A stretch of 64,000 bases of DNA from Agrobacterium tumefaciens (lineage in GTDB: Bacteria > Pseudomonadota > Alphaproteobacteria > Rhizobiales > Rhizobiaceae), in assembly GCF_005221385.1 (NCBI RefSeq), contig NZ_CP039903.1, positions 1,178,001 to 1,242,000 on the forward strand, given 5' to 3'. The notes beneath the pieces are model-generated. The model was not told the origin of the DNA, did not search any database, and saw only the letters and a program-made list of their open reading frames with translations. The translations under genes were made by a program, and so were the position numbers. This document shows positions 1 to 64,000 of the stretch, one piece after another (the first letter of the stretch is position 1; every line of letters starts with the position of its first letter).

Positions 1-3000
1 CTTCGAGAACAGCGATCCTCGCCTGATCCTCGTCGCTGAGAGCAGGAGCCGGTGCGGCGGGTGCCGGCGTCTGCGGCACGGTTATCTGCGGTGCGGCCAT
101 CACCGGCATCACCGGTTTCGGCGCGGCTATGGAGACGATCGGTGCTGAAGCTGCCCTATCGGCAGCCTTGGGTGTAGCCAATGGCGCCGGCGCGAAACTC
201 TCCTGCCGCGTTACCGCAACCGGCTGCGCCGGTTTCGGCATGTCCAGCATATTGGGAATGTAGGCGGGGGAATGCGGCAGGTTACGAACCACCTCGCCGC
301 TGATCAGGGACATCTGGTTGTCGAAATAGCGCTCATGATTGAGGTGGTAGAGTTCCTGATTGCGCTCCAGCAATTGCAGGCTACGCGCAAGGCTCGCGGT
401 CATGTTTTCCATCTGCGGATGACCGTGGAATTTTTCCAGAAGGTTATGCTGCTTGCTGACCAGAGACCCCAGCATATTGATATATTCGCTCTGGTTGGTC
501 TGGAACTGCTGGTGAAGCTGGCTGAGCAGATTCTGGCTTTCGATCTGCCTGTCCATCTGGTCCGGCTTCGACATATTTTCGGATTGGCTGGTCATCGCTA
601 TCTCGATCCTGTCAGTGTCATGGGAGGGCTGAATGGAGGAGGACAAAGGGGGAAAGGAAGGAAGAGGTTTCGCAATCGGCGCAAAAGCCTCGGCCACCTC
701 AACAGGTCGAGGTGCGGCGCGAACGACCGGAGAAGCGGCCGATTCAGGCGAGCCTGCGACACGCTGGGCGATGAACTTCTCCACCACGGCCGTATCATGC
801 CGTAGCGCGTGCTCGCGCCGCGCGCGGTTTTTCTCGGTCAGATAAAAGCCGCCCTGCAGCCTGAAGCTGGTGGCCGGCTTCACCGATCGATCCTCCAGCG
901 GGCGCGGGCGGGCATAAGGGTCGGCTTCGGCAAGAGCCACACCTTCCACCACCAGTTTTGCCAGTGCCCGGCGGAATTGCAGTGCTTCCTCGCCATTGGC
1001 GCTCGGGTTGAGCGAAACCACCGCATGCGGTTTGCCCTTGAGTATGTCACCGGTCAGTTTACCGAGAATGCCTTTCGGGCCGATCTCGACGAACAGATAA
1101 CCGCCATCGGCGTGCAGTCGCTCGATCATGTCCCGGAACCGCACGGGCTGCACCAGCTGCTCGACAAGCGCATCACCATAAAGCGCGGGGTCGCTACCAT
1201 AAGGTTCCGCCGTCGCGCTTGAATAAAGCGCGCAACTTGGCTGCGAGAATTCAATTCCGGCAATTCCGTCCCGGAACGGATCCGCCGCATGTCTGACGTA
1301 AGATGTGTGAAAGGCCGTCGAAACCGGAAGCGTCTGGCAACGGCGGCCACGTTCGGTAAGCCAGGCCTGGGCGCGGGCAATCGCCTCCGTGGCACCGCCG
1401 AACACCAGCTGCTCCGGTGCGTTATCATTGGCGATCACGATATCCGGCACGGCCGCCAGCAATTCCGCCGCATCCTCACGGCGCATCTGTGCCGCGAGCA
1501 TCGCGCCGGGATCGCTAAGCCCACTCGGAGTTTCGACAGCCCGGCCACGGGCAAGCGATGCCCGGTGAAAATCCGCATCCGAAAGCACGCCTGCCGCCCA
1601 CAAAGCTGTAAGTTCGCCATAGCTATGCCCAGCAACAAAATCGGGGGTGAAGCCAAGCCGTTTCAGCAGCTGGAAATAACCGGCGCTCACCGCGCCGATA
1701 GCCGGCTGCGCATTGGCGGTACGGGTAAGTTCACGGGCCTGCCGCATGGTCTCTTCGTCGGAAAAGGCCGGTGGCGGATAAATCACACCCGAAAGGGCGG
1801 GCTGGCCCGCCTCTATAGCCACGGCATCCGCGGCCTCTACGGCATGGCGCAGCTCCGGGTAATCGACCGCGACCCCCGACCCCATATTGACATATTGCGC
1901 GCCCTGCCCCGGAAAAAGCGCGACGATACGGCCTGCCACAGGTGCGGCCTCAGGCTTGTAATACATTCCGGCCGGATGCTCGAAACCCTGATCGGGACTG
2001 GATTGCAACAGCGCCAGAGCTTCCGTCAGCAAGGCGCACGCCTGTTCGGGCGTCGCGGCCGCAAAACCGAGGCGAGCGGATGCTGCAGGTGGAGAAAGCC
2101 TGCCGCCATCGGCCAGATGTGCGTCGAAGAAAGCCGCCCTGCCCTCGCCGGAAAGCTGCGAAAGCGCATCACGGCAGGTCGCATCCAGCAGGGCCGGGTT
2201 TGCCGCATGAAACACGAAGACCTCAGCCGCGCGGTTCAGCCGGTATGTCTGTTCCCGTGTTTCCGGTTCGTATTCCTCGAGAATGACGTGAAAATTGGTG
2301 CCGCCGAAACCGAAGGCGCTTAGGGCGCCGCGCCGCAGCTCGCCGCCGGCCGGGCGCATCCATGGCCGTGCGAGGCTGTTGACGTAAAAGGGTTTTGCGA
2401 GAACATCAGTGGGGTCTTCCACATTGATGGTCGGCGGCAGGACCTTGTGATAGAGGCCAAGCGCCACTTTCATCATTGCCACCGCACCTGCCGCGCAGCG
2501 TGTATGCCCGATCTGCGACTTGATGCTGCCAATCGCAATGGCATGACCCGCATCGATGCCCTGTTCCTCAGACAGTCTGATAAGGCTTTTGATCTCAGTC
2601 TCATCACCGGATTCCGTGCCGGTACCATGCGCTTCGATCAGCTGAATATCGGCTAGCGTCAACCCGGCCTGGCTATAGGCGCGCTTCAAGGCCTTCACCT
2701 GCCCTTCGGAACGCGGCGCAAAGATGCTCTTGGCGCGACCATCGCTGGACGCGCCAAGCGCGCGGATCACCGCATAAATGCGGTCGCCATCACGCTCGGC
2801 ATCCGCAAGCCGCTTCAGCACCAGATAACCGACGCCATCACCCAGCATCATGCCGTCCGACTGCTTGTCGAATGGCCGCGAACGGTTGCTTTTCGACAAA
2901 GCGGGCGTCTTGCTGAAGCACAGGAACGAGAAAATCGAGTTTTCGAGATTAACGCCGCCGGTCAGAACAGCGTCGCAGCTGCCATCCGTCAGTTCGCCAA

Positions 3001-3688
3001 TAGCGGCCTTGATGGCGGCGAGACTGCTCGCGCAGGCGGCATCCACCATATAGGACGTGCCACCGAGATCGAAATAACTGGCGATACGGCCGCAGGCCAC
3101 GTTACCGAGAAAGCCTGGAAAACTATCCTCGTTCCATTCCAGCGACAGCCCCTGCAGGCGTTCAATCGTTTCTTCCGCCACCTCGGCCGACAGGCCGCTG
3201 TTCAGGAGAATCTGACGCAGAAACGGAACCTGCTGACGCACGGCAAGCGAAAACGCCGTATTGCCGTTGCCGGAACCGCCCAGAATGACGCCGATGCGGT
3301 CGCGGTCGGTCTTTTCAGCGCCTGCTCCGAGCAGACCGGCATCCGCCATCGCCCGTTTTGCAACATGCAGTGCGAAAAGCTGCGCCGTACTGATTGATTG
3401 AAGCATCAGCGGCGGCAGCTTGAAACCGGCGGGATCGAAATCGATCGGCGGCACAAAGCCGGCTTTGCGGCCATAGACCTTGTCAGCGGCGCGCGGATCA
3501 GGATCGTAGAAGTCCTCCGGCCGCCAATATTCCACAGGATCAACCGTGCCTATGTCGCGGATCGCATCATGACCGTTCACGATATTGGACCAGAAATCAT
3601 AGAGATCGGCCGCATCAGGAAAATGGCTGGCCATGCCGACAATGGCGATATCGAGAGGAGGCGGTGCGGAATTACGGTTTTGCAGCAT
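1..3688 (-). CDS. Type I polyketide / PUFA-type synthase, KS-AT modules (3' end beyond window)
   Basis: The reading frame stays open for 1229 codons from an ATG at 3688 to the left edge. A ketosynthase occupies roughly residues 10-460, with active-site Cys219 in AACASS and His354 in EAHGTGT. An acyltransferase follows, with nucleophile Ser689 in GHSYGELTALWAAG, a form typical of PfaA/HglE (polyunsaturated fatty acid and heterocyst glycolipid) synthases. After it comes a Gln/His/Leu-rich, helical-looking linker (about 1050-1160) and an Ala/Pro-rich linker like those that precede carrier-protein repeats. Such enzymes condense malonyl units on a phosphopantetheinylated ACP. A PPTase at 5656-6423 is the likely activator. 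A GGGAAGGA ribosome site precedes the ATG. Downstream ACP/KR domains are assumed to lie outside the window. The KS-AT call is firm; the product is unknown. Confidence 0.9.
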   Translation of the reverse strand, partial: MLQNRNSAPPPLDIAIVGMASHFPDAADLYDFWSNIVNGHDAIRDIGTVDPVEYWRPEDFYDPDPRAADKVYGRKAGFVPPIDFDPAGFKLPPLMLQSISTAQLFALHVAKRAMADAGLLGAGAEKTDRDRIGVILGGSGNGNTAFSLAVRQQVPFLRQILLNSGLSAEVAEETIERLQGLSLEWNEDSFPGFLGNVACGRIASYFDLGGTSYMVDAACASSLAAIKAAIGELTDGSCDAVLTGGVNLENSIFSFLCFSKTPALSKSNRSRPFDKQSDGMMLGDGVGYLVLKRLADAERDGDRIYAVIRALGASSDGRAKSIFAPRSEGQVKALKRAYSQAGLTLADIQLIEAHGTGTESGDETEIKSLIRLSEEQGIDAGHAIAIGSIKSQIGHTRCAAGAVAMMKVALGLYHKVLPPTINVEDPTDVLAKPFYVNSLARPWMRPAGGELRRGALSAFGFGGTNFHVILEEYEPETREQTYRLNRAAEVFVFHAANPALLDATCRDALSQLSGEGRAAFFDAHLADGGRLSPPAASARLGFAAATPEQACALLTEALALLQSSPDQGFEHPAGMYYKPEAAPVAGRIVALFPGQGAQYVNMGSGVAVDYPELRHAVEAADAVAIEAGQPALSGVIYPPPAFSDEETMRQARELTRTANAQPAIGAVSAGYFQLLKRLGFTPDFVAGHSYGELTALWAAGVLSDADFHRASLARGRAVETPSGLSDPGAMLAAQMRREDAAELLAAVPDIVIANDNAPEQLVFGGATEAIARAQAWLTERGRRCQTLPVSTAFHTSYVRHAADPFRDGIAGIEFSQPSCALYSSATAEPYGSDPALYGDALVEQLVQPVRFRDMIERLHADGGYLFVEIGPKGILGKLTGDILKGKPHAVVSLNPSANGEEALQFRRALAKLVVEGVALAEADPYARPRPLEDRSVKPATSFRLQGGFYLTEKNRARREHALRHDTAVVEKFIAQRVAGSPESAASPVVRAAPRPVEVAEAFAPIAKPLPSFPPLSSSIQPSHDTDRIEIAMTSQSENMSKPDQMDRQIESQNLLSQLHQQFQTNQSEYINMLGSLVSKQHNLLEKFHGHPQMENMTASLARSLQLLERNQELYHLNHERYFDNQMSLISGEVVRNLPHSPAYIPNMLDMPKPAQPVAVTRQESFAPAPLATPKAADRAASAPIVSIAAPKPVMPVMAAPQITVPQTPAPAAPAPALSDEDQARIAVLE

Positions 3689-3794
3689 CACAGGAATAGT
3701 CCTTCCCTGGGGACGAGAAGCAACGCTCCCGTCAGAGACAAGAAAAATTACGATGTAATTCAGAAATGGAGGCCGTATCGCATGCAAAAAATAT

Positions 3795-3824
3795 TATTAA
3801 TACTCCGGATTTGGAATATTAATA
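3795..3824. promoter_or_regulatory. Pair of TATTAATA palindromes spaced 22 bp
   Basis: Two identical self-complementary octamers TATTAATA lie at 3795-3802 and 3817-3824, start to start 22 bp apart (about two helical turns) and 107-136 bp upstream of the synthase ATG. This geometry suits a dimeric regulator binding one face of the helix. It could also be chance in AT-rich DNA. Confidence 0.3.
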
Positions 3825-4054
3825 TGAGAGTTTTCTCAGTTCATTTCGCCTTTATGCGTCTGAGGCTGTATAAAACATACATTCATTCATTTGAAAAGCA
3901 TCAATATACTTTGCGTTGAAATTTTCATAAATCCGACATCTTCAGTTGAATTAATGAAAACTGGCTGTCAAAAGCCCCGCTCTACATCTCGGATTTTCTC
4001 GTAAATATCCGCGAACCCGGAGCCGCCTGTCAGCGACTACAGAAGCAATGGAAT

Positions 4055-4077
4055 GGAAAACCGCAGACCGATTTTCC
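4055..4077 (-). terminator. Hairpin downstream of tetR
   Basis: GGAAAACCG and CGATTTTCC form an 8-of-9 bp stem around a 5-nt loop, 21 nt beyond the tetR stop. The core AAAACCGnAGACCGATTTT recurs at 14454-14472 behind the MBL hydrolase gene, so it is probably a family of rhizobial intergenic hairpins acting as terminators. There is no clear U-run outside the stem. Confidence 0.4.
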
Positions 4078-4097
4078 TCTGGGTATTCCCTGCAGGC

Positions 4098-4757
4098 CTA
4101 TCGACCAGCCGTTGCCGGCGTCGGATTTTGCCCGGTCCCAGCCAGCTCGCCGACAGATTGTCTCGCAGCCAGAAAGCGGCCGATAATCAGATGCATCATG
4201 TCGGCCTCTTCAAGTGGCCGGAAATCGGGATCGACCGCCAGACGTGAGAAAACTCCGTCTATCAGCGCCGCGATCCAGGTCGCAGCACGCTCGGCGTCGA
4301 GATTGGCGTCGATCTGGCGGCGTTCCATTCCCTTGCGCAAAAGATCAGTGATCCCCGCCCGGATTTCCTGATCGGCGGTCCTGACAAGCGCATGAATAGC
4401 CGGGTTGCGGATCGCCTCTGACGCGATCTCCAGCACCAGCCGTGCATAGGTAGGATCGGTGGCAAGTTCCAGCGATGCATCGACAAAGCCCAGAACAGCA
4501 CCGAACTGATCGTCCGCCGCGCCGAGTTCGGCGAAATAAACGGCGGTTTCCCGCCGCTCCTCGGCAACGATCGTTTCAATGATCGCTTCCTTGCTGGAGA
4601 AATAATGGAAGAGATTGCCGGAGCTCATGCCGACCGCCGCGCAGATCTGCGCAGTGGTGGTCTGGTGAAACCCGTTTTGCGCAAAGCAGCTGATGGCAGC
4701 TTCAAGTATCTGCTGCCGCTTGGCTTCATGCTTTGCCGGATCGAGCTTGCGGGCCAT
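4098..4757 (-). CDS. TetR/AcrR-family transcriptional repressor
   Basis: The 219-residue protein has an N-terminal TetR helix-turn-helix (about residues 10-57, including the TTAQICAAVGMSSGNLFHYF recognition region) and a helical ligand-binding C-terminal half typical of family length. The ATG at 4757 is preferred over one four codons upstream because GGGAGC lies just before it. A near-perfect palindrome sits immediately upstream, which suggests autoregulation. It lies between the synthase gene and the omega-amidase/PPTase/RND/MFS genes, so it probably senses a product or toxicant and controls efflux. The ligand is not predictable. Confidence 0.9.
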   Translation of the reverse strand: MARKLDPAKHEAKRQQILEAAISCFAQNGFHQTTTAQICAAVGMSSGNLFHYFSSKEAIIETIVAEERRETAVYFAELGAADDQFGAVLGFVDASLELATDPTYARLVLEIASEAIRNPAIHALVRTADQEIRAGITDLLRKGMERRQIDANLDAERAATWIAALIDGVFSRLAVDPDFRPLEEADMMHLIIGRFLAARQSVGELAGTGQNPTPATAGR

Positions 4758-4775
4758 GATTGCTCCCATAAATTA

Positions 4776-4789
4776 ACTGAGCGCTTAGT
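4776..4789. promoter_or_regulatory. Probable TetR operator (ACTGAGCGCTTAGT)
   Basis: ACTGAGCGCTTAGT is a near-perfect palindrome centred on AGCGCT, flanked by TTA and TAA, 19 nt upstream of the tetR ATG. Such sites are typical autoregulatory operators for this family. A diverged version, ACTGACTACTTAAT, occurs on the minus strand upstream of the MFS exporter. Confidence 0.55.
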
Positions 4790-4851
4790 CCATTAATTAT
4801 ATCGAGGCGGACTGTCAACCCGCCCCGCCCCGACCTCGCGCCGATCACGCC

Positions 4852-5631
4852 TCAAACGGTCAATTCGAACTGCTCGCATTCACGCAGGAACGGCAATTTC
4901 GCCCTTGTATCGTCGAGCATCTGGCGCGAAAGCTGCTGCTGGTGCACGGCAGCATTCACATTGGCGTGAAAACATATCTCTCCCAGCGGATCGATGACCA
5001 TGCTGTCACCGTCATAAGCAAGCTCGTTGCCATCAATGCCCACGCGGTTCACACCGATGACATAGGCCTGATTTTCAATGGCGCGGGCCGGCATCAGGCT
5101 TTTCCAATGTGAAGCCCGGCGGGCGGGCCAGCTCGCAATATAGAGCGCCACGTCATATTGACCGCGATTGCGCGACCAGACCGGAAATCTGAGATCGAAG
5201 CAGACAAAGGGCGCGATGTTCCAGCCCTTCAAATGCACCACCTGCTGCACCTGCCCTGGCGTATAATGCTCGTGCTCTCCGGCATAGGTGAAGAGATGCC
5301 GTTTGTCGTAATGGATGAGCGCACCGTCCGGACGGGCCCAGAGCAGGCGATTGAAATAACGGCCGTCTTCGGCGATCGCCACGCTGCCGACGATATCCGC
5401 GTCGTGCCGACGGGCAGTCTCCCGCAACCATTCCACCGCTGGCCCGTCCATGGGTTCCGCCACCGTCTGCGGGTTCATGCTAAAACCGGTTGTGAACATT
5501 TCCGGCAAAACGATCAGATCCGTCTCACCTATATCATCCAGATGGCGGTCGAACTGCTGCAGGTTCTGCTTGGCGTTTTCCCAGGCCAGATCCGCCTGCA
5601 CCAGCGTTATGCGAAGATCACTGTCACTCAT
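4852..5631 (-). CDS. Carbon-nitrogen hydrolase, omega-amidase (YafV/Nit2-like)
   Basis: The 259-residue protein has the complete Glu-Lys-Cys triad of the nitrilase superfamily: Glu44 in VLPEMFTTGF, Lys110 in YDKRHLF and Cys144 in FVCFDLRFP. The length and the ASWPARRASHW signature match omega-amidases, which hydrolyse alpha-ketoglutaramate or alpha-ketosuccinamate to the 2-oxoacid and ammonia. It starts 24 bp after the PPTase stop, so it may be the last gene of the exporter operon. It is probably metabolite repair or glutamine transaminase recycling; a role in making the locus product cannot be excluded. Confidence 0.85.
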   Translation of the reverse strand: MSDSDLRITLVQADLAWENAKQNLQQFDRHLDDIGETDLIVLPEMFTTGFSMNPQTVAEPMDGPAVEWLRETARRHDADIVGSVAIAEDGRYFNRLLWARPDGALIHYDKRHLFTYAGEHEHYTPGQVQQVVHLKGWNIAPFVCFDLRFPVWSRNRGQYDVALYIASWPARRASHWKSLMPARAIENQAYVIGVNRVGIDGNELAYDGDSMVIDPLGEICFHANVNAAVHQQQLSRQMLDDTRAKLPFLRECEQFELTV

Positions 5632-5655
5632 GAATGTCTCCTTGAAAACACGATT

Positions 5656-6423
5656 TTAACGACAAACAAGCCAGGTGCGGACGAAACTCCCGGTCACCGA
5701 AAAACGGATAAGGAAACGTCTGCCGGCCGGAAGCGAGCGATGCAGTGGACGTGTCAGTTCCAGCCGCAATTCGTTTCGATCCGGCCTCTCGAAAAGACGC
5801 GCCGCACGAAAATCGAAGTGACGTCCAACCACCGGATAAAGCGCTTTGAACAGCGTCTCCTTGGCGGAAAACACCAGAAAAGGCAGCACGCGACCGTCGC
5901 ATTGTTCCCGGTCGGCAATCAGCTCTCGCTCCAGCGTGTCGAGGGCACGCTTCAGGATGATCTCGATAACCGCGCCAGGTTCTATTTTCTCGATGTCGAC
6001 GCCGACCATCGCCTCACTGTCCAGCGTCGCCATGCTGACGCATATGCCGTGGGAATGGCTGATGGAACCGGAGATGCCCGGCGGCCACACAGGCTCGCGC
6101 TTGTTGCCAATGCCGATCGGAACGGAAGGCCTGCCGAGAAGCTTCAGCGCCGCCTGCCCCAGAAAACGCCCAGCGAGAAACTCCGCCTGCCGTTTGGGAA
6201 CAGCGTCGGCAAGCAGCGCAGGCATTACTACCTCCAGCCTGTCGAACAACCCCGGCCGATAGCAGGGCAGATGATATTGCGCTTCGAGCGCAACGACGTT
6301 TTTCGAGCCGGTATCGAGAAAAACCGGGCCTGACAGAAAACCCTCCGAACGGGAAATGGCAGCGGCAATATCGTCTCGCATGACGGGTGCGCTTGTACCT
6401 GAAATCTGGTGGCCGGGCATCAT
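5656..6423 (-). CDS. 4'-phosphopantetheinyl transferase (EntD/Sfp-like)
   Basis: The 255-residue protein carries the PPTase signatures GSISHSHG, VGVDIE (Mg-binding Asp and Glu) and FSAKETLFKALYP. The family transfers phosphopantetheine from CoA to a conserved Ser of carrier proteins. Its start overlaps the RND stop by ATGA, indicating translational coupling. The adjacent synthase is the obvious substrate. The EntD-like form, around 250 residues, usually serves secondary metabolism rather than fatty acid synthesis. Confidence 0.9.
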   Translation of the reverse strand: MMPGHQISGTSAPVMRDDIAAAISRSEGFLSGPVFLDTGSKNVVALEAQYHLPCYRPGLFDRLEVVMPALLADAVPKRQAEFLAGRFLGQAALKLLGRPSVPIGIGNKREPVWPPGISGSISHSHGICVSMATLDSEAMVGVDIEKIEPGAVIEIILKRALDTLERELIADREQCDGRVLPFLVFSAKETLFKALYPVVGRHFDFRAARLFERPDRNELRLELTRPLHRSLPAGRRFLIRFSVTGSFVRTWLVCR

Positions 6424-9400
6424 CCGTGCCCCCGCAACGTTTCGCTCCCGCCAGTCATCAGCTGCTCAGCCCCTGCCCGGTCAGCGGCCGTGACGGAGGT
6501 GAGGCGCTGCAGCCTGCGGCCAAGCCAGCCGCGCAGATCATCCATATAGGTGAAGACAACTGGCACGAAGACCAGGCTCAGCAAGGTGGAGGTGATGAGG
6601 CCACCAATGACCGCAATCGCCATGGGCGCGCGAAAACCCGCATCCGCCCCCACCCCCAGCGCCGCCGGCATCATGCCGGCGACCATGGCAAGCGTGGTCA
6701 TGATGATCGGCCGGGCACGTTCAACGCCGGATTCGACCAGCGCCCGATGGCGGTCGAGACCGCTATTTCGCTTCTCGATGGCAAATTCCACCAGCAGGAT
6801 GGAATTCTTGGTGACGATGCCCATCAGCATCAACAGGCCAATGATGGCTGGCAGGTCAAGCGCGCCGCCATAAAGCATGAGGCCTACGATCGCTCCTCCC
6901 ACGGAAAGCGGTAAAGCCACGAGAATGGTGATCGGCTGGAGAAAGTCCTTGAAAAGAACGACCAGCACAGCCAGCACCATCAGCAGGCCGAACAGCATGG
7001 CCGCGCTAAAACTCTGGAACATCTCGCCGATATATTCCGCATCGCCATATTGCACCTCCCGCACTCCGGCTGGAAGCGCCGCCATGGCGGGCAAGGCATG
7101 AATGCGCTCCAGCGCCACGCCAAGCGGAATGCCGGCAAGATCGGCGCTGATAGTCACGCGGCGCTGGCGATCAAAGCGGTTGAGCTGTCCGGGCCCTTCC
7201 GAAACCGAAAGATCGGCGATGGACATCAGCGGCACGCTGCCATTTGCCACCGACACCCTGAGCATACCGAGCGTATCGAGATTGCTCTGCGCACCCCTGT
7301 CGATCATCACGCGGATCGGCACCTGCCGGTCGCCGATGTTGAACTTGGCGGAATTGGCATCCGTATCGCCCGTGGTGGCAATGCGCATGACGGCGGCGAT
7401 GGACTGCGTGGAAATGCCAAGCCGGGCCGCCTCATCGAAACGTGGCCGGATTTGCAGCTCGGCGCGAGGCAGGGGTTCGATGGTCTGCACATTGGCGATG
7501 CCGGTAAGGTCGCGCATTCCCGTTTCGACGGCAAGCGCCGCAGCCGCGAGCTTCTCCGGCGCATCACCGACGAGAATGATGGAAATGTCGCGCGCCGCAT
7601 TTTCGTTCTGGAACGCAAAGCGAATATTCGGCGTGCGGGCAATGAGGCTTGCGGCTGCCAGTTCGAACTGGCGTTGTGAAAGCGTCCGCTCGGAAGAAGG
7701 CGCCAGATTGACCAGCAACGAGGCACGGGCCACATCCGGCCCGTCATCAGTACGCCCGACGGAGGCGAAGATGCTTTTGACCTCCGGCATCTGCCGGAGC
7801 GCCGTCATTACCGACTGCACGGCATCGTCGGTATCGCGCAACGTCGATTCCGGCGGCAGTTCGATCTGGACTCGCGACAGGCCGCGGTCGTCGCTCGGCA
7901 GGAATCCCGATGGCAGGAGTGGAACGAGAAGGAACGAACCCACCAGCACCAGAACGCCAATTCCGCAGGTTTTCAGCCGGTGGCGCAGCGCCAGCTCGAG
8001 AAGCGCGACATAAGCCCGGCCCAGGCGTGATTTCGGTGCTCCATGCTCCGCCGCTTTCATCGCCTTCGGCGCCAGAAGATAGGCGGCCATCAGCGGGGTG
8101 ACGAGACGCGCAACGAGCATGCTGGCAAGGACGGCGACCGAAACGGTAAGCCCGAACTGCTTGAAATATTGCCCGATCACCCCGCCAATGAAGCTGACCG
8201 GCAGAAACACCGCAACAATCGTGGCGGTAATTGCCAGAACCGCAAAACCGATCTGATCCGCCGCATCGATCGACGCCTGAAATGACCGCTTGCCCATATG
8301 CAGGTGGCGGTCGATATTTTCCACCTCAACGATGGCGTCATCAACGAGAATGCCGATCACCAGCGTCAGCGCCAGAAGGGTGATGCTGTTGAGGGTGAAA
8401 TCAAGCCACAGCATCGCCGCAAACGTAGGCAGGATCGATAACGGCATGGCAACGGCGGCGATCAGCGTCGCACGCCAGTCGCGCAGGAAGAAAAACACCA
8501 CCACGACCGTCAGCACCGCGCCCTCGATCAGTGTTTCCATGGCGACCTCATAGCTCGCCCGTGTATAATCGACCGTGGAAAGCACCCGATCGATCTCCAC
8601 GACCGGATAGGTGTCGGTCAGCCGGTCTATAGTGGCGTCCACACCATTCTCGACGGCGGTGTCGCTCGAACCCTTGGACCGGAACACCGAAAAGCCAACC
8701 ACCGGTTCACCATCAAGACGCGACAACTCGCGCGGTTCGGCCGATCCGTCCGTGACCTTGCCAAGCGTGGCGAGCGTCGTCCATTGGCCGTTGCGAAGAC
8801 TGATCGGACGTTCCGCAAGCTCGCCGGCGGTAATCGCTCCGCCGACCGCGCGGATCGACTGTTCCTTTTCATTGAGCCGGCTTCTGCCGCCGGGCACGTT
8901 GGTGTTGAATGCCTGAACCTGATTGTTGATATCCTCGGCGGTGATGCCGAAGGCAATGAGCTGATTGGGGTCGAGTTGGACCGTGATTTCGCGGCTGACT
9001 CCGCCAAGCCTTTGCACGCGCTGCACGCCCTTGGTCGTCAAGAGTTCCCGCGCAATCGTCTCGTCGACGAACCAAGAAAGGTCGACAGGCGACATCTGCG
9101 GCGCGCGAACGGCGAAATAGAGGATCGCCCCACCCTCGACATCGAGGCTGGCAATGATCGGCTCCTCGATGTCCCGCGGCATTTCGGTGCGGATTTGCAA
9201 GACTGCCTGACGCACATCATTGGTGGCGCGGGCGGTGTCGATGCCGAGCTGGAACTCCACCGTCGTGGTCGACAGGCCGTCACCGATGGTCGACTGGATG
9301 TGCCGGATGCCGGCAAGGCCTGAAATCGCGCCTTCTACCCGCCGGGTCACCTGTGTTTCCAGTTCGGCTGGCGCAGCACCGGCCTGGGCGATGGACACAG

Positions 9401-9542
9401 TGACAACAGGAAAATCGACGCGGGGATTGGCGTTGACCGGCAACTTCAAAAAGGACTGGATGCCGACGAGCGTCAACAGCAGGAAGAGCACGAGAGTGGG
9501 GATCGGACGGCGGATGGCCCAGGACGAAATGTTGGTCATCAA
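6420..9542 (-). CDS. RND efflux permease, HAE1 family
   Basis: At 1040 residues this matches inner-membrane RND transporters of the AcrB/MexB type. The first membrane helix is near residues 15-30. A large periplasmic loop follows, then helix 4 with the proton-relay pair in GILVDDAIVEVENIDRH, a second periplasmic loop and a C-terminal membrane block with MGIVTKNSILLVEFA. It pairs with the adaptor encoded upstream (ATGA overlap) and needs an outer-membrane TolC-type channel, which is not encoded in the window. Substrate unknown; export of, or resistance to, the neighbouring synthase product is an inference. Confidence 0.95.
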   Translation of the reverse strand: MMTNISSWAIRRPIPTLVLFLLLTLVGIQSFLKLPVNANPRVDFPVVTVSIAQAGAAPAELETQVTRRVEGAISGLAGIRHIQSTIGDGLSTTTVEFQLGIDTARATNDVRQAVLQIRTEMPRDIEEPIIASLDVEGGAILYFAVRAPQMSPVDLSWFVDETIARELLTTKGVQRVQRLGGVSREITVQLDPNQLIAFGITAEDINNQVQAFNTNVPGGRSRLNEKEQSIRAVGGAITAGELAERPISLRNGQWTTLATLGKVTDGSAEPRELSRLDGEPVVGFSVFRSKGSSDTAVENGVDATIDRLTDTYPVVEIDRVLSTVDYTRASYEVAMETLIEGAVLTVVVVFFFLRDWRATLIAAVAMPLSILPTFAAMLWLDFTLNSITLLALTLVIGILVDDAIVEVENIDRHLHMGKRSFQASIDAADQIGFAVLAITATIVAVFLPVSFIGGVIGQYFKQFGLTVSVAVLASMLVARLVTPLMAAYLLAPKAMKAAEHGAPKSRLGRAYVALLELALRHRLKTCGIGVLVLVGSFLLVPLLPSGFLPSDDRGLSRVQIELPPESTLRDTDDAVQSVMTALRQMPEVKSIFASVGRTDDGPDVARASLLVNLAPSSERTLSQRQFELAAASLIARTPNIRFAFQNENAARDISIILVGDAPEKLAAAALAVETGMRDLTGIANVQTIEPLPRAELQIRPRFDEAARLGISTQSIAAVMRIATTGDTDANSAKFNIGDRQVPIRVMIDRGAQSNLDTLGMLRVSVANGSVPLMSIADLSVSEGPGQLNRFDRQRRVTISADLAGIPLGVALERIHALPAMAALPAGVREVQYGDAEYIGEMFQSFSAAMLFGLLMVLAVLVVLFKDFLQPITILVALPLSVGGAIVGLMLYGGALDLPAIIGLLMLMGIVTKNSILLVEFAIEKRNSGLDRHRALVESGVERARPIIMTTLAMVAGMMPAALGVGADAGFRAPMAIAVIGGLITSTLLSLVFVPVVFTYMDDLRGWLGRRLQRLTSVTAADRAGAEQLMTGGSETLRGHG

Positions 9543-10849
9543 CGATCCTCCCCTTTCTGCGCCAACTCATCCACGCCGACGATCTGGTCGCCGTCACGCA
9601 GAAAAGCACTGGCGCTTTCAACGACGCGTTCGGCCGGTTCCAGCCCTTCAAGGATTTCGATGATGCCGTTCTGTGCCAGCCCCAGGCGAACGGTGCGTCG
9701 CGCCACCCTGTCATTGTGATCGACCACGACGAGTTGGGCGGTGCCTTCACGGCGCAGCCGCAGGGCCGCCTCCGGCACGGCGACACGGAACCGGCGCTCA
9801 CCAAGATCGACCTTGCCACGCGCAAATGCGCCAGCGCGCAGATCTGCGGACGGAGGAACGGCGATCCGCACGATACCGAGGCGGCTCTGGGTGTTGACCG
9901 CCGGTTCGACGACACGGATGGTGCCCTGAATGGGCCGGCTCACGCCATTGACGGTGATCGTCACGGACTGGCCTGCCTGCAGCGACGGCAGCACCCGTTC
10001 CGGCGCTTCGGCCAGAAACTCCAGTTCTCCATCCTGCAACAGACGAAACAACGGTTCGGTGCTATCGGGCATCGCGCCGATGCGGGCGTGGCGCTGGGTA
10101 ATGACGCCGGGTTTGGGGGACAGGATTTCGGTGCGTTCCAGTTCAAGACGGTTCTGGGTAAGCTGCGCCTGCGTGCCCGCAAGTTCCGCCCGCGCGCCCT
10201 CGATTTTCGCCGCCGCCATCGCCGCCGCCGCGCGCCGCTGGCCAAGCTGCTCCTTGCTGACGCTGGAACCGGAAAGCCCCTCGGCGCGACGCAGATTTTC
10301 GCTTGCCTCGATCTCGGCGGCCTCCGCTTCCGCAAGCGCAGCACGCGATCGGGCGACATTGGCCTCTGTTTGCTGGACCTGTGCGGCGAGCGTCTTGCTC
10401 TCCAGCCGCGCCAGCAGCTGCCCGGCGGCGACGGTATCGCCGACATCAACAGAAACCTCGACTATGCGTTGACCGGTCACGGCCGTACCGATCGAAATAT
10501 CATTACGTGCAGCGAGAAGACCGGCAACATCCTGGCTGGCGTTGAAATCATAGGAGGCTGCCGCAACGACGGACACATGCGGCAACACTTTGGCGGCCTG
10601 CGCATTCTGCGCCGCTGCCGGTGTTTCTTCGCCAGACAGCATCAGCCACAGAGCGACACCGACAAAAGCGACAGCAACAGCCACCCACCAGAACAGTCTG
10701 GTGGCGGAACCCCGTCTGCGTTTTTCGGCAGATGTGGGCTCGGTATATCCCGTGGAATTTTCAGCGATGGAGCTCGGTTCAGTCATGATGGAAGGGGTCC
10801 GGATGGGAAGTTGAATGAGATGGGAGGATTGCGACGGCTCTCCGGTCAT
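9539..10849 (-). CDS. RND periplasmic adaptor (membrane fusion protein)
   Basis: The 436-residue protein has an N-terminal membrane anchor (about residues 50-70), a lipoyl half-motif, a long Ala/Glu-rich coiled-coil hairpin, the second lipoyl half (EILSPKPGVI) and beta-barrel regions. It joins the RND pump to a TolC-type channel. The chosen ATG at 10849 overlaps the MFS stop as ATGA, which suggests coupling; an in-frame ATG at 10786 would give a shorter cytoplasmic leader and is a real alternative. No strong ribosome site precedes either. The gene overlaps the RND start by 4 bp. Confidence 0.9.
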   Translation of the reverse strand: MTGEPSQSSHLIQLPIRTPSIMTEPSSIAENSTGYTEPTSAEKRRRGSATRLFWWVAVAVAFVGVALWLMLSGEETPAAAQNAQAAKVLPHVSVVAAASYDFNASQDVAGLLAARNDISIGTAVTGQRIVEVSVDVGDTVAAGQLLARLESKTLAAQVQQTEANVARSRAALAEAEAAEIEASENLRRAEGLSGSSVSKEQLGQRRAAAAMAAAKIEGARAELAGTQAQLTQNRLELERTEILSPKPGVITQRHARIGAMPDSTEPLFRLLQDGELEFLAEAPERVLPSLQAGQSVTITVNGVSRPIQGTIRVVEPAVNTQSRLGIVRIAVPPSADLRAGAFARGKVDLGERRFRVAVPEAALRLRREGTAQLVVVDHNDRVARRTVRLGLAQNGIIEILEGLEPAERVVESASAFLRDGDQIVGVDELAQKGEDR

Positions 10850-12147
10850 GGCGGCGATTTGCCGAGCATCCGTGCCGCCTGGCTGAGGAGCACCCAGAGC
10901 ACCAGCCAGCAGAGGGTCGCAGTCAGCCCCCACAGGAACAATGCGGGACCGACAGCCTCCATGCCGAAACCGGCAATCAGCACGGCAAGCGGTGTCGCCA
11001 TCATGGCAATTGCCGCGGTCGTCCCAAGCACGCTCCCTCGGATCGAGGCCGGTGCGCGTTTCAGGAACATCGTATTGGCGAGGGGACCAAGCGCCCCGGT
11101 CGACAGGCCGATCAAGGCAGCCGCAAAAAATAAATATGGGCCGGTCTCAATGAGGGCTATCAGGCCGATCGCAAGCGTAGCGCCGGATATGCCCGCCAGA
11201 AGCACAATGCGTCCGTTCCAGGCATGGCCCCATATGGCAAAGGTGACAGCCGAAAAGGCCGCCCCTGCCCCGGAAACCGCGAGGAACAGCCCAAGGTCGA
11301 GAACATCCGCCCCGCTTGCCTTGAACAGGACCGGCAGAACAACGGCGTTGAGCGCCCCGAAAACCGCCAGCATCACCATGGCGACGACAAGCATGAGACG
11401 CAGCAGCGGTTCGGTGAGCAGGAAGCGCAGGCCCGCTAGTGCCACACCGCCCTTTTCCCGATCCGTGATCCTGCGACGATGGCGCGGCAGGCAGATCGCG
11501 CCGATGATGGCGGCAAGCAGCGAGCAGCCGGCCGTGATCAGCAAGGCATATTCAATGCCGAAAGCCGCGATTGCGATGCCGGCGACCGGTGGACCGAAGA
11601 TCAGCGCAGTGTTTTCCAGCAATTCATCAATGGACGTCACCCGCTCGATCGGCATGCGCGCAACACGGGCGAGTTCCGGCACCCTTGCATCGTGGGCGAT
11701 CATGCCCGGTCCATCGAGAAGAGCACCGATCACGATCAGGCCGATCAGCAGGACGATATCCAGTTGTCCGGCCATCATGAGCAACGGAATGGCTGCAACG
11801 CTGAATGCGCTGGCAAGATCGGCGGTAACGGCAACGACACGCGAACCGAAACGGTCGACAATCGGCCCGCCGAAAAAAGCGCCGATCACCAGCGGCATCA
11901 TGCCAGCCGCCGCTGCAAACCCTGTCCATGCGGCATTGCCTGTCAGGGAAAGCACGATCCACGGCAACACGACGCCGGCCACGGCATTGCCGAAAAGCGA
12001 CAGGCCGCCGGCAAGGATGATGCCATAGAGCGGAATGCGGCTATGCGGCAGACCAAGTCCGCGACGACCGACTTCGGAAACGGCGTCGAGATCGCCATAT
12101 GCCGCCGCAAGGCGCATCGTCTCGGCAGGGCTGCTGTCTGAAGGCAT
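10846..12147 (-). CDS. MFS transporter, MFS_3/EntS-like exporter
   Basis: The 433-residue protein has about 12 hydrophobic segments. It carries the A-like motif GPIVDRFGSRVV between helices 2 and 3 and the EntS-family segment EVTSIDELLENTALIFGPP-like near residue 175. EntS relatives export siderophores and other small secondary metabolites. The ATG at 12147, preceded by GGAG, is preferred over an in-frame TTG four codons upstream. It is the first gene of the MFS-adaptor-RND-PPTase set. Having two different exporters in one operon fits a product exported in two steps, or protection from several compounds. Confidence 0.88.
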   Translation of the reverse strand: MPSDSSPAETMRLAAAYGDLDAVSEVGRRGLGLPHSRIPLYGIILAGGLSLFGNAVAGVVLPWIVLSLTGNAAWTGFAAAAGMMPLVIGAFFGGPIVDRFGSRVVAVTADLASAFSVAAIPLLMMAGQLDIVLLIGLIVIGALLDGPGMIAHDARVPELARVARMPIERVTSIDELLENTALIFGPPVAGIAIAAFGIEYALLITAGCSLLAAIIGAICLPRHRRRITDREKGGVALAGLRFLLTEPLLRLMLVVAMVMLAVFGALNAVVLPVLFKASGADVLDLGLFLAVSGAGAAFSAVTFAIWGHAWNGRIVLLAGISGATLAIGLIALIETGPYLFFAAALIGLSTGALGPLANTMFLKRAPASIRGSVLGTTAAIAMMATPLAVLIAGFGMEAVGPALFLWGLTATLCWLVLWVLLSQAARMLGKSPP

Positions 12148-12601
12148 CACGATCTCCAAATTTCACAGTCCCGGCGCTTCCGGTAATGATGAAGGCGGCA
12201 AATGAGTTGGTCGCACGTCTGCTCGAAGGCGCACGACGGTCCACGTCAGCGACCTCGCCTGCCCACTCCCGTGCATTCGATATTTCATTAATTAAGTAGT
12301 CAGTCTATTTATTATGGAGAAGTATTTTTTGTCAAGCTGGCTCGGAAAAAATGGGAGAGGCAACGAGAATGCCATACGGCTGACGCGTCCCAGACTTTGG
12401 ACGACGCATAAATGCAGAGCGTTGAGATGGCTTGAGCGTCAGCGCATCACAGGTACCATACTTGGGTTTGATGCAAGGATTTCGCGTGCAGGCACATCAA
12501 CGAGCCGCGCTCATTCCTTTGCGCGCACAAAATACGACCAGTATAAAACTTAGTTAAATGATAATTATATCAATGCATAAAGAGAATTTTCTAATCTAAC
12601 T
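12148..12601. other. Promoter region upstream of the exporter operon
   Basis: The 454-bp gap lies between the MFS start and the ClC stop. Bases about 12280-12330 and 12530-12600 are AT-rich. The first stretch contains a TetR-operator-like sequence on the minus strand. A plus-strand frame at 12314-12553 has no recognisable family, no good ribosome site and an odd composition, so it is not called as a gene. Confidence 0.5.
12291..12304 (-). promoter_or_regulatory. Diverged TetR-operator-like site upstream of the MFS exporter
   Basis: Read on the minus strand this is ACTGACTACTTAAT, which matches the tetR palindrome ACTGAGCGCTTAGT at 10 of 14 positions. It lies in the AT-rich stretch about 145 bp before the MFS ATG, a plausible place for repression of the exporter operon by the TetR protein. 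The match is imperfect. Confidence 0.35.
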
Positions 12602-14383
12602 CTATAACTCTCCTGACGCCTCCCGGCGTCTCAGTTCCAGCTCTTCGCTGTAGCGCCTGAGCGTATGGCTTTCGGTGAGCAGACCAACCGGGCGGTTCTC
12701 TATCTTGTCATTAACAACGACCAGCGCTTCGCTTTCCGTGGCATCGAAGGCCGCTGCCGCCTGACGTGCATTCATGGTGGGCAGCAGCACGTCGTTCTTA
12801 TATTGCAGATAGGTCTCAAGGCTGATCTTGCTCGGATCACGATCCATCGGGTCGGCGTAGATTTCCGGCACGAGGACGATGCCGGCATAACGCCCGTCAT
12901 CATGGGTCATGATCACCCGCTGCGTCGAACCGAGCGGGAATTTCTCCTTGAAGGCCGGGAGCCCCATGCTGACATTGGCCTTTCGGATATCGGCACGCAT
13001 CATCTTGCCAACCGTCAGGTCGCGGATCCAGCCAATATCATGGGCGCTGCGAATACTCTCTCCACGCAGGTGAAAACGCCAGGTGGCGAAGGAATAACCG
13101 AAGGTCGTGCGCACCACCAGCGACGTGGTGATGACGGCGGCGAGCACCAGAGCGGTGATCTGGAAGTCGCCCGTCAGTTCCAGCGCCAGGAACGTCATCG
13201 TCAAAGGGCCACCGATGATGGCGGCGGCAAAGGCGCTCATACCAATCACGGCATAAACGATGGGCGCTGTCGAGCCATAGCCGATATAGGGGGCGCAGAG
13301 CGCGAAAACCTTACCCAGAAGCGAACCCATGAACAGCGAGGCGAAAAACAGGCCGCCACGAAAATTGGAACCGATGGAAATGGCGCTGGCCGCCGCTTTC
13401 AGCAGGAAGAGCCCGGCCAACCCGTAAATCGTCAGTTCGGCATCGATATTGAGATGCAGCGCGCCATGGCCGCTCGACAGCACCTGCGGTGAAATCAGCG
13501 CAAGAGCACCGACCGCCACGCCGCCAATGGCCGGACGCAACCAGCCGGGAATGGCGCTTTTGCGGGCCGTCTCCTCGATGAAGGAAACGGTCTGCATCAG
13601 CACGATGCCGATCGCCGCACAAACAACACCCAGAAAGATGGCGGGCACGTAATCCGCAGGCGTCACGCGGCTGGCATCGACAATATCGATCGACAGGCCA
13701 TGGCCGCCGATAATCCCGATAACGGTGGTGGCCACCAGCGCGGAGACGATGAGCGGCGCAAGCGTGACGACGGTATAGGTGCCGATAATGAGTTCGATGG
13801 CGTAAAACGCCCCGGTCAGAGGCGCATTGAAGGCCGCCGCAATCGCACCCGCAGCACCACAGCCGACGAGGATGCGCATGTCCCCTCGCCGCAGTTTCAG
13901 CTTGATGCCGAGCTTTGAGGCCACACCGCTGGCGATCTGCGTGTAACCCGCCTCAAGCCCGACGGACGCGCCGAAACCGTTCGAGACGATGTTCTGCACG
14001 CAGACGATGATGCTGTCCGTCAGCGACAGGCGGCCCCCATGCAGGGCATTGGCCTCGATCGGGTCGACCATCGGTTTCTTGCGGGTCTTTGAAAGAATGA
14101 AGATGATCAGGCCAAGCACGATGCCGCCGACGATCGGTCCAGCAAGCACGACGGGGCCTGAGAGGTCGCTGCTGCTCAGCCGCTCGGTACCGAAGACCAG
14201 AACATGCAGCGCCGTGCTCAACGCGCCGATCAGCGCCACCAGAAGCCCCGCCGCAATGCCGATGAGAGCCGCAAGAGCCACCAGCCCCAGTTCGCCGCGT
14301 CGGAACATCGCCCGCAACCGGCTGGCGCGCAGATTGTCGAAGAAGCTCGCCATACTGGGTGCACGGAAAGGCCGGGTCGACAT
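12602..14383 (-). CDS. ClC-family chloride channel/transporter with C-terminal CBS pair
   Basis: The 593-residue protein has the ClC membrane fold over about residues 30-440, with the GSNFRGGLFF segment (GxFxP-like region) and a C-terminal cytosolic part (about 455-590) resembling two CBS domains. The selectivity-filter region reads GASVGLEAGYTQ: the gating glutamate (Glu144) is kept but the usual Arg and Pro of GREGP are Leu and Gly. The gene is monocistronic as far as seen. Role: chloride or fluoride/other anion movement, possibly in acid or osmotic response. The ion preference cannot be read from sequence. Confidence 0.9.
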   Translation of the reverse strand: MSTRPFRAPSMASFFDNLRASRLRAMFRRGELGLVALAALIGIAAGLLVALIGALSTALHVLVFGTERLSSSDLSGPVVLAGPIVGGIVLGLIIFILSKTRKKPMVDPIEANALHGGRLSLTDSIIVCVQNIVSNGFGASVGLEAGYTQIASGVASKLGIKLKLRRGDMRILVGCGAAGAIAAAFNAPLTGAFYAIELIIGTYTVVTLAPLIVSALVATTVIGIIGGHGLSIDIVDASRVTPADYVPAIFLGVVCAAIGIVLMQTVSFIEETARKSAIPGWLRPAIGGVAVGALALISPQVLSSGHGALHLNIDAELTIYGLAGLFLLKAAASAISIGSNFRGGLFFASLFMGSLLGKVFALCAPYIGYGSTAPIVYAVIGMSAFAAAIIGGPLTMTFLALELTGDFQITALVLAAVITTSLVVRTTFGYSFATWRFHLRGESIRSAHDIGWIRDLTVGKMMRADIRKANVSMGLPAFKEKFPLGSTQRVIMTHDDGRYAGIVLVPEIYADPMDRDPSKISLETYLQYKNDVLLPTMNARQAAAAFDATESEALVVVNDKIENRPVGLLTESHTLRRYSEELELRRREASGEL

Positions 14384-14451
14384 GCTGTTCCTTCTCAGGC
14401 GACGTCAAAGCGCGACGCGCCTGTACTAGTGTTTCAAAGCACGTCCCTGCC

Positions 14452-14475
14452 CCAAAACCGGAGACCGATTTTGAG
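14452..14475 (-). terminator. Hairpin ending the tatD-MBL operon
   Basis: AAAACCG, GAGAC and CGATTTT form a short stem-loop (6 of 7 pairs) 10-30 nt after the MBL hydrolase stop. Its core is almost identical to the hairpin at 4055-4077, and flanking bases resemble a dispersed rhizobial intergenic element. It probably ends the holB-metG-tatD-MBL mRNA. Confidence 0.4.
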
Positions 14476-14483
14476 AGACATGC

Positions 14484-15308
14484 TCAGGGCGCCTCGAACT
14501 CGACTTCGAAACGCATCTGGTCGTAAGCCGGTTCGACGTGATCAGGCGTTTCACGCATTACCGTCTCATAATCGAGCGGAATATGCATATGGGTCAAGAT
14601 CGCCCGTTTGGGTGCGAATCTTTCGATCCAGCCAAGCGCCTGTTCCAGCGAAAGATGGCTGGGGTGGTAGCGGTGCTGCAACGCGTCGATAACGAGAATA
14701 TCGAGGCCGGCAAGCTTGGGCACGCTCTCAGTCGGAAAATCGCTGACATCAGTGCAATAGCCAACGTCGCCGATGCGAAAGCCAAGCGAATGTACATCAC
14801 CATGCTGCTGCATATGCACGTTGAAAGGTATCGGCCCACCTGCCCCGTTAATAATCACAGGCACGTCGATGTCGGCGATGATACGCGGTTCGACGATTGG
14901 CGGATAACTGCTGCCCGGCGGTGTCTCCAGGCAATAGGCGAAACCGTCCCATATGCGCGCCATGGTGACGGGATCGGCATAGATCGGAATGCGGTTTTGC
15001 TGGATGGCGAAATAGATGCGCAGATCATCGATACCATGCAGGTGATCGGCATGGGCGTGGGTGTAAAGCACCGCATCGACGGCCTCCACCTTTGCGGCAA
15101 TCATCTGTTCGCGAAAATCCGGGCCAGTATCGATCACGACAGTTGTCTTGCCGCCATCCGGGCCGATCTGCTCCACCATGAAGGCCGTGCGCGTGCGCCG
15201 GTTCTTCGGATTTTCGGGATCGCAGGCACCCCAGTCGCCGTTGATGCGCGGCACACCGGGCGAAGACGCGCAGCCGAGAACCGTGAAGCGACGACGGTAG
15301 ATTGCCAC
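14484..15308 (-). CDS. MBL-fold metal hydrolase, PhnP-like
   Basis: The 274-residue protein has the metallo-beta-lactamase motif HAHADH (His84, His86, Asp88, His89), the downstream VGYCTDVSDFP metal-binding segment and LTHMHIPLDYE near the C-terminus. Length and motifs match the PhnP/phosphodiesterase-like group that follows tatD in Rhizobiales. It starts 1 bp after the tatD stop. The likely activity is hydrolysis of a cyclic phosphate or similar ester; the exact substrate in this context is not known. Confidence 0.85.
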   Translation of the reverse strand: MAIYRRRFTVLGCASSPGVPRINGDWGACDPENPKNRRTRTAFMVEQIGPDGGKTTVVIDTGPDFREQMIAAKVEAVDAVLYTHAHADHLHGIDDLRIYFAIQQNRIPIYADPVTMARIWDGFAYCLETPPGSSYPPIVEPRIIADIDVPVIINGAGGPIPFNVHMQQHGDVHSLGFRIGDVGYCTDVSDFPTESVPKLAGLDILVIDALQHRYHPSHLSLEQALGWIERFAPKRAILTHMHIPLDYETVMRETPDHVEPAYDQMRFEVEFEAP

Positions 15309-15309
15309 G

Positions 15310-16092
15310 CTACACCCTTGTCATCTTCGAAAAGCAGCGGAAGGCGTTCTCGGTGGTGATTTCGGCCATGCGCTCGAAAGAAACACCATGCACCTCGGCC
15401 AGAACTTCAGCGGTATTGACCACGTAGGAAGGCTCGTTGCGTTTTCCCCGCCAGCGCTTCGGCGCAAGATAGGGCGCATCGGTTTCGACAAGCAGCCGGT
15501 CAAGCGGCACGGTGGCGGCTATATCACGGATATCCTGCGATTTCGGGAAGGTGAGAATGCCCGAAAAGGAAACATAACCGCCAAGCTCAACGCCGGTTTT
15601 CGCCAGTTCAGGACCAGCGGAGAAGCAATGCAGGATGAAGGGGAATGCCCCCTTTTCGCTTTCCGCGCGCAAAATAGCGGCCATGTCGTCATCGGCGCTG
15701 CGGCTGTGAATGACGAGCGGCAGCTTCGTCCGTCTTGCCGCTTCGATATGGCGAATGAGGCCGGTTTTCTGGTCTTCCGGCTTCTGCGTATCGTAGAAAT
15801 AATCCAGTCCCGCCTCGCCGATCGCCACGATCTTGTCGTGGCTTTCCGCCAGCCGCACCAGATCGTCAGCCGAGATATCCAGTTCCTCGGCTGCACTGTT
15901 GGGATGTGTGCCGACCGAGCAAAAGACCGACGGATATTTTTCAGCGATCTTCAAAAGCTCGGGCAGGCGGCGCACCCTGGTCGAGATCGTCACCATCTGG
16001 CTCACGCCGGAGGCATGGGCGCGGGCGATGATATCGTCGCGCTCAGCATCGAAGTCAGGAAAATCCAGATGGCAATGGGTATCGATCAGCAT
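15310..16092 (-). CDS. tatD: TatD family metal-dependent DNase/hydrolase
   Basis: The 260-residue protein begins MLIDTHCHLDFPD, the N-terminal metal-binding motif of TatD amidohydrolases. It carries GEAGLDYFYD, PLVIHSR and VETDAPYLAP later on, giving a complete set of metal ligands. TatD proteins are Mg-dependent 3'-5' exonucleases in DNA repair or RNA quality control. The ATG at 16092, with AGGCGAG before it, is preferred over an in-frame GTG at 16107 that overlaps the metG stop. It is tightly packed between metG and the MBL gene. Confidence 0.93.
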   Translation of the reverse strand: MLIDTHCHLDFPDFDAERDDIIARAHASGVSQMVTISTRVRRLPELLKIAEKYPSVFCSVGTHPNSAAEELDISADDLVRLAESHDKIVAIGEAGLDYFYDTQKPEDQKTGLIRHIEAARRTKLPLVIHSRSADDDMAAILRAESEKGAFPFILHCFSAGPELAKTGVELGGYVSFSGILTFPKSQDIRDIAATVPLDRLLVETDAPYLAPKRWRGKRNEPSYVVNTAEVLAEVHGVSFERMAEITTENAFRCFSKMTRV

Positions 16093-16103
16093 CGGTCTCG
16101 CCT

Positions 16104-17654
16104 TCACGCTTCCGGCGCAACGTAACGCGGGAAGACCGGCTTCGGGGCTTCGAGCGGCGTGCCCGGAACCAGACGACCGGCCTCGCCGAGCGCTGCGAAA
16201 TCGCGTTTGTCAGCGGCAGCTGCAACGAGATCGAGCAACTTGTTGCAGGATTCCGGCATGAAGGGTTGCAGGAGAATGCCGATCTGGCGCACCACTTCCG
16301 CCGTGACGTAAAGCACGGTGCCCATGCGCTCAGGATCAGTCTTCTTCAGCGCCCATGGCTCCTGCGACGCAAAATAACGGTCGGTCTCCGAAACGACGGC
16401 GATGATGGCCGCAAGTGCACGGTGAAGCAACTGCTTGCCCATTTCCTCGCGGCAGAGCGCCAGCAGCCCGTCAGCCGAAGCCAGCATCGCCTTGTCTTCT
16501 TCGGTGAATTCGCCGGGTGCCGGGATCTGGCCGTCGCAATTCTTGACAATCATAGACAGCGAACGGCTGGCGAGATTGCCGATGCCGTTGGCAAGATCGG
16601 CATTGATGCGGGTGGCGATGCCCTCTTCGCTATAGCTGCCGTCCTGGCCGAAGGAAACTTCGCGCAGGAAGAAATACCGCACCTGATCCAGGCCGAAGTG
16701 AGCAACCAGATTGGCGGGATCGACGACATTGCCGAGCGACTTCGACATCTTCTCGCCCTTGTTGAGCAGGAAGCCATGCGCATAGACCCGCTTGGGCAAC
16801 GGCAGCTTCGCGCTCATCAGGAAGGCAGGCCAGTAGACCGCATGGAAGCGGATGATGTCCTTGCCGATGATATGCACGTCGGCGGGCCAATATTTGGCGC
16901 GCGGGCCGTTCCTGTCTTCGATGTAACCCGTGGCGGTGATGTAGTTGGTCAGGGCATCGACCCAGACATACATGACGTGCTTGGGATCGTTCGGAACCTT
17001 GATGCCCCAGTCGAAGGTGGTGCGGGAAATCGACAGGTCCTTCAGGCCGGATTTGACGAAGGAGATGATCTCGTTGCGCCGCTCCGCCGGGCCGATGAAT
17101 TCAGGGTTTTCCTCGTAGAGCTTCAGCAGCTTGTCCTGGTATTCGGAGAGCTTGAAGAAGTAGCTTTCCTCCTCCACCCATTCCACCGGTGTGCCCTGCG
17201 GCCCGTAACGCACGCCGTCGGAGCGCACTTCCGTTTCGTCCTCGCCGTAATAGGCCTCGTCGCGCACGGAATACCAGCCGGCATAGCTGTCCTTGTAGAT
17301 GTCGCCGCTATCGGCCATCAGGTTCCAGATATTGCGCGAGGTCTCGTGGTGGCGCTCTTCCGTGGTGCGGATGAAATCGTCATTCGAGGCGTTGAGCAGC
17401 TTGCCCATTGCCCGGAACTGGTCGGAATTGCGCTGCGCCAGCTCTTCCGGCGAAATGCCTTCCGCCCGCGCCGTCTGCTGCATCTTCTGGCCGTGTTCGT
17501 CGGTGCCGGTCAGGAAGAAAACATCCATTCCATCCAGGCGCTGGAAACGTGCCATGGCGTCCGTCGCAATCAGCTCATAGGCATGGCCGATATGCGGCTT
17601 GCCGTTGGGATAGGAGATCGCGGTGGTGATGTAGAATGGTGTCTTGTCTGTCAT
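16104..17654 (-). CDS. metG: Methionyl-tRNA synthetase
   Basis: The 516-residue class I synthetase has HIGH at residues 21-24 and EKMSKSLG near residue 301. It charges tRNA-Met with methionine. It ends with the anticodon-binding helical domain and lacks the C-terminal EMAP-like dimerisation domain, giving the compact form common in alphaproteobacteria. No Shine-Dalgarno is visible; instead a 9-bp inverted repeat ends 2 nt before the ATG. It sits between holB and tatD in the conserved cluster. Confidence 0.97.
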
Positions 17655-17656
17655 GA

Positions 17657-17696
17657 CGGTCTATCGACTTTACAGGCTGTTTTTTTGGATAGACCG
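17657..17696 (-). promoter_or_regulatory. 9-bp inverted repeat immediately upstream of metG
   Basis: CGGTCTATC (17657-17665) and GATAGACCG (17688-17696) are perfect complements around a 22-nt loop containing an A/T run. In the metG mRNA the hairpin would end 2 nt before the start codon and occupy the place where a ribosome site is expected. It could be a translational control element, a terminator after holB, or both. Confidence 0.4.
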
Positions 17697-17758
17697 CTCT
17701 TAAACCATTGTTCGCAGCAGCGAAAGCGAAGAGTACGATTTGTACGATCCCCGCGCCT

Positions 17759-18784
17759 TCAGACGCCGCGAATATCTTCCAGAATGGAAAGCACCATCTG
17801 CTTCTTGTCGAGATTATAGGCCTGCGCCACGCTGATCCGCTCCGCAAGCATCGAGGAAAGCCGCGCATGTCTTTCCGCCGCCGCTATATCGCCCGCCATC
17901 GCCGCCGCCCGGGCCCGCTCCATCAGCTCTTCCGTCACATGCTCCATGAAGAATCCGAGGACGATATCGCCATCCTTCTGCGCCAGAACCTCAGCAAGCT
18001 TGTGCATCTTCTTGCGTGCTCCCGGCCCTTCCGCAGACATCACCTCGGCAAAGGCCTCAACAATGTCGGAGCCGCCATAATTCGTGAGCTTGAGCGCCTG
18101 CGCCACGCTGCCCTTCGAGGCCGCAATCAAGGCGTCACGCTTTTCGCCGGCGGAGCCGATGCCGAGATGATCGAGTGATTGCACCATATCCGCATCTGAA
18201 AGCGGTAGCAGACGAAGCGGCATGCAGCGGGAGCGGATGGTCGGCAGCAACTTGCCCGGCGCGTGCGACAGGACGAGGAACATCGCCCGCTTCGGCGGCT
18301 CCTCCAGTATTTTCAGGATCGCATTCGCGGCATTGCGGTTGAGATCATCAGCCGGATCGATGATGACGATGCGCCAGTTGCCGGTGCCCGAGGTTTGCGA
18401 GAAGAAATGCCCGGCCCGCCGCACCTCATCCACGGTTATGGCGGATTTCACGCGGCCGGTTTTTTCATCCACCGGACGCGTCAGATGCAACAGGTTGTGC
18501 GATGCCCCGGCCGTGATCTGCCGGCTGACGAGCGACTGCGGATCGGGATCGGCAAGGACATCCGGGGCCGAAGACGGATCTGGGTGGGTGAGGACATGAT
18601 TGGCGAAACGGAAGGCGAGCGTCGCCTTGCCTATCCCTTCCGGCCCTTCGATGAGAATGGCATGATGGCCCTTGCCGGAGCGATAGGATTGCGCGAGGAA
18701 CGCTTCGACTTCCTCATGCCCGAAAAGTTTTGTGTTCTGCTGCGGCGCAATCGCGCCGTCGAGAACGCCCTGAACCTCACTCAT
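17759..18784 (-). CDS. holB: DNA polymerase III delta' subunit
   Basis: The 341-residue AAA+-fold protein has the clamp-loader features expected: a P-loop-like region [15 protein letters not shown], and the sensor/partner segments [24 protein letters not shown] and [15 protein letters not shown]. The delta' subunit helps load the sliding clamp. The ATG at 18784 overlaps the tmk stop by 8 bp, so a longer open frame starting at 18832 is not used. The tmk-holB order is conserved widely. Confidence 0.93.
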
Positions 18785-19457
18785 GCGCCGCGCCCACTGC
18801 CGTTCCCAGTTGTTCGAGCAAGGGCTCGACAAAGGACATCACGTCCTCCGCCACCTTCTCCTCCGGCTGGTCGGCATTGACGATACGGCAGCGACGCGGC
18901 TCGGCAAGCGCTATATCGAGATAGGCTTCCCGTCGCTTCTCGTGGGTCTCGATTTCTTCCTTTTCGAACCGGTCGGGCGCAGCCCCCTCATCCGCCCGTT
19001 TTCTGGCGCGCGCCAGCCCCTTTTCGGCGGCGATATCGAAGATCAGCGTCAGTTCCGGCACAACGCCATCGATCGCAATGCGTTGCAGCGTCTCGATGAA
19101 ATCCGGTTCCAGATTGCCGGTCGTGCCCTGATAAACACGGGAGGAATCAAGAAAGCGGTCGCAGAGCACGATCTCGCCACGCGCAAGCGCCGGGCGAATG
19201 ATCTCTTCGACATGGTCGTTGCGCGCCGCCGCAAACAGGATTGCTTCCATGCGCACCCCGAAGGATTCCGCCGCGCCTGACAACAGAACATGCCGAACGG
19301 CCTCCGCACCCGGCGAGCCGCCCGGCTCGCGCGTCACGACCACCTCGAAGCCGCGACCACGAAGCGCCTCGGCAAGTGTGCGAATCTGCGTCGACTTGCC
19401 GGCACCCTCGCCGCCTTCGAAGCTGATGAACAGTCCAGTCTTTTCGGCCAATGTCAC
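18777..19457 (-). CDS. tmk: Thymidylate kinase
   Basis: The 226-residue protein has the P-loop [11 protein letters not shown] (about residues 13-23), the DRF/dTMP-binding motif [14 protein letters not shown] and the LID-region arginines in [10 protein letters not shown]. It phosphorylates dTMP to dTDP. The start is a GTG preceded by AGGAC. It overlaps holB, so the two are probably translated together, linking nucleotide supply with the replisome. Confidence 0.95.
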
Positions 19458-19499
19458 GTCCTGCGAGGAATTCCCGGAAATATTGAAATGCCTGTTTAC

Positions 19500-19531
19500 A
19501 GCATCGAACCGAAAAGTGTGAAGCGCTTTTC
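19500..19531. repeat. Rhizobial-type intergenic hairpin repeat
   Basis: GAAAAG, TGTGAAG and CGCTTTTC make a small hairpin in the dac-tmk gap. The sequence ATCGAACCGAAAAGTGTGA resembles a dispersed palindromic intergenic element I recall from Rhizobium and Agrobacterium genomes. Recognition is from memory; copy number in this genome was not tested. Confidence 0.4.
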
Positions 19532-19588
19532 AGAAAATGAGGTGCCTGAACAAAAGCATAGGAGCAAGGTGGCACAAGGCGCGGATTT

Positions 19589-20755
19589 TCAGAGCCAGAA
19601 CAGCAGCAGTTCCTTCAACGCACCCGCCGCATTCTGGGTCAGCGAGCCCTTGCCGACCGAACCCTTGGTATAAAGCGGCACTTCACGCAGCAGCCGCTCG
19701 CCCGAAAAGACCTTAAGCGTTCCCGCATTGGCGCCAACGTCCAGAGGTGCATTCAACGGCCAGCGATAGACAATCCGTCCGGAAATTCGCTCCGGATTGT
19801 TGACCGGCACCAGCACACTGACATCTTCCTTTGGCGAGAGATCGACATAGGCGGCATCGCCGCCATAAACGCTGACCGAACCCACCACTTCATCCTTGCT
19901 GAAAAGATGGCGCTTTTCGAAAGCTGTGAGGCCCCAATCGACCACGCGGCGGGCTTCTTCCTGCCGCGTCTTGTCGTCTGTTATGCCTGATAGCGCCAGA
20001 TAAACCCGCCGTCCCTCCCGCTCTGCCGAAACCACGGCCGCAAAGCCGCTGCCTTCCGCAAAGCCAAGCCCGAGCCCATCTATGCCGTTCCCAAGCAGTG
20101 TGTTTTTGTTGCGCTGGAATATCCGGTTCCATTCGAAATCCGGCTTGGTGAAAAGCCCATAGCGATCCGGATAGGTATCATGCAGATGCTGGGCAAGACG
20201 CACCATATCCCTGGCAGTCGTCTGGTTGCCCGGATCAGGAAGCCCGGTGGAATTGGTAAACCTGCTGCGGTTCATGCCGAGTTCGCCCGCTCTCACCGTC
20301 ATGCGCTTGGCAAATGCAGGGTCCGAACCCGCCATGCCTTCGGCGACGATGATGCAGCCGTCATTGGCGTTCTGCACGATGATGCCGGTCAGGAGATCGT
20401 TGATACCGATGGAAGATTTCAGCGCCGCGAACATGGTCGAGGTTCGTGACGGTGCGCCGCCCGTGCGCCAGGCATATTCAGAGACGGGAAAAGCGGTCTC
20501 CGGCGTCACCTGCGCCTTGGAAAGCGCATCCAGCACCACCTCCACCGTCATCAGCTTTGCAAGCGACGCCGGCGGAAACGACTGATCCTCATTTTGCGAA
20601 AGAAGCACGGTGCCGGTTTCGGCATCGATCATATAGGCCTGTTCAGCCTTGGCGATGAAGGGCGCAGTCTGCGATTGCGCCGCACCTGCGCTTAAAAATG
20701 CAAGCCCGGCCGCGACGACCACCGAACAATAGGAGCGATAAATGGCCTTGTGCAT
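19589..20755 (-). CDS. S11-family D-Ala-D-Ala carboxypeptidase paralogue with degenerate motifs
   Basis: The 388-residue protein starts with a signal peptide ending near residue 29 and has a PBP5-type N-terminal domain plus a C-terminal beta domain. The SxxK motif is intact (Ser64-Lys67, SLAK). The SxN motif reads Asn129-Ala-Asn131, and the KTG motif of VDGxKTG is replaced by Gly229-Leu-Gly231 in IDGLGLGF. Active S11 enzymes trim the terminal D-Ala from peptidoglycan stem peptides in the periplasm. Loss of two of the three motifs suggests weak or no carboxypeptidase activity and perhaps a binding or structural role. It lies between rlpA and tmk. Confidence 0.88.
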   Translation of the reverse strand: MHKAIYRSYCSVVVAAGLAFLSAGAAQSQTAPFIAKAEQAYMIDAETGTVLLSQNEDQSFPPASLAKLMTVEVVLDALSKAQVTPETAFPVSEYAWRTGGAPSRTSTMFAALKSSIGINDLLTGIIVQNANDGCIIVAEGMAGSDPAFAKRMTVRAGELGMNRSRFTNSTGLPDPGNQTTARDMVRLAQHLHDTYPDRYGLFTKPDFEWNRIFQRNKNTLLGNGIDGLGLGFAEGSGFAAVVSAEREGRRVYLALSGITDDKTRQEEARRVVDWGLTAFEKRHLFSKDEVVGSVSVYGGDAAYVDLSPKEDVSVLVPVNNPERISGRIVYRWPLNAPLDVGANAGTLKVFSGERLLREVPLYTKGSVGKGSLTQNAAGALKELLLFWL

Positions 20756-20827
20756 GAAACCGCCCAGTCCTGCCTGCCGAAACCGGCCGCCCGAAACGAA
20801 ACGGATGCAGCCCTACCCTTCAATCCG

Positions 20828-21916
20828 TCAGCGGGACTTCGCCTGCTGACGCTTCACATGGGCGAGTATCGATTGCTCGTTGAGCGCGCCACGATCGACC
20901 AGCACGCTGTCGAAGGCACGTGTGGTCCGGGAAACCGTAGCAGATTCTTGCGAATAAGCCGCCGCATATTTGGACGATGGTGTCGGCACGCGCAGATAAT
21001 TGCCGCCGGGCGCCGCCGGCTCTCGCATGAAGTTTCCTTCGGGACGTTCAGCCAGGAACGGACCGATTTCCGGCAGGATCGCAAATTGTTCGAACGCTGG
21101 CGCGGGACCATTGACCAGCGGCATGGCCTGCAGAGCCGCATTCTTCCTGGAACCGACCAGCGCCGTCTGCGTCGAACCGCTATAGTTCGGATTGGAGGCA
21201 GGAGCCGGCACGAAGTTCGGAGAGGCCGAAGCCACCATCACGCCCGTTGCGATCTGCCCTTCCGGCGCAACACCCGGCGAGCGCGAGCCCTTCGGAATAT
21301 AGGACGCCATCAGATAGGGCATGTCGTGACCGTCAAGCGGGGCGCGGCCGGCATATTGCACCCGCACATTCGCCGTACCTGTCGCCTTCATGTCGAGAAG
21401 ATCGGCCGTCTTGCTGGAAACGTCGATCAGGCGGCCTTCGTGGAAAGGTCCGCGATCGTTGACGCGCACCAGAACCGACGCGCCATTTTCCGTGTTGGTG
21501 ATGCGCGCATAGCTCGGCAGGGGAAATGTCGGATGTGCGGCAGAAAGATGTTCTTTGTCGTACACCTCACCATTCGCCGTCAGGCGGCCATGGAAGGCGG
21601 AACCGTACCAGGAGGCAAGACCGGTCTTGTTATAACCCGGCTCTTCTTTCGGAAAATAACGACGGCCTTTGACGGTATAGGCATTACCGATCAGCTCGCG
21701 CCCGCCGCCCTTGGGAATGCTCTTGCCATCGGCAACGCGCGGGCTGGCTTTGACGCCATATTCCGATTCAGAGAAATATTCCTTGCTGCGCTTGGGCTTA
21801 GGCTTGGTCTCGGTCGTGGTGGAACACGACGCTGTCGCAGCGCAAAGCACGGAAATTGCAAGCCACTTCGCACCCGATCTGGTGCTGATGCCGAGTTTCT
21901 TGACCGTAGAATTCAA
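20828..21916 (-). CDS. rlpA: RlpA-like septal lytic transglycosylase lipoprotein
   Basis: The 362-residue protein has an N-terminal lipoprotein signal with a lipobox-like ATASC near residue 30. A double-psi beta-barrel follows (about 95-190) with GLASWYG, GRLTANGEVYD and VRVNDRGPFHEGRLIDVS, the catalytic-site segments of RlpA. RlpA cleaves naked glycan strands at division sites. There is no SPOR domain; the C-terminal 160 residues are low-complexity and probably disordered. It neighbours the dac gene, another cell-wall function. Confidence 0.9.
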   Translation of the reverse strand: MNSTVKKLGISTRSGAKWLAISVLCAATASCSTTTETKPKPKRSKEYFSESEYGVKASPRVADGKSIPKGGGRELIGNAYTVKGRRYFPKEEPGYNKTGLASWYGSAFHGRLTANGEVYDKEHLSAAHPTFPLPSYARITNTENGASVLVRVNDRGPFHEGRLIDVSSKTADLLDMKATGTANVRVQYAGRAPLDGHDMPYLMASYIPKGSRSPGVAPEGQIATGVMVASASPNFVPAPASNPNYSGSTQTALVGSRKNAALQAMPLVNGPAPAFEQFAILPEIGPFLAERPEGNFMREPAAPGGNYLRVPTPSSKYAAAYSQESATVSRTTRAFDSVLVDRGALNEQSILAHVKRQQAKSR

Positions 21917-22235
21917 ATCGTCTGCCCCACGCTGCTATTGGCTCGGAGAACCGCACCCTCACTTGCCTCGATGAATTGCCCCTGCCATCGAAGCACCTAA
22001 CAGTCGCTTAATCTTGTGCATAACGTGGCGAAAATGCGAACGACTTCTGCAAATTCGATAAAATTGTAATGAACGTGGTTAATGATTTATCTCTTTTTGG
22101 GCGCTTGAAATCGACTGTTGACGCTCGTCCGCGCCTTCTCCCACATTCGAAATAACGGAACAAAGGCAGTGTGGCCGCGTTTCTTCCCCGCAAACAAACA
22201 AGCTTCCGCCGGTTTTTCGGCTGAGGGAGGAAACC
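21917..22235. other. Divergent promoter region between rlpA and a small secreted-protein gene
   Basis: This 319-bp gap is moderately AT-rich (22000-22090) and must carry the promoter for rlpA leftward and for the gene at 22236 rightward. I saw no tRNA, riboswitch or clear operator in it. Confidence 0.5.
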
Positions 22236-22580
22236 ATGATCAAGTCAATAAAAGCTACAGGTCTGGCGCTTGGCATCGCCTTGGTATCCATCGCCGCGCC
22301 GATCCCGGCAGGAGCGCAGGACATGGAATTAAGGATCGGTCCGGACGGCGTGCGCCCGGTCATCCGCGATCGAGATCGCGACAGAGACGTTGACCGCCGT
22401 GGTCCGCCCCGTATGCGCGGCTGCAGCGAACGCGAAGCTCGCGCCGCCGCCCGTGAGGCTGGCCTGCGAGATCCTGAAGTCGTGCGCGTCACCCCCGGCC
22501 GCGTCGTCGTTCAAGGCTTCACCCGCCGAGGGCCGGATCGCATCACCTTCGCCAACGAACGGGGTTGCCCCGAAATCTGA
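22236..22580 (+). CDS. Small secreted Arg/Asp-rich protein of unknown function
   Basis: The 114-residue product has a clear signal peptide ending near AGAQ (residue 28). It then has a highly charged RDRDRDRDVDRR stretch (about 47-58) and a C-terminal half containing two Cys, CSEREARAAAREAGLRD and a terminal GC. GGGAGGAAA stands at ribosome-site spacing. Similar short periplasmic proteins are common in Rhizobiaceae and have no assigned function. The strong terminator after it makes it a single-gene unit at the edge of the prophage. Confidence 0.75.
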   Translation: MIKSIKATGLALGIALVSIAAPIPAGAQDMELRIGPDGVRPVIRDRDRDRDVDRRGPPRMRGCSEREARAAAREAGLRDPEVVRVTPGRVVVQGFTRRGPDRITFANERGCPEI

Positions 22581-22597
22581 TCAAATGTGAAATCTGG

Positions 22598-22620
22598 AGC
22601 CCGCCGAAAGGCGGGTTTCG
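22598..22620 (+). terminator. Rho-independent terminator
   Basis: CCCGCC, GAAA and GGCGGG make a 6-bp GC stem with a stable GAAA tetraloop, followed by TTTCGT, 20 nt after the stop of the small secreted protein. This is the last clearly chromosomal feature before the prophage. Confidence 0.85.
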
Positions 22621-22828
22621 TCGTTGTGGGTAATATCAACGCAGCCCTGACCAAACGACGTGGCCCGGATCGGTAATCGTTCCGCGTTTTTTAAATGGTC
22701 ATTTTTGAGCTGAATGGCAGATGGGGTGTCTGTCACGTTTAAGCGCCTACTGCGTTGAAATTGGCTCTAAAATTTTTTGGTCATTTTGAAATGTACCCGG
22801 TTTTATACCCGGGAATATTTTTCAGTTT

Positions 22829-23059
22829 TTACGACGCCTTTTTCAGCCTTCCCACGGTCTGTCGGCTGTCCTGCCATCCCTTAATGTCAGCGACGGTCCA
22901 TCGAACGCATCGTTCTCCCAGCTGGCGCGGACGAGGAAAGTCGCCGTCGTCCATCCAGCGGTACAGCGTTGACGAGCCGACCTTCACCATGGCGAGGACT
23001 TCTTTTAAGGACAGATACGCGTCAAGCGCGATTAGGTTTTGTGCGGGGTTGTCGGACAT
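22829..23059 (-). CDS. AlpA-family excisionase / DNA-binding regulator
   Basis: The 76-residue protein is a single winged-helix MerR/AlpA-type domain: YLSLKEVLAMVKVGSSTLYRWMDDGDFPRPRQLGERCVRW. The STLYRW recognition helix and FPRP wing are characteristic of AlpA. AlpA proteins act as excisionase-like regulators in prophages and genomic islands. GGAGCG precedes the ATG. Helically phased GGGAAC repeats lie 50-110 bp upstream, probably its binding sites or recombinase arm sites. Its position as the outermost phage gene fits a role at the attachment end. Confidence 0.85.
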   Translation of the reverse strand: MSDNPAQNLIALDAYLSLKEVLAMVKVGSSTLYRWMDDGDFPRPRQLGERCVRWTVADIKGWQDSRQTVGRLKKAS

Positions 23060-23109
23060 CGGTACGCTCCAAGCAAAATCATGGCACCGGCGAGAGGCAT
23101 CGCCGAGTT

Positions 23110-23170
23110 GGAACTATCCGCGGGAACAATATGGGAACATATGGGACGTTATGTCAAGCCACGGGAACTA
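23110..23170. repeat. Helically phased GGGAAC repeats upstream of alpA
   Basis: GGGAAC occurs at 23122, 23133 and 23163, with a variant GGGACG at 23143, giving start spacings of 11, 10 and 20 bp. GGAACTAT also occurs at 23110 and 23164. Such phasing puts the sites on one helix face, as for cooperative binding by an excisionase or integrase arm-type sites. Confidence 0.5.
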
Positions 23171-23264
23171 TAGTTGGAGAATAATTAGCCAGACGACGAG
23201 TACCACCGTCGCGACAGCCACCACCCTGCCCTGCGGCTTCGCCGCCTCCCTAATATGCCTTGCT

Positions 23265-23597
23265 CTAGGTCTCGTCATGTCGGCGTCTCCCGATCTCCGC
23301 GTGACGGAGGCGAAATGCCTTCAGGATAATTTCAACGATGATAACACCGCCGATACCGGTAATGAAACCGCCAACACTGGCGGATTGTTCCTCAGCCACG
23401 CTCATGGGCCCGAAGATGAAGTGAAAGAACTTTGTCCCCAGCGGGCTGAGATAGTAGGCCGTCAGTGCGCCGACGAAGAGCTTGCGGGCGCTGGCCCACC
23501 AGCCTGTCCATTCCATCGCGACGGAAACGGCAGATCCCGCGATGCCTGCCAGAGCGAGCTTTGCCTCGGCAGAATTCCACCAATCCCAAAAAGACAT
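23265..23597 (-). CDS. Small phage membrane protein, probable second holin
   Basis: The 110-residue protein has hydrophobic segments around residues 12-30, 38-62 and 74-93 and a basic, Arg/His-rich C-terminal tail (RLRHAEIGRRRHDE). This is a common holin layout. It starts at the stop of the 3TM holin and lies last in the endolysin operon. It could be a holin, antiholin or pinholin; I recognise no precise family. Confidence 0.6.
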   Translation of the reverse strand: MSFWDWWNSAEAKLALAGIAGSAVSVAMEWTGWWASARKLFVGALTAYYLSPLGTKFFHFIFGPMSVAEEQSASVGGFITGIGGVIIVEIILKAFRLRHAEIGRRRHDET

Positions 23598-24121
23598 CAG
23601 CCTTCTTTCTTCACCGCACGAATGACCGTGTTTCCGCCCATGTAGAGGCCGGTATAAATCGTGAAAATGCCAAGGAAGGTCGCGAGGTCAAGCCCGACCT
23701 CAATCTGGATGCCCGTGCCGGTCGCCCACAGGAGCGCATTGAGCAGCGGCCGGACGATAACGAACCACGCGATGCAGACCAGCATGAGCCACATGCCTGC
23801 GGGCCGCCAGAGCCAGCCGAAGGACGTATCCTTGTTCATCTCGGCCAGCATGAGGCGGTTCGCCTCTTTCTGCTGCTCGACTTCGGCGAGGATCAGTGCC
23901 GGCGCGATGGGCTCGACCTGGCTTACCGCCTCGTCCAGCGTGGATTGCGGCAGCGTGGGCAGCTCGTCGACCGTGACGCCGGCTTGCTTGGCAATCGCGT
24001 CGATCACAGTGCCGCCGATCTCACCCGCGACGCCACCCACCTGCTTCTCAAGGATGGTTTTGACCGTGGAAGCGCCGACGCGCAGCGCAGCGCCGATCAG
24101 GATAGATGCGAGCGCGCTCAT
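23597..24121 (-). CDS. Holin of the 3TM superfamily (GTA-type)
   Basis: The 174-residue protein has an N-terminal hydrophobic region. A central hydrophilic stretch ends in EANRLMLAEMNKDTSFGWLWRPAGMW, the signature of GTA-type 3TM holins, and two C-terminal membrane helices follow. Holins permeabilise the inner membrane so that endolysin reaches the wall. The start overlaps the endolysin stop by ATGA and the stop touches the next gene, so the three lysis genes form one operon. Confidence 0.8.
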   Translation of the reverse strand: MSALASILIGAALRVGASTVKTILEKQVGGVAGEIGGTVIDAIAKQAGVTVDELPTLPQSTLDEAVSQVEPIAPALILAEVEQQKEANRLMLAEMNKDTSFGWLWRPAGMWLMLVCIAWFVIVRPLLNALLWATGTGIQIEVGLDLATFLGIFTIYTGLYMGGNTVIRAVKKEG

Positions 24122-24870
24122 GCCGCCACCTCGTTGTAGGCCTCAACGCGAGCATCGGCGGCGCGCTTCTTGGCGATGAAGATAACCGTTGCAACGGCAC
24201 CGGCCGCCACAATGGCGACGAGGATCCAGACTGTCGTTGCATCTGTCACGGTGGAAGGCTCGACCACGGACGCGGCCGCTGGCGCCGACGCCGCGGTGGC
24301 GCTGGTGGTGGCCGCCTTCTTTGCCGAGCTGGCCTGCTTCGCCGACTGCGTTGCTTCCGTCTTGATCTTGCCGCTTACCTGCGACGGGGAAAGGCCCATT
24401 GCCGCGAGAGCCATAGCGACGCCGCGCGCCTCGATGTCAGCGACGCGACGTCCCCATCCCTTGCCGAAGGTTTTCCAGATCTTGAGCGACTGCATGAAGG
24501 ACAGGCGAGCGCGGCAGATTTTCTTAACCGTCTCGCTGTGGTCATTGCTACCGGCGGAGGCGAGGAGCCATTTCCGCCCACGGGAAACGCCCGAATTGAC
24601 CGAGGCGTCGTAAACAGCCAGGTCAACGCCGGGGAACAGCTTGTCAGCGCCGCAAGCGAGCCAGAACTCGCTGCGATAGAACTTGAGAGCCTGTGCCATG
24701 GTGATGTTACGCACCGGCGTCCGCTTCATGCTCATCTTGTCTTGATATTGGTGCCAGCGGATTTCGGTGATGCCGTACATCGTCTTGCCGCCGGGATCGT
24801 CGGGATGGTCGCTCCATCCCCCTTCCCACTTGCCTGTGACGGCTTGGCAAATCTCGAATCGGTCAGTCAT
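24118..24870 (-). CDS. GH108 endolysin with C-terminal membrane anchor
   Basis: The 250-residue protein has the GH108 catalytic motif WEGGWSDHPDDPGG (general acid Glu16), YGIT shortly after, and a downstream peptidoglycan-binding half (VDLAVYDASVNSGVSRG, about 80-165). An Ala/Lys-rich linker and one membrane helix (about 212-232) follow. GH108 enzymes are N-acetylmuramidases. A C-terminal helix is unusual and may tether the enzyme until holin action. The gene begins the lysis operon and lies 24 nt downstream of a GCGCATGAGTGC element. Confidence 0.88.
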   Translation of the reverse strand: MTDRFEICQAVTGKWEGGWSDHPDDPGGKTMYGITEIRWHQYQDKMSMKRTPVRNITMAQALKFYRSEFWLACGADKLFPGVDLAVYDASVNSGVSRGRKWLLASAGSNDHSETVKKICRARLSFMQSLKIWKTFGKGWGRRVADIEARGVAMALAAMGLSPSQVSGKIKTEATQSAKQASSAKKAATTSATAASAPAAASVVEPSTVTDATTVWILVAIVAAGAVATVIFIAKKRAADARVEAYNEVAA

Positions 24871-24894
24871 GGGTGCGCTCCAAAATCAGGGGCC

Positions 24895-24906
24895 GCACTC
24901 ATGCGC
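24895..24906 (-). promoter_or_regulatory. Phage late-unit element GCGCATGAGTGC, copy 1 (endolysin operon)
   Basis: Minus-strand exact copy, 24 nt upstream of the endolysin ATG. A TATTGAAAC stretch lies about 11-17 nt upstream of it. A partial copy (GCGCATGA) sits at 24925-24932 in the same orientation. Confidence 0.65.
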
Positions 24907-24977
24907 TAGCGATGTGTTTCAATATCATGCGCCAGTTGTTGCAACAATCCGCCAAATCCAGTATTTAGAGAGCAGAT

Positions 24978-24989
24978 GCGCATGAGTGC
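24978..24989 (+). promoter_or_regulatory. Phage late-unit element GCGCATGAGTGC, copy 2 (capsid operon)
   Basis: Plus-strand exact copy, 29 nt upstream of the capsid ATG. GTATTTAGAG lies just upstream as a -10-like sequence. It is divergent from copy 1, 71 bp away. Confidence 0.65.
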
Positions 24990-25018
24990 TGTTTGATCCT
25001 GAACCGGAGACATCACTC

Positions 25019-26116
25019 ATGACCAAGACTGTGGTTGCCTTTGGCGATCCGAAAGCGCAGAAAAAGTGGTCTGGCGCGCTCTTCATCGACATCACCAAGA
25101 AAAGCTATTGGGACCGTAAGTTTATCGGCACGTCCGATGAATATGCGATCCAGCGTCTGACCGACCTCGAGTCGGAAGCGGGCGACCAGATCAGCTTCGA
25201 CTTGTCGGTGCAGCTCCGCAACCGCCCGACCTATGGCGACCAGCGCCTCGAGGGCAAGGAAGAAAGCCTTCGCTTCTTCACCGACCAGATCAAGATCGAC
25301 CAGATGCGCCACGGCGTCTCTGCTGGCGGCAAGATGAGCCGCAAGCGTACCGCCCACAACATGCGCCAGGTCGGCAAGAACCGCCTCTCCGACTATTGGT
25401 CGAAGTTCAACGATCAGATGATCTTCATCTACATGTCCGGCGCACGCGGCATCAATGAAGACTTCATCGAAACGACGGCATGGGCTGGCCACGCCGAGAA
25501 CCCGATAGAAGCGCCCGACGCAGATCATATCCTTTACGGCGGCGATGCGACCGCTAAGGCAAACCTCGATTCGGCGGACATCATGTCCCGCGCTGTGATC
25601 GAGCGCGCACAGACCAAGGCCCGCATGATGTCGGCCAAGGATCCGAAGAACGCCAACATGATGCCCATCATGATCAATGGCGAAGCGCACTACGTCTGCG
25701 TCATGAACCCCTTCCAGGAATATGACCTGCGCAACAAGGATCAGGGCGGCTGGCTCGAAATCCAGAAGGCCGCCGCGGCTGCCGAAGGACGCGCAAGCCC
25801 GATCTTCAAGGGCGGCCTCGGGATGATCGGCAATACGGTCCTGCACAGCCATGAATGGGGCATTCGCTTCAACGACTACGGCGCTGGCGGCAATGTCGCC
25901 GCTGGTCGCGCGCTCTTCATCGGCCGTCAGGGCGGTGTCATCGCCTTCGGTTCCGCCGGCGGCTTCCGCTACACTTGGACGGAAGAAACCAAGGACCACG
26001 GCAATGAGCCGGTCGTTGCTTCTGGCGTCATCGCCGGCGTCAAGAAGACCCGCTTCAACGGTCGCGACTATGGCGTGATGTCGATCGACACCGCAGCCGT
26101 CGATCCCAACGCCTGA
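25019..26116 (+). CDS. Major capsid protein, N4-gp56 family
   Basis: The 365-residue protein matches the N4-gp56/phage-capsid-like family. Its segments SKLTD-like YAIQRLTDLESEAGDQISFDL, SRKRTAHNMRQVGKNRLSDYWSK and GMIGNTVLHSHEWGIRF are the characteristic ones, and its length is normal. It forms the HK97-fold icosahedral shell. The ATG at 25019 with ACCGGAG upstream is chosen over an in-frame codon 11 residues earlier. It leads the plus-strand virion operon. The scaffold and portal genes are about 31 kb away on the other strand, which is unusual. Confidence 0.88.
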   Translation: MTKTVVAFGDPKAQKKWSGALFIDITKKSYWDRKFIGTSDEYAIQRLTDLESEAGDQISFDLSVQLRNRPTYGDQRLEGKEESLRFFTDQIKIDQMRHGVSAGGKMSRKRTAHNMRQVGKNRLSDYWSKFNDQMIFIYMSGARGINEDFIETTAWAGHAENPIEAPDADHILYGGDATAKANLDSADIMSRAVIERAQTKARMMSAKDPKNANMMPIMINGEAHYVCVMNPFQEYDLRNKDQGGWLEIQKAAAAAEGRASPIFKGGLGMIGNTVLHSHEWGIRFNDYGAGGNVAAGRALFIGRQGGVIAFGSAGGFRYTWTEETKDHGNEPVVASGVIAGVKKTRFNGRDYGVMSIDTAAVDPNA

Positions 26117-26188
26117 TGACCTGCCCGGGGTTCGCCCCGGGCTTTATCCGCTTCGCCACCGCGACACGAACTCCAAAGGAACACGCTC

Positions 26189-26650
26189 ATGACGCTCATT
26201 CTGAGCAAATATGCCAAAGGGACCGAACCCCTTTCCTACCCGTCCACGGCTGGCGAAGCTGTTGCCATCCGCTTTTCGCACCAGCTCACCGCCGCGCCCG
26301 CCGCTGGTGACATTCTCGAGTTGGCCTGCATCCCGTCCAATTGCCGTGTCGCAGAAATCATCGTCGATATGGATGATCTCGACACCAACGGCGCTCCCAC
26401 CGTTCTTTTCGACGTGGGCATCATGAGCGCAACGTTTGGTCTGGAAGATAACGCCCGCACCTGCGGCGCGGAATTCTTCTCCGGCTCCAATCTGGCGCAG
26501 GCAGGCGGCGTCGCTCGTCCGACACTGAAGACCGCATACCGCACCACTGCCTCAAACGTGGATCGCGGCATCGGCGTGAAATTCACGACGGTCGCGGCCA
26601 CCTTCGCTCCGGGTATTATCGGGCTGACTGTTTTCCTCACCAGCGAGTAA
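26189..26650 (+). CDS. Capsid-associated structural protein (possible decoration protein)
   Basis: The 153-residue protein has no obvious enzymatic motif. It is rich in short beta-type segments, with Thr/Ala/Gly dominance, typical of virion proteins. It follows the capsid gene by 72 bp and precedes a strong terminator, so it is probably made at capsid-like levels. A head decoration or fibre role is inferred from position only. Confidence 0.6.
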   Translation: MTLILSKYAKGTEPLSYPSTAGEAVAIRFSHQLTAAPAAGDILELACIPSNCRVAEIIVDMDDLDTNGAPTVLFDVGIMSATFGLEDNARTCGAEFFSGSNLAQAGGVARPTLKTAYRTTASNVDRGIGVKFTTVAATFAPGIIGLTVFLTSE

Positions 26651-26672
26651 GCCCCTCAAGGCTGGATGTGGC

Positions 26673-26697
26673 AAGGGGCTTCCAAGCCCCTTTTTCT
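26673..26697 (+). terminator. Rho-independent terminator after the capsid unit
   Basis: GGGGCTT (26675-26681), CC and AAGCCCC (26684-26690) form a 7-bp stem with a 2-nt loop followed by TTTTTC, extended by AA/TT pairs. It probably reduces read-through so that the capsid and its partner are expressed above downstream genes. Confidence 0.85.
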
Positions 26698-26712
26698 TTC
26701 AAGGAGTGAACT

Positions 26713-27168
26713 ATGAAGACTGTCATCGAATGCACGCTGGGCGCAACGGAACAGACGGTGGGTGGCATCACCTATAGCTTCGACCGCGACACGCATGGCC
26801 GTTTCGTCAACGAGGTGAACAGCGTTCTGCATCGCTCGATCTTCCTCAACGTCACCCATTACCGCGAGGTCCCGCTCGATCCGCCTCCGCCCGAGGACGA
26901 TCAGGAAATCCCCGCATTCCTGTCCGGACAGGGCGGCACCGGCGAAGGTGAAGGCACTGGCGACGACGCAGGCGATGACGACGGTTCCAGCTCCGAGGGA
27001 GATGGCGCCGGGGAAGGTGAAGGCACCGGCGACGATGACGGCTCGAACGCTGGCGACGAAACCAATGCTCTCGACGGCGACCAACAGGCAGTCGGCGAGG
27101 CGGACAAGCAGCCCGAGCAGGCACCCGTAGCCGCTCCCGCCAAGAAGGCCACCAACAAGAGCAAGTAA
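26713..27168 (+). CDS. Acidic repeat-containing virion-operon protein
   Basis: The 151-residue protein has an ordered first 55 residues (ending DPPPPEDDQE). An Asp/Glu/Gly low-complexity region follows, with two copies of GEGEGTGDD (about 78-105), and then a basic KKATNKSK tail. AAGGAG precedes the ATG. Function unknown. Position next to capsid and adaptor genes suggests a head or connector role; the acidic tail could act as DNA mimic or spacer, but this is speculation. Confidence 0.65.
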   Translation: MKTVIECTLGATEQTVGGITYSFDRDTHGRFVNEVNSVLHRSIFLNVTHYREVPLDPPPPEDDQEIPAFLSGQGGTGEGEGTGDDAGDDDGSSSEGDGAGEGEGTGDDDGSNAGDETNALDGDQQAVGEADKQPEQAPVAAPAKKATNKSK

Positions 27169-27171
27169 GCC

Positions 27172-27873
27172 ATGCCGAAGGCGAGTGAAGTGATGAAGCG
27201 CGCCAGCGTCCTGCTGTTGGACGAAGACAATGTTCGCTGGCCGCTTTCCGAGCTTGCCGACTGCATCAATGATGCGGTTAAGGCCATTGTCCTTGCCAAG
27301 CCCTCGGCATCGGCAAAGACTGCGCAGTTCTCGCTCGAGCAGGGCACCTATCAGAAGATCCCCGAAACGCTCGATAGCGTCACGCCGCTCCAGCTCCTCG
27401 GCGTGAACCGGAACATCATCGACACGGTGAAGAACCTCGGCGGCCGAGCGATCCGCACCGCGGCGCGCGCCATGCTCGATTCGCACGAGCCGAACTGGCA
27501 CAATCCCGCCTACGTCCCCTTCACCAAGGAAGTGCGCCAGGTCATCTTCGACGAGAACGTGCCGCTGGAATTTGCATGTTACCCCGGCAACGATGGCAAT
27601 GGCATCGTCGAAGTCGCTATTTCCTACCTCCCGGCGAAGGTCACGCCGATCCCGAACAAGGATGTCGAGAAGCTCGAGGCGTGGGACGTCGAAATCGGGC
27701 TTCCGGAACCCTACACCGTGCCGCTGATCGACTATGCACTGTTCAAGGCATTCTCCAAGGATGACATCGCAGGCGATCCGACCAAGGCCATGACGCACTA
27801 TCAGACCTTCGCCACCGCTCTTGGCATCAAGGTGCAGGGCGAGGCCTCCTCCAATCCGAACAGGAGGCGGTGA
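27172..27873 (+). CDS. Phage adaptor-like protein (DUF6682-like)
   Basis: The 233-residue protein opens MPKASEVMKRASVLLLDED, with a helical start followed by PLSELADCINDAVKAIV. This resembles proteins of short-tailed phages annotated as adaptors or DUF6682. It starts 1 bp after the acidic protein stop and its own stop overlaps the next ATG. It likely forms part of the head-tail connector ring. The family assignment is from memory and moderate. Confidence 0.6.
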   Translation: MPKASEVMKRASVLLLDEDNVRWPLSELADCINDAVKAIVLAKPSASAKTAQFSLEQGTYQKIPETLDSVTPLQLLGVNRNIIDTVKNLGGRAIRTAARAMLDSHEPNWHNPAYVPFTKEVRQVIFDENVPLEFACYPGNDGNGIVEVAISYLPAKVTPIPNKDVEKLEAWDVEIGLPEPYTVPLIDYALFKAFSKDDIAGDPTKAMTHYQTFATALGIKVQGEASSNPNRRR

Positions 27874-28499
27874 TGCGCGACATCGACGACATGCTGCCCC
27901 ATGTCCTGCCCTATGTCCCGAACTGCGCCGATCTGACGGCTTACCGCTGCATCCGCGAGGCTGCGCGCGAGGTGTGCGAAAAAGCCGATATCTGGCGCGA
28001 GAAGGACACGATCGAAATCACCGACATCGACGGCGAATGCCTCAGCACCTTTGGCGACGCCGAGATAAAGAAGATACAGGCCGCCAAGCTTAACGGCGTA
28101 CCCCTCACCCCGCAGTCAGCGGCATGGCTCGATGAAAATCACCCGGGCTGGGACAGCGACAACGTGAACGAAGCGCCGGCGCGTTTCATCACTCAGATTA
28201 CGCCTGGCAAAATCATGGTCGCGCCACGCGCCACCGGCACCCTGTCCGTTCGACTTGTCCTGAAACCGTCGCTCCGCGCGATGACGCTCCCCGATTTCAT
28301 GCTCGACAAGTATGCGACGGAGATTGGCATGGGCGCGGCCGGTAAAGCCCTGATGCTCCCGAACGATGATGGTGGCGCGAACCCGGCAAACGCAACCGCC
28401 CTCCTCACAGAATTCAGCCGGTTCCTCGACCGGCTGCCTATGATCGTTGCCAAGGGCCAGCAGGGCGCGCGCCCGAGAACGAAAGCGAGCTTTTACTGA
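27873..28499 (+). CDS. Head-tail adaptor-like protein
   Basis: The 208-residue protein has MRDIDDMLPHVLPYVPNCAD followed by AYRCIREAAREVCEKADIWRE and beta segments, the pattern of the SU10-type podovirus adaptor family. The ATG at 27873 has a perfect AGGAGG 5 nt upstream and overlaps the previous stop (TGATG). It would connect the portal ring to the tail. Confidence 0.65.
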   Translation: MRDIDDMLPHVLPYVPNCADLTAYRCIREAAREVCEKADIWREKDTIEITDIDGECLSTFGDAEIKKIQAAKLNGVPLTPQSAAWLDENHPGWDSDNVNEAPARFITQITPGKIMVAPRATGTLSVRLVLKPSLRAMTLPDFMLDKYATEIGMGAAGKALMLPNDDGGANPANATALLTEFSRFLDRLPMIVAKGQQGARPRTKASFY

Positions 28500-28915
28500 T
28501 GCCAGCCAGCACCTATGCCGCAAACGCCATCCTGAACCACTTCCTCCGCGGGGTTATCGCGGTGTCACCAGCACGGCTGTATGTCTCGCTGCACACCGCA
28601 GATCCCGGCAATGCAGGGACGTCGGAGGTGGCTGCGGCTGCTTGGCCCGCATATACCCGGCTCGACGCAGCGCAGGGCGGCGCGGTGGAAACGGGTTTCA
28701 CCGCGGCAGCCGGGAAAGCGTGCACCAACGCGAAGGAACTGCTCTATGCGCCCCACGACGGCGCAGCCCCCGTTACTGTCACGCATTTCGCGATTTGGAC
28801 CGACCCGCTCGGGGGAGAAATGGTGTTTCAAGGTGCCCTCACCGCGCCGAAGACACTCAATCCCACCGATGAGTGCATCATCCATGCCACCGACCTCGAT
28901 ATCGCGGTGAACTGA
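28499..28915 (+). CDS. Tail/fibre-associated structural protein
   Basis: The 138-residue protein has YAANAILNHFLRG, ARLYVSLHTADPGNAGTSEV, and later FAIWTD and GEMVFQGALT. This set is typical of small tail or fibre-base proteins in tailed phages. It is translationally coupled to its neighbours by TGATG overlaps on both sides. The exact role is unproven. Confidence 0.65.
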   Translation: MPASTYAANAILNHFLRGVIAVSPARLYVSLHTADPGNAGTSEVAAAAWPAYTRLDAAQGGAVETGFTAAAGKACTNAKELLYAPHDGAAPVTVTHFAIWTDPLGGEMVFQGALTAPKTLNPTDECIIHATDLDIAVN

Positions 28916-29427
28916 TGGAGAGCCGCGGCACGACCAATGGAGCTGAGGTGAACGCCTTTGCGGTCAATACCGGAAATTTCGTCGTGGACACGGTGGGCGA
29001 GGCGCAGACCGTCATAGCCCCCTCGCTCTCCCTCACCCGTCGAATCGCCGCGAGTTGCGCCGCTGTCGTGGCGATATCTGGTTCGGTACTGCTTACGGCG
29101 CGCCGGCGTGCCGTGGCTGCCGCGCAGATAAGCATCGCTGGGTCCATGTTCGTCGCCCGTCGTGTCGCGCCCCAAGCCGTCACAACCGTAGCAGTTGCCA
29201 CAAGCACCAAGCTCGTTCGCCGCATCACAGCCTTGTCGTCGACCACGATCACCATCAATGGCGAGGCGTTTTTGTCTTGGCGCTACCTTCGTCGCGCAAC
29301 ACCGAACCGGATCATTCGGGTGCAGCCGATGCGGGCGCTGGTTGTTGCGCCCGAGCTGCGCCGCTTCATCGTGCCGCGGGATATGTCGGTAATGCGCTTG
29401 CCTCGAGACCGGGGAGTGATGCCATGA
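28915..29427 (+). CDS. Phage virion-operon protein, function unknown
   Basis: The 170-residue protein is rich in Ala, Val, Thr and Arg, with repeated RR-punctuated hydrophobic stretches (SLTRRIAASCAAVVAIS, LTARRRAVAAAQ, MFVARRVAPQ, LVRRITALSS). These look like internal repeats of a beta or amphipathic unit. It overlaps the previous stop (TGATGG) and the next start (ATGA). I recognise no family. Confidence 0.6.
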   Translation: MESRGTTNGAEVNAFAVNTGNFVVDTVGEAQTVIAPSLSLTRRIAASCAAVVAISGSVLLTARRRAVAAAQISIAGSMFVARRVAPQAVTTVAVATSTKLVRRITALSSTTITINGEAFLSWRYLRRATPNRIIRVQPMRALVVAPELRRFIVPRDMSVMRLPRDRGVMP

Positions 29428-29702
29428 CCGACCTTATGGTGAAGAAGCCGGCTGATGTCCTCGATTACGACGTCGATTTCGCTCGATGGCTGCCATCGCC
29501 CGATCGGCTGTCCGGAGCAACGTCCACCATCGCAAATTCAACAGCCGTCGTTGATCGCACGGAATACACCGACACAAACGCCAAAGTTTGGGTATCCGGT
29601 GGAGCGCTGGGCGAAACGGCGACTGTGACGGTTACGGTGACGACGCAGGAAGGGCGGACCAAACAGTTCGTCTTTAATCTCAAAATCAAGGAGTGCCATT
29701 GA
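29424..29702 (+). CDS. Fibre-tail adaptor-like protein
   Basis: The 92-residue protein contains PADVLDYDVDFARWLPSPD, the signature of small phage proteins annotated as fibre-tail adaptors. A beta-rich half follows, with VTVTVTTQEGRTKQFVFNLKI. It overlaps both neighbours by 4 bp or less, directly before the fibre gene. A longer frame starting at 29055 is an artefact of overlap with the previous gene. Confidence 0.7.
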   Translation: MTDLMVKKPADVLDYDVDFARWLPSPDRLSGATSTIANSTAVVDRTEYTDTNAKVWVSGGALGETATVTVTVTTQEGRTKQFVFNLKIKECH

Positions 29703-30709
29703 TGGGTGTTAAACTCGGAAACAACGCTGTCTCGCTGTTGGCAGCATCCATCACTGACGACGCGACGACGATCTCTATTCAAGGTGCTGATGCAGGGAAA
29801 TTTCCTGCGCTCGTCGCCGGTGATTGGACACCTGCGACCATTATCGATGCCGCGAACAATATGGAAATTGTCAAGATCACAGCTCGAGCCGGAGCCGTGC
29901 TGACCGTCGAGCGCGCGCAAGAAGGTACAACAGCCAAAGCGTTCCCCGCCGGCGCGCGCATCGATGTTCGCATCACGGCCGGCGCATTCGCGGCTCTGGC
30001 CGACCGAGACGGTCTAAAAGAGGTAGCCTACACTGGCTCCTACAACGACCTCTTCGACAAGCCCCCGGGGACTACAACTGCAACCGTTGGAGCGGCGGTA
30101 GCTGCTGCGAACGGCAAAACAACACCCGACGACGGCGACACCTTCACGGGGGTACTATCTGGCACCTCCACGATGTTCCGCACGACGTGGGGGAATATCA
30201 AGGCTGCGCTTACGGCTCTGTTCGATGGGCGATATTTGAAGCTGGCTGGCGGTACCCTCACGGGGGATATCACGGTCAACAAGAATTATCCCACGCACCG
30301 CATGCTTTACCCAGGTGTGCGAGACGTAGGTTTGCAGGTCCGAGAAGACGGCAGCACTTGGATATGGGACTTCTCCGGAAACCGGGGGATATTCCGCGTC
30401 GGCACAGACGGCGCTCTTTGGAATGTTCAGTTTGGCGACTTGAACAACCGCATCGAGGACCGCGCCGCAGCCCACGCCGATTCCCGCGCCTGGGCGGTGG
30501 CCAATGACCGCGTGGCTAACCTGAACACCCGGTGGGTATCCCGTGGCGAATTCACCATGCGCGCCGATTTGTGGCAGGAAGCCCCGGCCGGGAGCGCGGT
30601 GACCGGCTTTTGGGTTGAGAGCAGCAACGCCTGGATGAAGCACTTCTGCTACCGCTACTTCCAACTATTTGACCCAGTGCGCGGCTGGATCACAGCACAC
30701 AACGCTTGA
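29702..30709 (+). CDS. Tail fibre / appendage protein
   Basis: The 335-residue protein has an N-terminal attachment domain (about 1-115), an Ala/Thr-rich linker and the fibre repeat DGRYLKLAGGTLTGDITV (about 178-195). A C-terminal receptor-facing half follows, with many Trp and Tyr residues. The repeat is widespread in tail fibres. ATG overlaps the previous TGA. The C-terminal part is probably host-range determining. Confidence 0.75.
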   Translation: MGVKLGNNAVSLLAASITDDATTISIQGADAGKFPALVAGDWTPATIIDAANNMEIVKITARAGAVLTVERAQEGTTAKAFPAGARIDVRITAGAFAALADRDGLKEVAYTGSYNDLFDKPPGTTTATVGAAVAAANGKTTPDDGDTFTGVLSGTSTMFRTTWGNIKAALTALFDGRYLKLAGGTLTGDITVNKNYPTHRMLYPGVRDVGLQVREDGSTWIWDFSGNRGIFRVGTDGALWNVQFGDLNNRIEDRAAAHADSRAWAVANDRVANLNTRWVSRGEFTMRADLWQEAPAGSAVTGFWVESSNAWMKHFCYRYFQLFDPVRGWITAHNA

Positions 30710-30718
30710 GGTAAACAC

Positions 30719-31288
30719 ATGGAAATCGTCAACTTCGGCCACTTCAAGCTCACCAGCACGACCGGCATCCAGTTCTTTGCCAATGAGGACGGTCAAGATT
30801 GGTACGACCTGCGGCGCAGTCTCACGACATGGGACGAACAGGGCAATTTCCTCACAGCGATCTATGGTGCTTGGGCGATGGTCGATCCGGTCACTCTGAG
30901 GGTTACCAACGTCGAGCAGGACCCGTCCCGCATGGTGCCGAATGACAAGATCGTTTTGGGCATTGACGCCGATGCGGGCGATATCGCGGAGGGACTGCTT
31001 TATCAGGGAGGGGCGCTGGTGGCTGCGCCTCCTGAGCCTGCCGTGTTCCCTCCTATTACCCGCCGCCAATTACGGTTGACGCTTGTTCGAAATGGAATAT
31101 CCCTTGCAGCGGTGGACGCTGCAATCGCAGCGCTGCCGGAAGGACTTGAAAAGGAAGAAGCTCAAATCGAATGGGCTGACGCCAGCGAATTTGAACGGAC
31201 GCATCCGACACTGGTGCTGATCGCCTCCTCACTCAATTTGACGGAGTTGCAGGTTGATACCATGTGGCGGCAGGCCGAAATCGCGTAA
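30719..31288 (+). CDS. Tail-fibre assembly-like protein
   Basis: The 189-residue protein has an N-terminal region MEIVNFGHFKLTSTTGIQFF and a C-terminal domain ITRRQLRLTLVRNGISLAAV leading to AQIEWADASEFERTHPTL. That domain recurs in phage fibre-assembly or fibre-adjacent proteins. It follows the fibre gene by 9 bp, which supports a chaperone or accessory role. Confidence 0.65.
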   Translation: MEIVNFGHFKLTSTTGIQFFANEDGQDWYDLRRSLTTWDEQGNFLTAIYGAWAMVDPVTLRVTNVEQDPSRMVPNDKIVLGIDADAGDIAEGLLYQGGALVAAPPEPAVFPPITRRQLRLTLVRNGISLAAVDAAIAALPEGLEKEEAQIEWADASEFERTHPTLVLIASSLNLTELQVDTMWRQAEIA

Positions 31289-31306
31289 ACCGGGAGGTGG
31301 CGGCCG

Positions 31307-33046
31307 ATGCCAGCCATTAACATCTCAGCCTTTATTGGAGAGCGTCCGCTTATCCTTCCTCGCCTTCTGCCGGAAACCGCGGCACAGGAAGCCGTAAATG
31401 CACGCCTCGATGATGGCGGGCTGACGCCTTTAAGAAAATCAGGCAAAACCGGTTATTTCGTCGAGGCTGGAGCCAAAACGATCTATCGCCACAACGGAGC
31501 CTGGCTGTCTTGGCCTGTGGTTGTCGATGCGGCACCGGGACCGGTAGCGCAAGAGCGGCTCTACTATACCGGTGACGGCGCTCCCAAAATGCGGATTGAC
31601 GATGATATTTACGATCTCGCAGTGCCAAGGCCTGCCACCGCGCTGACAGCAACAGTCACCGGCGCGGGCACGGGAGATACCCAAAGCCGAACCTACGTCT
31701 ACACATTTGTCACTGAGTTCGGCGAGGAGACTGCGCCGTCGCCCGCGTCTGGCATTGTGGACTGGAAACCCGGGCAGGATGTGACGCTTTCGGGCTTCAC
31801 CATGCCTGTCGCCGATCGACAAATTACAAAGCAGCGCATCTACCGCAGTCAGACCGGTTCCACCGGGACCTATTTGTATTTCATCGCCGAACGCCCCGCA
31901 GCGGCTGATAACTTTGTTGACGGTGTCGCGGTTGACGCGTTTCAGGAGGCTCTCCCCTCCGCCGGCTGGGACGAGCCACCAGCGGCACTTACCGGCCTTA
32001 CCGTGATGCCGAATGGCATGATGGCGGCATTCGTGGGACGCAGCGTGTACTTCTGCGAGCCATGGCGCCCACATGTCTGGCCGGAAAAATACATTTTGAA
32101 CTGTGACAGCGACGTGGTTGCACTCGGTTCGATCGGAAGCGTGCTCGTCGTCATGACGAAGGCCAATCCCTACGTTATGACCGGCAGCCATCCGGATTCG
32201 ATGCAGTCTCAAAAGCTCGAATCGAATTTTCCTTGCATCAATCCGCGCGGCGTAGCGGATCTCGGATTTGCGATCTGCTATCCGAGCAATGATGGACTTG
32301 TAGCCGTGGGCGGCGACGGATCAGTTAACCTTGTGACGCGGGAGATTTTCCGCCCTCACGACTGGCTAAAATTGTCGCCCGCAACGGCGATAGGGGCGCA
32401 ATATTCGGGCGCATACGCGTTGTTCTACGACACGGAGACCGAAAATCAGCGCGTCGCAGGTTGCGTGTTCGTTACTGTGGGTGCGACGCCTTTTCTAATG
32501 CGGTCCGCCGAAATCATGAGCGCGTGCTTTTTCGATGTTACCGATTCAGCGCTCTATTTCACCCGGCCGGGAGAGACGAGCATCTATCGGTTCGACCCGC
32601 CGGAAGGACCTCCGGAAACGATGGTCTGGCGCTCTAAAGAATGGTGGCTCCCTCGCCCGATGAATTTCGGCGCAATCCTCGTCGATCGAGGGAAACTCGG
32701 ATCTGCCACGGTTGATCCCAGCATCATCGCCGATCGTGAGCGTATTGCAGAGGAAAACGCCGCCATATTTGCCAGTGGCGAATTGAACTCAGCGCTGAAC
32801 GAGCATTGCTGGAACGAGTATCCCGTCAATGGCGACACCATGCTCTCGCTGCCGGAGTATCTGAGTATTTCGGTCAGCGTATTTGGTGACGGCCAACTCG
32901 TCCGCGTTATCGACAGGACGGACGCTGTCCAGCGCCTTCCCGCGAAGAGCATGGCCCGAATTTGGGAAATTGCGGTGTCGTCCAACGTGGCGATCAGCCG
33001 CATTGCGATGGCCTCTTCGGTGGACGAACTGAGGACCCTCGCATGA
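31307..33046 (+). CDS. Tail nozzle / DNA-stabilisation-like structural protein
   Basis: The 579-residue protein opens with a collagen-free structural start (ISAFIGERPLILPRLLPETAAQEAVNARLDDG). It contains TYVYTFVTEFGEETAPSP and repeated beta-propeller-like blades, a pattern seen in nozzle or stabilisation proteins of short-tailed phages. GGGAGG precedes the ATG. It would close the distal tail end and retain DNA. The role rests on fold-like pattern and position. Confidence 0.6.
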   Translation: MPAINISAFIGERPLILPRLLPETAAQEAVNARLDDGGLTPLRKSGKTGYFVEAGAKTIYRHNGAWLSWPVVVDAAPGPVAQERLYYTGDGAPKMRIDDDIYDLAVPRPATALTATVTGAGTGDTQSRTYVYTFVTEFGEETAPSPASGIVDWKPGQDVTLSGFTMPVADRQITKQRIYRSQTGSTGTYLYFIAERPAAADNFVDGVAVDAFQEALPSAGWDEPPAALTGLTVMPNGMMAAFVGRSVYFCEPWRPHVWPEKYILNCDSDVVALGSIGSVLVVMTKANPYVMTGSHPDSMQSQKLESNFPCINPRGVADLGFAICYPSNDGLVAVGGDGSVNLVTREIFRPHDWLKLSPATAIGAQYSGAYALFYDTETENQRVAGCVFVTVGATPFLMRSAEIMSACFFDVTDSALYFTRPGETSIYRFDPPEGPPETMVWRSKEWWLPRPMNFGAILVDRGKLGSATVDPSIIADRERIAEENAAIFASGELNSALNEHCWNEYPVNGDTMLSLPEYLSISVSVFGDGQLVRVIDRTDAVQRLPAKSMARIWEIAVSSNVAISRIAMASSVDELRTLA

Positions 33047-33288
33047 ACAATGAGCAGCTCGAAAAGCTCGAGGTGTTGGACGGTTCGCGAAGGGGCAACC
33101 GAGACAAGGCCGCGGTTCGGATCGAGGACCTGCGCGAGCTGCTACAGATCAGCAACAAACTCAAATCGGCGCAGCTCACCGCCGCCCCCACCATGACCGA
33201 TTTCAACGCCCTTCAAAAAGACATCGAGGACATATCGAAGCGCCTTAACGGCATCGCCTTGGCGATCCAGAAAAGGATCCTCCGTTGA
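33043..33288 (+). CDS. Small coiled-coil phage protein, function unknown
   Basis: The 81-residue protein is helical and charged, with MNNEQLEKLEVLDGSRRGNRD and then two heptad-like stretches. ATGA overlap with the nozzle gene and overlap of its stop with the TTG of the next gene place it firmly in the operon. Function unknown. Confidence 0.6.
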   Translation: MNNEQLEKLEVLDGSRRGNRDKAAVRIEDLRELLQISNKLKSAQLTAAPTMTDFNALQKDIEDISKRLNGIALAIQKRILR

Positions 33289-33734
33289 AACAAGTCGTCT
33301 ACAGCCCCACCAACGAAATGCTGGGCTGGGCAACGCTTCACGGCGGAATCAAGTTCCGCGACGATGCAGCGGCGATCGGCGTTCGATCCGACGAGGGGTT
33401 GCACGGCGTTGTCGTGTTCGACAGCTTCACCACGACGGGATGTTGGGTCTCTGTCGTGTCCGATGGCGGCCGAAAATGGATCACGCGTGAGCTTATCCTC
33501 CGGGTATTCGCCTACCCCTTCATCCAGCTCGACTATCCCCGCCTCAACTCCTTCGTCTCGGTCGACAACGCCGACGCCATTCGCTTTAACGAACATTTCG
33601 GCTTCCAGCGCGAAGGCATTTTACGCGAGGCGGGAGAGAAAGGCGAAGATCTGATCGTCTACGGCATGCTCCGGCGGGAATGCCGCTGGCTGCCGCAACG
33701 CTTCGCTGGAAAAACGGGCAAGCCCGCGCTATAA
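33285..33734 (+). CDS. GNAT-like acetyltransferase-fold protein in virion operon
   Basis: The 149-residue protein has the GNAT arrangement near its end: YPRLNSFVSVDNADAIRFNEHFGFQREGILRE, with the Asn/Ala-rich helix and GF-beta-bulge that bind acetyl-CoA. The start is a TTG at 33285, overlapping the previous stop, with AAGGA 7-8 nt upstream; no in-frame ATG fits. GNAT-like proteins are recurrent in podovirus tail operons and may modify a host or virion protein, though some are non-catalytic. Confidence 0.75.
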   Translation: MKQVVYSPTNEMLGWATLHGGIKFRDDAAAIGVRSDEGLHGVVVFDSFTTTGCWVSVVSDGGRKWITRELILRVFAYPFIQLDYPRLNSFVSVDNADAIRFNEHFGFQREGILREAGEKGEDLIVYGMLRRECRWLPQRFAGKTGKPAL

Positions 33735-33744
33735 GAAATTCATT

Positions 33745-33756
33745 GCGCATGAGTGC
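33745..33756 (+). promoter_or_regulatory. Phage late-unit element GCGCATGAGTGC, copy 3 (S74 virion gene)
   Basis: Plus-strand exact copy, 26 nt upstream of the ATG at 33783, in the only sizeable gap of this part of the operon. CTATAAGAAA lies about 11 nt upstream as a -10-like sequence. It would give the three downstream genes their own promoter or control point. Confidence 0.65.
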
Positions 33757-33782
33757 ACTTCAATTCTCGAAGAGGCACATCC

Positions 33783-34949
33783 ATGGGCAAAGGCAGCTCC
33801 TCCGCACCGGCTCCCGATCCGCAGATCGGCGCAGCGGCACTCAAACAGGCAGAAACGGGCGAAGCGTGGCTGAGTTTTGCCCGAGACGCATTTGCGATCT
33901 CGCAGGACCGACAGAAAGAACTCGACGATCTCACCAACAAGGTGACGCAGCAACAGCTGGGGCTCGCAACGGATCAGGCCAATTGGTCGCGAGAGGATCG
34001 GAACCGATATAATTCGGTCTACAAACCCATCGAAGACGACTTCATCAAGGAAGCGACCAATTACGCGACAGAGGAGCGGCAATCCGAAGCTGCAGCCGAG
34101 GCCCGCGCCGACGTCCAGACCGCCGCAGCGAATAACCGGGCCGCAACGGAGCGCGCAAATTCGTCCATGGGCGTCACGCCGGGCAGCGGGCGCTTCGCAG
34201 GGGTGCAGGCCGCATCCGATCTCGGAACGACGCTGGCGGAGGCTGGAGCGGCCAACACGTCCCGGCAGGCGGTGCGTGATAAAGGTCTCGCCCTCAAAGC
34301 CGACGTGGTCAATCTTGGCAAAGGCCTTCCGGCACAAGCTGCCGCCGGCGCCGGAGGCAGCGTCGCGGCGAGCGGCGCAGCACTTGGCGGTGCGCAGGGA
34401 ACGAACAGCCAGGCACTCGCAGCATCCACGATTATGAACGCTGGGTACGGCGGCGCGATGCAGGGTTACGCTGGTCAGGCAAGCACGCTGAACCAGCAGT
34501 ATGGCCTGCAACTCGAGGGCTGGAAGGCGCAGCAGCAGATGAAAGCGCAGAATGCGGCTGGCATAGGCAGCTTCCTAGGCGGCGTTGGCGGACTGATCTT
34601 CTCCGACGAGGAGCTGAAGGAGAACAAGGAGGAGATTGGCGAGGGCGAAGCCCTTGATGCTCTCAACTCCATGCCGGTCGAAGAATGGGACTACAAGGAA
34701 GGGGTGGCTGACGGAGGCCACCACATCGGCACCTATGCGCAGGACTTCCAGCGCGCCACCGGCAAAGGTGACGGCAAGACGATCCCGGTGCAGGACGCAA
34801 TCGGCATCACAATGAAGGCGGTGCAGGACCTCGACACCAAGCTCGATGCGACGATTGAAGCTTTCGGACTTGGCGGCGTTGAGCCGATCGGGCAAAATGC
34901 GTCCACAACATCCAAAAAGAAGAAATTGCCGGAGGCTTATAGTGCCTAG
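33783..34949 (+). CDS. Virion protein with C-terminal S74 intramolecular chaperone
   Basis: The 388-residue protein has a helical N-terminal region (RDAFAISQDRQKELDDLTNK), a long Ala/Gly-rich middle and a C-terminal S74-type domain. The S74 domain starts FSDEELKENKEEIG, where Ser and Lys match the SDxRLK catalytic pair, and continues with GTYAQDFQ and DAIGITMKAVQDLDTKL. S74 domains trimerise and then cut themselves off mature spikes or fibres. Its presence on an internal/ejection-type protein next to the giant gene is notable. GAGG precedes the ATG and control element copy 3 lies just upstream. Confidence 0.75.
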   Translation: MGKGSSSAPAPDPQIGAAALKQAETGEAWLSFARDAFAISQDRQKELDDLTNKVTQQQLGLATDQANWSREDRNRYNSVYKPIEDDFIKEATNYATEERQSEAAAEARADVQTAAANNRAATERANSSMGVTPGSGRFAGVQAASDLGTTLAEAGAANTSRQAVRDKGLALKADVVNLGKGLPAQAAAGAGGSVAASGAALGGAQGTNSQALAASTIMNAGYGGAMQGYAGQASTLNQQYGLQLEGWKAQQQMKAQNAAGIGSFLGGVGGLIFSDEELKENKEEIGEGEALDALNSMPVEEWDYKEGVADGGHHIGTYAQDFQRATGKGDGKTIPVQDAIGITMKAVQDLDTKLDATIEAFGLGGVEPIGQNASTTSKKKKLPEAYSA

Positions 34950-35700
34950 GAAAGCTAGCCCGATAACGGTCAAATCCTGCTCTGTAGACGGTTGTGATGG
35001 GAACTCGCATTGGCGCGCCGGGGGCGCTCGTGGCTGGTGCAAAATGCACTATGCGAGAAACTCCAGAAACGGGACAACAGATATAACTCGTCGTGGGTAC
35101 ATCAAAGGCTGCGCTGTTTGCACGGTCTGCGGCGCAGGCGGGCGCCTAAACGGCGGATTATGTGCAGCCCATTATCATCGCCTTTGCCGATATGGAGACC
35201 CACTGAAAGGTGGGCGCCCACGCCCGTCTAAAGGCAGTGTATTAGCTTATGTCTATAACCACATGCACGATGGATGTTCCTACCCGTGGCCCTTTACGAC
35301 ATGCGGCGCTGGGTATGGGCAGATGAAGGTTGATGGCACCCGCATCCTTGTCAATCGTTTCGTCTGCGAGGCGGTCAACGGACCTCCTCCGTCTCCTGAG
35401 CATGAAGCCGCCCACAATTGCGGTAATCCCTCCTGTTTTTTTGCCGGTTGTTTGAGGTGGGCCACCACCAAACAGAACAACGGCGACAAGCTCTTACACG
35501 GCACCCATAATCGCGGGGAGCGTCACAGCATGGTCAAGCTGACCGAGGACAACGTGCGATATATCCGACGATCAAGCGGGGCAATCCGCGGGAAAGTTCT
35601 TGCCGAGAAATTCGGTGTCACGCCATCACATATTTCCAGTATCAGAGAAGGCCGCTCTTGGAGTTGGTTGGAGCAGGAAGAGGGAGACATAGCATGCTAG
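34942..35700 (+). CDS. HNH homing-type endonuclease with zinc-binding and HTH segments
   Basis: The 252-residue protein (GTG start at 34942 with GGAGG 8 nt upstream) has Cys/His-rich N-terminal segments: CSVDGCDGNSHWRAGG, WCKMHY and CTVCGAGG. An HNH core follows in VNRFVCEAVNG, HEAAHNCGNPSCFF and LRWATTKQNNGD, and then an HTH ending LAEKFGVTPSHISSIREGRSW. It overlaps both neighbours and looks like a mobile endonuclease inserted between two virion genes without breaking them. Its C-terminal HTH resembles that of the HNH protein at 63071. Confidence 0.85.
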   Translation: MPRKASPITVKSCSVDGCDGNSHWRAGGARGWCKMHYARNSRNGTTDITRRGYIKGCAVCTVCGAGGRLNGGLCAAHYHRLCRYGDPLKGGRPRPSKGSVLAYVYNHMHDGCSYPWPFTTCGAGYGQMKVDGTRILVNRFVCEAVNGPPPSPEHEAAHNCGNPSCFFAGCLRWATTKQNNGDKLLHGTHNRGERHSMVKLTEDNVRYIRRSSGAIRGKVLAEKFGVTPSHISSIREGRSWSWLEQEEGDIAC

Positions 35701-37001
35701 GTTCGGGTCTTGGCGGGTTCATGGATAGCTTCCAGAAGGGCATGCAACTTAAGGAGGCCCGCGCCGACGCTGATAGGCGCAAGGTTTTGGCAGATCGAGA
35801 GGATGCGGAATATAATCGCGCTTTGGAGCAAAGGAATGCGGCTGACACGCTGGCGAAGGGTTTCCAATCCGACTTCGACCAGAAAGTTAAAGACGGCATT
35901 CTAAGCGACGCCGATTTCGATAATGCCTACCAAAAAGGCTTTGTTCAGCCACGCATCCGACAGATGCAGTTGAATGGAGATATCCAGGGCGCTACGAACT
36001 TTCAGAAATGGGCCGACGACAAGAACACTCAGTCCGGCTCTCGCGCTTTCATGAATTCGCTTCGCCTTTTCACAATGGGCGATGTGGACGGAGGGCTAGA
36101 TTGGCTTAACAAAGGCGCGCAGATACCAGGCTATTTTGGAGAGGGGTACAATTTCACGAAGGTGTCTCAGGGCACCAATCCGTACACAGGCAACCCGGGC
36201 GTTACCATCAAGATCGCCCGTCCCGACGGGGAGCCCATTACCCAAACATTCGATATAAAAGACATTCCGGGATTCGTTGCTGGGAATTTCAGCCCCGATT
36301 CAGCCAGCGCATGGGCTAAGCAGCAGGAAGAGGCGAGAAAACAGGCCTCTGAGCTGAAAGTTTATGAACAGAAAAAGAAGATCGATCGCCAATATGGGCT
36401 CGGGCAAACAAAAGACCGTGCTGCGGCTATAACCTCGTTGCGCAAACGTCTCGACGGCGGCCTCGTCGGCGATGAGACATCCTTCGATGATTTGCCCCGG
36501 CCACAGCAGGAAAAACTTATCGAACAAGAGTTGGAACTCCAACAGGGCCAGCCTGGACTTATGGGGCAAACCACACCAGCTCCAGCTGAGAAGAAGGTTC
36601 TCGTGGACACGGCAATCGGCAAACCTGTCGCATCCGGTCCAAAGCCGGCCCCGGCAGATAAACCTGAGGCGAAACCCTCGGGCTCGGACACGAAGGCGAA
36701 GCCGGCGCAAACCTCTGAACGTATTCGCGGCCTCCCTGACCACTTCCAGGGTGTTCGCGGGAGGGTGGAAGAGTTGAAGCGTTTGTCGGAGGCTGACGCC
36801 CCCGGTGTCGGCGCATCGTCCCCATCCGACGCCTCTCAGCAGGAAGCTCTGGCGCAGGCGGAAACAGCGTTGGAGAAGGGAGCGTCTATCGACGAAGTAG
36901 CCGCCGGATTGCAGCAGGCTGGCGTGCCAGAATGGCAGTGGCCAACGGCCATTCAAGAGAATTTGAGAGAACGCCAAAGATCATACGGCCTAAACCCTTA
37001 A
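35694..37001 (+). CDS. Internal virion / ejection-type protein
   Basis: The 435-residue protein is mainly helical and hydrophilic. An N-terminal segment LGSGLGGFMDSFQKGMQLKEARADAD resembles internal virion proteins, followed by Lys/Pro/Ala-rich linkers (about 300-350). ATG at 35694 overlaps the HNH stop. It ends the plus-strand operon and faces the giant gene convergently. A role in DNA ejection or assembly is inferred from composition and position. Confidence 0.6.
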   Translation: MLGSGLGGFMDSFQKGMQLKEARADADRRKVLADREDAEYNRALEQRNAADTLAKGFQSDFDQKVKDGILSDADFDNAYQKGFVQPRIRQMQLNGDIQGATNFQKWADDKNTQSGSRAFMNSLRLFTMGDVDGGLDWLNKGAQIPGYFGEGYNFTKVSQGTNPYTGNPGVTIKIARPDGEPITQTFDIKDIPGFVAGNFSPDSASAWAKQQEEARKQASELKVYEQKKKIDRQYGLGQTKDRAAAITSLRKRLDGGLVGDETSFDDLPRPQQEKLIEQELELQQGQPGLMGQTTPAPAEKKVLVDTAIGKPVASGPKPAPADKPEAKPSGSDTKAKPAQTSERIRGLPDHFQGVRGRVEELKRLSEADAPGVGASSPSDASQQEALAQAETALEKGASIDEVAAGLQQAGVPEWQWPTAIQENLRERQRSYGLNP

Positions 37002-37020
37002 TAACACCGTAGACTATTCT

Positions 37021-37048
37021 GGCGTCATCGGTCTTGGTGACTGACGCC
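37021..37048. terminator. Bidirectional terminator between convergent virion genes
   Basis: GGCGTCA (37021-37027) and TGACGCC (37042-37048) are perfect 7-bp complements around a 14-nt loop, exactly in the 46-bp gap between the convergent genes. There is no U-run on either side, so termination efficiency is uncertain. ATCGAT inside TCTATCGATAGA-like sequence lies next to it. Confidence 0.45.
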
Positions 37049-40000
37049 TATCGATAGACCGGATCGGCCAGCCTGTCGCGCAGCGCCGATCCGAGAGCCT
37101 TATTCCCGATCAGAACCCCATCTTCCCGCTTCGCGGCATTTGTTGTCCGCGTCTTGATCGAGCGCTTGAGCGTTTCGGCCTTAATCGGGAACCCTGCATG
37201 CACCTTCACCGCATTGAAGGCCTTGATGCCGTCCAGCGCCTCGCCCGCGGCCTCTTTATCTCCCGCCATTGTCGCCATCGCCCACTTGTTGATCAGCCTC
37301 TGACGCTTCTGCTTCACGCGGGTTTCGGCGTTCTTCAGGGCGCTGTTGCGGTCCCACGTCTCGGAGATTTTCGCCGGGGTGAAGCCCATCGCCTGGGCAA
37401 CGATGTCCGTTGCGTCGATCTGGTCGGCCGGGAGTATCTGATCCTTGCCGATCGTCGCGAGACCGTCCTGCGAGTAGCGGTAAGCCTTCATCAAGTCCCG
37501 CACCGCCTTTGGCGCCATCATTTCGATGCCGCGGGCGATATCGCCGTCGTCCGTCATGACCTTGAAGCCAGTATAGAGCTGTTCGCCAAGGCTGACGGTC
37601 GCCCCGAGGCTCTGCGAGAGCCAGTATTGGAACTCGGCCTTGCCCTGCAACTCGCGCGTCGGCGACCGGAACCACAGATCCGGCATGCCGATGCGCGACG
37701 ACAGGTCGATGCCGAGATAATGACCCGGGACACCGTTCAGCAGCACACCGCCCAGCTGGGGACCGAGGATGTCCACCACGTCAGCCTTGAACTGATCCTC
37801 GAACGCCATCGGGTCATCATCATCACCGAACAGCGCGCCTGCAATCATCATGGCGACGCTGAACCCCATCGTGCCGGTGACACCCGCCATAGCGGTCATC
37901 ATACCCATTACGCCGGCGAGCTGGTACCGCGCCTCGCGGCGGGCCTGCGGCGTCTCGCCCTTGAACGACTGGTGGATATCGCGGATCACGCGATACAGCA
38001 TGTTAATGTTGTGCTGGCGGAACACCAGAGCGACCTTGGCGAAGTCGTTCTGCAGCACCGCAGGCCTCGAGCTGTTGGAATAGTCGAAATGGGTTTTCCA
38101 TGTCAGGTCGTGGGCCGTGTCGATCGCCTCCGACATGTTCTGCCCCGCCTCGCGCGCCATGCGATAGGCGGCCAGCGCCGTCACCTCGCGGTTCCAGACC
38201 TCGGCGCGGTGGAACGCCCACGAAATCTTTTCCATGACCTTGGCGCGCAGCGGCGTGTATTCCACCCCTGTTTCGCCGACGCCGGCAAGGTCGTGGCTCT
38301 GCGTCCTGTCGATCAGGCCGGATTCGTAGAAGGCTTCCATAGCCCGCTTCTCATCGCCGGAGAGCCGGTCGCTGACTACGCTGCCGCGGCCGGCGACTGA
38401 ATCGGCTGATGCCTTTCTGATCGCTGCCGCCGCGCCCCTGAACCCGCCGAACTTTGCCGCCAGCACAGGTAGACCCAGCATGACGGTTTGCGTCATGTTC
38501 ACCAGCGCCGCGCCGGGAGATGCAGCCAGGTACCAGACGAATGCCATGCTGGTCATTGTCTGCGCCACCTTGCTGCCGGTCGGGTTCATTACCCAATCGT
38601 GCCGCTTCGACAACTCGTTGGCGAGCGTCATGGCCTTGGTCTGGTCATCCGCTTCCTTCGCCTGATCAACGGTCTTGTTCACCAGCTCCTGCAGCTCGAG
38701 GCCATATTTGAGGCGTGCCATCTGGTGAGCGGCATGGAACATGTGTGACGAGAACACGCGCAGCGCGTCCTTGCTGAAACCGGACGTACCCTTGCGGTGG
38801 ATAAACCGTTTGCGGGTGGACAGGTCCGGCATCGACTCGAGGTAACGCTGCCAGATCTGATCCATCACATCGCCGCCGATATTTGCGCCGCCGAGAATTT
38901 CCTCTATCTCGGCGACGATGCGCGGGTCCATGGCCTTGCGCATGTCGCTGCCAGCCTCCATCACGCCCACCTCGACCTTGCCGGCCGGGTATTCGTCGCG
39001 CATCTCGCGCGCCATCCGGTCGCGCTCGGCAACGTTCTCGTGCTTCGAGAAGCTGAGAATGGCACCGTCGATGTCTCGCACCGTGACGAAGTATCGGCCG
39101 AAACGGCCCAAGGGGAAATACGGGGGCTGCACCCGGCTGGCTTCGAACGCCACGCGCATCCGTGTCAGTCTGGCCTTGGCCGCCCAGCGCGATTTCGTGG
39201 TTTCCGCCTTGTATGCGCTGGTGGCGTCTTCTTCGGCGTTCTTCTTGTCGAGGCCGGTCAGCCCCACATCCTTGATGCGCTGCATGGTCCGCTTGTACCG
39301 GTCCTCTGCGTTCTGCTGCGCGATTTCCTGCGCCTTCCGGACGTTGTCGAGCAGGATCTCGTCGAGCTGCTCGGCCTGCTCGCGATAGGCGTCACGGACG
39401 TTCTGGAAAAGCTCCCTGCCCTTCGGGGGCAACGCCATATACCGCTTGCGGAGATAGTCATAACCAGCCTTCGCGCGGGTCTCTTCATCGACTTGCGAAG
39501 GATCGATCCCCGCCAGCGTGGCGTCATGCATCAGATCGGCCAAGACCTGCGCTTTTGCCTTGTCCTTTCCGGCAAAGCCCAGGCGGGTGTATTTGAGCCA
39601 TTCCTGTGCCACGGCATCCGCCTCGGCATGTTTCGTGCCTCGGAACGCATCCATCAGCCGCTTGACGCGGAGATAGTCGCCCACCGCTGTCATGTTGGAG
39701 CGAGCCAACTCGCTGAAATAGTTCAATGGGATGGTTTTCAGGAGAGCGGGCTGAAAATCGGTCAGCTTGCCGCTCAGTTCCTCGACGATGCGGGACTGTG
39801 TTACTCGCTCGACGCGTCGGGGCTCGCGCTCGGCTCGGCGCTCTTTTCCCTGATAATTTGGCGAGCCTGTTTCAGATAGCCCTGCCGGTCCGGATCGCGG
39901 GCGGGCCACTGGCTCACCGATGCGTGCCAGTCCTTCCACTTCTGCAACGTGTCGAACGTCGCGGGCGGGTCGCCGTGAAATCCCCTGATTGTTGTCTGTG

Positions 40001-43000
40001 GTGCCATCGCTGACTTGTTCCTTGATCGCGACCGCCAATTTATCGAGCTTCGCGTCCAAGCCCTCGATGGCGGAAACATCATACTTCGTGTTGCTGGAAA
40101 TGTCGATAATCCCGGCCTTTTCAGCCAAAAGTGAAGGAGCGCTGCTATAAGCCTCGTTGCCCGTTTCGACGTCTACGACGCCCTGCGCGACCAACGGTCT
40201 TAGGAATGCGTCAACCTGCTCGAGCGCATCCGCCATGGCGCTACGCCACGTTGCCACCGTCTCGTTCGGGTCCGATGCGGGGCGGGCAACGGCCTCCGCC
40301 TCTGGTGTCAGCGCCGCCCGCATCTGCATGCCATTGGAACCAAAAGCCCAAACCGAGTGCAGCCCCGGCATCGCAAGCATAGAAATATCGGCGACACTGA
40401 GCGGCGTATTGCTGGGATGGTTGTGGAACACGACCATGCGCCGGTCAGGGTTCAAAAGCGCCCCATGGAGCTTATTGTTGATCCCGGTCGCGTCTTTCTT
40501 CTTCGCGGTACCAAACTCTACGACACTGCCATCGTCATCAACGGCCATCAGATACTCGTGCCCGTTCCTGCCAAAACGGGCCACTGTGTCCTTCGCCCAC
40601 TGGAAGATAGCGGTGCTTGCCGGCGCTGCCGGAATGCCGACGGTCTGCAAATCGTTCGACAAGGCGATGACGACAGGATCCGGCCGCTTGTTGGCGATCG
40701 GCGCGTCCACCTCGCCCGCCTCTACCTTGACGGCCGGCTTTTTGCCCTTGGGCTGAGGCTTGAGCGCGTCGAGCAGGCTGCGGTGCCGCGTCGCCGTATC
40801 AGCCAGCTCCTGTGCACCTTCCCACACCCCGATCTGCTTCTGCAGGTCCGGTATCTGCCCCTTGATCTCCGCTGCGCGTTCCTTCTCAAACGCTGGCAGG
40901 TTAGCCAGGCGCTTCACCGTGTTGACGATGCGCTGCGCAAGGCCTGCCGCATCGACGTCTGATGCGTCATCGACCGGGACAGTATATTCTCGACCGGCCT
41001 CGAGCGTGACATTGAATGCCCTGCCATAGCCCAGCGGATCGATACCAATCTTGAAGCCGGCGTATTCGCCGATGTCGCGCACGCCCTCCTTGTCGATCAA
41101 CTCTTTTCGCATCGCCGCGATGATCGCTGCGCCGAATTCCTTGCGCTTGTCGAACGTCTCGCCGTTGACGGTACCGGTAAACTCAGCCGGGGCGTTGCTG
41201 GCAAGCTCGGCATCGGCTTCCACCGCGGGCATATTGCGCTGCAAGCGTTCGGCCTCGCTCTCGAGCGATTTGATCTTGCCCTTGATGCGGTGCTGCTCCC
41301 TGTCATGCTCGACGGATTTCCCCTCGAGCTGGCGCAGCTTGCGGCGCGTGTCCATCTCCTCGAGGATCAACGGATTGCCGGACGCTGCGGCCTTCATCTC
41401 GGCAGCGTTCGCAGCTTCACCGGCGATATCCTCGATCTCGCGGGTTTTCATGTCGCCCTTGCGCACCTGCTGGATAAACCGGGCCTTGGCCTCAATGGTC
41501 TGCCACTGGCGCGCGTCGAGCGTGTTTTTGGTGGCATAGCGGAGGATTTCGATTTCGAAGCCTTCGGGATCGGCGGCATAAAGCTCATTGCCCTGCCGCA
41601 CGCCGCGCCCGTCGCGCTGCTCGAGGTCAGAGGGTCGCCACGGCGCATCGAGGTGATGAAGCGCAACGAGGCGGTTCTGAACGTTGGTACCGGCGCCCAT
41701 CTTGGCCGTCGATCCAAACAGGAACCGGACGCGGCCGGAGCGGACCTTGCCGAACAGCTCCTCTTTCTGCGCCTCGGTGCTGGCGTCATGGATGAAGGCG
41801 ATCTCGTTTTCGGGAATGCCGCGATCAATGAGCTTCTGTTTCAGGTCATCATAGACCGAGAACGTGCTTTCGAGCGCCAGAAGCTCGTCGGGAGACACCT
41901 TGTCGAGCGCTTCGATAGCGGCTTCATCGCCATTGTCCGCCTTTTCCATCAGGTCACGAAGGCGAGCAGCTTCCGCCGCCTGTGCTTTCTTCGGCGTGGA
42001 CAGGTCGATGAAGACGAGCTGGGTGCCGCGCTGATCCGTGGACGCCTTGTAGATCCGCGTCATCTCGTTGGCGGCCCGATGGACCTTTGATTTTGGATGA
42101 TCCTGATAGCTGGGGTCAATCAGCCGCATGTCGAGCGCCGCCTTGCGGGCGTCCGACATGACCTTGAGCATGTTATCTTTGCCCTTTTCGGCCTTCTTCG
42201 GCAGGTTCTCGGCGCGCCATACCAGCGAGCCGCGGGGAAATACGAGATTGCCGTCATCGTCGGGCTGGCCCTCACCGATGAACGCAGCCTGGTCCGGCGA
42301 GCGCTCTACGACGACGTTGGTAGGCTTGCCGCCCTTGACCTTCGGCAGCGGGAACACCTTGCCCAGCGCCGCCAGCTGCGCCTTGATGTCATCGTTCGTG
42401 ATGACGTCGGCAAAGCTGCGGTACCGCTGCATCAGCTCGGGCACGTTCACGAATTTCGCAAACCGGCTGTTGAGCTTGTACTGACCCGACGGCGAAAGCT
42501 CCCAATCGGTGACGACTTCGCCGAACACACGCGCCCAGGCATCGAAGTGCGACACGCCCATCGCGCGCAGCGCCTGCTCGTCGAGGTAACGCTGGACGGT
42601 GAACATTTCCGCCATGGTGTTGGAGAGCGGCGTGCCGGTCAGGAATACCAGGTTGTTGCCGCCGGTCTTTTCCAGCACGAATCGGGATTTCATATAGAGG
42701 TCGGCCGCCTTCGCGCTGCCGGCCATGTTGCCGAGACCTGCGACGCGCTGCATCGACGTCGAATAAGCGAGGTTCTTGAACTCGTGCGCCTCATCGACAT
42801 AGAGCGCATCAACGCCCAGCTCGTCGAACGTCAGCCCGTCATCCTTCCGGCCTGAATCGAGCAGGCGCTCCATCTTGGCCTTGAGATTGTCGCGCCATTT
42901 GGTGAGCTGCGCGACATTCCGGCTCTTTGCGCCGGTCTCACGGCGCACCTCTGCCAGCGAGGCCTCGAGATCGTCCATCTGCTGCTGGATGAACTTCGCC

Positions 43001-46000
43001 TCATAGTTCGGATCAATGCCGATGCGGCCGAACGAGGAGTGCGCAACAATGACGGCGTCCCAATCGCCGGTGGCGATGCGGGCGAAGAGCCGCTTGCGGC
43101 GATCCTTCTCAAAATCCTGTTTCGTTGCTGCCAGCACCTTGGCACCGGGATAGAGCCGGACGAAATCTGCGGCCCACTGGCCCACCAGATGGTTCGGAAC
43201 AGCGAGCATGGGCTTGCGGGCCTGCCCGATGCGGCGCTTTTCCATGATGGAAGCGATGGCGGCGAATGTCTTCCCCGCGCCAACGGTATGATCGGCAAGA
43301 GCGGTGCCGCTCTGCAGCGTCCGCCAGATGAAGTTCTTCTGGCTCGGGCGAAGCTCAATGATGTCATCGCCCACTTTGCCCGGGAGCGTGAGGTGCGAGC
43401 CGTCGAACTGCTGGATGACGTCGGTATTGAACGTGTCGTTATAGAGCCGCGCCAGCTCGTCGCGGCGCTTGTCGTCCTGCCACAGCCACTTGCGCCACTC
43501 TGCCTTGACGCGCTCGGCTTTCTCGTTCGCCGCATCCGTAGCGGCCTGATTGACCACGGATTTACCGTCGGTGGTGCGATCATGGATGGTGATGGTCTGA
43601 CCGTTCAGCACGGCACTCAAAACGGTGCCGACGCCTGCCCTGTCGGTTCCCCATTGCGTCTGCGCCGCTGGCGTAACCTGCGGGACTGTGACGTCCCATT
43701 TCGCATTGGCGGCGGAATAGAACGCCCGCGGCTTTACCGCGCCCTGCCCAATTTGGCTGATGAAGTCTTCGACGTGGGTAGCAGGCAGCCACGGCGCACC
43801 CGGTTTAACATCGATGTCGATCGCCTCGATGTCTGCCGGGATGACGTCGCGCAGCGCATTCACGTTGCGTCGAAACTCGGTATCATGCTCTGCGGCACGC
43901 TCCGCCTCGGCCAGCTTCTGCTTTACGTTGCCGGAGAGATACTGGTCGGCGGTCTCATACGCGCCGGTCGGGGTCCGGTAGACCAGCGGGCCCAGCTCGT
44001 CGACTATGGCGCCCACCGTCTTGCCGTAGAGCTGCGACATGGCCTCGAGGTTGACCCGGCCATAGTCGTTGAGCACCGTGGCGAGGGCATCCTTCGCACT
44101 GGTGGCACTGGTCGGGCGGCGATAAGGCTGCTGGGTGCGGCGGGAGAAAATAGCCGCTTTCTCAGCCGACGGCACACGGGCCTTCTCGCCAGTTTTCTTT
44201 GCCATCGCGGCGCTGAGGCCCTTATCGAACGACTGCTCGAGCGCGCTTATCTGCGGCCATGTCGGATCGTCTCGGAACAGGCGTTTGTTTGCGTCAGAAT
44301 TGACAGGACCGTGAGACTTTACAAAGCCATCGTACAGACTGTTCAACCTGTTTCTTAGGTTTTCAATCTGCTGATCGCTGGCGGTATCGCTGATCTGTGC
44401 CCGCCGGAGCTTGGCAAAGGCGTCGCGGACACGGATCATGCCGGAGACGCGCTCCTTGGCCGTTTCGTTCGGGAACGCCACCGCCTGCGAGGTCGGCTGG
44501 CCGATATGATCGGCGGTGCGCAGATGGATTGAGCCATCCGGCGCGGCAAACATGGTGCCAACCTGCACGTCATTGACGGTTTCCGGCACGGTGACAGTTT
44601 CTGTCACCCTCGCTGGGCCTGTATCGCCCATGATGTCCTGCGGCAGCTTCTCGATGGCCTTTGCCAGCTCCGCCGGTGTGTCCTGTCCGCCGCGTGCGAC
44701 CAATGCAGGATCGTTCGGTCCATACATGGAACCGTAGCCGCCGAAATCGCCCAGCATCATGTCAGGATTGTTCGCAAAATACTTGTTGAGCGGCACCGTG
44801 TTGCCGTCCTTGCCGCGATAATCCACGACCTCGAGCCACTCGCTCGATTTTGGAGCCGTGCCCTCCTCACGGCGCTGCAGGATGACGATGTCCGTCGTCA
44901 CCTCGGTACCGGCGTTCTTGAGGAAAGCGTTGTTCGGCAACCGGATCGCACCGATGAAATCGGCCTTGCTCTGGATCATGTTGCGCGCCGCGGCTGACTG
45001 CCCGTCGAGGAAACGATTGGTCACGACCATGGCAAGCACGCCGCCCGGGCGCAGCGTCTCGATCGCCTTTGCGAAGAAGAAGTTATGGATGGACAGCTTG
45101 TTGAGGTGTGTCCGATCCTTGTCGTAAAGCCTCTCCGAACCAAACGGGGGGTTGCCGATCGCTAGATCAAAATAGGAATCGGGCACGGTCAGCTTCTCAA
45201 AGCCGATCGGGGCCTGAATATTGGCGTTGGGGTAGAGGTTCTTGGCGATCGTGCCGGTGATGCGATCCAGCTCGACGCCGGTAACACGAGACGCACCGCG
45301 CAAATCGCCTGGCATCAGCCCGAGGAAGTTACCAGCACCGACGGACGGCTCAAGGATTTGCCCACCCTTGAAGCCGAGACGCTGCGCTATGGCCCATGCC
45401 GCATCGACGATCTCCGGCGCGGTGTAATGCGCGTTGCGGGTCGAGGACTCGGCCGCGCTGTATTCCTCCTTGGACAGCAGCTCCTTGAGCTGGGCGGCTT
45501 CCTTCTCCCAGCCTTTCGCCACGCTGCCATCTTCACGCGGGAATGCGGCACGCAGGCCGCCCCAGCCTACCCACTTGGCGAGAACCGCCTGTTCGTCGCG
45601 GGTCGCAGGCCTGTTATCCTGCTCAAGCTGCTTCACCAGTTCGATAGCGGCCACGTTGGAGCGGAACTTGGCCTTCTGGCCGCCCTCGCCCAAGCCGTCG
45701 GCATCGCTGATGACGTAATCTGCCGGCCGCTGCTGCGCGGGCACTGCGGCGGATTGGACATCCTTGAGGGTCGATGATATATTTTCATCGGTGCTGGTCT
45801 GTCGGCTAGCGATGGCATCCGACAGGTTTGTAGAGGCGGTGTCTGACCTGGCGCTTTTACCAGCACTCTTTCCCGACGATGCAGGCGTAGACCGGCCTGC
45901 CCATATTTCACTGAGGCGGCGTGAACTTCTCTCGGTGCGTCGGGGCGTGTTGGTGTCATACGCGGTGAGCAGCCACGTTTTTGCATTGCGATCGTAGTCA

Positions 46001-49000
46001 AGCCTGATGCCAGCGCGTCCATTTTCGCTGACGAGCTGGATGCGGCGCTCTGTTCTGGACGCTGGATCGACGCGCAAGCCGTCGATAAACCCTTGCAGAT
46101 CTTCCAAGACTTCCGGATGCCAGGCGATAAGCTTTGCAAGGCCGGAACCGTCGTGCTGGTTGTTCCCCGCTCTGCCCCATACCAGATCGATGGGACCAAC
46201 ATCGGGGTGAGACAACGCACCAATGGCGTCACCGGTCTGTCGGCGCTCAAGCTCGAGTGCCGCGTCACGCCACTTGCCCTCAAAGCCGCGAAGGATCGGC
46301 CCGAACGGGCCTTCTTCTACCTGATCTCGACGGTTCTCTGGCCGCTGCGCGCCGCGCTCATCAGATCCTGCGAAGTTGGGCTGGCCGTTTCGGCCTGCTG
46401 GTTGCCTTCCGGCGGCAGCAGGAGATAGTTCTCCCTGACCATCTGCCACGCCTCGTCCGGCTGGAACCCGCTCTGCTCGAGCTGGTCTGCCTCCTGATAC
46501 GTCAGTTCCGCTGCCGTCTTCAACGCGTCGTCCAGTATCCCGGCCGTTTTCAGTTCCCGATACCGGTTCGGCAGGAACTCCTTCCAGTGCTGGCGCCCCA
46601 GCTCGATCCAGTTGTTCAGGTTCATTGGTAGCTCCGGTGAGGGTGTTGACATCGGTCGCTTCGACCTCTGCCGCACTCGACATGCCGTCGAATGCCGTGG
46701 CGCGAGGATCGTACTTAACCCCCATATACCACGATTTGAGGTAAGGGCGCGCGCCCTCGCCAAGGTCCGCCAGCATAGCCGAAGCATATGCAGCGAAGGT
46801 GCGCGCACCTTTCTCGATGTGATAGCCGGCAAGTGTGATCCCGGCCTGCAACAGCTCCGGGTCGATGCCGCTGTTCAGCGTATTGCCCGAAAGCTTCTTG
46901 CGAAGCAACTCACGCGCCTTGGCTGCAGCGTCGTCGGTGAAGAGCTTATTTTCCGAGACAATCGGTTTTGCCTTCGGTGCAACGATATCTGCTCTTCGGT
47001 CCGCCTTATCGGCGACTGGCGGGATCGTATCGGTGGAACCTAGGTTTTTATCTGCGGACGAGGCCTCCCGCGCCTCTGCTTCGCGCTCCAATATCTCAAA
47101 CCTTTTGCCACGCTGCACAACCTCATGGGTCTTGCCCATCTGGTTCTTCGCAACATAGCCTTCGGCCTTCTCCTGCGATGCAAACCACTTCGGCGCGAAC
47201 GGCTCGGTGGTTTTGCCTGATTTCAGCCAGGTCTTGAAGTCGCCGAGTGTGGTCTGGCTGATATCGCCCAGCCCCTTCCAGTCGGCGGTGTAGTTTTCGA
47301 GATATGCGGCGCGGGCCTGCGCCTCGTTGTCGAACCCTGCCATAACCTTGTGTTCATCAAAACGACCGCGTGCCGGGTCTTTCTGGTCAACGACAAACAC
47401 GGGCGAGGAATCGTCGAGCGTCTCGGTACCGGGCCGCACAAACACGTCGATATGGTCTTTGTCCCGCCCCACGGTGCCGCGAATGTAGCCGTAATGGCTC
47501 TTCATATCGACGGACCAAGCCTTGCCCGACGATGACACACCCTTACGCTGCGAACCTGCAGGGTTCTCGATCGAGATATCGAGGCCGCCTAGTTTCAGTC
47601 GGCCGACCTTGTAGTTTCCGGCTTCCTTCTGTGCTGCTGTCGGCTCTGGCAGATCGTTTGTTGGAGACGTGGCTGCCTCGTTTGCCGCTGCATCTGCCTG
47701 CATGGCTTCCGCATGATCCGGGTACACTGCGCCATCGTCTTGGCCGATTTCATCGGCGATCGCCCGCATCTTCGCGGACACCTCGTCCTCACCGGATAGC
47801 GTGGCAACATCGTCCACCGCTGCGCGCTGCGCGTCCCGCACATCCAGCAGCTTCTTCTTGATGCCAGGTGTCATGCCCTGCCACATCATGCGCTCGGAGC
47901 GCTTCACGCCAGCCTGTTCCAGCACGCGCTTGCGGTCCTGCGCGGTCGAATCGACGTCCCACCACGTAGCGCCGTCATCGGCCGGCTGCACCAGCGGTTC
48001 GTTTGCCTCTTTCGCCCGCGCCGCCTGCCGCTGCTTCAACAGCCGGTCATTGAGGGCATTCATCTTGAAGGGAAGCGTGGACTTCGCCTGTTTCGCGGCA
48101 CGCTCCACCCTGAACCGATAGTCATCAGCCACAGCGCCAACGTCGTCAAAGGAGATACCAAACTTGTCCGCCAGCTCTCGCTGTGCTGCTCGAGACCCAA
48201 ACTGCAACCGTTCACCGTCATTACCGAACCGGGACCGACCATGGGTCCGCATCTCAAATAGACGCTGGTTCGCGAAGTCGTAGAGCGCCGCATGATTGTC
48301 GTCTGGCAAGATTACGGTGGCTTCGCCCAGCTTGCGGCTATTTGGACCGGCATCGCCGATCTCACGCTCGATCGGCGGGTTGCGCTCGAGGTCCTGCGCC
48401 TCGACCTGCGCCATCGTAAGGCTGCTGACCTTGAGGGCCGTCGTCGGCACCTGAAACGGGTTCCCCTTGTCGTCGACAACGAGCGCCTCATTGCCCTCGT
48501 TCTCGTAACGCTCGATGCGCGCCGGGAACCTGCCAACTTCCGGGCTATCCACGATGACACGGTGACCGGGTTGCGGCCTTAGTGGCCGTTTGTCGGTCGC
48601 TGCCATATCCTCGCTGCGCGGAGGCATCTCGGACGTCGTCTCGCTACCCATGGGAGCCAAGGGCTCGAGCGCCGGATCTGCGGACAGTTCCGGCATGCCG
48701 TCTTCCGCCTTTTCGGGGAACCGGTAGTCGCCAACTGGCGGTGCGATCTCGGTGATGTTGGCAATCGGCACCTGGAACACTTCGCCGCTGCCGGAATCGA
48801 CGATGATGGCCTCACCGCCCTCGTAGCCTTCAACGGTGCCCATGAATGGCTCGACGCCTTCCGCCTCAACGCGGACCGTCGATTTTGTGGCTGGCCGCCC
48901 ATCAATCGGGGCACCAGCGTCCGCCGCTGTAGCACGCTCCGCTTCACGCTTCTGCCCATGCTCGGCAGCGCGGCCCAATGGACCACGTCTGACAGGCTCC

Positions 49001-51414
49001 GGCTCAATAGGTGCGGGTCCAACTGCTGCGGTACCGCCAGAAGGTCGAGCGAGACCGCCAGCACCACCCATACCGCCACCCATGGCGCCACCGGCCGCGA
49101 TACCAGACGCCACGGATTCGCCGAGACCTTCGGTCAACTCCTGATCCGGATTGACGCGGCGCATGGCTGCGTTCTCGGAAATAGTCTGGCCGGCGCTCTG
49201 CGGAGCTTCCTCGAGCAAGCCTTCGGCCACAGCACCGCGTGCCATGCCTGTGGCAACACGACGCGCAACACCACCCTCGACGCCCTCGGCGATGATCTTC
49301 GCCAGCGCGCGATCGCCGAAACCACCGAACGCGCCGGTAACAACGCCTGCGGTGATGAGGGCCTGCGTCTGCGCGTCACTGCTGACTGCATCGATGGCCG
49401 CCTGTTCCGACATGCCGCTGTCGATGAGCTGCTTGATGGCATCGGATTGCACGAGCTGGTCACGCGGGATTTGGGCGATACGCTGCTTGACGGACAAGGC
49501 CGCGTCAGCACCGCCCAGCAGCCCCTCAGTAATGCCGCCCGCGAGCGTGGCCGTCTTGGCCGCGGTAGCTGCGGCAACTTCCTTCGATGCGCCACCAGCG
49601 AGCGTCGTAACGAAAGCACCGCGTGCCAGAATACCGGATGGCAGCATGCTTGCGACGGTGGACGGACCGCTTTCGGCGATGGTGCCAAGATAGCTGCGCG
49701 GATCGGTCCATGCAGGTCCCAGCGTTCCCTTTTCGTCGTCCCACCATTTCTTGTCGCGCGCCGCCTCGCCTTCCGGCGAAAGCGTGGCGTTCTGGCGGTC
49801 GATGCTCTCCTGCCGCTTCTCGGCAACTGTGGTGCCGCCGCCCATCCAGCGGTCAATGCCGTCCAGCGCGTCGTTGATGTATGTACCGCCCGGGATCTTG
49901 TTCAGCAGGAGGTTGCCAAGGTTATCGAGCGACTGGCTGGTGTTCGCCGCACCCACGCCCCAACGGCGCACCAAGTCGCCAGCGGTGCCGCTGGATCGGT
50001 TCTCCTTGTCCCACTGCTCCTGCCACGTGGCGAGCTGGCTCTCCGGCACTTCCTGAAATCGGCCCGGGGTCTTGGCCTCGAGGCCAGCCAATTGCCCCGC
50101 CACCGCGTCATTGTTGGCGCTCACCTCGCCGGCGACACGCTGGCGCTCGGTCTCCGCCGTCGCCTGCGCTTCTGCCGTGCGCTTGGCCTCTGCCGCGCTG
50201 GCGGCGTCCTGTTCAAATGGGTTGGGCTGGCCTGCATACAGACCAAGGGGGTCATTGCCCTTGAAAGCCTCGTCTGCGACGACGCCCTTCGGTTTGGCCG
50301 CCTGCCCGGGATTGGCTGCAATCTCCTGAAACCACGCTGGTGCTTTTGCGAGGTTCTTATTGCTCTTGTCGTGCATGAACCACGGCGTGCCCTTGCCGGT
50401 CTGATCCTTCATGTCGACGTGCAGCATGTCGGGGCTGCTGGTGTAGGTGATGAAGCGACGCGCGCCGCGAGAATACAGTTCGCGGACGAGCTGGCCGCGT
50501 TCAGCCTCGCTCATGCCCTTCATCGAGATATCGGATGCTGTGCCGGTGGAATGCTCGCCCGGTCCGCCAGCCTTGGAGGCTTCGACACGATGCGACGGCG
50601 ACCGGTAGCCGGAATTGATTGTGAAATCGCGACCCATCGCCTTCGACGTCTCGGAAAGGATCGAGGCGAACTGCGGATTGATCTTATCCTGACCGGCATG
50701 CACGAAGTTCAGCTTGCCGCCGGTGCCGATTGGCGCGTCTTCCGGCTCGCGGACGAGGCGGGCCAGCCCCTTACCGTTCGGGTTCGGGACCTTTGTACCC
50801 TTCCCTTCATCGCCCTGGAGAAGATCGCGGAACTGCCCCTTGGGACCGTAGAGGCCCAAATCATCCTTTTCGGCGACGAATGCCGTAGCGTCGGGAGCGG
50901 CAACCTTCTTCTCGCCCTTCGAATTGTAATAGATATGCTGGCCGATGCGCGTAGTTTCCGGCATGGCGCTGGCCCAGCCCGGGTTTACCGACGTTGCATG
51001 ATAGTGGTCAGCGCCTCCGGTCGGATCGGGACCATCACCGGTCAGCACATTGCGCAAGATGCCCTCGGCGCGGGCGCGCATGGCAGGATCGCGCATAGCC
51101 TCGACGGTCTTTGCGCCCGGGCTGGCGTAGCCGGTGAACTGATCCGGCTCTCGCACGACGTCGCCGATGGACTTGCCGCGGATGTTGGAACGATTGCGGA
51201 TGACGTGAGCCACGCCGGCCATACCGTCATCGCCCTCGCCTGCTGCCTCGGCAATCACCGTGTTGACCGTATCATCCCAATCGCGCTGAGACATGCCCGC
51301 GGGCAATGTGCTGGATGTATCGGTCTTGGGAGAAAGCCCCGGCGCTTCGCCACCATAGAGGTTCAGGGGATCATTCCACTCGGCGTTGCCGCCAAGACCG
51401 ACGATGATAGGCAT
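37048..51414 (-). CDS. Giant polyvalent phage protein (4788 aa; wall hydrolases, N6-methyltransferase, SNF2 helicase, JAMM, LPD38-like)
   Basis: A single frame of 4788 residues with no interruption. Visible modules: SleB-like cell-wall hydrolase (about 40-165); M15-type D,D-peptidase (about 250-340, GEHSTGTASD and LHVD); hydrophobic Gly/Ala-rich segments (600-850); InPase-like polyvalent domain (about 1270-1395, GRDKDHIDVFV); N6-adenine methyltransferase (WVGWGGLRAAFP near 1948, NPPFG near 2086); SNF2-type helicase (VGAGKTF near 2713, DEAHEF near 2873, GRGVRQGN near 3268); JAMM-like protease (HNHPSNTPLSVAD near 3663); hydrophobic LPD38-like C-terminal end (about 4430-4650). Such proteins are packed in virions and injected with DNA, as for P1 DarB. 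ATG at 51414 has AGGAG 8 nt upstream and control element copy 4 beyond that. Confidence 0.9.
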   Translation of the reverse strand: MPIIVGLGGNAEWNDPLNLYGGEAPGLSPKTDTSSTLPAGMSQRDWDDTVNTVIAEAAGEGDDGMAGVAHVIRNRSNIRGKSIGDVVREPDQFTGYASPGAKTVEAMRDPAMRARAEGILRNVLTGDGPDPTGGADHYHATSVNPGWASAMPETTRIGQHIYYNSKGEKKVAAPDATAFVAEKDDLGLYGPKGQFRDLLQGDEGKGTKVPNPNGKGLARLVREPEDAPIGTGGKLNFVHAGQDKINPQFASILSETSKAMGRDFTINSGYRSPSHRVEASKAGGPGEHSTGTASDISMKGMSEAERGQLVRELYSRGARRFITYTSSPDMLHVDMKDQTGKGTPWFMHDKSNKNLAKAPAWFQEIAANPGQAAKPKGVVADEAFKGNDPLGLYAGQPNPFEQDAASAAEAKRTAEAQATAETERQRVAGEVSANNDAVAGQLAGLEAKTPGRFQEVPESQLATWQEQWDKENRSSGTAGDLVRRWGVGAANTSQSLDNLGNLLLNKIPGGTYINDALDGIDRWMGGGTTVAEKRQESIDRQNATLSPEGEAARDKKWWDDEKGTLGPAWTDPRSYLGTIAESGPSTVASMLPSGILARGAFVTTLAGGASKEVAAATAAKTATLAGGITEGLLGGADAALSVKQRIAQIPRDQLVQSDAIKQLIDSGMSEQAAIDAVSSDAQTQALITAGVVTGAFGGFGDRALAKIIAEGVEGGVARRVATGMARGAVAEGLLEEAPQSAGQTISENAAMRRVNPDQELTEGLGESVASGIAAGGAMGGGMGGAGGLARPSGGTAAVGPAPIEPEPVRRGPLGRAAEHGQKREAERATAADAGAPIDGRPATKSTVRVEAEGVEPFMGTVEGYEGGEAIIVDSGSGEVFQVPIANITEIAPPVGDYRFPEKAEDGMPELSADPALEPLAPMGSETTSEMPPRSEDMAATDKRPLRPQPGHRVIVDSPEVGRFPARIERYENEGNEALVVDDKGNPFQVPTTALKVSSLTMAQVEAQDLERNPPIEREIGDAGPNSRKLGEATVILPDDNHAALYDFANQRLFEMRTHGRSRFGNDGERLQFGSRAAQRELADKFGISFDDVGAVADDYRFRVERAAKQAKSTLPFKMNALNDRLLKQRQAARAKEANEPLVQPADDGATWWDVDSTAQDRKRVLEQAGVKRSERMMWQGMTPGIKKKLLDVRDAQRAAVDDVATLSGEDEVSAKMRAIADEIGQDDGAVYPDHAEAMQADAAANEAATSPTNDLPEPTAAQKEAGNYKVGRLKLGGLDISIENPAGSQRKGVSSSGKAWSVDMKSHYGYIRGTVGRDKDHIDVFVRPGTETLDDSSPVFVVDQKDPARGRFDEHKVMAGFDNEAQARAAYLENYTADWKGLGDISQTTLGDFKTWLKSGKTTEPFAPKWFASQEKAEGYVAKNQMGKTHEVVQRGKRFEILEREAEAREASSADKNLGSTDTIPPVADKADRRADIVAPKAKPIVSENKLFTDDAAAKARELLRKKLSGNTLNSGIDPELLQAGITLAGYHIEKGARTFAAYASAMLADLGEGARPYLKSWYMGVKYDPRATAFDGMSSAAEVEATDVNTLTGATNEPEQLDRAGAPALEGVPAEPVSGTENGRDTGRRVEDGSGTDVSGGRPARAERVPAGRGVADGQGELSPAAAGRQPAGRNGQPNFAGSDERGAQRPENRRDQVEEGPFGPILRGFEGKWRDAALELERRQTGDAIGALSHPDVGPIDLVWGRAGNNQHDGSGLAKLIAWHPEVLEDLQGFIDGLRVDPASRTERRIQLVSENGRAGIRLDYDRNAKTWLLTAYDTNTPRRTERSSRRLSEIWAGRSTPASSGKSAGKSARSDTASTNLSDAIASRQTSTDENISSTLKDVQSAAVPAQQRPADYVISDADGLGEGGQKAKFRSNVAAIELVKQLEQDNRPATRDEQAVLAKWVGWGGLRAAFPREDGSVAKGWEKEAAQLKELLSKEEYSAAESSTRNAHYTAPEIVDAAWAIAQRLGFKGGQILEPSVGAGNFLGLMPGDLRGASRVTGVELDRITGTIAKNLYPNANIQAPIGFEKLTVPDSYFDLAIGNPPFGSERLYDKDRTHLNKLSIHNFFFAKAIETLRPGGVLAMVVTNRFLDGQSAAARNMIQSKADFIGAIRLPNNAFLKNAGTEVTTDIVILQRREEGTAPKSSEWLEVVDYRGKDGNTVPLNKYFANNPDMMLGDFGGYGSMYGPNDPALVARGGQDTPAELAKAIEKLPQDIMGDTGPARVTETVTVPETVNDVQVGTMFAAPDGSIHLRTADHIGQPTSQAVAFPNETAKERVSGMIRVRDAFAKLRRAQISDTASDQQIENLRNRLNSLYDGFVKSHGPVNSDANKRLFRDDPTWPQISALEQSFDKGLSAAMAKKTGEKARVPSAEKAAIFSRRTQQPYRRPTSATSAKDALATVLNDYGRVNLEAMSQLYGKTVGAIVDELGPLVYRTPTGAYETADQYLSGNVKQKLAEAERAAEHDTEFRRNVNALRDVIPADIEAIDIDVKPGAPWLPATHVEDFISQIGQGAVKPRAFYSAANAKWDVTVPQVTPAAQTQWGTDRAGVGTVLSAVLNGQTITIHDRTTDGKSVVNQAATDAANEKAERVKAEWRKWLWQDDKRRDELARLYNDTFNTDVIQQFDGSHLTLPGKVGDDIIELRPSQKNFIWRTLQSGTALADHTVGAGKTFAAIASIMEKRRIGQARKPMLAVPNHLVGQWAADFVRLYPGAKVLAATKQDFEKDRRKRLFARIATGDWDAVIVAHSSFGRIGIDPNYEAKFIQQQMDDLEASLAEVRRETGAKSRNVAQLTKWRDNLKAKMERLLDSGRKDDGLTFDELGVDALYVDEAHEFKNLAYSTSMQRVAGLGNMAGSAKAADLYMKSRFVLEKTGGNNLVFLTGTPLSNTMAEMFTVQRYLDEQALRAMGVSHFDAWARVFGEVVTDWELSPSGQYKLNSRFAKFVNVPELMQRYRSFADVITNDDIKAQLAALGKVFPLPKVKGGKPTNVVVERSPDQAAFIGEGQPDDDGNLVFPRGSLVWRAENLPKKAEKGKDNMLKVMSDARKAALDMRLIDPSYQDHPKSKVHRAANEMTRIYKASTDQRGTQLVFIDLSTPKKAQAAEAARLRDLMEKADNGDEAAIEALDKVSPDELLALESTFSVYDDLKQKLIDRGIPENEIAFIHDASTEAQKEELFGKVRSGRVRFLFGSTAKMGAGTNVQNRLVALHHLDAPWRPSDLEQRDGRGVRQGNELYAADPEGFEIEILRYATKNTLDARQWQTIEAKARFIQQVRKGDMKTREIEDIAGEAANAAEMKAAASGNPLILEEMDTRRKLRQLEGKSVEHDREQHRIKGKIKSLESEAERLQRNMPAVEADAELASNAPAEFTGTVNGETFDKRKEFGAAIIAAMRKELIDKEGVRDIGEYAGFKIGIDPLGYGRAFNVTLEAGREYTVPVDDASDVDAAGLAQRIVNTVKRLANLPAFEKERAAEIKGQIPDLQKQIGVWEGAQELADTATRHRSLLDALKPQPKGKKPAVKVEAGEVDAPIANKRPDPVVIALSNDLQTVGIPAAPASTAIFQWAKDTVARFGRNGHEYLMAVDDDGSVVEFGTAKKKDATGINNKLHGALLNPDRRMVVFHNHPSNTPLSVADISMLAMPGLHSVWAFGSNGMQMRAALTPEAEAVARPASDPNETVATWRSAMADALEQVDAFLRPLVAQGVVDVETGNEAYSSAPSLLAEKAGIIDISSNTKYDVSAIEGLDAKLDKLAVAIKEQVSDGTTDNNQGISRRPARDVRHVAEVEGLARIGEPVARPRSGPAGLSETGSPNYQGKERRAEREPRRVERVTQSRIVEELSGKLTDFQPALLKTIPLNYFSELARSNMTAVGDYLRVKRLMDAFRGTKHAEADAVAQEWLKYTRLGFAGKDKAKAQVLADLMHDATLAGIDPSQVDEETRAKAGYDYLRKRYMALPPKGRELFQNVRDAYREQAEQLDEILLDNVRKAQEIAQQNAEDRYKRTMQRIKDVGLTGLDKKNAEEDATSAYKAETTKSRWAAKARLTRMRVAFEASRVQPPYFPLGRFGRYFVTVRDIDGAILSFSKHENVAERDRMAREMRDEYPAGKVEVGVMEAGSDMRKAMDPRIVAEIEEILGGANIGGDVMDQIWQRYLESMPDLSTRKRFIHRKGTSGFSKDALRVFSSHMFHAAHQMARLKYGLELQELVNKTVDQAKEADDQTKAMTLANELSKRHDWVMNPTGSKVAQTMTSMAFVWYLAASPGAALVNMTQTVMLGLPVLAAKFGGFRGAAAAIRKASADSVAGRGSVVSDRLSGDEKRAMEAFYESGLIDRTQSHDLAGVGETGVEYTPLRAKVMEKISWAFHRAEVWNREVTALAAYRMAREAGQNMSEAIDTAHDLTWKTHFDYSNSSRPAVLQNDFAKVALVFRQHNINMLYRVIRDIHQSFKGETPQARREARYQLAGVMGMMTAMAGVTGTMGFSVAMMIAGALFGDDDDPMAFEDQFKADVVDILGPQLGGVLLNGVPGHYLGIDLSSRIGMPDLWFRSPTRELQGKAEFQYWLSQSLGATVSLGEQLYTGFKVMTDDGDIARGIEMMAPKAVRDLMKAYRYSQDGLATIGKDQILPADQIDATDIVAQAMGFTPAKISETWDRNSALKNAETRVKQKRQRLINKWAMATMAGDKEAAGEALDGIKAFNAVKVHAGFPIKAETLKRSIKTRTTNAAKREDGVLIGNKALGSALRDRLADPVYR

Positions 51415-51443
51415 GCGTGGGCTCCTGCAAAAACAAGGATGCC

Positions 51444-51455
51444 GCACTCATGCGC
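51444..51455 (-). promoter_or_regulatory. Phage late-unit element GCGCATGAGTGC, copy 4 (giant gene)
   Basis: Minus-strand exact copy, 29 nt upstream of the giant-gene ATG. CAATTATAACC lies about 14 nt upstream as a -10-like sequence. It also lies 52 bp from the divergent small gene at 51507, which it could influence. Confidence 0.65.
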
Positions 51456-51506
51456 TGGCTGTTATTCGGTTATAATTGGAGGCGGGGGAAATTGGAAGCT
51501 GACGAG

Positions 51507-51707
51507 ATGGAAACGATGTTTGAAATCGACTGGAAGATGGCTCCGAAGAACGCGCAATGGTGGGCCATCGACGAAAACGGAGAGGCGCACTGGTTCTGCG
51601 CGCCGGATGTGAAGCCTTTCACCCGCTTCTGGTTCAGCGAGCCGATACCAGCGCCAACGTTCGGCTATACTGGCGACTGGCGCAAAAGCCTGCGATCTCG
51701 CCCATAA
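51507..51707 (+). CDS. Small Trp-rich phage protein
   Basis: The 66-residue protein reads IDWKMAPKNAQWWAIDENGE followed by AHWFC and WFSEPIPAPTFGYTGDWRKSL. This is a Trp/Asp-rich compact pattern I recall from small conserved phage proteins with no assigned function. GGAAG lies at 9-10 nt before the ATG; a second in-frame ATG is three codons later. It is divergent from the giant gene. Confidence 0.6.
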   Translation: METMFEIDWKMAPKNAQWWAIDENGEAHWFCAPDVKPFTRFWFSEPIPAPTFGYTGDWRKSLRSRP

Positions 51708-51838
51708 CGTGAAAATTACTTCTGTCACAATCGAAACATCAATTGCCAGCCCTTTTATGGTGTGACAAAATTCGAGGAGATAGGCCTCTCTCTCCGCCAG
51801 TAGAGGCAAATGATATTTTTCTAATTACGGGTAGCGAA

Positions 51839-52849
51839 GTGCATAATCGCGCAATAATTTACGTGACAGATATTGGGTTTCTATACCCGACCTTGGTTTC
51901 GGCTGATCAGATTTTGCCACAAGCAGAGGCAAATAAGTGCGACATTCTTATTTATCTCATCAATATAGATGACGCGCTCATAGCCGAAGTAGCTGCCACT
52001 TTCCCCAAGTTCCGCATTTTTAGTCTCAGCGATCAGCAGTTCGTACTGCCGGCGGGAGTTACGTTCAAAAAAGACCACGTTGCCGTAGCCACGTTGGGAA
52101 GGCTGGTGCTATTCGAGCATATTCCCGAACAATATGACCACATCATTTATGTTGACGGCGACACCCAGATCCTTGGTGACGTCTCAGGTCTGCTGCTTAA
52201 AGACGTGCCTGTAGGTCATTTGGCCGCCGGCAGGGGCGGGCTTTGGCTCTCAAAGTACGAGCATGGCCCCGGCGCAAGGGCGGATCGCACCTACGTACAG
52301 TCGATCGGGACGAATGTCGATGAGTATTTCAACGCCGGCGTCTTAGCCTTTCAGCGACAAACTCTCGCAACACTGGGCCCGCTAGCACTGAGCTATTTTT
52401 TCGAACACTCCAAAGCATGCCGACAACATGACCAGAGCGCTCTGAACGCCGTCACTCGGGGCAAAGTCGAGCTTTTCTGGCCCGGTTACAATTTTCACGG
52501 AACCTACGATGCTCTCGGGCCAAAGTTGAGTAGACCACCCGCCATCGTTCACTTCACCGGCCCCTTCAAGCCATGGCTCATGGCCGAGGGACCAACCGCG
52601 AAATACACTGCAGCGTACAATGAGTTCGACAACCGCTTCCCGGTCATTGCTTCACACCGAAGACGATTGGCCGCTGATCGGTCCGCAGAACTCCTGAAGC
52701 AGTGGCAAAAGAGCAAGTTGCGGTCGTATATGTTTTTTTGGCGTCCGCTCGTAAAGCGCTATTTGCTAGAGCAATACGAGCGGACCTTTACAGATAAGCT
52801 TGCGCCTCGGACACGTAGTAGCTGCCCGGCGAATTCGGATCGATCCTGA
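51839..52849 (+). CDS. GT8-like glycosyltransferase (possible lysogenic conversion gene)
   Basis: The protein of about 336 residues begins with a Rossmann-like strand AIIYVTDIGFLYPTLVSADQ and has the DxD metal/nucleotide-sugar motif in IIYVDGDTQ (Asp106, Asp108). The FNAGVLAF and HDQSALNAV segments and a C-terminal VHFTGPFKPW complete a GT8/galactosyltransferase pattern. Start is uncertain: GTG at 51839 fits the fold, while a TTG at 51743 would add 32 residues. It is a lone plus-strand gene between minus-strand virion units, AT-richer than neighbours, and its last 62 bp overlap the tailspike gene tail to tail. It may alter host surface sugars. Confidence 0.75.
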   Translation: MHNRAIIYVTDIGFLYPTLVSADQILPQAEANKCDILIYLINIDDALIAEVAATFPKFRIFSLSDQQFVLPAGVTFKKDHVAVATLGRLVLFEHIPEQYDHIIYVDGDTQILGDVSGLLLKDVPVGHLAAGRGGLWLSKYEHGPGARADRTYVQSIGTNVDEYFNAGVLAFQRQTLATLGPLALSYFFEHSKACRQHDQSALNAVTRGKVELFWPGYNFHGTYDALGPKLSRPPAIVHFTGPFKPWLMAEGPTAKYTAAYNEFDNRFPVIASHRRRLAADRSAELLKQWQKSKLRSYMFFWRPLVKRYLLEQYERTFTDKLAPRTRSSCPANSDRS

Positions 52850-54578
52850 CCTGTATCAGCGCCGAAAATGCCCCAATAGGTACCTGAGCGACTGCACGCT
52901 GCAGCGTCCAATCTCGCTCTGCCGTATTGAATTTGGTTGAGATCGAGGTGGGCGAGAAATTCGGTGGTAGCGTTGCTCCACCGACAAAGATGGGGTCACC
53001 AAGTGGATTGCCGTCCAGATCGCGCCACTGGATCCTGTTTGCCAGATTGACGATGGTGCCGGCAAGCTTGTCCCAATAGCTGAAGAACAGCCATTTGCCG
53101 GGCTCGACGCGAACCGGACGGAAGGCGAGACGTGCGCCCTCCTCGGGCACGGCCGAACTGAGTTTAACGGCGTAGGTTAAGCCAGGGCGCACAACATCAG
53201 ACACAATGGCAGCGCGAACCGTCTCACCCGCACCGCTGCGCATGAAATCCAGAGTTCCGCTCTCGAAATAGCCGTCAGCTATCAGGTTGAGGTGCTTCGA
53301 CAGCAGGGGTGGATAGTTCTTGGCATTTGCTCCCTTCAGTTTCCCCCGGACGTTCTTTGAAGCGCCGGTATAAAGCACATTGCGATTGATGCTGGCCGCC
53401 GATGCATTGGAACAAAAGGTGGCGCGGCAATCGATGGAGGCACTGTCGCTGCATTCGATGAGATCGGTATTCGGACCGGGAATGCAATAGATGATGGTGC
53501 TTTCGTCGATATCGATATGGGCAACGCCACGTGCCTTGAACCATGCTGCAGGTGAGCGGTTGGCGTTGCTTTCGATGTAAACGTTCTGGACCATGACGAG
53601 GCTGTTTTCGGCATCGATCATAACCTTGGAATAATCGAGGCTGCCGCCAACGATTGTCAGTCGCTGGAGCTTGCGCGTCCTGACCGCAATCTCCGTGATG
53701 TTGCTGGTGACGCAATGGTCCAGCGTCATGTTCTCGCCGCTGTTGACCGCGCCTGGCTGGGCCGGGTCTGCGGCCTGATTGTCCATATCGAAACCGATGG
53801 CACAGCCCTTGGCGACACAGTTGGTGAAGCCGGTCAGGAACAGGTTGCGGACGGGAAACTTGACGCCAAAGCCAACGTAAAAATTCTCGGAGCTGAAGTT
53901 GCGCGGCTTTGTAAAGTACTGCGGCACGCCGGGTGTATTACCCATCGCAAAGCCGATGCCCTGAGCAAGTCCGGGACCGACAAGAACGACACCTTCGATG
54001 GGAGACATCGCAGTCTGGGTAAGGTCGCTGATGTTTTGCAGGCCTATCGAACTGCCAACATCGCCGGTTTGGCCGAATGCTTCGCTGGGCTGGAATGACC
54101 AGCACATAAAAATGTCGGACACAGTCATGGCGCCCGTCATCTGAAAAACGGTGCTCATACCCCGATGGAAAGTGTTTCGCCAGGCGTCCTCTGTCGGTGC
54201 GGAGGCGAACCGAAACCGACCGGCAGGCCAGTGCGTGATCGCAAATTTGGGCAGCCGGGCGATGACAGGAGAGTTATCCGGCCCGGTCAAATCGGATGGC
54301 GAGGCTTTAGCCCCGAACCATGCGGCATTGGCGTTCCTGCCGTCCCAGTCACGCACCCAGCCGGAGCCGTCATCTGCAACGAGATACAGGCCGTATACTT
54401 CTTCGGACACTGCGACAGCATCCCGGAGGAAAAACAGGCCACCGCCGCCATCATTTTCGGTATCGAGACCGAGAATATAGGCTGCGTTGGTGAGGCCGAA
54501 ATTGACGCTACGAAACTGAGCGACCGTGTCAAAAATGACCGTATTGATGCTCGTATCAAATAGCCCGAATCCGATCAT
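52788..54578 (-). CDS. Tailspike, right-handed beta-helix type
   Basis: The 596-residue protein has an N-terminal virion-binding segment, then a long parallel beta-helix-like region. That region has short regular strands and Asn/Asp/Ile stacks (NMTLDHCVTSNITEIAVRT, RLTIVGGSLDYSKVMIDAEN) over about 200-430, and a C-terminal carbohydrate-binding-like beta domain follows. Such spikes bind and often depolymerise host polysaccharide. The ATG at 54578 overlaps the upstream stop (ATGA). The 3' end overlaps the glycosyltransferase gene. Catalytic residues cannot be assigned by eye. Confidence 0.75.
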   Translation of the reverse strand: MIGFGLFDTSINTVIFDTVAQFRSVNFGLTNAAYILGLDTENDGGGGLFFLRDAVAVSEEVYGLYLVADDGSGWVRDWDGRNANAAWFGAKASPSDLTGPDNSPVIARLPKFAITHWPAGRFRFASAPTEDAWRNTFHRGMSTVFQMTGAMTVSDIFMCWSFQPSEAFGQTGDVGSSIGLQNISDLTQTAMSPIEGVVLVGPGLAQGIGFAMGNTPGVPQYFTKPRNFSSENFYVGFGVKFPVRNLFLTGFTNCVAKGCAIGFDMDNQAADPAQPGAVNSGENMTLDHCVTSNITEIAVRTRKLQRLTIVGGSLDYSKVMIDAENSLVMVQNVYIESNANRSPAAWFKARGVAHIDIDESTIIYCIPGPNTDLIECSDSASIDCRATFCSNASAASINRNVLYTGASKNVRGKLKGANAKNYPPLLSKHLNLIADGYFESGTLDFMRSGAGETVRAAIVSDVVRPGLTYAVKLSSAVPEEGARLAFRPVRVEPGKWLFFSYWDKLAGTIVNLANRIQWRDLDGNPLGDPIFVGGATLPPNFSPTSISTKFNTAERDWTLQRAVAQVPIGAFSALIQVRIDPNSPGSYYVSEAQAYL

Positions 54579-55396
54579 GCGGCACCTATCGTGGTGCGCA
54601 GCCATGCTACCGCTGCAAGCATCTCCGCTTTGGTCGGTTTCTTTCGGATGATGATCATACGGGCCACTTGCCCGTTCCAGCCACGCGTAAAGGCTGGGTT
54701 GTTACCAAGGATCAGCGCATCAGCTACGTTGTCGACATAATTGCCAGCCGGAAGGGTGCCCGGAGCTTTAGCCTTGTAGGGGCCATCGTTCAGCACGTAC
54801 TCGAAGACATTTGGGTTATCAGCCGAATAGTGGATGCCGACGACATGCCAGGCGTTGAGCGGCAGCGTTTCATCCAGCTGCATTGAGGGGTTGGTTGTCG
54901 AGAACGCTGCACCGAGTGCGCCGGCCGGAATGCCACCGACGAGACCGGCGATACCAAACCGGTCCGGCGTTCCCGTTGAACCCTTGTTGAAAACGCGACC
55001 GAAGCCACCGCCGCCTGTCGTTACAGCCTTGGTGGCCATCAGAATAAACGACCCTTGACCGGCGAACATGTTGTCGACGGCCGAGTGATCGCCGGAGCTG
55101 GTCAGCCGATGCGAGGACGCCGACAGAAAGTTCAATGCAGCTTTCCCGTTCGGGGTGGCGGCGGTCATGTATGTCGGCTGATTGGTGGCACCCGCCAGCG
55201 TCATGCCTTTGCGGTCAGTGATGGCGGACACAGCGGCACCGTTTGCAACAGTGCCGCGCAGCGTCTCCGGATCAAGGTCAAATGCGGCAGACGCAATCAG
55301 GGCGTCTACATCAACGATCCGCTTCCTGTTTCTCCGCCCTAGAGACTGATCTAGTCCCTTCAACCTTCTATCACTCCGCAGCCGGCGCATCGACAT
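54575..55396 (-). CDS. LamG/concanavalin-like tail structural protein
   Basis: The 273-residue protein has a basic N-terminal linker (MRRLRSDRRLKGLDQSLGRR) and a concanavalin-like jelly-roll. The jelly-roll has FDLDPETLRG, NFLSASSHRLTSSG, GSFILMATKAV, NAWHVVGIHY and ALILGNN, with the strand order of phage LamG-type sugar-binding domains. ATG at 55396 overlaps the previous stop (TAATG). It precedes the tailspike gene, so it probably forms the host-recognition complex with it. Confidence 0.7.
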   Translation of the reverse strand: MSMRRLRSDRRLKGLDQSLGRRNRKRIVDVDALIASAAFDLDPETLRGTVANGAAVSAITDRKGMTLAGATNQPTYMTAATPNGKAALNFLSASSHRLTSSGDHSAVDNMFAGQGSFILMATKAVTTGGGGFGRVFNKGSTGTPDRFGIAGLVGGIPAGALGAAFSTTNPSMQLDETLPLNAWHVVGIHYSADNPNVFEYVLNDGPYKAKAPGTLPAGNYVDNVADALILGNNPAFTRGWNGQVARMIIIRKKPTKAEMLAAVAWLRTTIGAA

Positions 55397-55707
55397 TAGG
55401 CCTGCACCCACGCAAGCTTGTCGCCCGGCTTCACATACAGGTCGTGCGGCGCATTCGCCGCCAGAAGCACATGACGCGGGCTGACGCCGGCGTTCGGCGC
55501 AGATGCGTGTGACACATAGATATCGACGGTGTTGGTGACGCGGAGAACCGGAACAAGGCCATCCTTGTCCGTCGCGCGGCTCGTGGTGGGGGTGTTGGCG
55601 GCGGGTTCTTCGGACCACTGCGGATCCTTGAAGAGAGGCTGCTTGTCCTTGGCATTGCCGTCGCCACCAGCATAACCACAGATTACATGCACTTGCGGGA
55701 GAGCCAT
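55396..55707 (-). CDS. Small virion-operon protein, function unknown
   Basis: The 103-residue protein begins MALPQVHVICGYAGGDGNAKD and ends VKPGDKLAWVQA, and has several short beta-type stretches such as LVPVLRVTNTVDIYVSHA. A structural tail-unit role is inferred from operon position. It is the first gene after control element copy 5. Confidence 0.6.
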   Translation of the reverse strand: MALPQVHVICGYAGGDGNAKDKQPLFKDPQWSEEPAANTPTTSRATDKDGLVPVLRVTNTVDIYVSHASAPNAGVSPRHVLLAANAPHDLYVKPGDKLAWVQA

Positions 55708-55729
55708 TCGCTATATCCTTTTGCGAAGG

Positions 55730-55741
55730 GCACTCATGCGC
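55730..55741 (-). promoter_or_regulatory. Phage late-unit element GCGCATGAGTGC, copy 5 (tail-tip/spike operon)
   Basis: Minus-strand exact copy, 22 nt upstream of the ATG at 55707. CCGGTATATTGC lies about 14 nt upstream as a -10-like sequence. It separates the spike operon from the upstream scaffold/portal/terminase genes. Confidence 0.65.
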
Positions 55742-55854
55742 CTGTTGATCAGCGCAATATACCGGATTTTTTGGAGTTCTCTAGCCCTTCCCTTGCGCTG
55801 CGATCTTTTGCCATGCATTCTTGAGGAATGGTTTCGATAACTGCGGGGAATGGT

Positions 55855-56097
55855 ATGAGCGTTAGGCCAAAACCTGTTGCCGTTTGTGAAACTTGCGGCC
55901 ACATTAGCTACAGGGCTGAATCTATCAATGAGCGCTGCGGGCGGTCATACGACAGAAAGCGTTGCTCAGGGGCGATGGGAAGCCGTCTCAATACAGATGA
56001 TTGGGTTACCTGCGGGCAGTGCGTGGGAACGGGTAAGGTAGATGATGAAAGCTGCGGATATTGTCTGGGCGTTGGATGGCTGTCTAACCGCCGCTAG
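55855..56097 (+). CDS. Small Cys-rich (CxxC) zinc-ribbon-like protein
   Basis: The 80-residue protein has CETCGH, then CGRSYDRKRCSG, CGQCVGTGKVDDESCGYC: three or four CxxC-type knuckles including a DnaJ-like CxxCxGxG unit. Such arrangement is unlikely by chance and suggests zinc binding. GGGGAATGG precedes the ATG. It is divergent from the spike operon and opposite in strand to all neighbours, so it may be an accessory or moron gene. Function unknown. Confidence 0.55.
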   Translation: MSVRPKPVAVCETCGHISYRAESINERCGRSYDRKRCSGAMGSRLNTDDWVTCGQCVGTGKVDDESCGYCLGVGWLSNRR

Positions 56098-56185
56098 CCC
56101 CGGCCATCACCGTGCGCCCGCCGTTCGGTACAAAAAGTTGGCGGCAGCGATAACCACCCTGTAGAACTTCTTTTTCATGACACCC

Positions 56186-56380
56186 TCAAAACTGATCCAT
56201 TGCCGCCTGCCGGCGGGTCAGCGCCGGTAAGCTCTCGTCGTCGCGCTTCTGGATCGTGATTGGCCCCAGCGGCGTCTCGAAACCGAGGCGCACGCTGCGC
56301 CCCGATCGTTCTTCGACGTGAATCGTACCCACGCCCTCGATTTTCACGGTATCACCAACCTTGACGACAAGTCTCAGCAT
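56186..56380 (-). CDS. CsrA-like small RNA-binding protein
   Basis: The 64-residue protein opens MLRLVVKVGDTVKIEGVGTI and continues HVEERSGRSVRLGFETPLG. This matches the CsrA/RsmA beta-strand order (MLxLTRRxGExLxIG... VRIGxxAP), although the RNA-contacting HREE segment is KRDDE. CsrA dimers bind GGA motifs and block translation. It lies between scaffold and tail genes in a late operon, an odd place for a regulator. It could instead be a small structural protein with a similar fold. Confidence 0.55.
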   Translation of the reverse strand: MLRLVVKVGDTVKIEGVGTIHVEERSGRSVRLGFETPLGPITIQKRDDESLPALTRRQAAMDQF

Positions 56381-56388
56381 CGCCGCTC

Positions 56389-57384
56389 CTATTCAGCCAG
56401 GTAGCGGTCGCGCTTCTCATCACTGAGCTTCGCGAGTTCCTGCTCGTATTTCTCCACGTCGCTGTTGGCGAGACGATCCAAATAGGCGAATTCGCCGCCG
56501 TCAACGTCGTCATTTGCATCAGCGGCAGGCACAGTGCCGAGCGTCGGCACAACCTCGCGGGCCGCAGCGGTGGTTTTACCCGCGTTCGGCTTAGCCTGGG
56601 CATTTGGCCTCACGCCATAAGCCTTGGTGACTTGGGCGGTAAGGTTCTCGTGCGCCCGCTCGAGGATCGCCGGGTTAAGCGGGTTCTGAGACTGCACCTG
56701 CAGCTTCTTCACCTCGGCTTCCAGCATGGCATGCAAGATGCTGCCCTTCTCGTATTCGGTATGCTTGGCGAGAAAATCAGGAACGGTAACATCGAAATAG
56801 TGCTGCACAGCGTTGGTCTTGCCGATGTTGGCCGCCATGCGCTGCTCTTTGAACACGTCGAGCTGCGCGTCGATTTTGCGGATTTCGGCGCGATACTCAG
56901 GGCCGGTCAGCTCACCATCGTCCCATTTGGTGTCCAGCTCGTCCTTTTGCTTCTCGAGTGCCTCGATCTGCTCCGGTATCTTCGGGTCGAGGACCCAAGA
57001 GGGGCGTTTGTCGCCCTCGAGAGGCTTTGCCTCGGCGGCAGCGGAAGCCGCTGCCTTATCGTCCCCACCACCTGCCGCTGCCTCCGCTGCGGCTGCGTCC
57101 GCTACCGCCTTGGCGTCGGCTTCCTGTTTGGCTTTTGCCTCGGCCTCGCCATCAGCATCGGCACCGGCCTCATCACCATCCTCTTCCTCGGCGGCATCGG
57201 GCTTATCTTTGCCTTCCTGATCCGCACCTTCGCCCGCTTTGTCATCAGCGGCAGCGCCAGCATCATCGCCGCCAGCGTCATCACCGTCCTCGAGGCCTTC
57301 ATCCACGGTGTCATCGTCGAGCAGGCCCTCGCGCTCCTCCTCGGTCAACAATTCCAGTTCTGCGGCATTTGGCTTGCCTGCCAT
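56389..57384 (-). CDS. Scaffold-like protein
   Basis: The 331-residue protein has a long Asp/Glu/Ala-rich disordered N-terminal half (EGLEDGDDAGGDDAG) and helical, charged segments in the middle (QIEALEKQKDELDTKWDDGEL). A C-terminal region ends EFAYLDRLANSDVEKYEQE. This composition and its place directly after the portal gene are typical of internal scaffolds that guide capsid assembly. Its capsid partner is far away on the other strand. Confidence 0.7.
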   Translation of the reverse strand: MAGKPNAAELELLTEEEREGLLDDDTVDEGLEDGDDAGGDDAGAAADDKAGEGADQEGKDKPDAAEEEDGDEAGADADGEAEAKAKQEADAKAVADAAAAEAAAGGGDDKAAASAAAEAKPLEGDKRPSWVLDPKIPEQIEALEKQKDELDTKWDDGELTGPEYRAEIRKIDAQLDVFKEQRMAANIGKTNAVQHYFDVTVPDFLAKHTEYEKGSILHAMLEAEVKKLQVQSQNPLNPAILERAHENLTAQVTKAYGVRPNAQAKPNAGKTTAAAREVVPTLGTVPAADANDDVDGGEFAYLDRLANSDVEKYEQELAKLSDEKRDRYLAE

Positions 57385-57399
57385 GATCGATACCTCTCG

Positions 57400-59640
57400 T
57401 CAGCCCAGGCCGATTGCCATGGGGTTCTGTTGCTGTTGGGGTTGCTGCTGGGCCATTTGGGCCGCCTGTACCTGTTGGGCCTGTGCCGCCGCGGCCACGG
57501 TCTCCTCGCCTTCGGTGCGCGAGACAAATCCGGATTCGTGCAGGATTACATCGGCGACGTCGGCGAGACCCGGCGCCATACCGGCCATGCCTGCTGCCTC
57601 GAGCGCGGATCTTTGGCTGCCGACATTGGCGGAGACTGTCCGCGCCTTCATGTCGGCGGCCTGTGCTTCGTTCTTTTCGGCTTCGGACAGCAACTTGCGG
57701 AGTTGAGCCATCGTCGTCTCGATGGCGAGCCGCTGCTGTTGCGCCGCGGCCTGCTCCTTGGCCTGATCCTCCGGCGATGGTGCCGTCTCGTCGGCGTCGG
57801 GGTCTTTCATGCCCGTGACCTGCCGGATGCGCTTCACGATTTCCTCGCGCTGCGGGATATCCATCGCCTCGACGACAAGGTCCATCAGGACAATGGCGAT
57901 CTGCGGATTGACCGGGGCGAGCGTGGTGAGAAGTTCGAGCAAGGATTCGACCTGCGCCTGCCGCACCGATGCGCGCCAATCGTCCTCGTCGATGACATAG
58001 TCGGCCTTGGTGCGGACGATGCTGTTCTCGGGAAGCCCGTCGTTGACGGTGATATATTCCGGGCTGCCGCGCATGTTGGTGATGCGGAACTGCTTCTCCT
58101 CGGACATGAACTGCTCGATGTTCGCCAGTTCCTTCTCGCCCCTGATCTGCTGGGCTAGCCGGTAATTGTCGAACAGCTTGGCCGTGGCGAGCGCGCCCTG
58201 CTCTTGTCGCGCCTGAATTGCGATACCGGAAACAGCGTTGGTGCTGCGGCCAAGGTTTTCATCCGTGACGCCGCCGACCTGCTGCACCATCTGGATGTTG
58301 CGCGACATCAGCTCGAGGTGCCACTGCCCCAGTTCGCGATCGGTGTCCAGTTTGAGTTCGTAGCCGCGCTTCTTGACAATGATCGCGTCTGGATTGGCGG
58401 CCTCGTCGCGCAGTTCCTCAACATCGTCCACCGCGCCATCTTCCATGATGATCTTATTCGACGAGAGGATATGTAGGGCTTTGGCGGCGCGCTTATTGAT
58501 ATCGCTCTGGATGTCGCGGATGTTGCGTACCAAGCCGTAAGGCATGTTGTCGCGGTCGCGACGCTTGTTCCAGATCGGGGTGAAGGGGTAACGATTGTGC
58601 CGATACGGCGACGGCGAAAGCCACAGCATGCCGGCGGTGGTGAAGAGTGCGACATACATGCGCATCGTGGGGCGCTTGACCACTTCACCGTCGCCATCGT
58701 CCACCGCCTCCTGATGCCCCGGGCTGGCGGGGTCAAACAACTCCCCTGCGAACGTGCCGCCGCTGATCTTGTCCGCCGTCACCGGCATCTTGAACCACAT
58801 TTCGATGATGCGGACGCGGCGGCGGCGATAGCCGGTAACGCGATCGGCGATGTAAGTGCCGTCGCCCCTTCCCTGACTTTCATTCTCGGGGCCGTCCATC
58901 GGCTCGTCGCCGTAGGAATCGATCATCGCGAAATTGTCACTGTCATCGACGCTGCGCTCGAGCATGCCCTTGCGCTTGGGGAACATGGCCTTTGCGACGT
59001 CCAGATCAACCCATTTCGTCCGGAACACATATCGGGCGTCGGTCAGATCGAGTTCAACCGAGGCACTGTCCCACAGCATGTTGCGCCACGATTCGTAGCG
59101 GCTGAACAGCGGCTCTCCCTCGTCGTCGCCCTGATAACCGTCCTCGATCCAGCCCAGGCCGACCTTGGCAGCATCTTCGAAGGCGCGGCTGACGTGGAAC
59201 TTAGTCTTGTTCACGTCGGCCAGGTATTTGAGCAGCTCGGATTTTCGCTGTGCCGGCTTGCCGTCCTCTTTCCGCCGCGGCAAGACCTTGAAATCAGTGC
59301 GGGAGCGCTTTTCGGTGCCAATGACCCAATCGACCGTCGTTGCGGTAACGTTGAACACAAGCGGAACCTGCCCACGGGCCTGCAACGTCGCGGCCTGCTC
59401 CTCGGTCCACTGGATGTTGTCGTAGAAATCGGCATCCACCGCCATGTCGCGGCGGTTTTCATACTGGCGGTCCAGCTCGAGGGTGTAGAAATTCAGCAGG
59501 CGATGATGAAGCGCGACGTGCTTGGCATTATCGAGGGAATTACCTCGCTGCGGACGGCTCAACGCAGGTGTGTCGGAAGGGATTGGCGAATTATATCGCG
59601 TCTTCCTGACAGAACCGTCATCCGCGGCGAGATCGAACAT
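57400..59640 (-). CDS. Portal protein, P22 gp1-like
   Basis: The 746-residue protein shows the P22-type portal pattern. RPQRGNSLDNAKHVALHHRLL is followed by EQAATLQARGQVPLVFNVT, YRHNRYPFTPIWNKRRDRDNMPYGLVRNIRDIQSDINKRAAK-type conserved block near residues 355-400, a helical clip/wing region and a C-terminal Gln/Ala barrel-like tail. It forms the dodecameric DNA channel at one capsid vertex. It follows the terminase genes, as usual. Confidence 0.9.
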   Translation of the reverse strand: MFDLAADDGSVRKTRYNSPIPSDTPALSRPQRGNSLDNAKHVALHHRLLNFYTLELDRQYENRRDMAVDADFYDNIQWTEEQAATLQARGQVPLVFNVTATTVDWVIGTEKRSRTDFKVLPRRKEDGKPAQRKSELLKYLADVNKTKFHVSRAFEDAAKVGLGWIEDGYQGDDEGEPLFSRYESWRNMLWDSASVELDLTDARYVFRTKWVDLDVAKAMFPKRKGMLERSVDDSDNFAMIDSYGDEPMDGPENESQGRGDGTYIADRVTGYRRRRVRIIEMWFKMPVTADKISGGTFAGELFDPASPGHQEAVDDGDGEVVKRPTMRMYVALFTTAGMLWLSPSPYRHNRYPFTPIWNKRRDRDNMPYGLVRNIRDIQSDINKRAAKALHILSSNKIIMEDGAVDDVEELRDEAANPDAIIVKKRGYELKLDTDRELGQWHLELMSRNIQMVQQVGGVTDENLGRSTNAVSGIAIQARQEQGALATAKLFDNYRLAQQIRGEKELANIEQFMSEEKQFRITNMRGSPEYITVNDGLPENSIVRTKADYVIDEDDWRASVRQAQVESLLELLTTLAPVNPQIAIVLMDLVVEAMDIPQREEIVKRIRQVTGMKDPDADETAPSPEDQAKEQAAAQQQRLAIETTMAQLRKLLSEAEKNEAQAADMKARTVSANVGSQRSALEAAGMAGMAPGLADVADVILHESGFVSRTEGEETVAAAAQAQQVQAAQMAQQQPQQQQNPMAIGLG

Positions 59641-59641
59641 T

Positions 59642-60070
59642 CTATTCCCTTATTTCAGCTTCGATGGTGCGCCCGGTATCGGGATTGCGCATTGTGATCT
59701 CGGCTACGGTCTGCTGATCGGGATTTTGGTATGGGGGAATGGACAGGAGGTCGCCGAGATGGTCCTGAATGAACATCGCGAGACGAATGACTGTGCGCTT
59801 GTCGTGTGAAGCTAGGCCGAGAGTTTCTGCGAATTGGTGAGCTGTGTGCGCAGCTTGGATAGGGTCGCCGACTTCCTCAGACCAGATCCACGCCTTGTCA
59901 ATCGTGACAACGCATGGCGTCAGCCTGTCGTCATATTCCCTATCCGCTGGAATAATCACCATACACGGCCGGAATCGCTGATCCAGCCGTAGCCAAGTGC
60001 CAATAGCTATAATGCCGGCGCGTTTGTAAGTCCAGACGCGCTTCGTCAGGTCAAGATCAGGTGTGTTCAT
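59642..60070 (-). CDS. Conserved phage protein between terminase and portal, function unknown
   Basis: The 142-residue protein has TWLRLDQRFRPCMVIIPADR near its start and an HTAHQFAETLGLASHDKRTV segment later. It has no recognised catalytic motif. It begins 19 nt after the terminase stop and ends 2 nt before the portal start, so it is co-transcribed. A head-packaging accessory role is inferred from position. Confidence 0.6.
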   Translation of the reverse strand: MNTPDLDLTKRVWTYKRAGIIAIGTWLRLDQRFRPCMVIIPADREYDDRLTPCVVTIDKAWIWSEEVGDPIQAAHTAHQFAETLGLASHDKRTVIRLAMFIQDHLGDLLSIPPYQNPDQQTVAEITMRNPDTGRTIEAEIRE

Positions 60071-60088
60071 GATGGGCCTCTTGATGGG

Positions 60089-61645
60089 TTAAAGGGTCAT
60101 CGGGTCGCGCGACCTGCGCCGCGAGCTGGATGAAGACGATGATGAGACGTGGTAGCCGCACAGCCGGCGGACCTCTTCGCGGTACTGCGCCTTCTGGCGG
60201 ATCGCGTCGGCACCGTGCTGGTGCCCGTTTTTCTTCGGCAGGTCGGACCAAACACCCATGTTCGTGTTCCAAGACTTCCGGTAGTTATCGAGATGCAGGA
60301 TGCCCTTGGCGCAGTTCTGCTCGTCGATCAGGTAATTGACGAAATCATCCTTGAGCGCCGGGATGCCAATCGCCATCAGGTCCGGCGTGACCGGCACGAT
60401 GTGGACGTTCCGAAGGCCCAGCCCTTCCAGCATCTCCTTCGGCGTCTCGATGACGACGCGGCCGGGGCGGCGATGGTCGCCGTCGTGGGGCAGGAAGTGA
60501 TGGCCCCAAACGTAGCCAAACTTGTTCATCTCGGCGATGACGTAGCTGTAGGCCTCGCTGCTGCACTCGAAATAGTTTATGAAGTGGTCCATCAGGCCGA
60601 CGGACTGGTGGAACCAGATCGCGATATCATCATCAACGCCAAGGTCCCAAAACGTGTTGACCGGGATTTCTGGCCGGTACGGAACACGGGTGATGCGGCC
60701 TTGGCTGCGCGCGATGGTCATCTGCTTGGCGAGGATGACGCCCTCAGTGGAAACTTTGAACGCTTCATCGACGGTTGAAGGGTACTCCTGCCACATCATC
60801 TCGTCTTCGTCGGAATAGTCGTTCAGACGGGTGGCGACGTACCAGGCGCGCTTGCGGAGAGAGATGGGGCGGCCGATCTCGCGCTCCAGCTCGTCGAAAT
60901 ATTTATCATCTTTCGGAGTGATGATGACGTCGTCGGGGCTATCGAGCTCGTACTCATCCGCGTCCCACCAAGAGGCGAAATGCAGCCTGTATTGCAACCG
61001 CGTCAGCTTCTTCTTCGCTTCCGCGTTGGCTTTCGCCTCCATCACCATTTTGTAGTAGTGGCCGTCGCGTCCCTTGGCAGTGCTTTCGATGAACACGATG
61101 CCTTGTCCGGCAGCGGCTAGAGCACCGGTGACGATCTTGTTGGCCTTCAGCGGAGATTCGAAACAAATGATGCCGAACTCGGAGACGTGGAGCCAGTTCA
61201 GCGTGTCACCGCGGGCCGAGGTGGAAACCTGAATCGAGGACCCGTTTGTGAAAATCTTCTCTTCCGTGTTGTCGACAACGATGCCGACCTCATTTCGAAT
61301 AAACTCCGGTAGCCGGTTGTACGCAAACTCGACCTTGTTGCGCATGATCTTGATGGCGGTGAACTGGTCCTGCGCGATAATCGCGGCACGCTGGTTCGGA
61401 TTGAACAGACAGGCGTCGAGGATCAAGAGCTGAATGACGGTGGAGAAGCCGCGTTGGCGAGCCTTCGGCACGATGTTCCTGTGCCATATCCGTTTTAGGA
61501 ATTTCTCCTGCGCCTCGTTGGGTTGGAAAAGCACCGTCTGATTGTGCTTGTCGAGAATGTAATAGAGGTTTCGAAGCCGCCACTGAGCGTCCTTGAGCTT
61601 TTCAAGAAACTGTTCCTCAGTCATGCCGCGGAGATGCTCATACAT
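60089..61645 (-). CDS. Terminase large subunit
   Basis: The 518-residue protein has an ATPase N-terminal half with a Walker-A-like KARQRGFST (about residues 62-70) and the following VIQLLILDACLFNP. A C-terminal nuclease half contains WDLGVDDDIAIWFHQ, an RNase-H-like acidic strand. It powers DNA packaging and cuts concatemers. The C-terminal end has eight Ser followed by Arg residues, a low-complexity tail. ATG at 61645 overlaps the small-subunit stop (TAATG). Confidence 0.88.
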   Translation of the reverse strand: MYEHLRGMTEEQFLEKLKDAQWRLRNLYYILDKHNQTVLFQPNEAQEKFLKRIWHRNIVPKARQRGFSTVIQLLILDACLFNPNQRAAIIAQDQFTAIKIMRNKVEFAYNRLPEFIRNEVGIVVDNTEEKIFTNGSSIQVSTSARGDTLNWLHVSEFGIICFESPLKANKIVTGALAAAGQGIVFIESTAKGRDGHYYKMVMEAKANAEAKKKLTRLQYRLHFASWWDADEYELDSPDDVIITPKDDKYFDELEREIGRPISLRKRAWYVATRLNDYSDEDEMMWQEYPSTVDEAFKVSTEGVILAKQMTIARSQGRITRVPYRPEIPVNTFWDLGVDDDIAIWFHQSVGLMDHFINYFECSSEAYSYVIAEMNKFGYVWGHHFLPHDGDHRRPGRVVIETPKEMLEGLGLRNVHIVPVTPDLMAIGIPALKDDFVNYLIDEQNCAKGILHLDNYRKSWNTNMGVWSDLPKKNGHQHGADAIRQKAQYREEVRRLCGYHVSSSSSSSSRRRSRDPMTL

Positions 61646-62451
61646 TATGCGTCTTCGCCCTCGCTGCCCTCGTCATCGTCGGTGGGCCTGATCGCGTTGG
61701 TCGCATCATCGTCGGGAGCATCATCGACAGGAGTGAAAGTGCTGGGACCCAGCTGCGAGAAGAACTTCCCAAGGGGGCTATCCTTCTCCACATCGTGTTT
61801 CAGGTTCTTGGTGTCGCGCCAGTCGGTGCCCTTGCGGTTCTTGAGCCAGAAGATTGCGGCGGTGGTATCTGGCGGGACATGCTCCATCGTCTCGATGCGC
61901 TGCACCACGCCGCCGGCGGTTACAATCTTCTCGCTGTCGAAGGTGTAACCCGTGGCGCGGCGGAACAGGCTCTGCTCAACGATGGTGTCCGCTTCCTCCT
62001 TGCCGACCTCGAGCGCTTCCGCAAACTCGGGGTGCTCGATCTTCCAGCGGTGAAGGGTCCGGATGTTGCAGCCCAGCGCGTTGGCGATGTCCATGTCGAT
62101 CGCGCCGAGCTTGGCCATGGCCTTGGCGATATCGACGAACTTGTCATCCCAAATCGAGGGGCGGCCGACGCCGCGAGGGTCGCGGTAAAACGCCTTGTCG
62201 AACGCGGGATGCTCTTCGCGCCACCAAGCCATCTCCTCCATGTCGCAGCCCAGCGCTTCCGCGATTTCCTCATCGCTGGCGCCATACTCGACGAGCTTCT
62301 TGGCCGTGGCGACAAACCGCTCGTCCCAAGCCGCGCCGTGCTCGACCTCTGGCGTCACGGCCTCGGCGGGGTTCGGTTTCTTCCTGCTGGTTTTCTTCGG
62401 CTTCGGGGCGTCAACGCCACCCTTCACGGCCTTGCGAGGCGGGCGCGTCAT
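61645..62451 (-). CDS. Terminase small subunit
   Basis: The 268-residue protein has two HTH-like repeats, DEEIAEALGCDMEEMAWWREEHP and DIANALGCNIRTLHRWKIEHP-like, suited to recognising packaging sites. It also has a C-terminal acidic tail (DEGSEGEDA) that would contact the large subunit. The duplicated HTH is notable. It overlaps the DUF1376 gene stop by ATGA. Confidence 0.8.
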   Translation of the reverse strand: MTRPPRKAVKGGVDAPKPKKTSRKKPNPAEAVTPEVEHGAAWDERFVATAKKLVEYGASDEEIAEALGCDMEEMAWWREEHPAFDKAFYRDPRGVGRPSIWDDKFVDIAKAMAKLGAIDMDIANALGCNIRTLHRWKIEHPEFAEALEVGKEEADTIVEQSLFRRATGYTFDSEKIVTAGGVVQRIETMEHVPPDTTAAIFWLKNRKGTDWRDTKNLKHDVEKDSPLGKFFSQLGPSTFTPVDDAPDDDATNAIRPTDDDEGSEGEDA

Positions 62452-63074
62452 CGGCCACCTCCCCGCCTTGCCCTGCCAGCGGCAAGCGCTGCGACGGCAC
62501 CGGAGCCGGTTCGACGATCAAGGCTGTCGATGAGACGATTGGGAGCCACCGGACGATGAGGTGGATCGGCAGAGGCCCAGCGGTCCACCACCTCGCTCGA
62601 TACCTGCCTATCCTCATCTACCGTAGAGTTATTATTATTATCTTTGGATATGGTATTTGGTATTGCAGCGCATTTGTTCAGCAATTGCTTCACGGAATTG
62701 TTGATTTTATTGCTTTTTTCGCCTTCTTCTGGCGATTTACGTTTCCGTTTCGATCCGTTTTCAGCTCGTTTTCGCGAGATTTCTATCGCTTTTTCTATCT
62801 CTTTCTCGGCGCGGTGATTACTGATTTTGCCGTCGCGAGTGAGGTAAATCTTGCGCAGCTCGAGCAGCTCGGCGAGCAAAACCTTGGCCTTTCTCAACGA
62901 GCAATTCCACTCTCCGGCAAGCCACCGCTCGTTGTATTCGATCGGGCCACCCTCATCGTAGATCAGGTCAAGAATGGTCGTGTACGCGCCGCGCTGCTCG
63001 AGCGTGAGCTTGCGATAGCCCACCAGCGCATCCTCGTGGTACCGGCAATGGAAAGACATACCGCGACGGCTCAT
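62448..63074 (-). CDS. DUF1376 (YdaU-like) replication-module protein
   Basis: The 208-residue protein has the DUF1376 core: FHCRYHEDALVGYRKLTLEQ, AYTTILDLIYDEGGPI and WNCSLRKAKVLLAELLE. A Lys/Arg/Asn-rich linker (about 105-150) encoded by unusually AT-rich DNA follows. Such proteins occur in phage replication modules next to primosomal proteins. The ATG at 63074 overlaps the HNH stop (ATGA). A direct role in initiation is an inference. Confidence 0.75.
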   Translation of the reverse strand: MSRRGMSFHCRYHEDALVGYRKLTLEQRGAYTTILDLIYDEGGPIEYNERWLAGEWNCSLRKAKVLLAELLELRKIYLTRDGKISNHRAEKEIEKAIEISRKRAENGSKRKRKSPEEGEKSNKINNSVKQLLNKCAAIPNTISKDNNNNSTVDEDRQVSSEVVDRWASADPPHRPVAPNRLIDSLDRRTGSGAVAALAAGRARRGGGR

Positions 63075-63649
63075 GCGGTCACTCCTGACGTGGGGACGTG
63101 CCGCCACGATGCATTGTTGATGATGGAAGAAATTGTGGATTGGGAGACGCCGAACCTCTCCGCGAGGCTCTTTTGCGTCACGGAAGATGCCAGACGCCGG
63201 ATCTTGGAGATGTCGCGCTCATGCAGCTTTGAATTAGCGTGCTGGCTTCCCGGCCGATTGTTCCCGTGCCGTCTCCTGTCGTCGGCGTTGTCCTGCGGGG
63301 TTCCCCAATAAATGTTGTCGACGTCGCATTCGGTTCTGATGCCGTTTCCATGACACGCCAGTGCACCTGGCGGGCGCGGGCCGAGAAACGTGTCGGCGAT
63401 GATGGCATGGACCATTTTCTGAGTACGAACTGATCCGCGATAAAGCGATACGGAGGGGTATCCCTTCGTGAAGCTTCGCCTCAGTATCTTTCCCCGTAGC
63501 CTCTTGGTGTGCGCTGGCTGGCGCTCAGACGCGGCAAATGTGACGATCCTATCAAGACTGCGGATGCGGCCATGTGTTGAGGCCTCGTAACTGTCCTCGA
63601 AGCCGGGGATTGGCTTCCACGCTTCGGGCGCGATGGTACGGCGGCTCAT
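63071..63649 (-). CDS. NUMOD4/HNH homing-type endonuclease
   Basis: The 192-residue protein begins with a NUMOD4 motif (WKPIPGFEDSYEASTHGRIRSLD). An HNH region follows (QKMVHAIIADTFLG, ACHGNGIRTECDVDNIYWGTPQDN), and then an HTH of the QKSLAERFGVSQSTISSI type. These are self-spreading DNA endonucleases. It overlaps both neighbours by ATGA, so it fits the operon without disrupting it. Its C-terminal HTH resembles that of the HNH protein at 34942. Confidence 0.88.
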   Translation of the reverse strand: MSRRTIAPEAWKPIPGFEDSYEASTHGRIRSLDRIVTFAASERQPAHTKRLRGKILRRSFTKGYPSVSLYRGSVRTQKMVHAIIADTFLGPRPPGALACHGNGIRTECDVDNIYWGTPQDNADDRRRHGNNRPGSQHANSKLHERDISKIRRLASSVTQKSLAERFGVSQSTISSIINNASWRHVPTSGVTA

Positions 63650-64000
63650 GCTGTCGTTCCTTCAAATGGCAGAGAAAGCGGCTCCTGCGCCGGCTGGGAG
63701 GCGGCGGCGGGCTGATCGGGGTAAATGGGTGCATCGGCCTCGGCGAAGGCGCGCTGGCGCAGCTGGCGGCACACAGCGTGCGTCACTTCCTTGCCGGAGA
63801 GGTTCCAAGCCAGGTCGCGGATCATCACGGCCCGTGTTGATCGCTGAGAGCAGGAGATGAGGTGACGTCGGCACTCAGCTTGCAGCTCGGCGGCCCACAG
63901 CATCTCGAGCATCGACGTGGCGCGGGGTATGCGCTGGTGCAGCTCGTGACGATCAAAGAACCAACGATCACCGTCGCACTGTGGGAGACCTGATGGATGC
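63646..64000 (-). CDS. Partial phage protein, function unknown (5' end beyond window)
   Basis: The frame is open from the right edge to a stop at 63646, 117 codons visible. It reads SGLPQCDGDRWFFDRHELHQ, then ELQAECRRHLISCSQRSTRA and WNLSGKEVTHAVCRQLRQRA, ending in a Pro/Ala-rich tail. It contains several Cys and His but no motif I recognise. It overlaps the HNH start by ATGA. A replication or recombination neighbour is likely. Confidence 0.55.
   Translation of the reverse strand, partial: HPSGLPQCDGDRWFFDRHELHQRIPRATSMLEMLWAAELQAECRRHLISCSQRSTRAVMIRDLAWNLSGKEVTHAVCRQLRQRAFAEADAPIYPDQPAAASQPAQEPLSLPFEGTTA

Follow-up and report, generated by a model that had tools for sequence, protein, structure and literature searches.

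Five copies of a 12-mer in front of late prophage genes

What is the role of a 12-nucleotide sequence that stands, letter for letter the same, in front of five prophage genes? The window, i.e. the whole stretch of 64,000 nucleotides analysed here, holds five exact copies, and a recount confirmed the positions and strands given for them in a preliminary description (Table 1). Dinucleotide shuffles of the window contained on average 0.06 exact copies, with at least five in 0 of 100 shuffles, and the host genome (5,515,917 bases, 5.5 Mb) has no exact copies beyond these five. Copies with up to two mismatches were at chance level (14 seen, the five exact ones included, versus 15.5 expected), and the enrichment is thus confined to the exact 12-mer. 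As described before, every copy is sense-oriented relative to the gene it serves and lies 22–29 nt from the start codon: measured from the motif end, the distance is 24 nt for the endolysin, 29 for the capsid, 26 for the S74, 29 for the giant and 22 for the 55.7-kb gene. The capsid start is likely the ATG at 25019, whereas the open reading frame list uses a GTG at 24986 inside the motif; the giant gene likely starts at the ATG at 51414. The assignment of the motif to late prophage units, close to +1, holds up, as do the endolysin, capsid, S74 and giant proteins named among those units. The fifth, called a tail gene, needs qualification: this 103-aa ORF has no family match, and the sole tail-fibre match, a weak one (E 0.0011), belongs to a 605-aa ORF (52788-54605) further on.

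Table 1. Features of the window and properties of the five leaders
Feature	Coordinates	Strand	Remarks
Element 1, GCGC-AUGA-GUGC hairpin, endolysin leader	24895..24906	-	full leader 24871-24906; fold -15.5 kcal/mol, z -2.63
-10-like hexamer TATTGA of element 1	24919..24924	-	12 nt upstream; from sequence
Endolysin gene, 250 aa	24118..24870	-	phrog_315 endolysin, E 7.2e-47
Element 2, major capsid leader	24978..24989	+	leader 24978-25018; fold -17.3 kcal/mol, z -3.75
-10-like hexamer TATTTA of element 2	24962..24967	+	TTGCAA 17 nt further upstream
Major capsid gene	25019..26116	+	phrog_334, E 1.5e-130
Element 3, S74 virion protein leader	33745..33756	+	leader 33745-33782; fold -17.8 kcal/mol, z -3.65
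Virion structural protein with Peptidase_S74 domain	33783..34949	+	phrog_8003, E 7.8e-158; PF13884, E 1.8e-10
Element 4, giant gene leader	51444..51455	-	leader 51415-51455; fold -22.6 kcal/mol, z -3.46
Giant DarB-like polyvalent protein gene	37048..51414	-	phrog_10089 DarB-like antirestriction
Element 5, leader of 103-aa gene heading the 52.8-55.7 kb unit	55730..55741	-	leader 55708-55741; fold -14.1 kcal/mol, z -2.00
103-aa ORF served by element 5	55396..55707	-	no PHROG or Pfam match
CsrA-like RNA-binding protein gene, 64 aa	56186..56380	-	proposed trans-acting factor; Pfam, PHROG, profile and fold matches

The preliminary description knew of no such element, and indeed no Rfam family matched: a search of the window at gathering scores gave 0 matches, and a search of seven loci gave 4 matches far under gathering scores, none on a leader. 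A shared leader peptide (Met-Ser-Ala) read from the motif's internal AUG was rejected, since the stop position of the reading frame differs among the five leaders.

Next to -10-like hexamers, present on both strands and exactly identical in its five copies, the motif could be taken for a DNA element near +1, either part of a late promoter or an operator bound by a phage regulator; both had been proposed. We consider this highly improbable and rejected it as the main reading. The A/T-rich hexamers are indeed present, and the motif lies 3' of them at a variable distance, 9–14 nt in the window and mostly 8–20 nt in the wider set: when hexamers matching TATAAT at five or six positions were sought in the 45 nt upstream of 72 representative leaders, 35 of 37 sat 8–20 nt from the motif. 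Of 54 loci from a pattern scan, 8 have a five-of-six match to TATAAT in the 25 nt upstream. Moreover, the substitutions in the motif are compensatory and obey RNA pairing rules, G-U pairs included, and its 3' half tracks the sequence around the start codon, as detailed below.

A conserved hairpin at the 5' side of the leaders

As RNA, the motif (GCGC-AUGA-GUGC) forms a 4-bp hairpin, hereafter hairpin A, with an ANGA loop. Related phages have it at equivalent starts, where the preliminary description had named its lack as a refutation. Atu_ph08 has four exact copies within its first 45 kb and POI1126 five copies of GCGCATGA[C/T]GTGC; in these two phages and in PBC5 the genes concerned are the same as here, and each carries the motif or something close to it. 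Protein homology yielded 91 capsid loci, many of them near-copies, of which 88 reach the capsid start (L136, L143 and L154, short of that start or too partial, were left out). Scanned for stem4-A[N]GA(N)-stem4, with the stem free and A and GA as conditions, 80 of the 88 pass; L112 does so through an unrelated match only, which leaves 79 of 88 loci with an A-N-G-A(N) hairpin ahead of the capsid gene. Among the eight that fail, L104 has an AUGAAC hexaloop, three (L120, L128 and L131) gave no clear version of the hairpin in the capsid-leader scan, and four that form one sister clade (L132, L134, L135 and L141) have an ANGGAN hexaloop, in the form GGGC-AUGGAY-GUCC or GUGC-AUGGAY-GCGC. Such a hexaloop has been described for RsmE targets (PMC7652899), and all four loci encode a Pfam-matching CsrA. 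The canonical ANGGAN loop was found in these four loci only, the window having AUGA.

In a comparison of 46 loci, chosen from the capsid set plus the window, PBC5 and POI1126, 18 of the 19 distinct hairpins are fully paired. Pair 1 occurs as G-C, G-U, A-U or C-G, pair 2 as C-G, G-C or U-G and pair 3 as G-U or G-C; the search itself had fixed pair 4 and, in pair 3, the G. The second loop position is T in 70, G in 26, A in 15 and C in 1 of 112 leaders, selected with the first A, GA and GCGC as conditions.

Pairing with the ribosome-binding site

The 3' half of the motif can also pair with the Shine–Dalgarno (SD) and start-codon region, giving a second structure, hairpin B; in element 2, CAUGAGUG pairs with CACUCAUG across the start codon. 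Of 120 distinct leaders, 8 failed the ending and spacing filter and 112 were kept and clustered into 72 representatives; a further 23 matches of the motif lacked a qualifying start. Native leaders fold at -15.65 kcal/mol as compared with -11.15 kcal/mol for chimeras, with the permutation P at its floor of 5e-5 for the 72 representatives and likewise for the capsid (n=25) and S74 (n=13) subsets. These totals include 13 representatives classed as 'other', likely chance or mis-started rows (e.g. L224, L111 and L133) among them. The fold control keeps a wrong POI1126 S74 row, taken at the annotated GTG inside the motif rather than the likely ATG. In 65 of 72 leaders the free fold is over 1 kcal/mol more stable than one with hairpin A forced; in folds of the growing RNA, hairpin A is best in most leaders until about 21–24 nt past the motif. 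Since motif arm and ribosome-binding site (RBS) arm vary together, most leaders appear able to switch between hairpin A and the RBS-hiding hairpin. The compensatory changes and the covariation with the RBS region argue strongly, at the level of sequence, for an RNA leader element, the third candidate of the preliminary description, and against a promoter or operator. An SD- or start-hiding structure was found in the leader folds with the exception of four capsid leaders, those of PEp14 (L107), of Parlo (L129) and of two relatives (L105 and L106), where RBS–motif pairing is 0.00-0.04 and the RBS lies outside hairpin B; an on-switch leaves these four unexplained. RBS pairing is also weak in element 5, the weakest of the five, and its relatives.

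A CsrA-like protein encoded by the prophage

The 64-aa gene listed in Table 1 is preceded by a 331-aa gene and the portal gene (57400-59640), an order shared with Atu_ph08, and some 450 bases separate it from the fifth copy. The preliminary description had noticed neither this gene nor the hairpin and the RBS pairing. Its product scores 20.9 bits with Pfam PF02599 (CsrA), under the curated cut-off of 27, and is therefore named CsrA-like rather than filed as CsrA; the PHROG CsrA-like match has an E value of 6e-4. A profile built from this protein and 13 phage homologues retrieved RsmE (2jpp, E 2.9e-11) and CsrA (1y00, E 1.8e-8) from the PDB. The AlphaFold2 model (pLDDT 78.2, pTM 0.54) has CsrA, RsmA or RsmE structures as all of its top 13 PDB fold matches (probability 0.99-1.00; Foldseek E 0.04-0.14). 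L4 is kept, and the column of the key CsrA residue R44 holds isoleucine here and arginine in a fair share of the relatives. A correspondence between arginine in this column and a GGA loop (10 of 12 versus 2 of 15; Fisher 4e-4), tabulated without the LASTA, Pavtok, Mwe-JY07 and BcepIL02 proteins, was rejected: on the capsid tree it comes down to four supported independent pairs and is not significant. Pavtok and Mwe-JY07, which combine arginine with AUGAC loops, weaken it further. In one tree the L132 row was kept as cut, with a stop at its second codon.

Gene and hairpin mostly occur together. The CsrA-like gene is present in 28 of 29 records, and so is the loose motif, with 124 matches as compared with 13 for the reversed pattern; the carriers share ancestry, and this co-occurrence is partly inheritance. 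Sixteen named phages were compared. All eight that combine this capsid type with a csrA-like gene carry the hairpin in the capsid leader (with a UGGAU loop in Skulduggery), and in seven distant capsid relatives neither the gene nor a hairpin in that leader was detected. Record L137 has a variant capsid-leader hairpin and no detected CsrA-like gene; its relatives L138 and L140, both fragments, gave no Pfam CsrA match. In the seven csrA-negative phages the loose pattern gave 6 matches in 5 records versus 1 for the reversed control, and five of the six look like chance. The sixth, in Vibrio phage douglas, is GCGC-AAGA-GUGU, embedded in a longer stem and located 29 nt upstream of the gene that follows the capsid gene.

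This similar hairpin before a virion gene of a csrA-negative phage, and the well-supported RBS-hiding fold, would suit a leader working without any CsrA-like protein, its RBS hairpin being either fixed, sensitive to temperature or ribosomes, or recognised by a host factor. We nevertheless regard such a leader as improbable, since it leaves unexplained why A-N-G-A is strictly kept in the loop, why the 5' stem changes in a compensatory way, why the sister clade has ANGGAN and why nearly all records contain the csrA-like gene.

A proposed translational switch

We favour, as rather probable, the proposal that the phage CsrA-like protein controls late-gene translation by activation, through a hairpin switch at the 5' end of the mRNAs. 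A sigma70-like promoter would start the late mRNA a few bases upstream of the motif, so that GCGC-AUGA-GUGC forms the 5' end of the RNA. Hairpin A would then compete with hairpin B, in which the 3' half of the motif enters a longer and more stable, RBS-hiding stem. The CsrA-like protein would dock on hairpin A (proposed ligand, the GCGCAUGAGUGC hairpin RNA) during ongoing transcription and block hairpin B, permitting translation of five mRNAs, those of the endolysin, capsid, S74 and giant genes and of the 55.7-kb unit; in its absence, ribosomes would be excluded by hairpin B. By analogy with known CsrA sites, the CsrA-like protein is the likely partner of hairpin A. Against this partnership stand the window loop AUGA, without the GGA contacted by RsmE, the score under the Pfam cut-off and the isoleucine in the R44 column.

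The direction of control is probably activation, i.e. late translation would be switched on. Alternatively, the same RNA element and partner might repress, a dimer bridging the 5' hairpin and a GGA in the SD and thereby delaying or balancing the late proteins. CsrA acts most often as a repressor (PMC7492729), and it is documented to bridge sites separated by 10-63 nt (PMC7652899), which fits the leader spacing. GGA occurs in the SD of four of the five window leaders, and the capsid leaders of several relatives have AUGAGG at the SD. Most RBSs, however, are already hidden by hairpin B when protein-free, and a repressor would not need the RBS-hiding stem, which is yet kept by coordinated change; repression therefore seems rather unlikely to us.

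Relation to known systems

Opening of an SD-hiding hairpin by CsrA has been reported for ymdA of E. coli (PMC7492729) and also at phz2 and moaA (PMC7652899). As in ymdA, a CsrA-family protein, a leader hairpin hiding the SD and protein sites in or just upstream of that hairpin would be involved (PMC7492729, PMC7652899). Unlike in ymdA, a minimal 5'-terminal hairpin supplies, with its own 3' half, the RBS-hiding stem, the loop is ANGA, the protein is a phage protein and several late genes are concerned together. The RsmE/CsrA site of hcnA (PDB 2JPP; PMC7652899) is likewise a short hairpin with a loop opening in A-N-G; the loop here is one G short, the sister clade excepted, and the site is at the 5' end, off the SD.

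Phage-borne CsrA proteins, of the same family as the one here, have been interpreted as morons, as manipulators of the host or of CRISPR, or as having an untested role (PMC7366521, PMC8450108, PMC9144972, PMC11879866); host manipulation is assumed in two of these reports (PMC8450108, PMC9144972), and a third calls the role 'not previously tested' (PMC11879866). Several of the phages listed there (DC1, BcepIL02, Parlo, PEp14, Skulduggery, Pavtok and JC1) have this capsid type. In the parts of the literature that our search covered, we found no report tying a phage CsrA to the phage's own leaders or RNA targets. According to one survey, phage RsmA/CsrA accompanies hosts having their own (PMC8450108), an argument for host manipulation in many of these phages. 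Here, a Pfam CsrA search of the host genome, which likewise missed the divergent phage ORF, gave no match, and a regulon inside the phage is therefore the simpler reading. Control of phage translation by a phage protein on a small hairpin is familiar from the coat-protein operators of RNA phages; those, in contrast, involve a single gene, an RNA genome, repression and an unrelated protein.

There is, in our estimation, about an even chance that throughout this large group of tailed phages a CsrA-like protein acts as a master translational switch, with a rewired A-N-G-A code in place of A-N-G-G-A, and governs the mRNAs for capsid, tail and lysis proteins and for the giant DarB-like protein through 5' hairpins that are nearly identical. 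If so, one small protein and an RNA code of 12 nt would control a viral late programme at the level of translation, the widespread CsrA proteins of the group would gain a main function, and the evolution of CsrA specificity could be studied on the natural loop variants ANGA, ANGAN and ANGGAN.

The csrA-positive phage PTXU04, which has another capsid type, contains two ANGGA hairpins against 0-2 in five shuffles, no excess, and none before its capsid gene. Suggestive in this phage are GGGGCGC-AUGGA-GUGCCCC before gp03 and UGGC-AAGGAC-GCCA before the holin–csrA pair; with the total at chance, they were rejected as support.

Occurrence of the motif in the prophage and its relatives

The five exact copies of the 12-mer GCGC-AUGA-GUGC reported in the preliminary description were all recovered, each lying 22–29 nt before the next gene start, as had been claimed; shuffled sequences contained 0.06 copies on average, and none of 100 reached five. 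The genes behind them were correctly given as those for the endolysin, the major capsid protein, the S74 virion protein and the giant protein, which is DarB-like, but the presumed 'tail gene' is an unknown 103-aa gene. Beyond these five, the host's four contigs, 5.5 Mb in total, contain no exact copy. Across 297 genomes of the host's family the 12-mer is found about once per genome (at least once in 175) and is over-represented outside prophages, the reversed control being rare.

The prophage groups with Agrobacterium phage Atu_ph08 (85.5% identity over 83% of a 24-kb query) and Sinorhizobium phage PBC5, POI1126 and the BcepIL02 group being more distant. At equivalent starts in related phages, where conservation had been proposed as a check, the motif is kept or closely varied. 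The exact 12-mer precedes the endolysin, capsid, S74 and giant genes of Atu_ph08 (first 45 kb read) and the capsid and giant genes of PBC5, in which a one-change form precedes S74 and GCGCATGACGTGC the endolysin gene. POI1126 lacks the exact 12-mer in its first 45 kb; there, GCGCATGA[C/T]GTGC stands ahead of the capsid gene, a virion component gene and the S74, giant and endolysin genes, five in all.

Protein homology, without use of the motif, gathered 91 capsid loci, 88 of which extend to the capsid start. A 4-bp hairpin with an A-N-G-A or A-N-G-A-N loop precedes the capsid gene in 79 of these 88 (80 passed the scan, L112 being discounted as an unrelated match), with stem variants including ACGC/GUGU, CCGC/GUGG, GCGC/GUGU and GCGC/GCGC. 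Outside the 79, the capsid leaders of four loci that form a single clade in the capsid tree (L132, L134, L135 and L141) read GGGC-AUGGAY-GUCC or GUGC-AUGGAY-GCGC. Hairpins with ANGGAN loops are, according to a review, what RsmE recognizes (PMC7652899), and the window element thus belongs to a family in which textbook CsrA-type sites are also found.

A candidate protein partner

Because a survey of CsrA proteins names Bcep22-type phages among the carriers (PMC7366521), the window was searched for CsrA, and a 64-aa ORF gave weak matches to Pfam CsrA and PHROG 'CsrA-like'. Its homologue in Atu_ph08 is annotated as hypothetical, and 92 homologues were identified. A profile of the ORF and 13 phage homologues matches RsmE (E 2.9e-11), and the 13 best PDB matches of its predicted AlphaFold2 structure are all of the CsrA family.

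A Pfam-model search detected a CsrA gene in 16 of 27 records; the phage profile added 10 of the 11 Pfam-negative records and two further records, bringing the count to 28 of 29, some of which had themselves contributed rows to that profile. The loose motif pattern was likewise present in 28 of 29 records, with 124 matches versus 13 for the reversed pattern, both being sums over records and some loose-pattern matches being chance ones inside genes. The one record in which neither gene nor loose motif was detected (G319/L137) has a variant capsid-leader hairpin. In a set of 13 records that comprises several fragments and two records counted before, seven have a Pfam CsrA match, among them the four ANGGAN records. 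The CsrA-like gene was also detected in nine of 16 named phages, whose capsid leaders were judged by eye: the hairpin is present in all eight gene-positive phages of this capsid type (with a UGGAU loop in Skulduggery), and none was seen before the capsid gene in PTXU04, which is gene-positive with another capsid type, or in the seven phages without a detected gene, which are distant capsid relatives. Five of these seven yielded six loose-pattern matches, five of which look like chance; the sixth is the hairpin of Vibrio phage douglas listed in the table below. It is quite probable that the CsrA-like protein is the partner of the leader element.

Phage RsmA/CsrA has been proposed to repress CRISPR-Cas and is reported to accompany hosts with their own RsmA/CsrA (PMC8450108), a finding that favours host control in many phages and speaks against a purely internal role. 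The host genome studied here gave no Pfam CsrA match, in a search that also missed the divergent phage ORF. In JC1, csrA was called a moron, and one CsrA peptide was seen in virions (PMC9144972). Knock-down of the csrA homologue of PTXU04, the role of which was called not previously tested, resulted in smaller plaques (PMC11879866). CsrA or such a motif is not mentioned, under the terms searched, in the papers on POI1126 and Atu_ph08 (PMC5492332, PMC6630229), and literature searches, chiefly of open-access papers, retrieved no publication linking phage CsrA to phage leaders. CsrA-type translational control is known; its use by a phage on its own late genes would be a new variant.

Positions of the CsrA-like ORF and of minor features
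Feature	Position	Strand	Remarks
CsrA-like ORF	window 56186-56380	minus	64 aa
Palindrome TTGTTGCAACAA	window 24936-24947		separates the divergent endolysin and capsid promoters and provides -35-like hexamers to both; counterpart TTATTGCAACAA in several relatives
GTG starts within motif (ORF lists)	window 24986, 33753, 51447		likely ATG 26-29 nt downstream of motif
GTG start within motif (record annotation)	L065:18530 (related locus)		likely ATG 26-29 nt downstream of motif
Exact motif on integrase start codon, PBC5 and two relatives	L064:961-972; L083:285-296; L147:253-264		GCGC-ATG-AGT-GC; protein MSALTDKQIK...
Hairpin GCGC-AAGA-GUGU, Vibrio phage douglas (L264), csrA-negative capsid relative	record 2250-2600		forms the tip of an extended stem; a 29-nt gap separates it from the gene that follows the capsid gene
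ANGGA(N) hairpin before tail-fibre gene, coliphage PTXU04	L242:2640-2658		genome-wide total at chance level
ANGGA(N) hairpin before holin-csrA pair, coliphage PTXU04	L242:30436-30449	minus	genome-wide total at chance level

An alternative hairpin over the ribosome-binding site

Most leaders show complementarity between the 3′ half of the motif and the stretch from the Shine-Dalgarno (SD) sequence to the start codon; in the window capsid leader, CAUGAGUG pairs with CACUCAUG. As CAUG is self-complementary, the U common at the N position of the loop (70 of 112 leaders) would allow pairing between motif and start codon. For 65 of 72 representatives the free fold is this second hairpin (hairpin B), which hides the ribosome-binding site, and is more than 1 kcal/mol better than the fold in which the 5′ hairpin of the motif itself (hairpin A) is forced; mean energies were -18.2 and -11.1 kcal/mol, respectively. 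When the first half of one leader was fused to the second half of another, the chimeras reached -11.15 kcal/mol versus -15.65 for all 72 native leaders, with P at its floor of 5e-5. The floor was also reached for the capsid (n=25), S74 (n=13) and 'other' (n=13) subsets, P being 0.016 for giant (n=8), 0.034 for endolysin (n=9) and 0.041 for tail unit (n=4) leaders. This result is a coordinated change of the two arms of hairpin B. Among the three roles originally considered, the shared mRNA leader element is retained over the late promoter and the operator. We are highly confident that the motif is an RNA leader element.

The window leaders have folding z-scores of -2.0 to -3.75. Compared with 38 other gene starts of Atu_ph08, its four motif leaders have better folds (P 0.002) and more pairing of the ribosome-binding site (RBS; P 0.0002), but four of the 38 match the weakest motif leader in folding and six match the least-paired one in pairing.

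Predicted position on the transcript and proposed mode of action

Of 37 hexamers that match TATAAT well, 35 lie 8–20 nt upstream of the motif. Since sigma70 promoters start transcription about 7 nt past the -10 hexamer, the motif is predicted to lie about a dozen bases or less from the 5′ end of the transcript, in keeping with its earlier placing near +1, and hairpin A would accordingly be the first structure to form. In folding of growing leaders, it remains the best fold until transcription has passed the motif by about 21–24 nt (69% and 56% of leaders), and at 30 nt in 19%.

Hairpins A and B share the GUGC segment and are mutually exclusive; a protein that held on to hairpin A during transcription would keep the RBS accessible. 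Opening of an SD-hiding hairpin by CsrA is documented for ymdA (PMC7492729) and has been proposed for phz2 and moaA (PMC7652899). Because late proteins such as the capsid protein are required in large amounts and yet have RBSs hidden by a stem under selection, we lean slightly towards activation of late-gene translation by the CsrA-like protein. Repression, in which a CsrA-like dimer would link hairpin A to the SD sequence, is also possible. The capsid leaders of four related loci (L105, L106, L107 and L129), in which the second hairpin ends before the SD sequence, short of the RBS, fit neither simple activation nor simple repression; several relatives have AUGAGG at the SD sequence, a possible second ANGA site. 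Finally, a protein bound at the motif copy on the integrase start codon would block the start, possibly representing a use of opposite sign.
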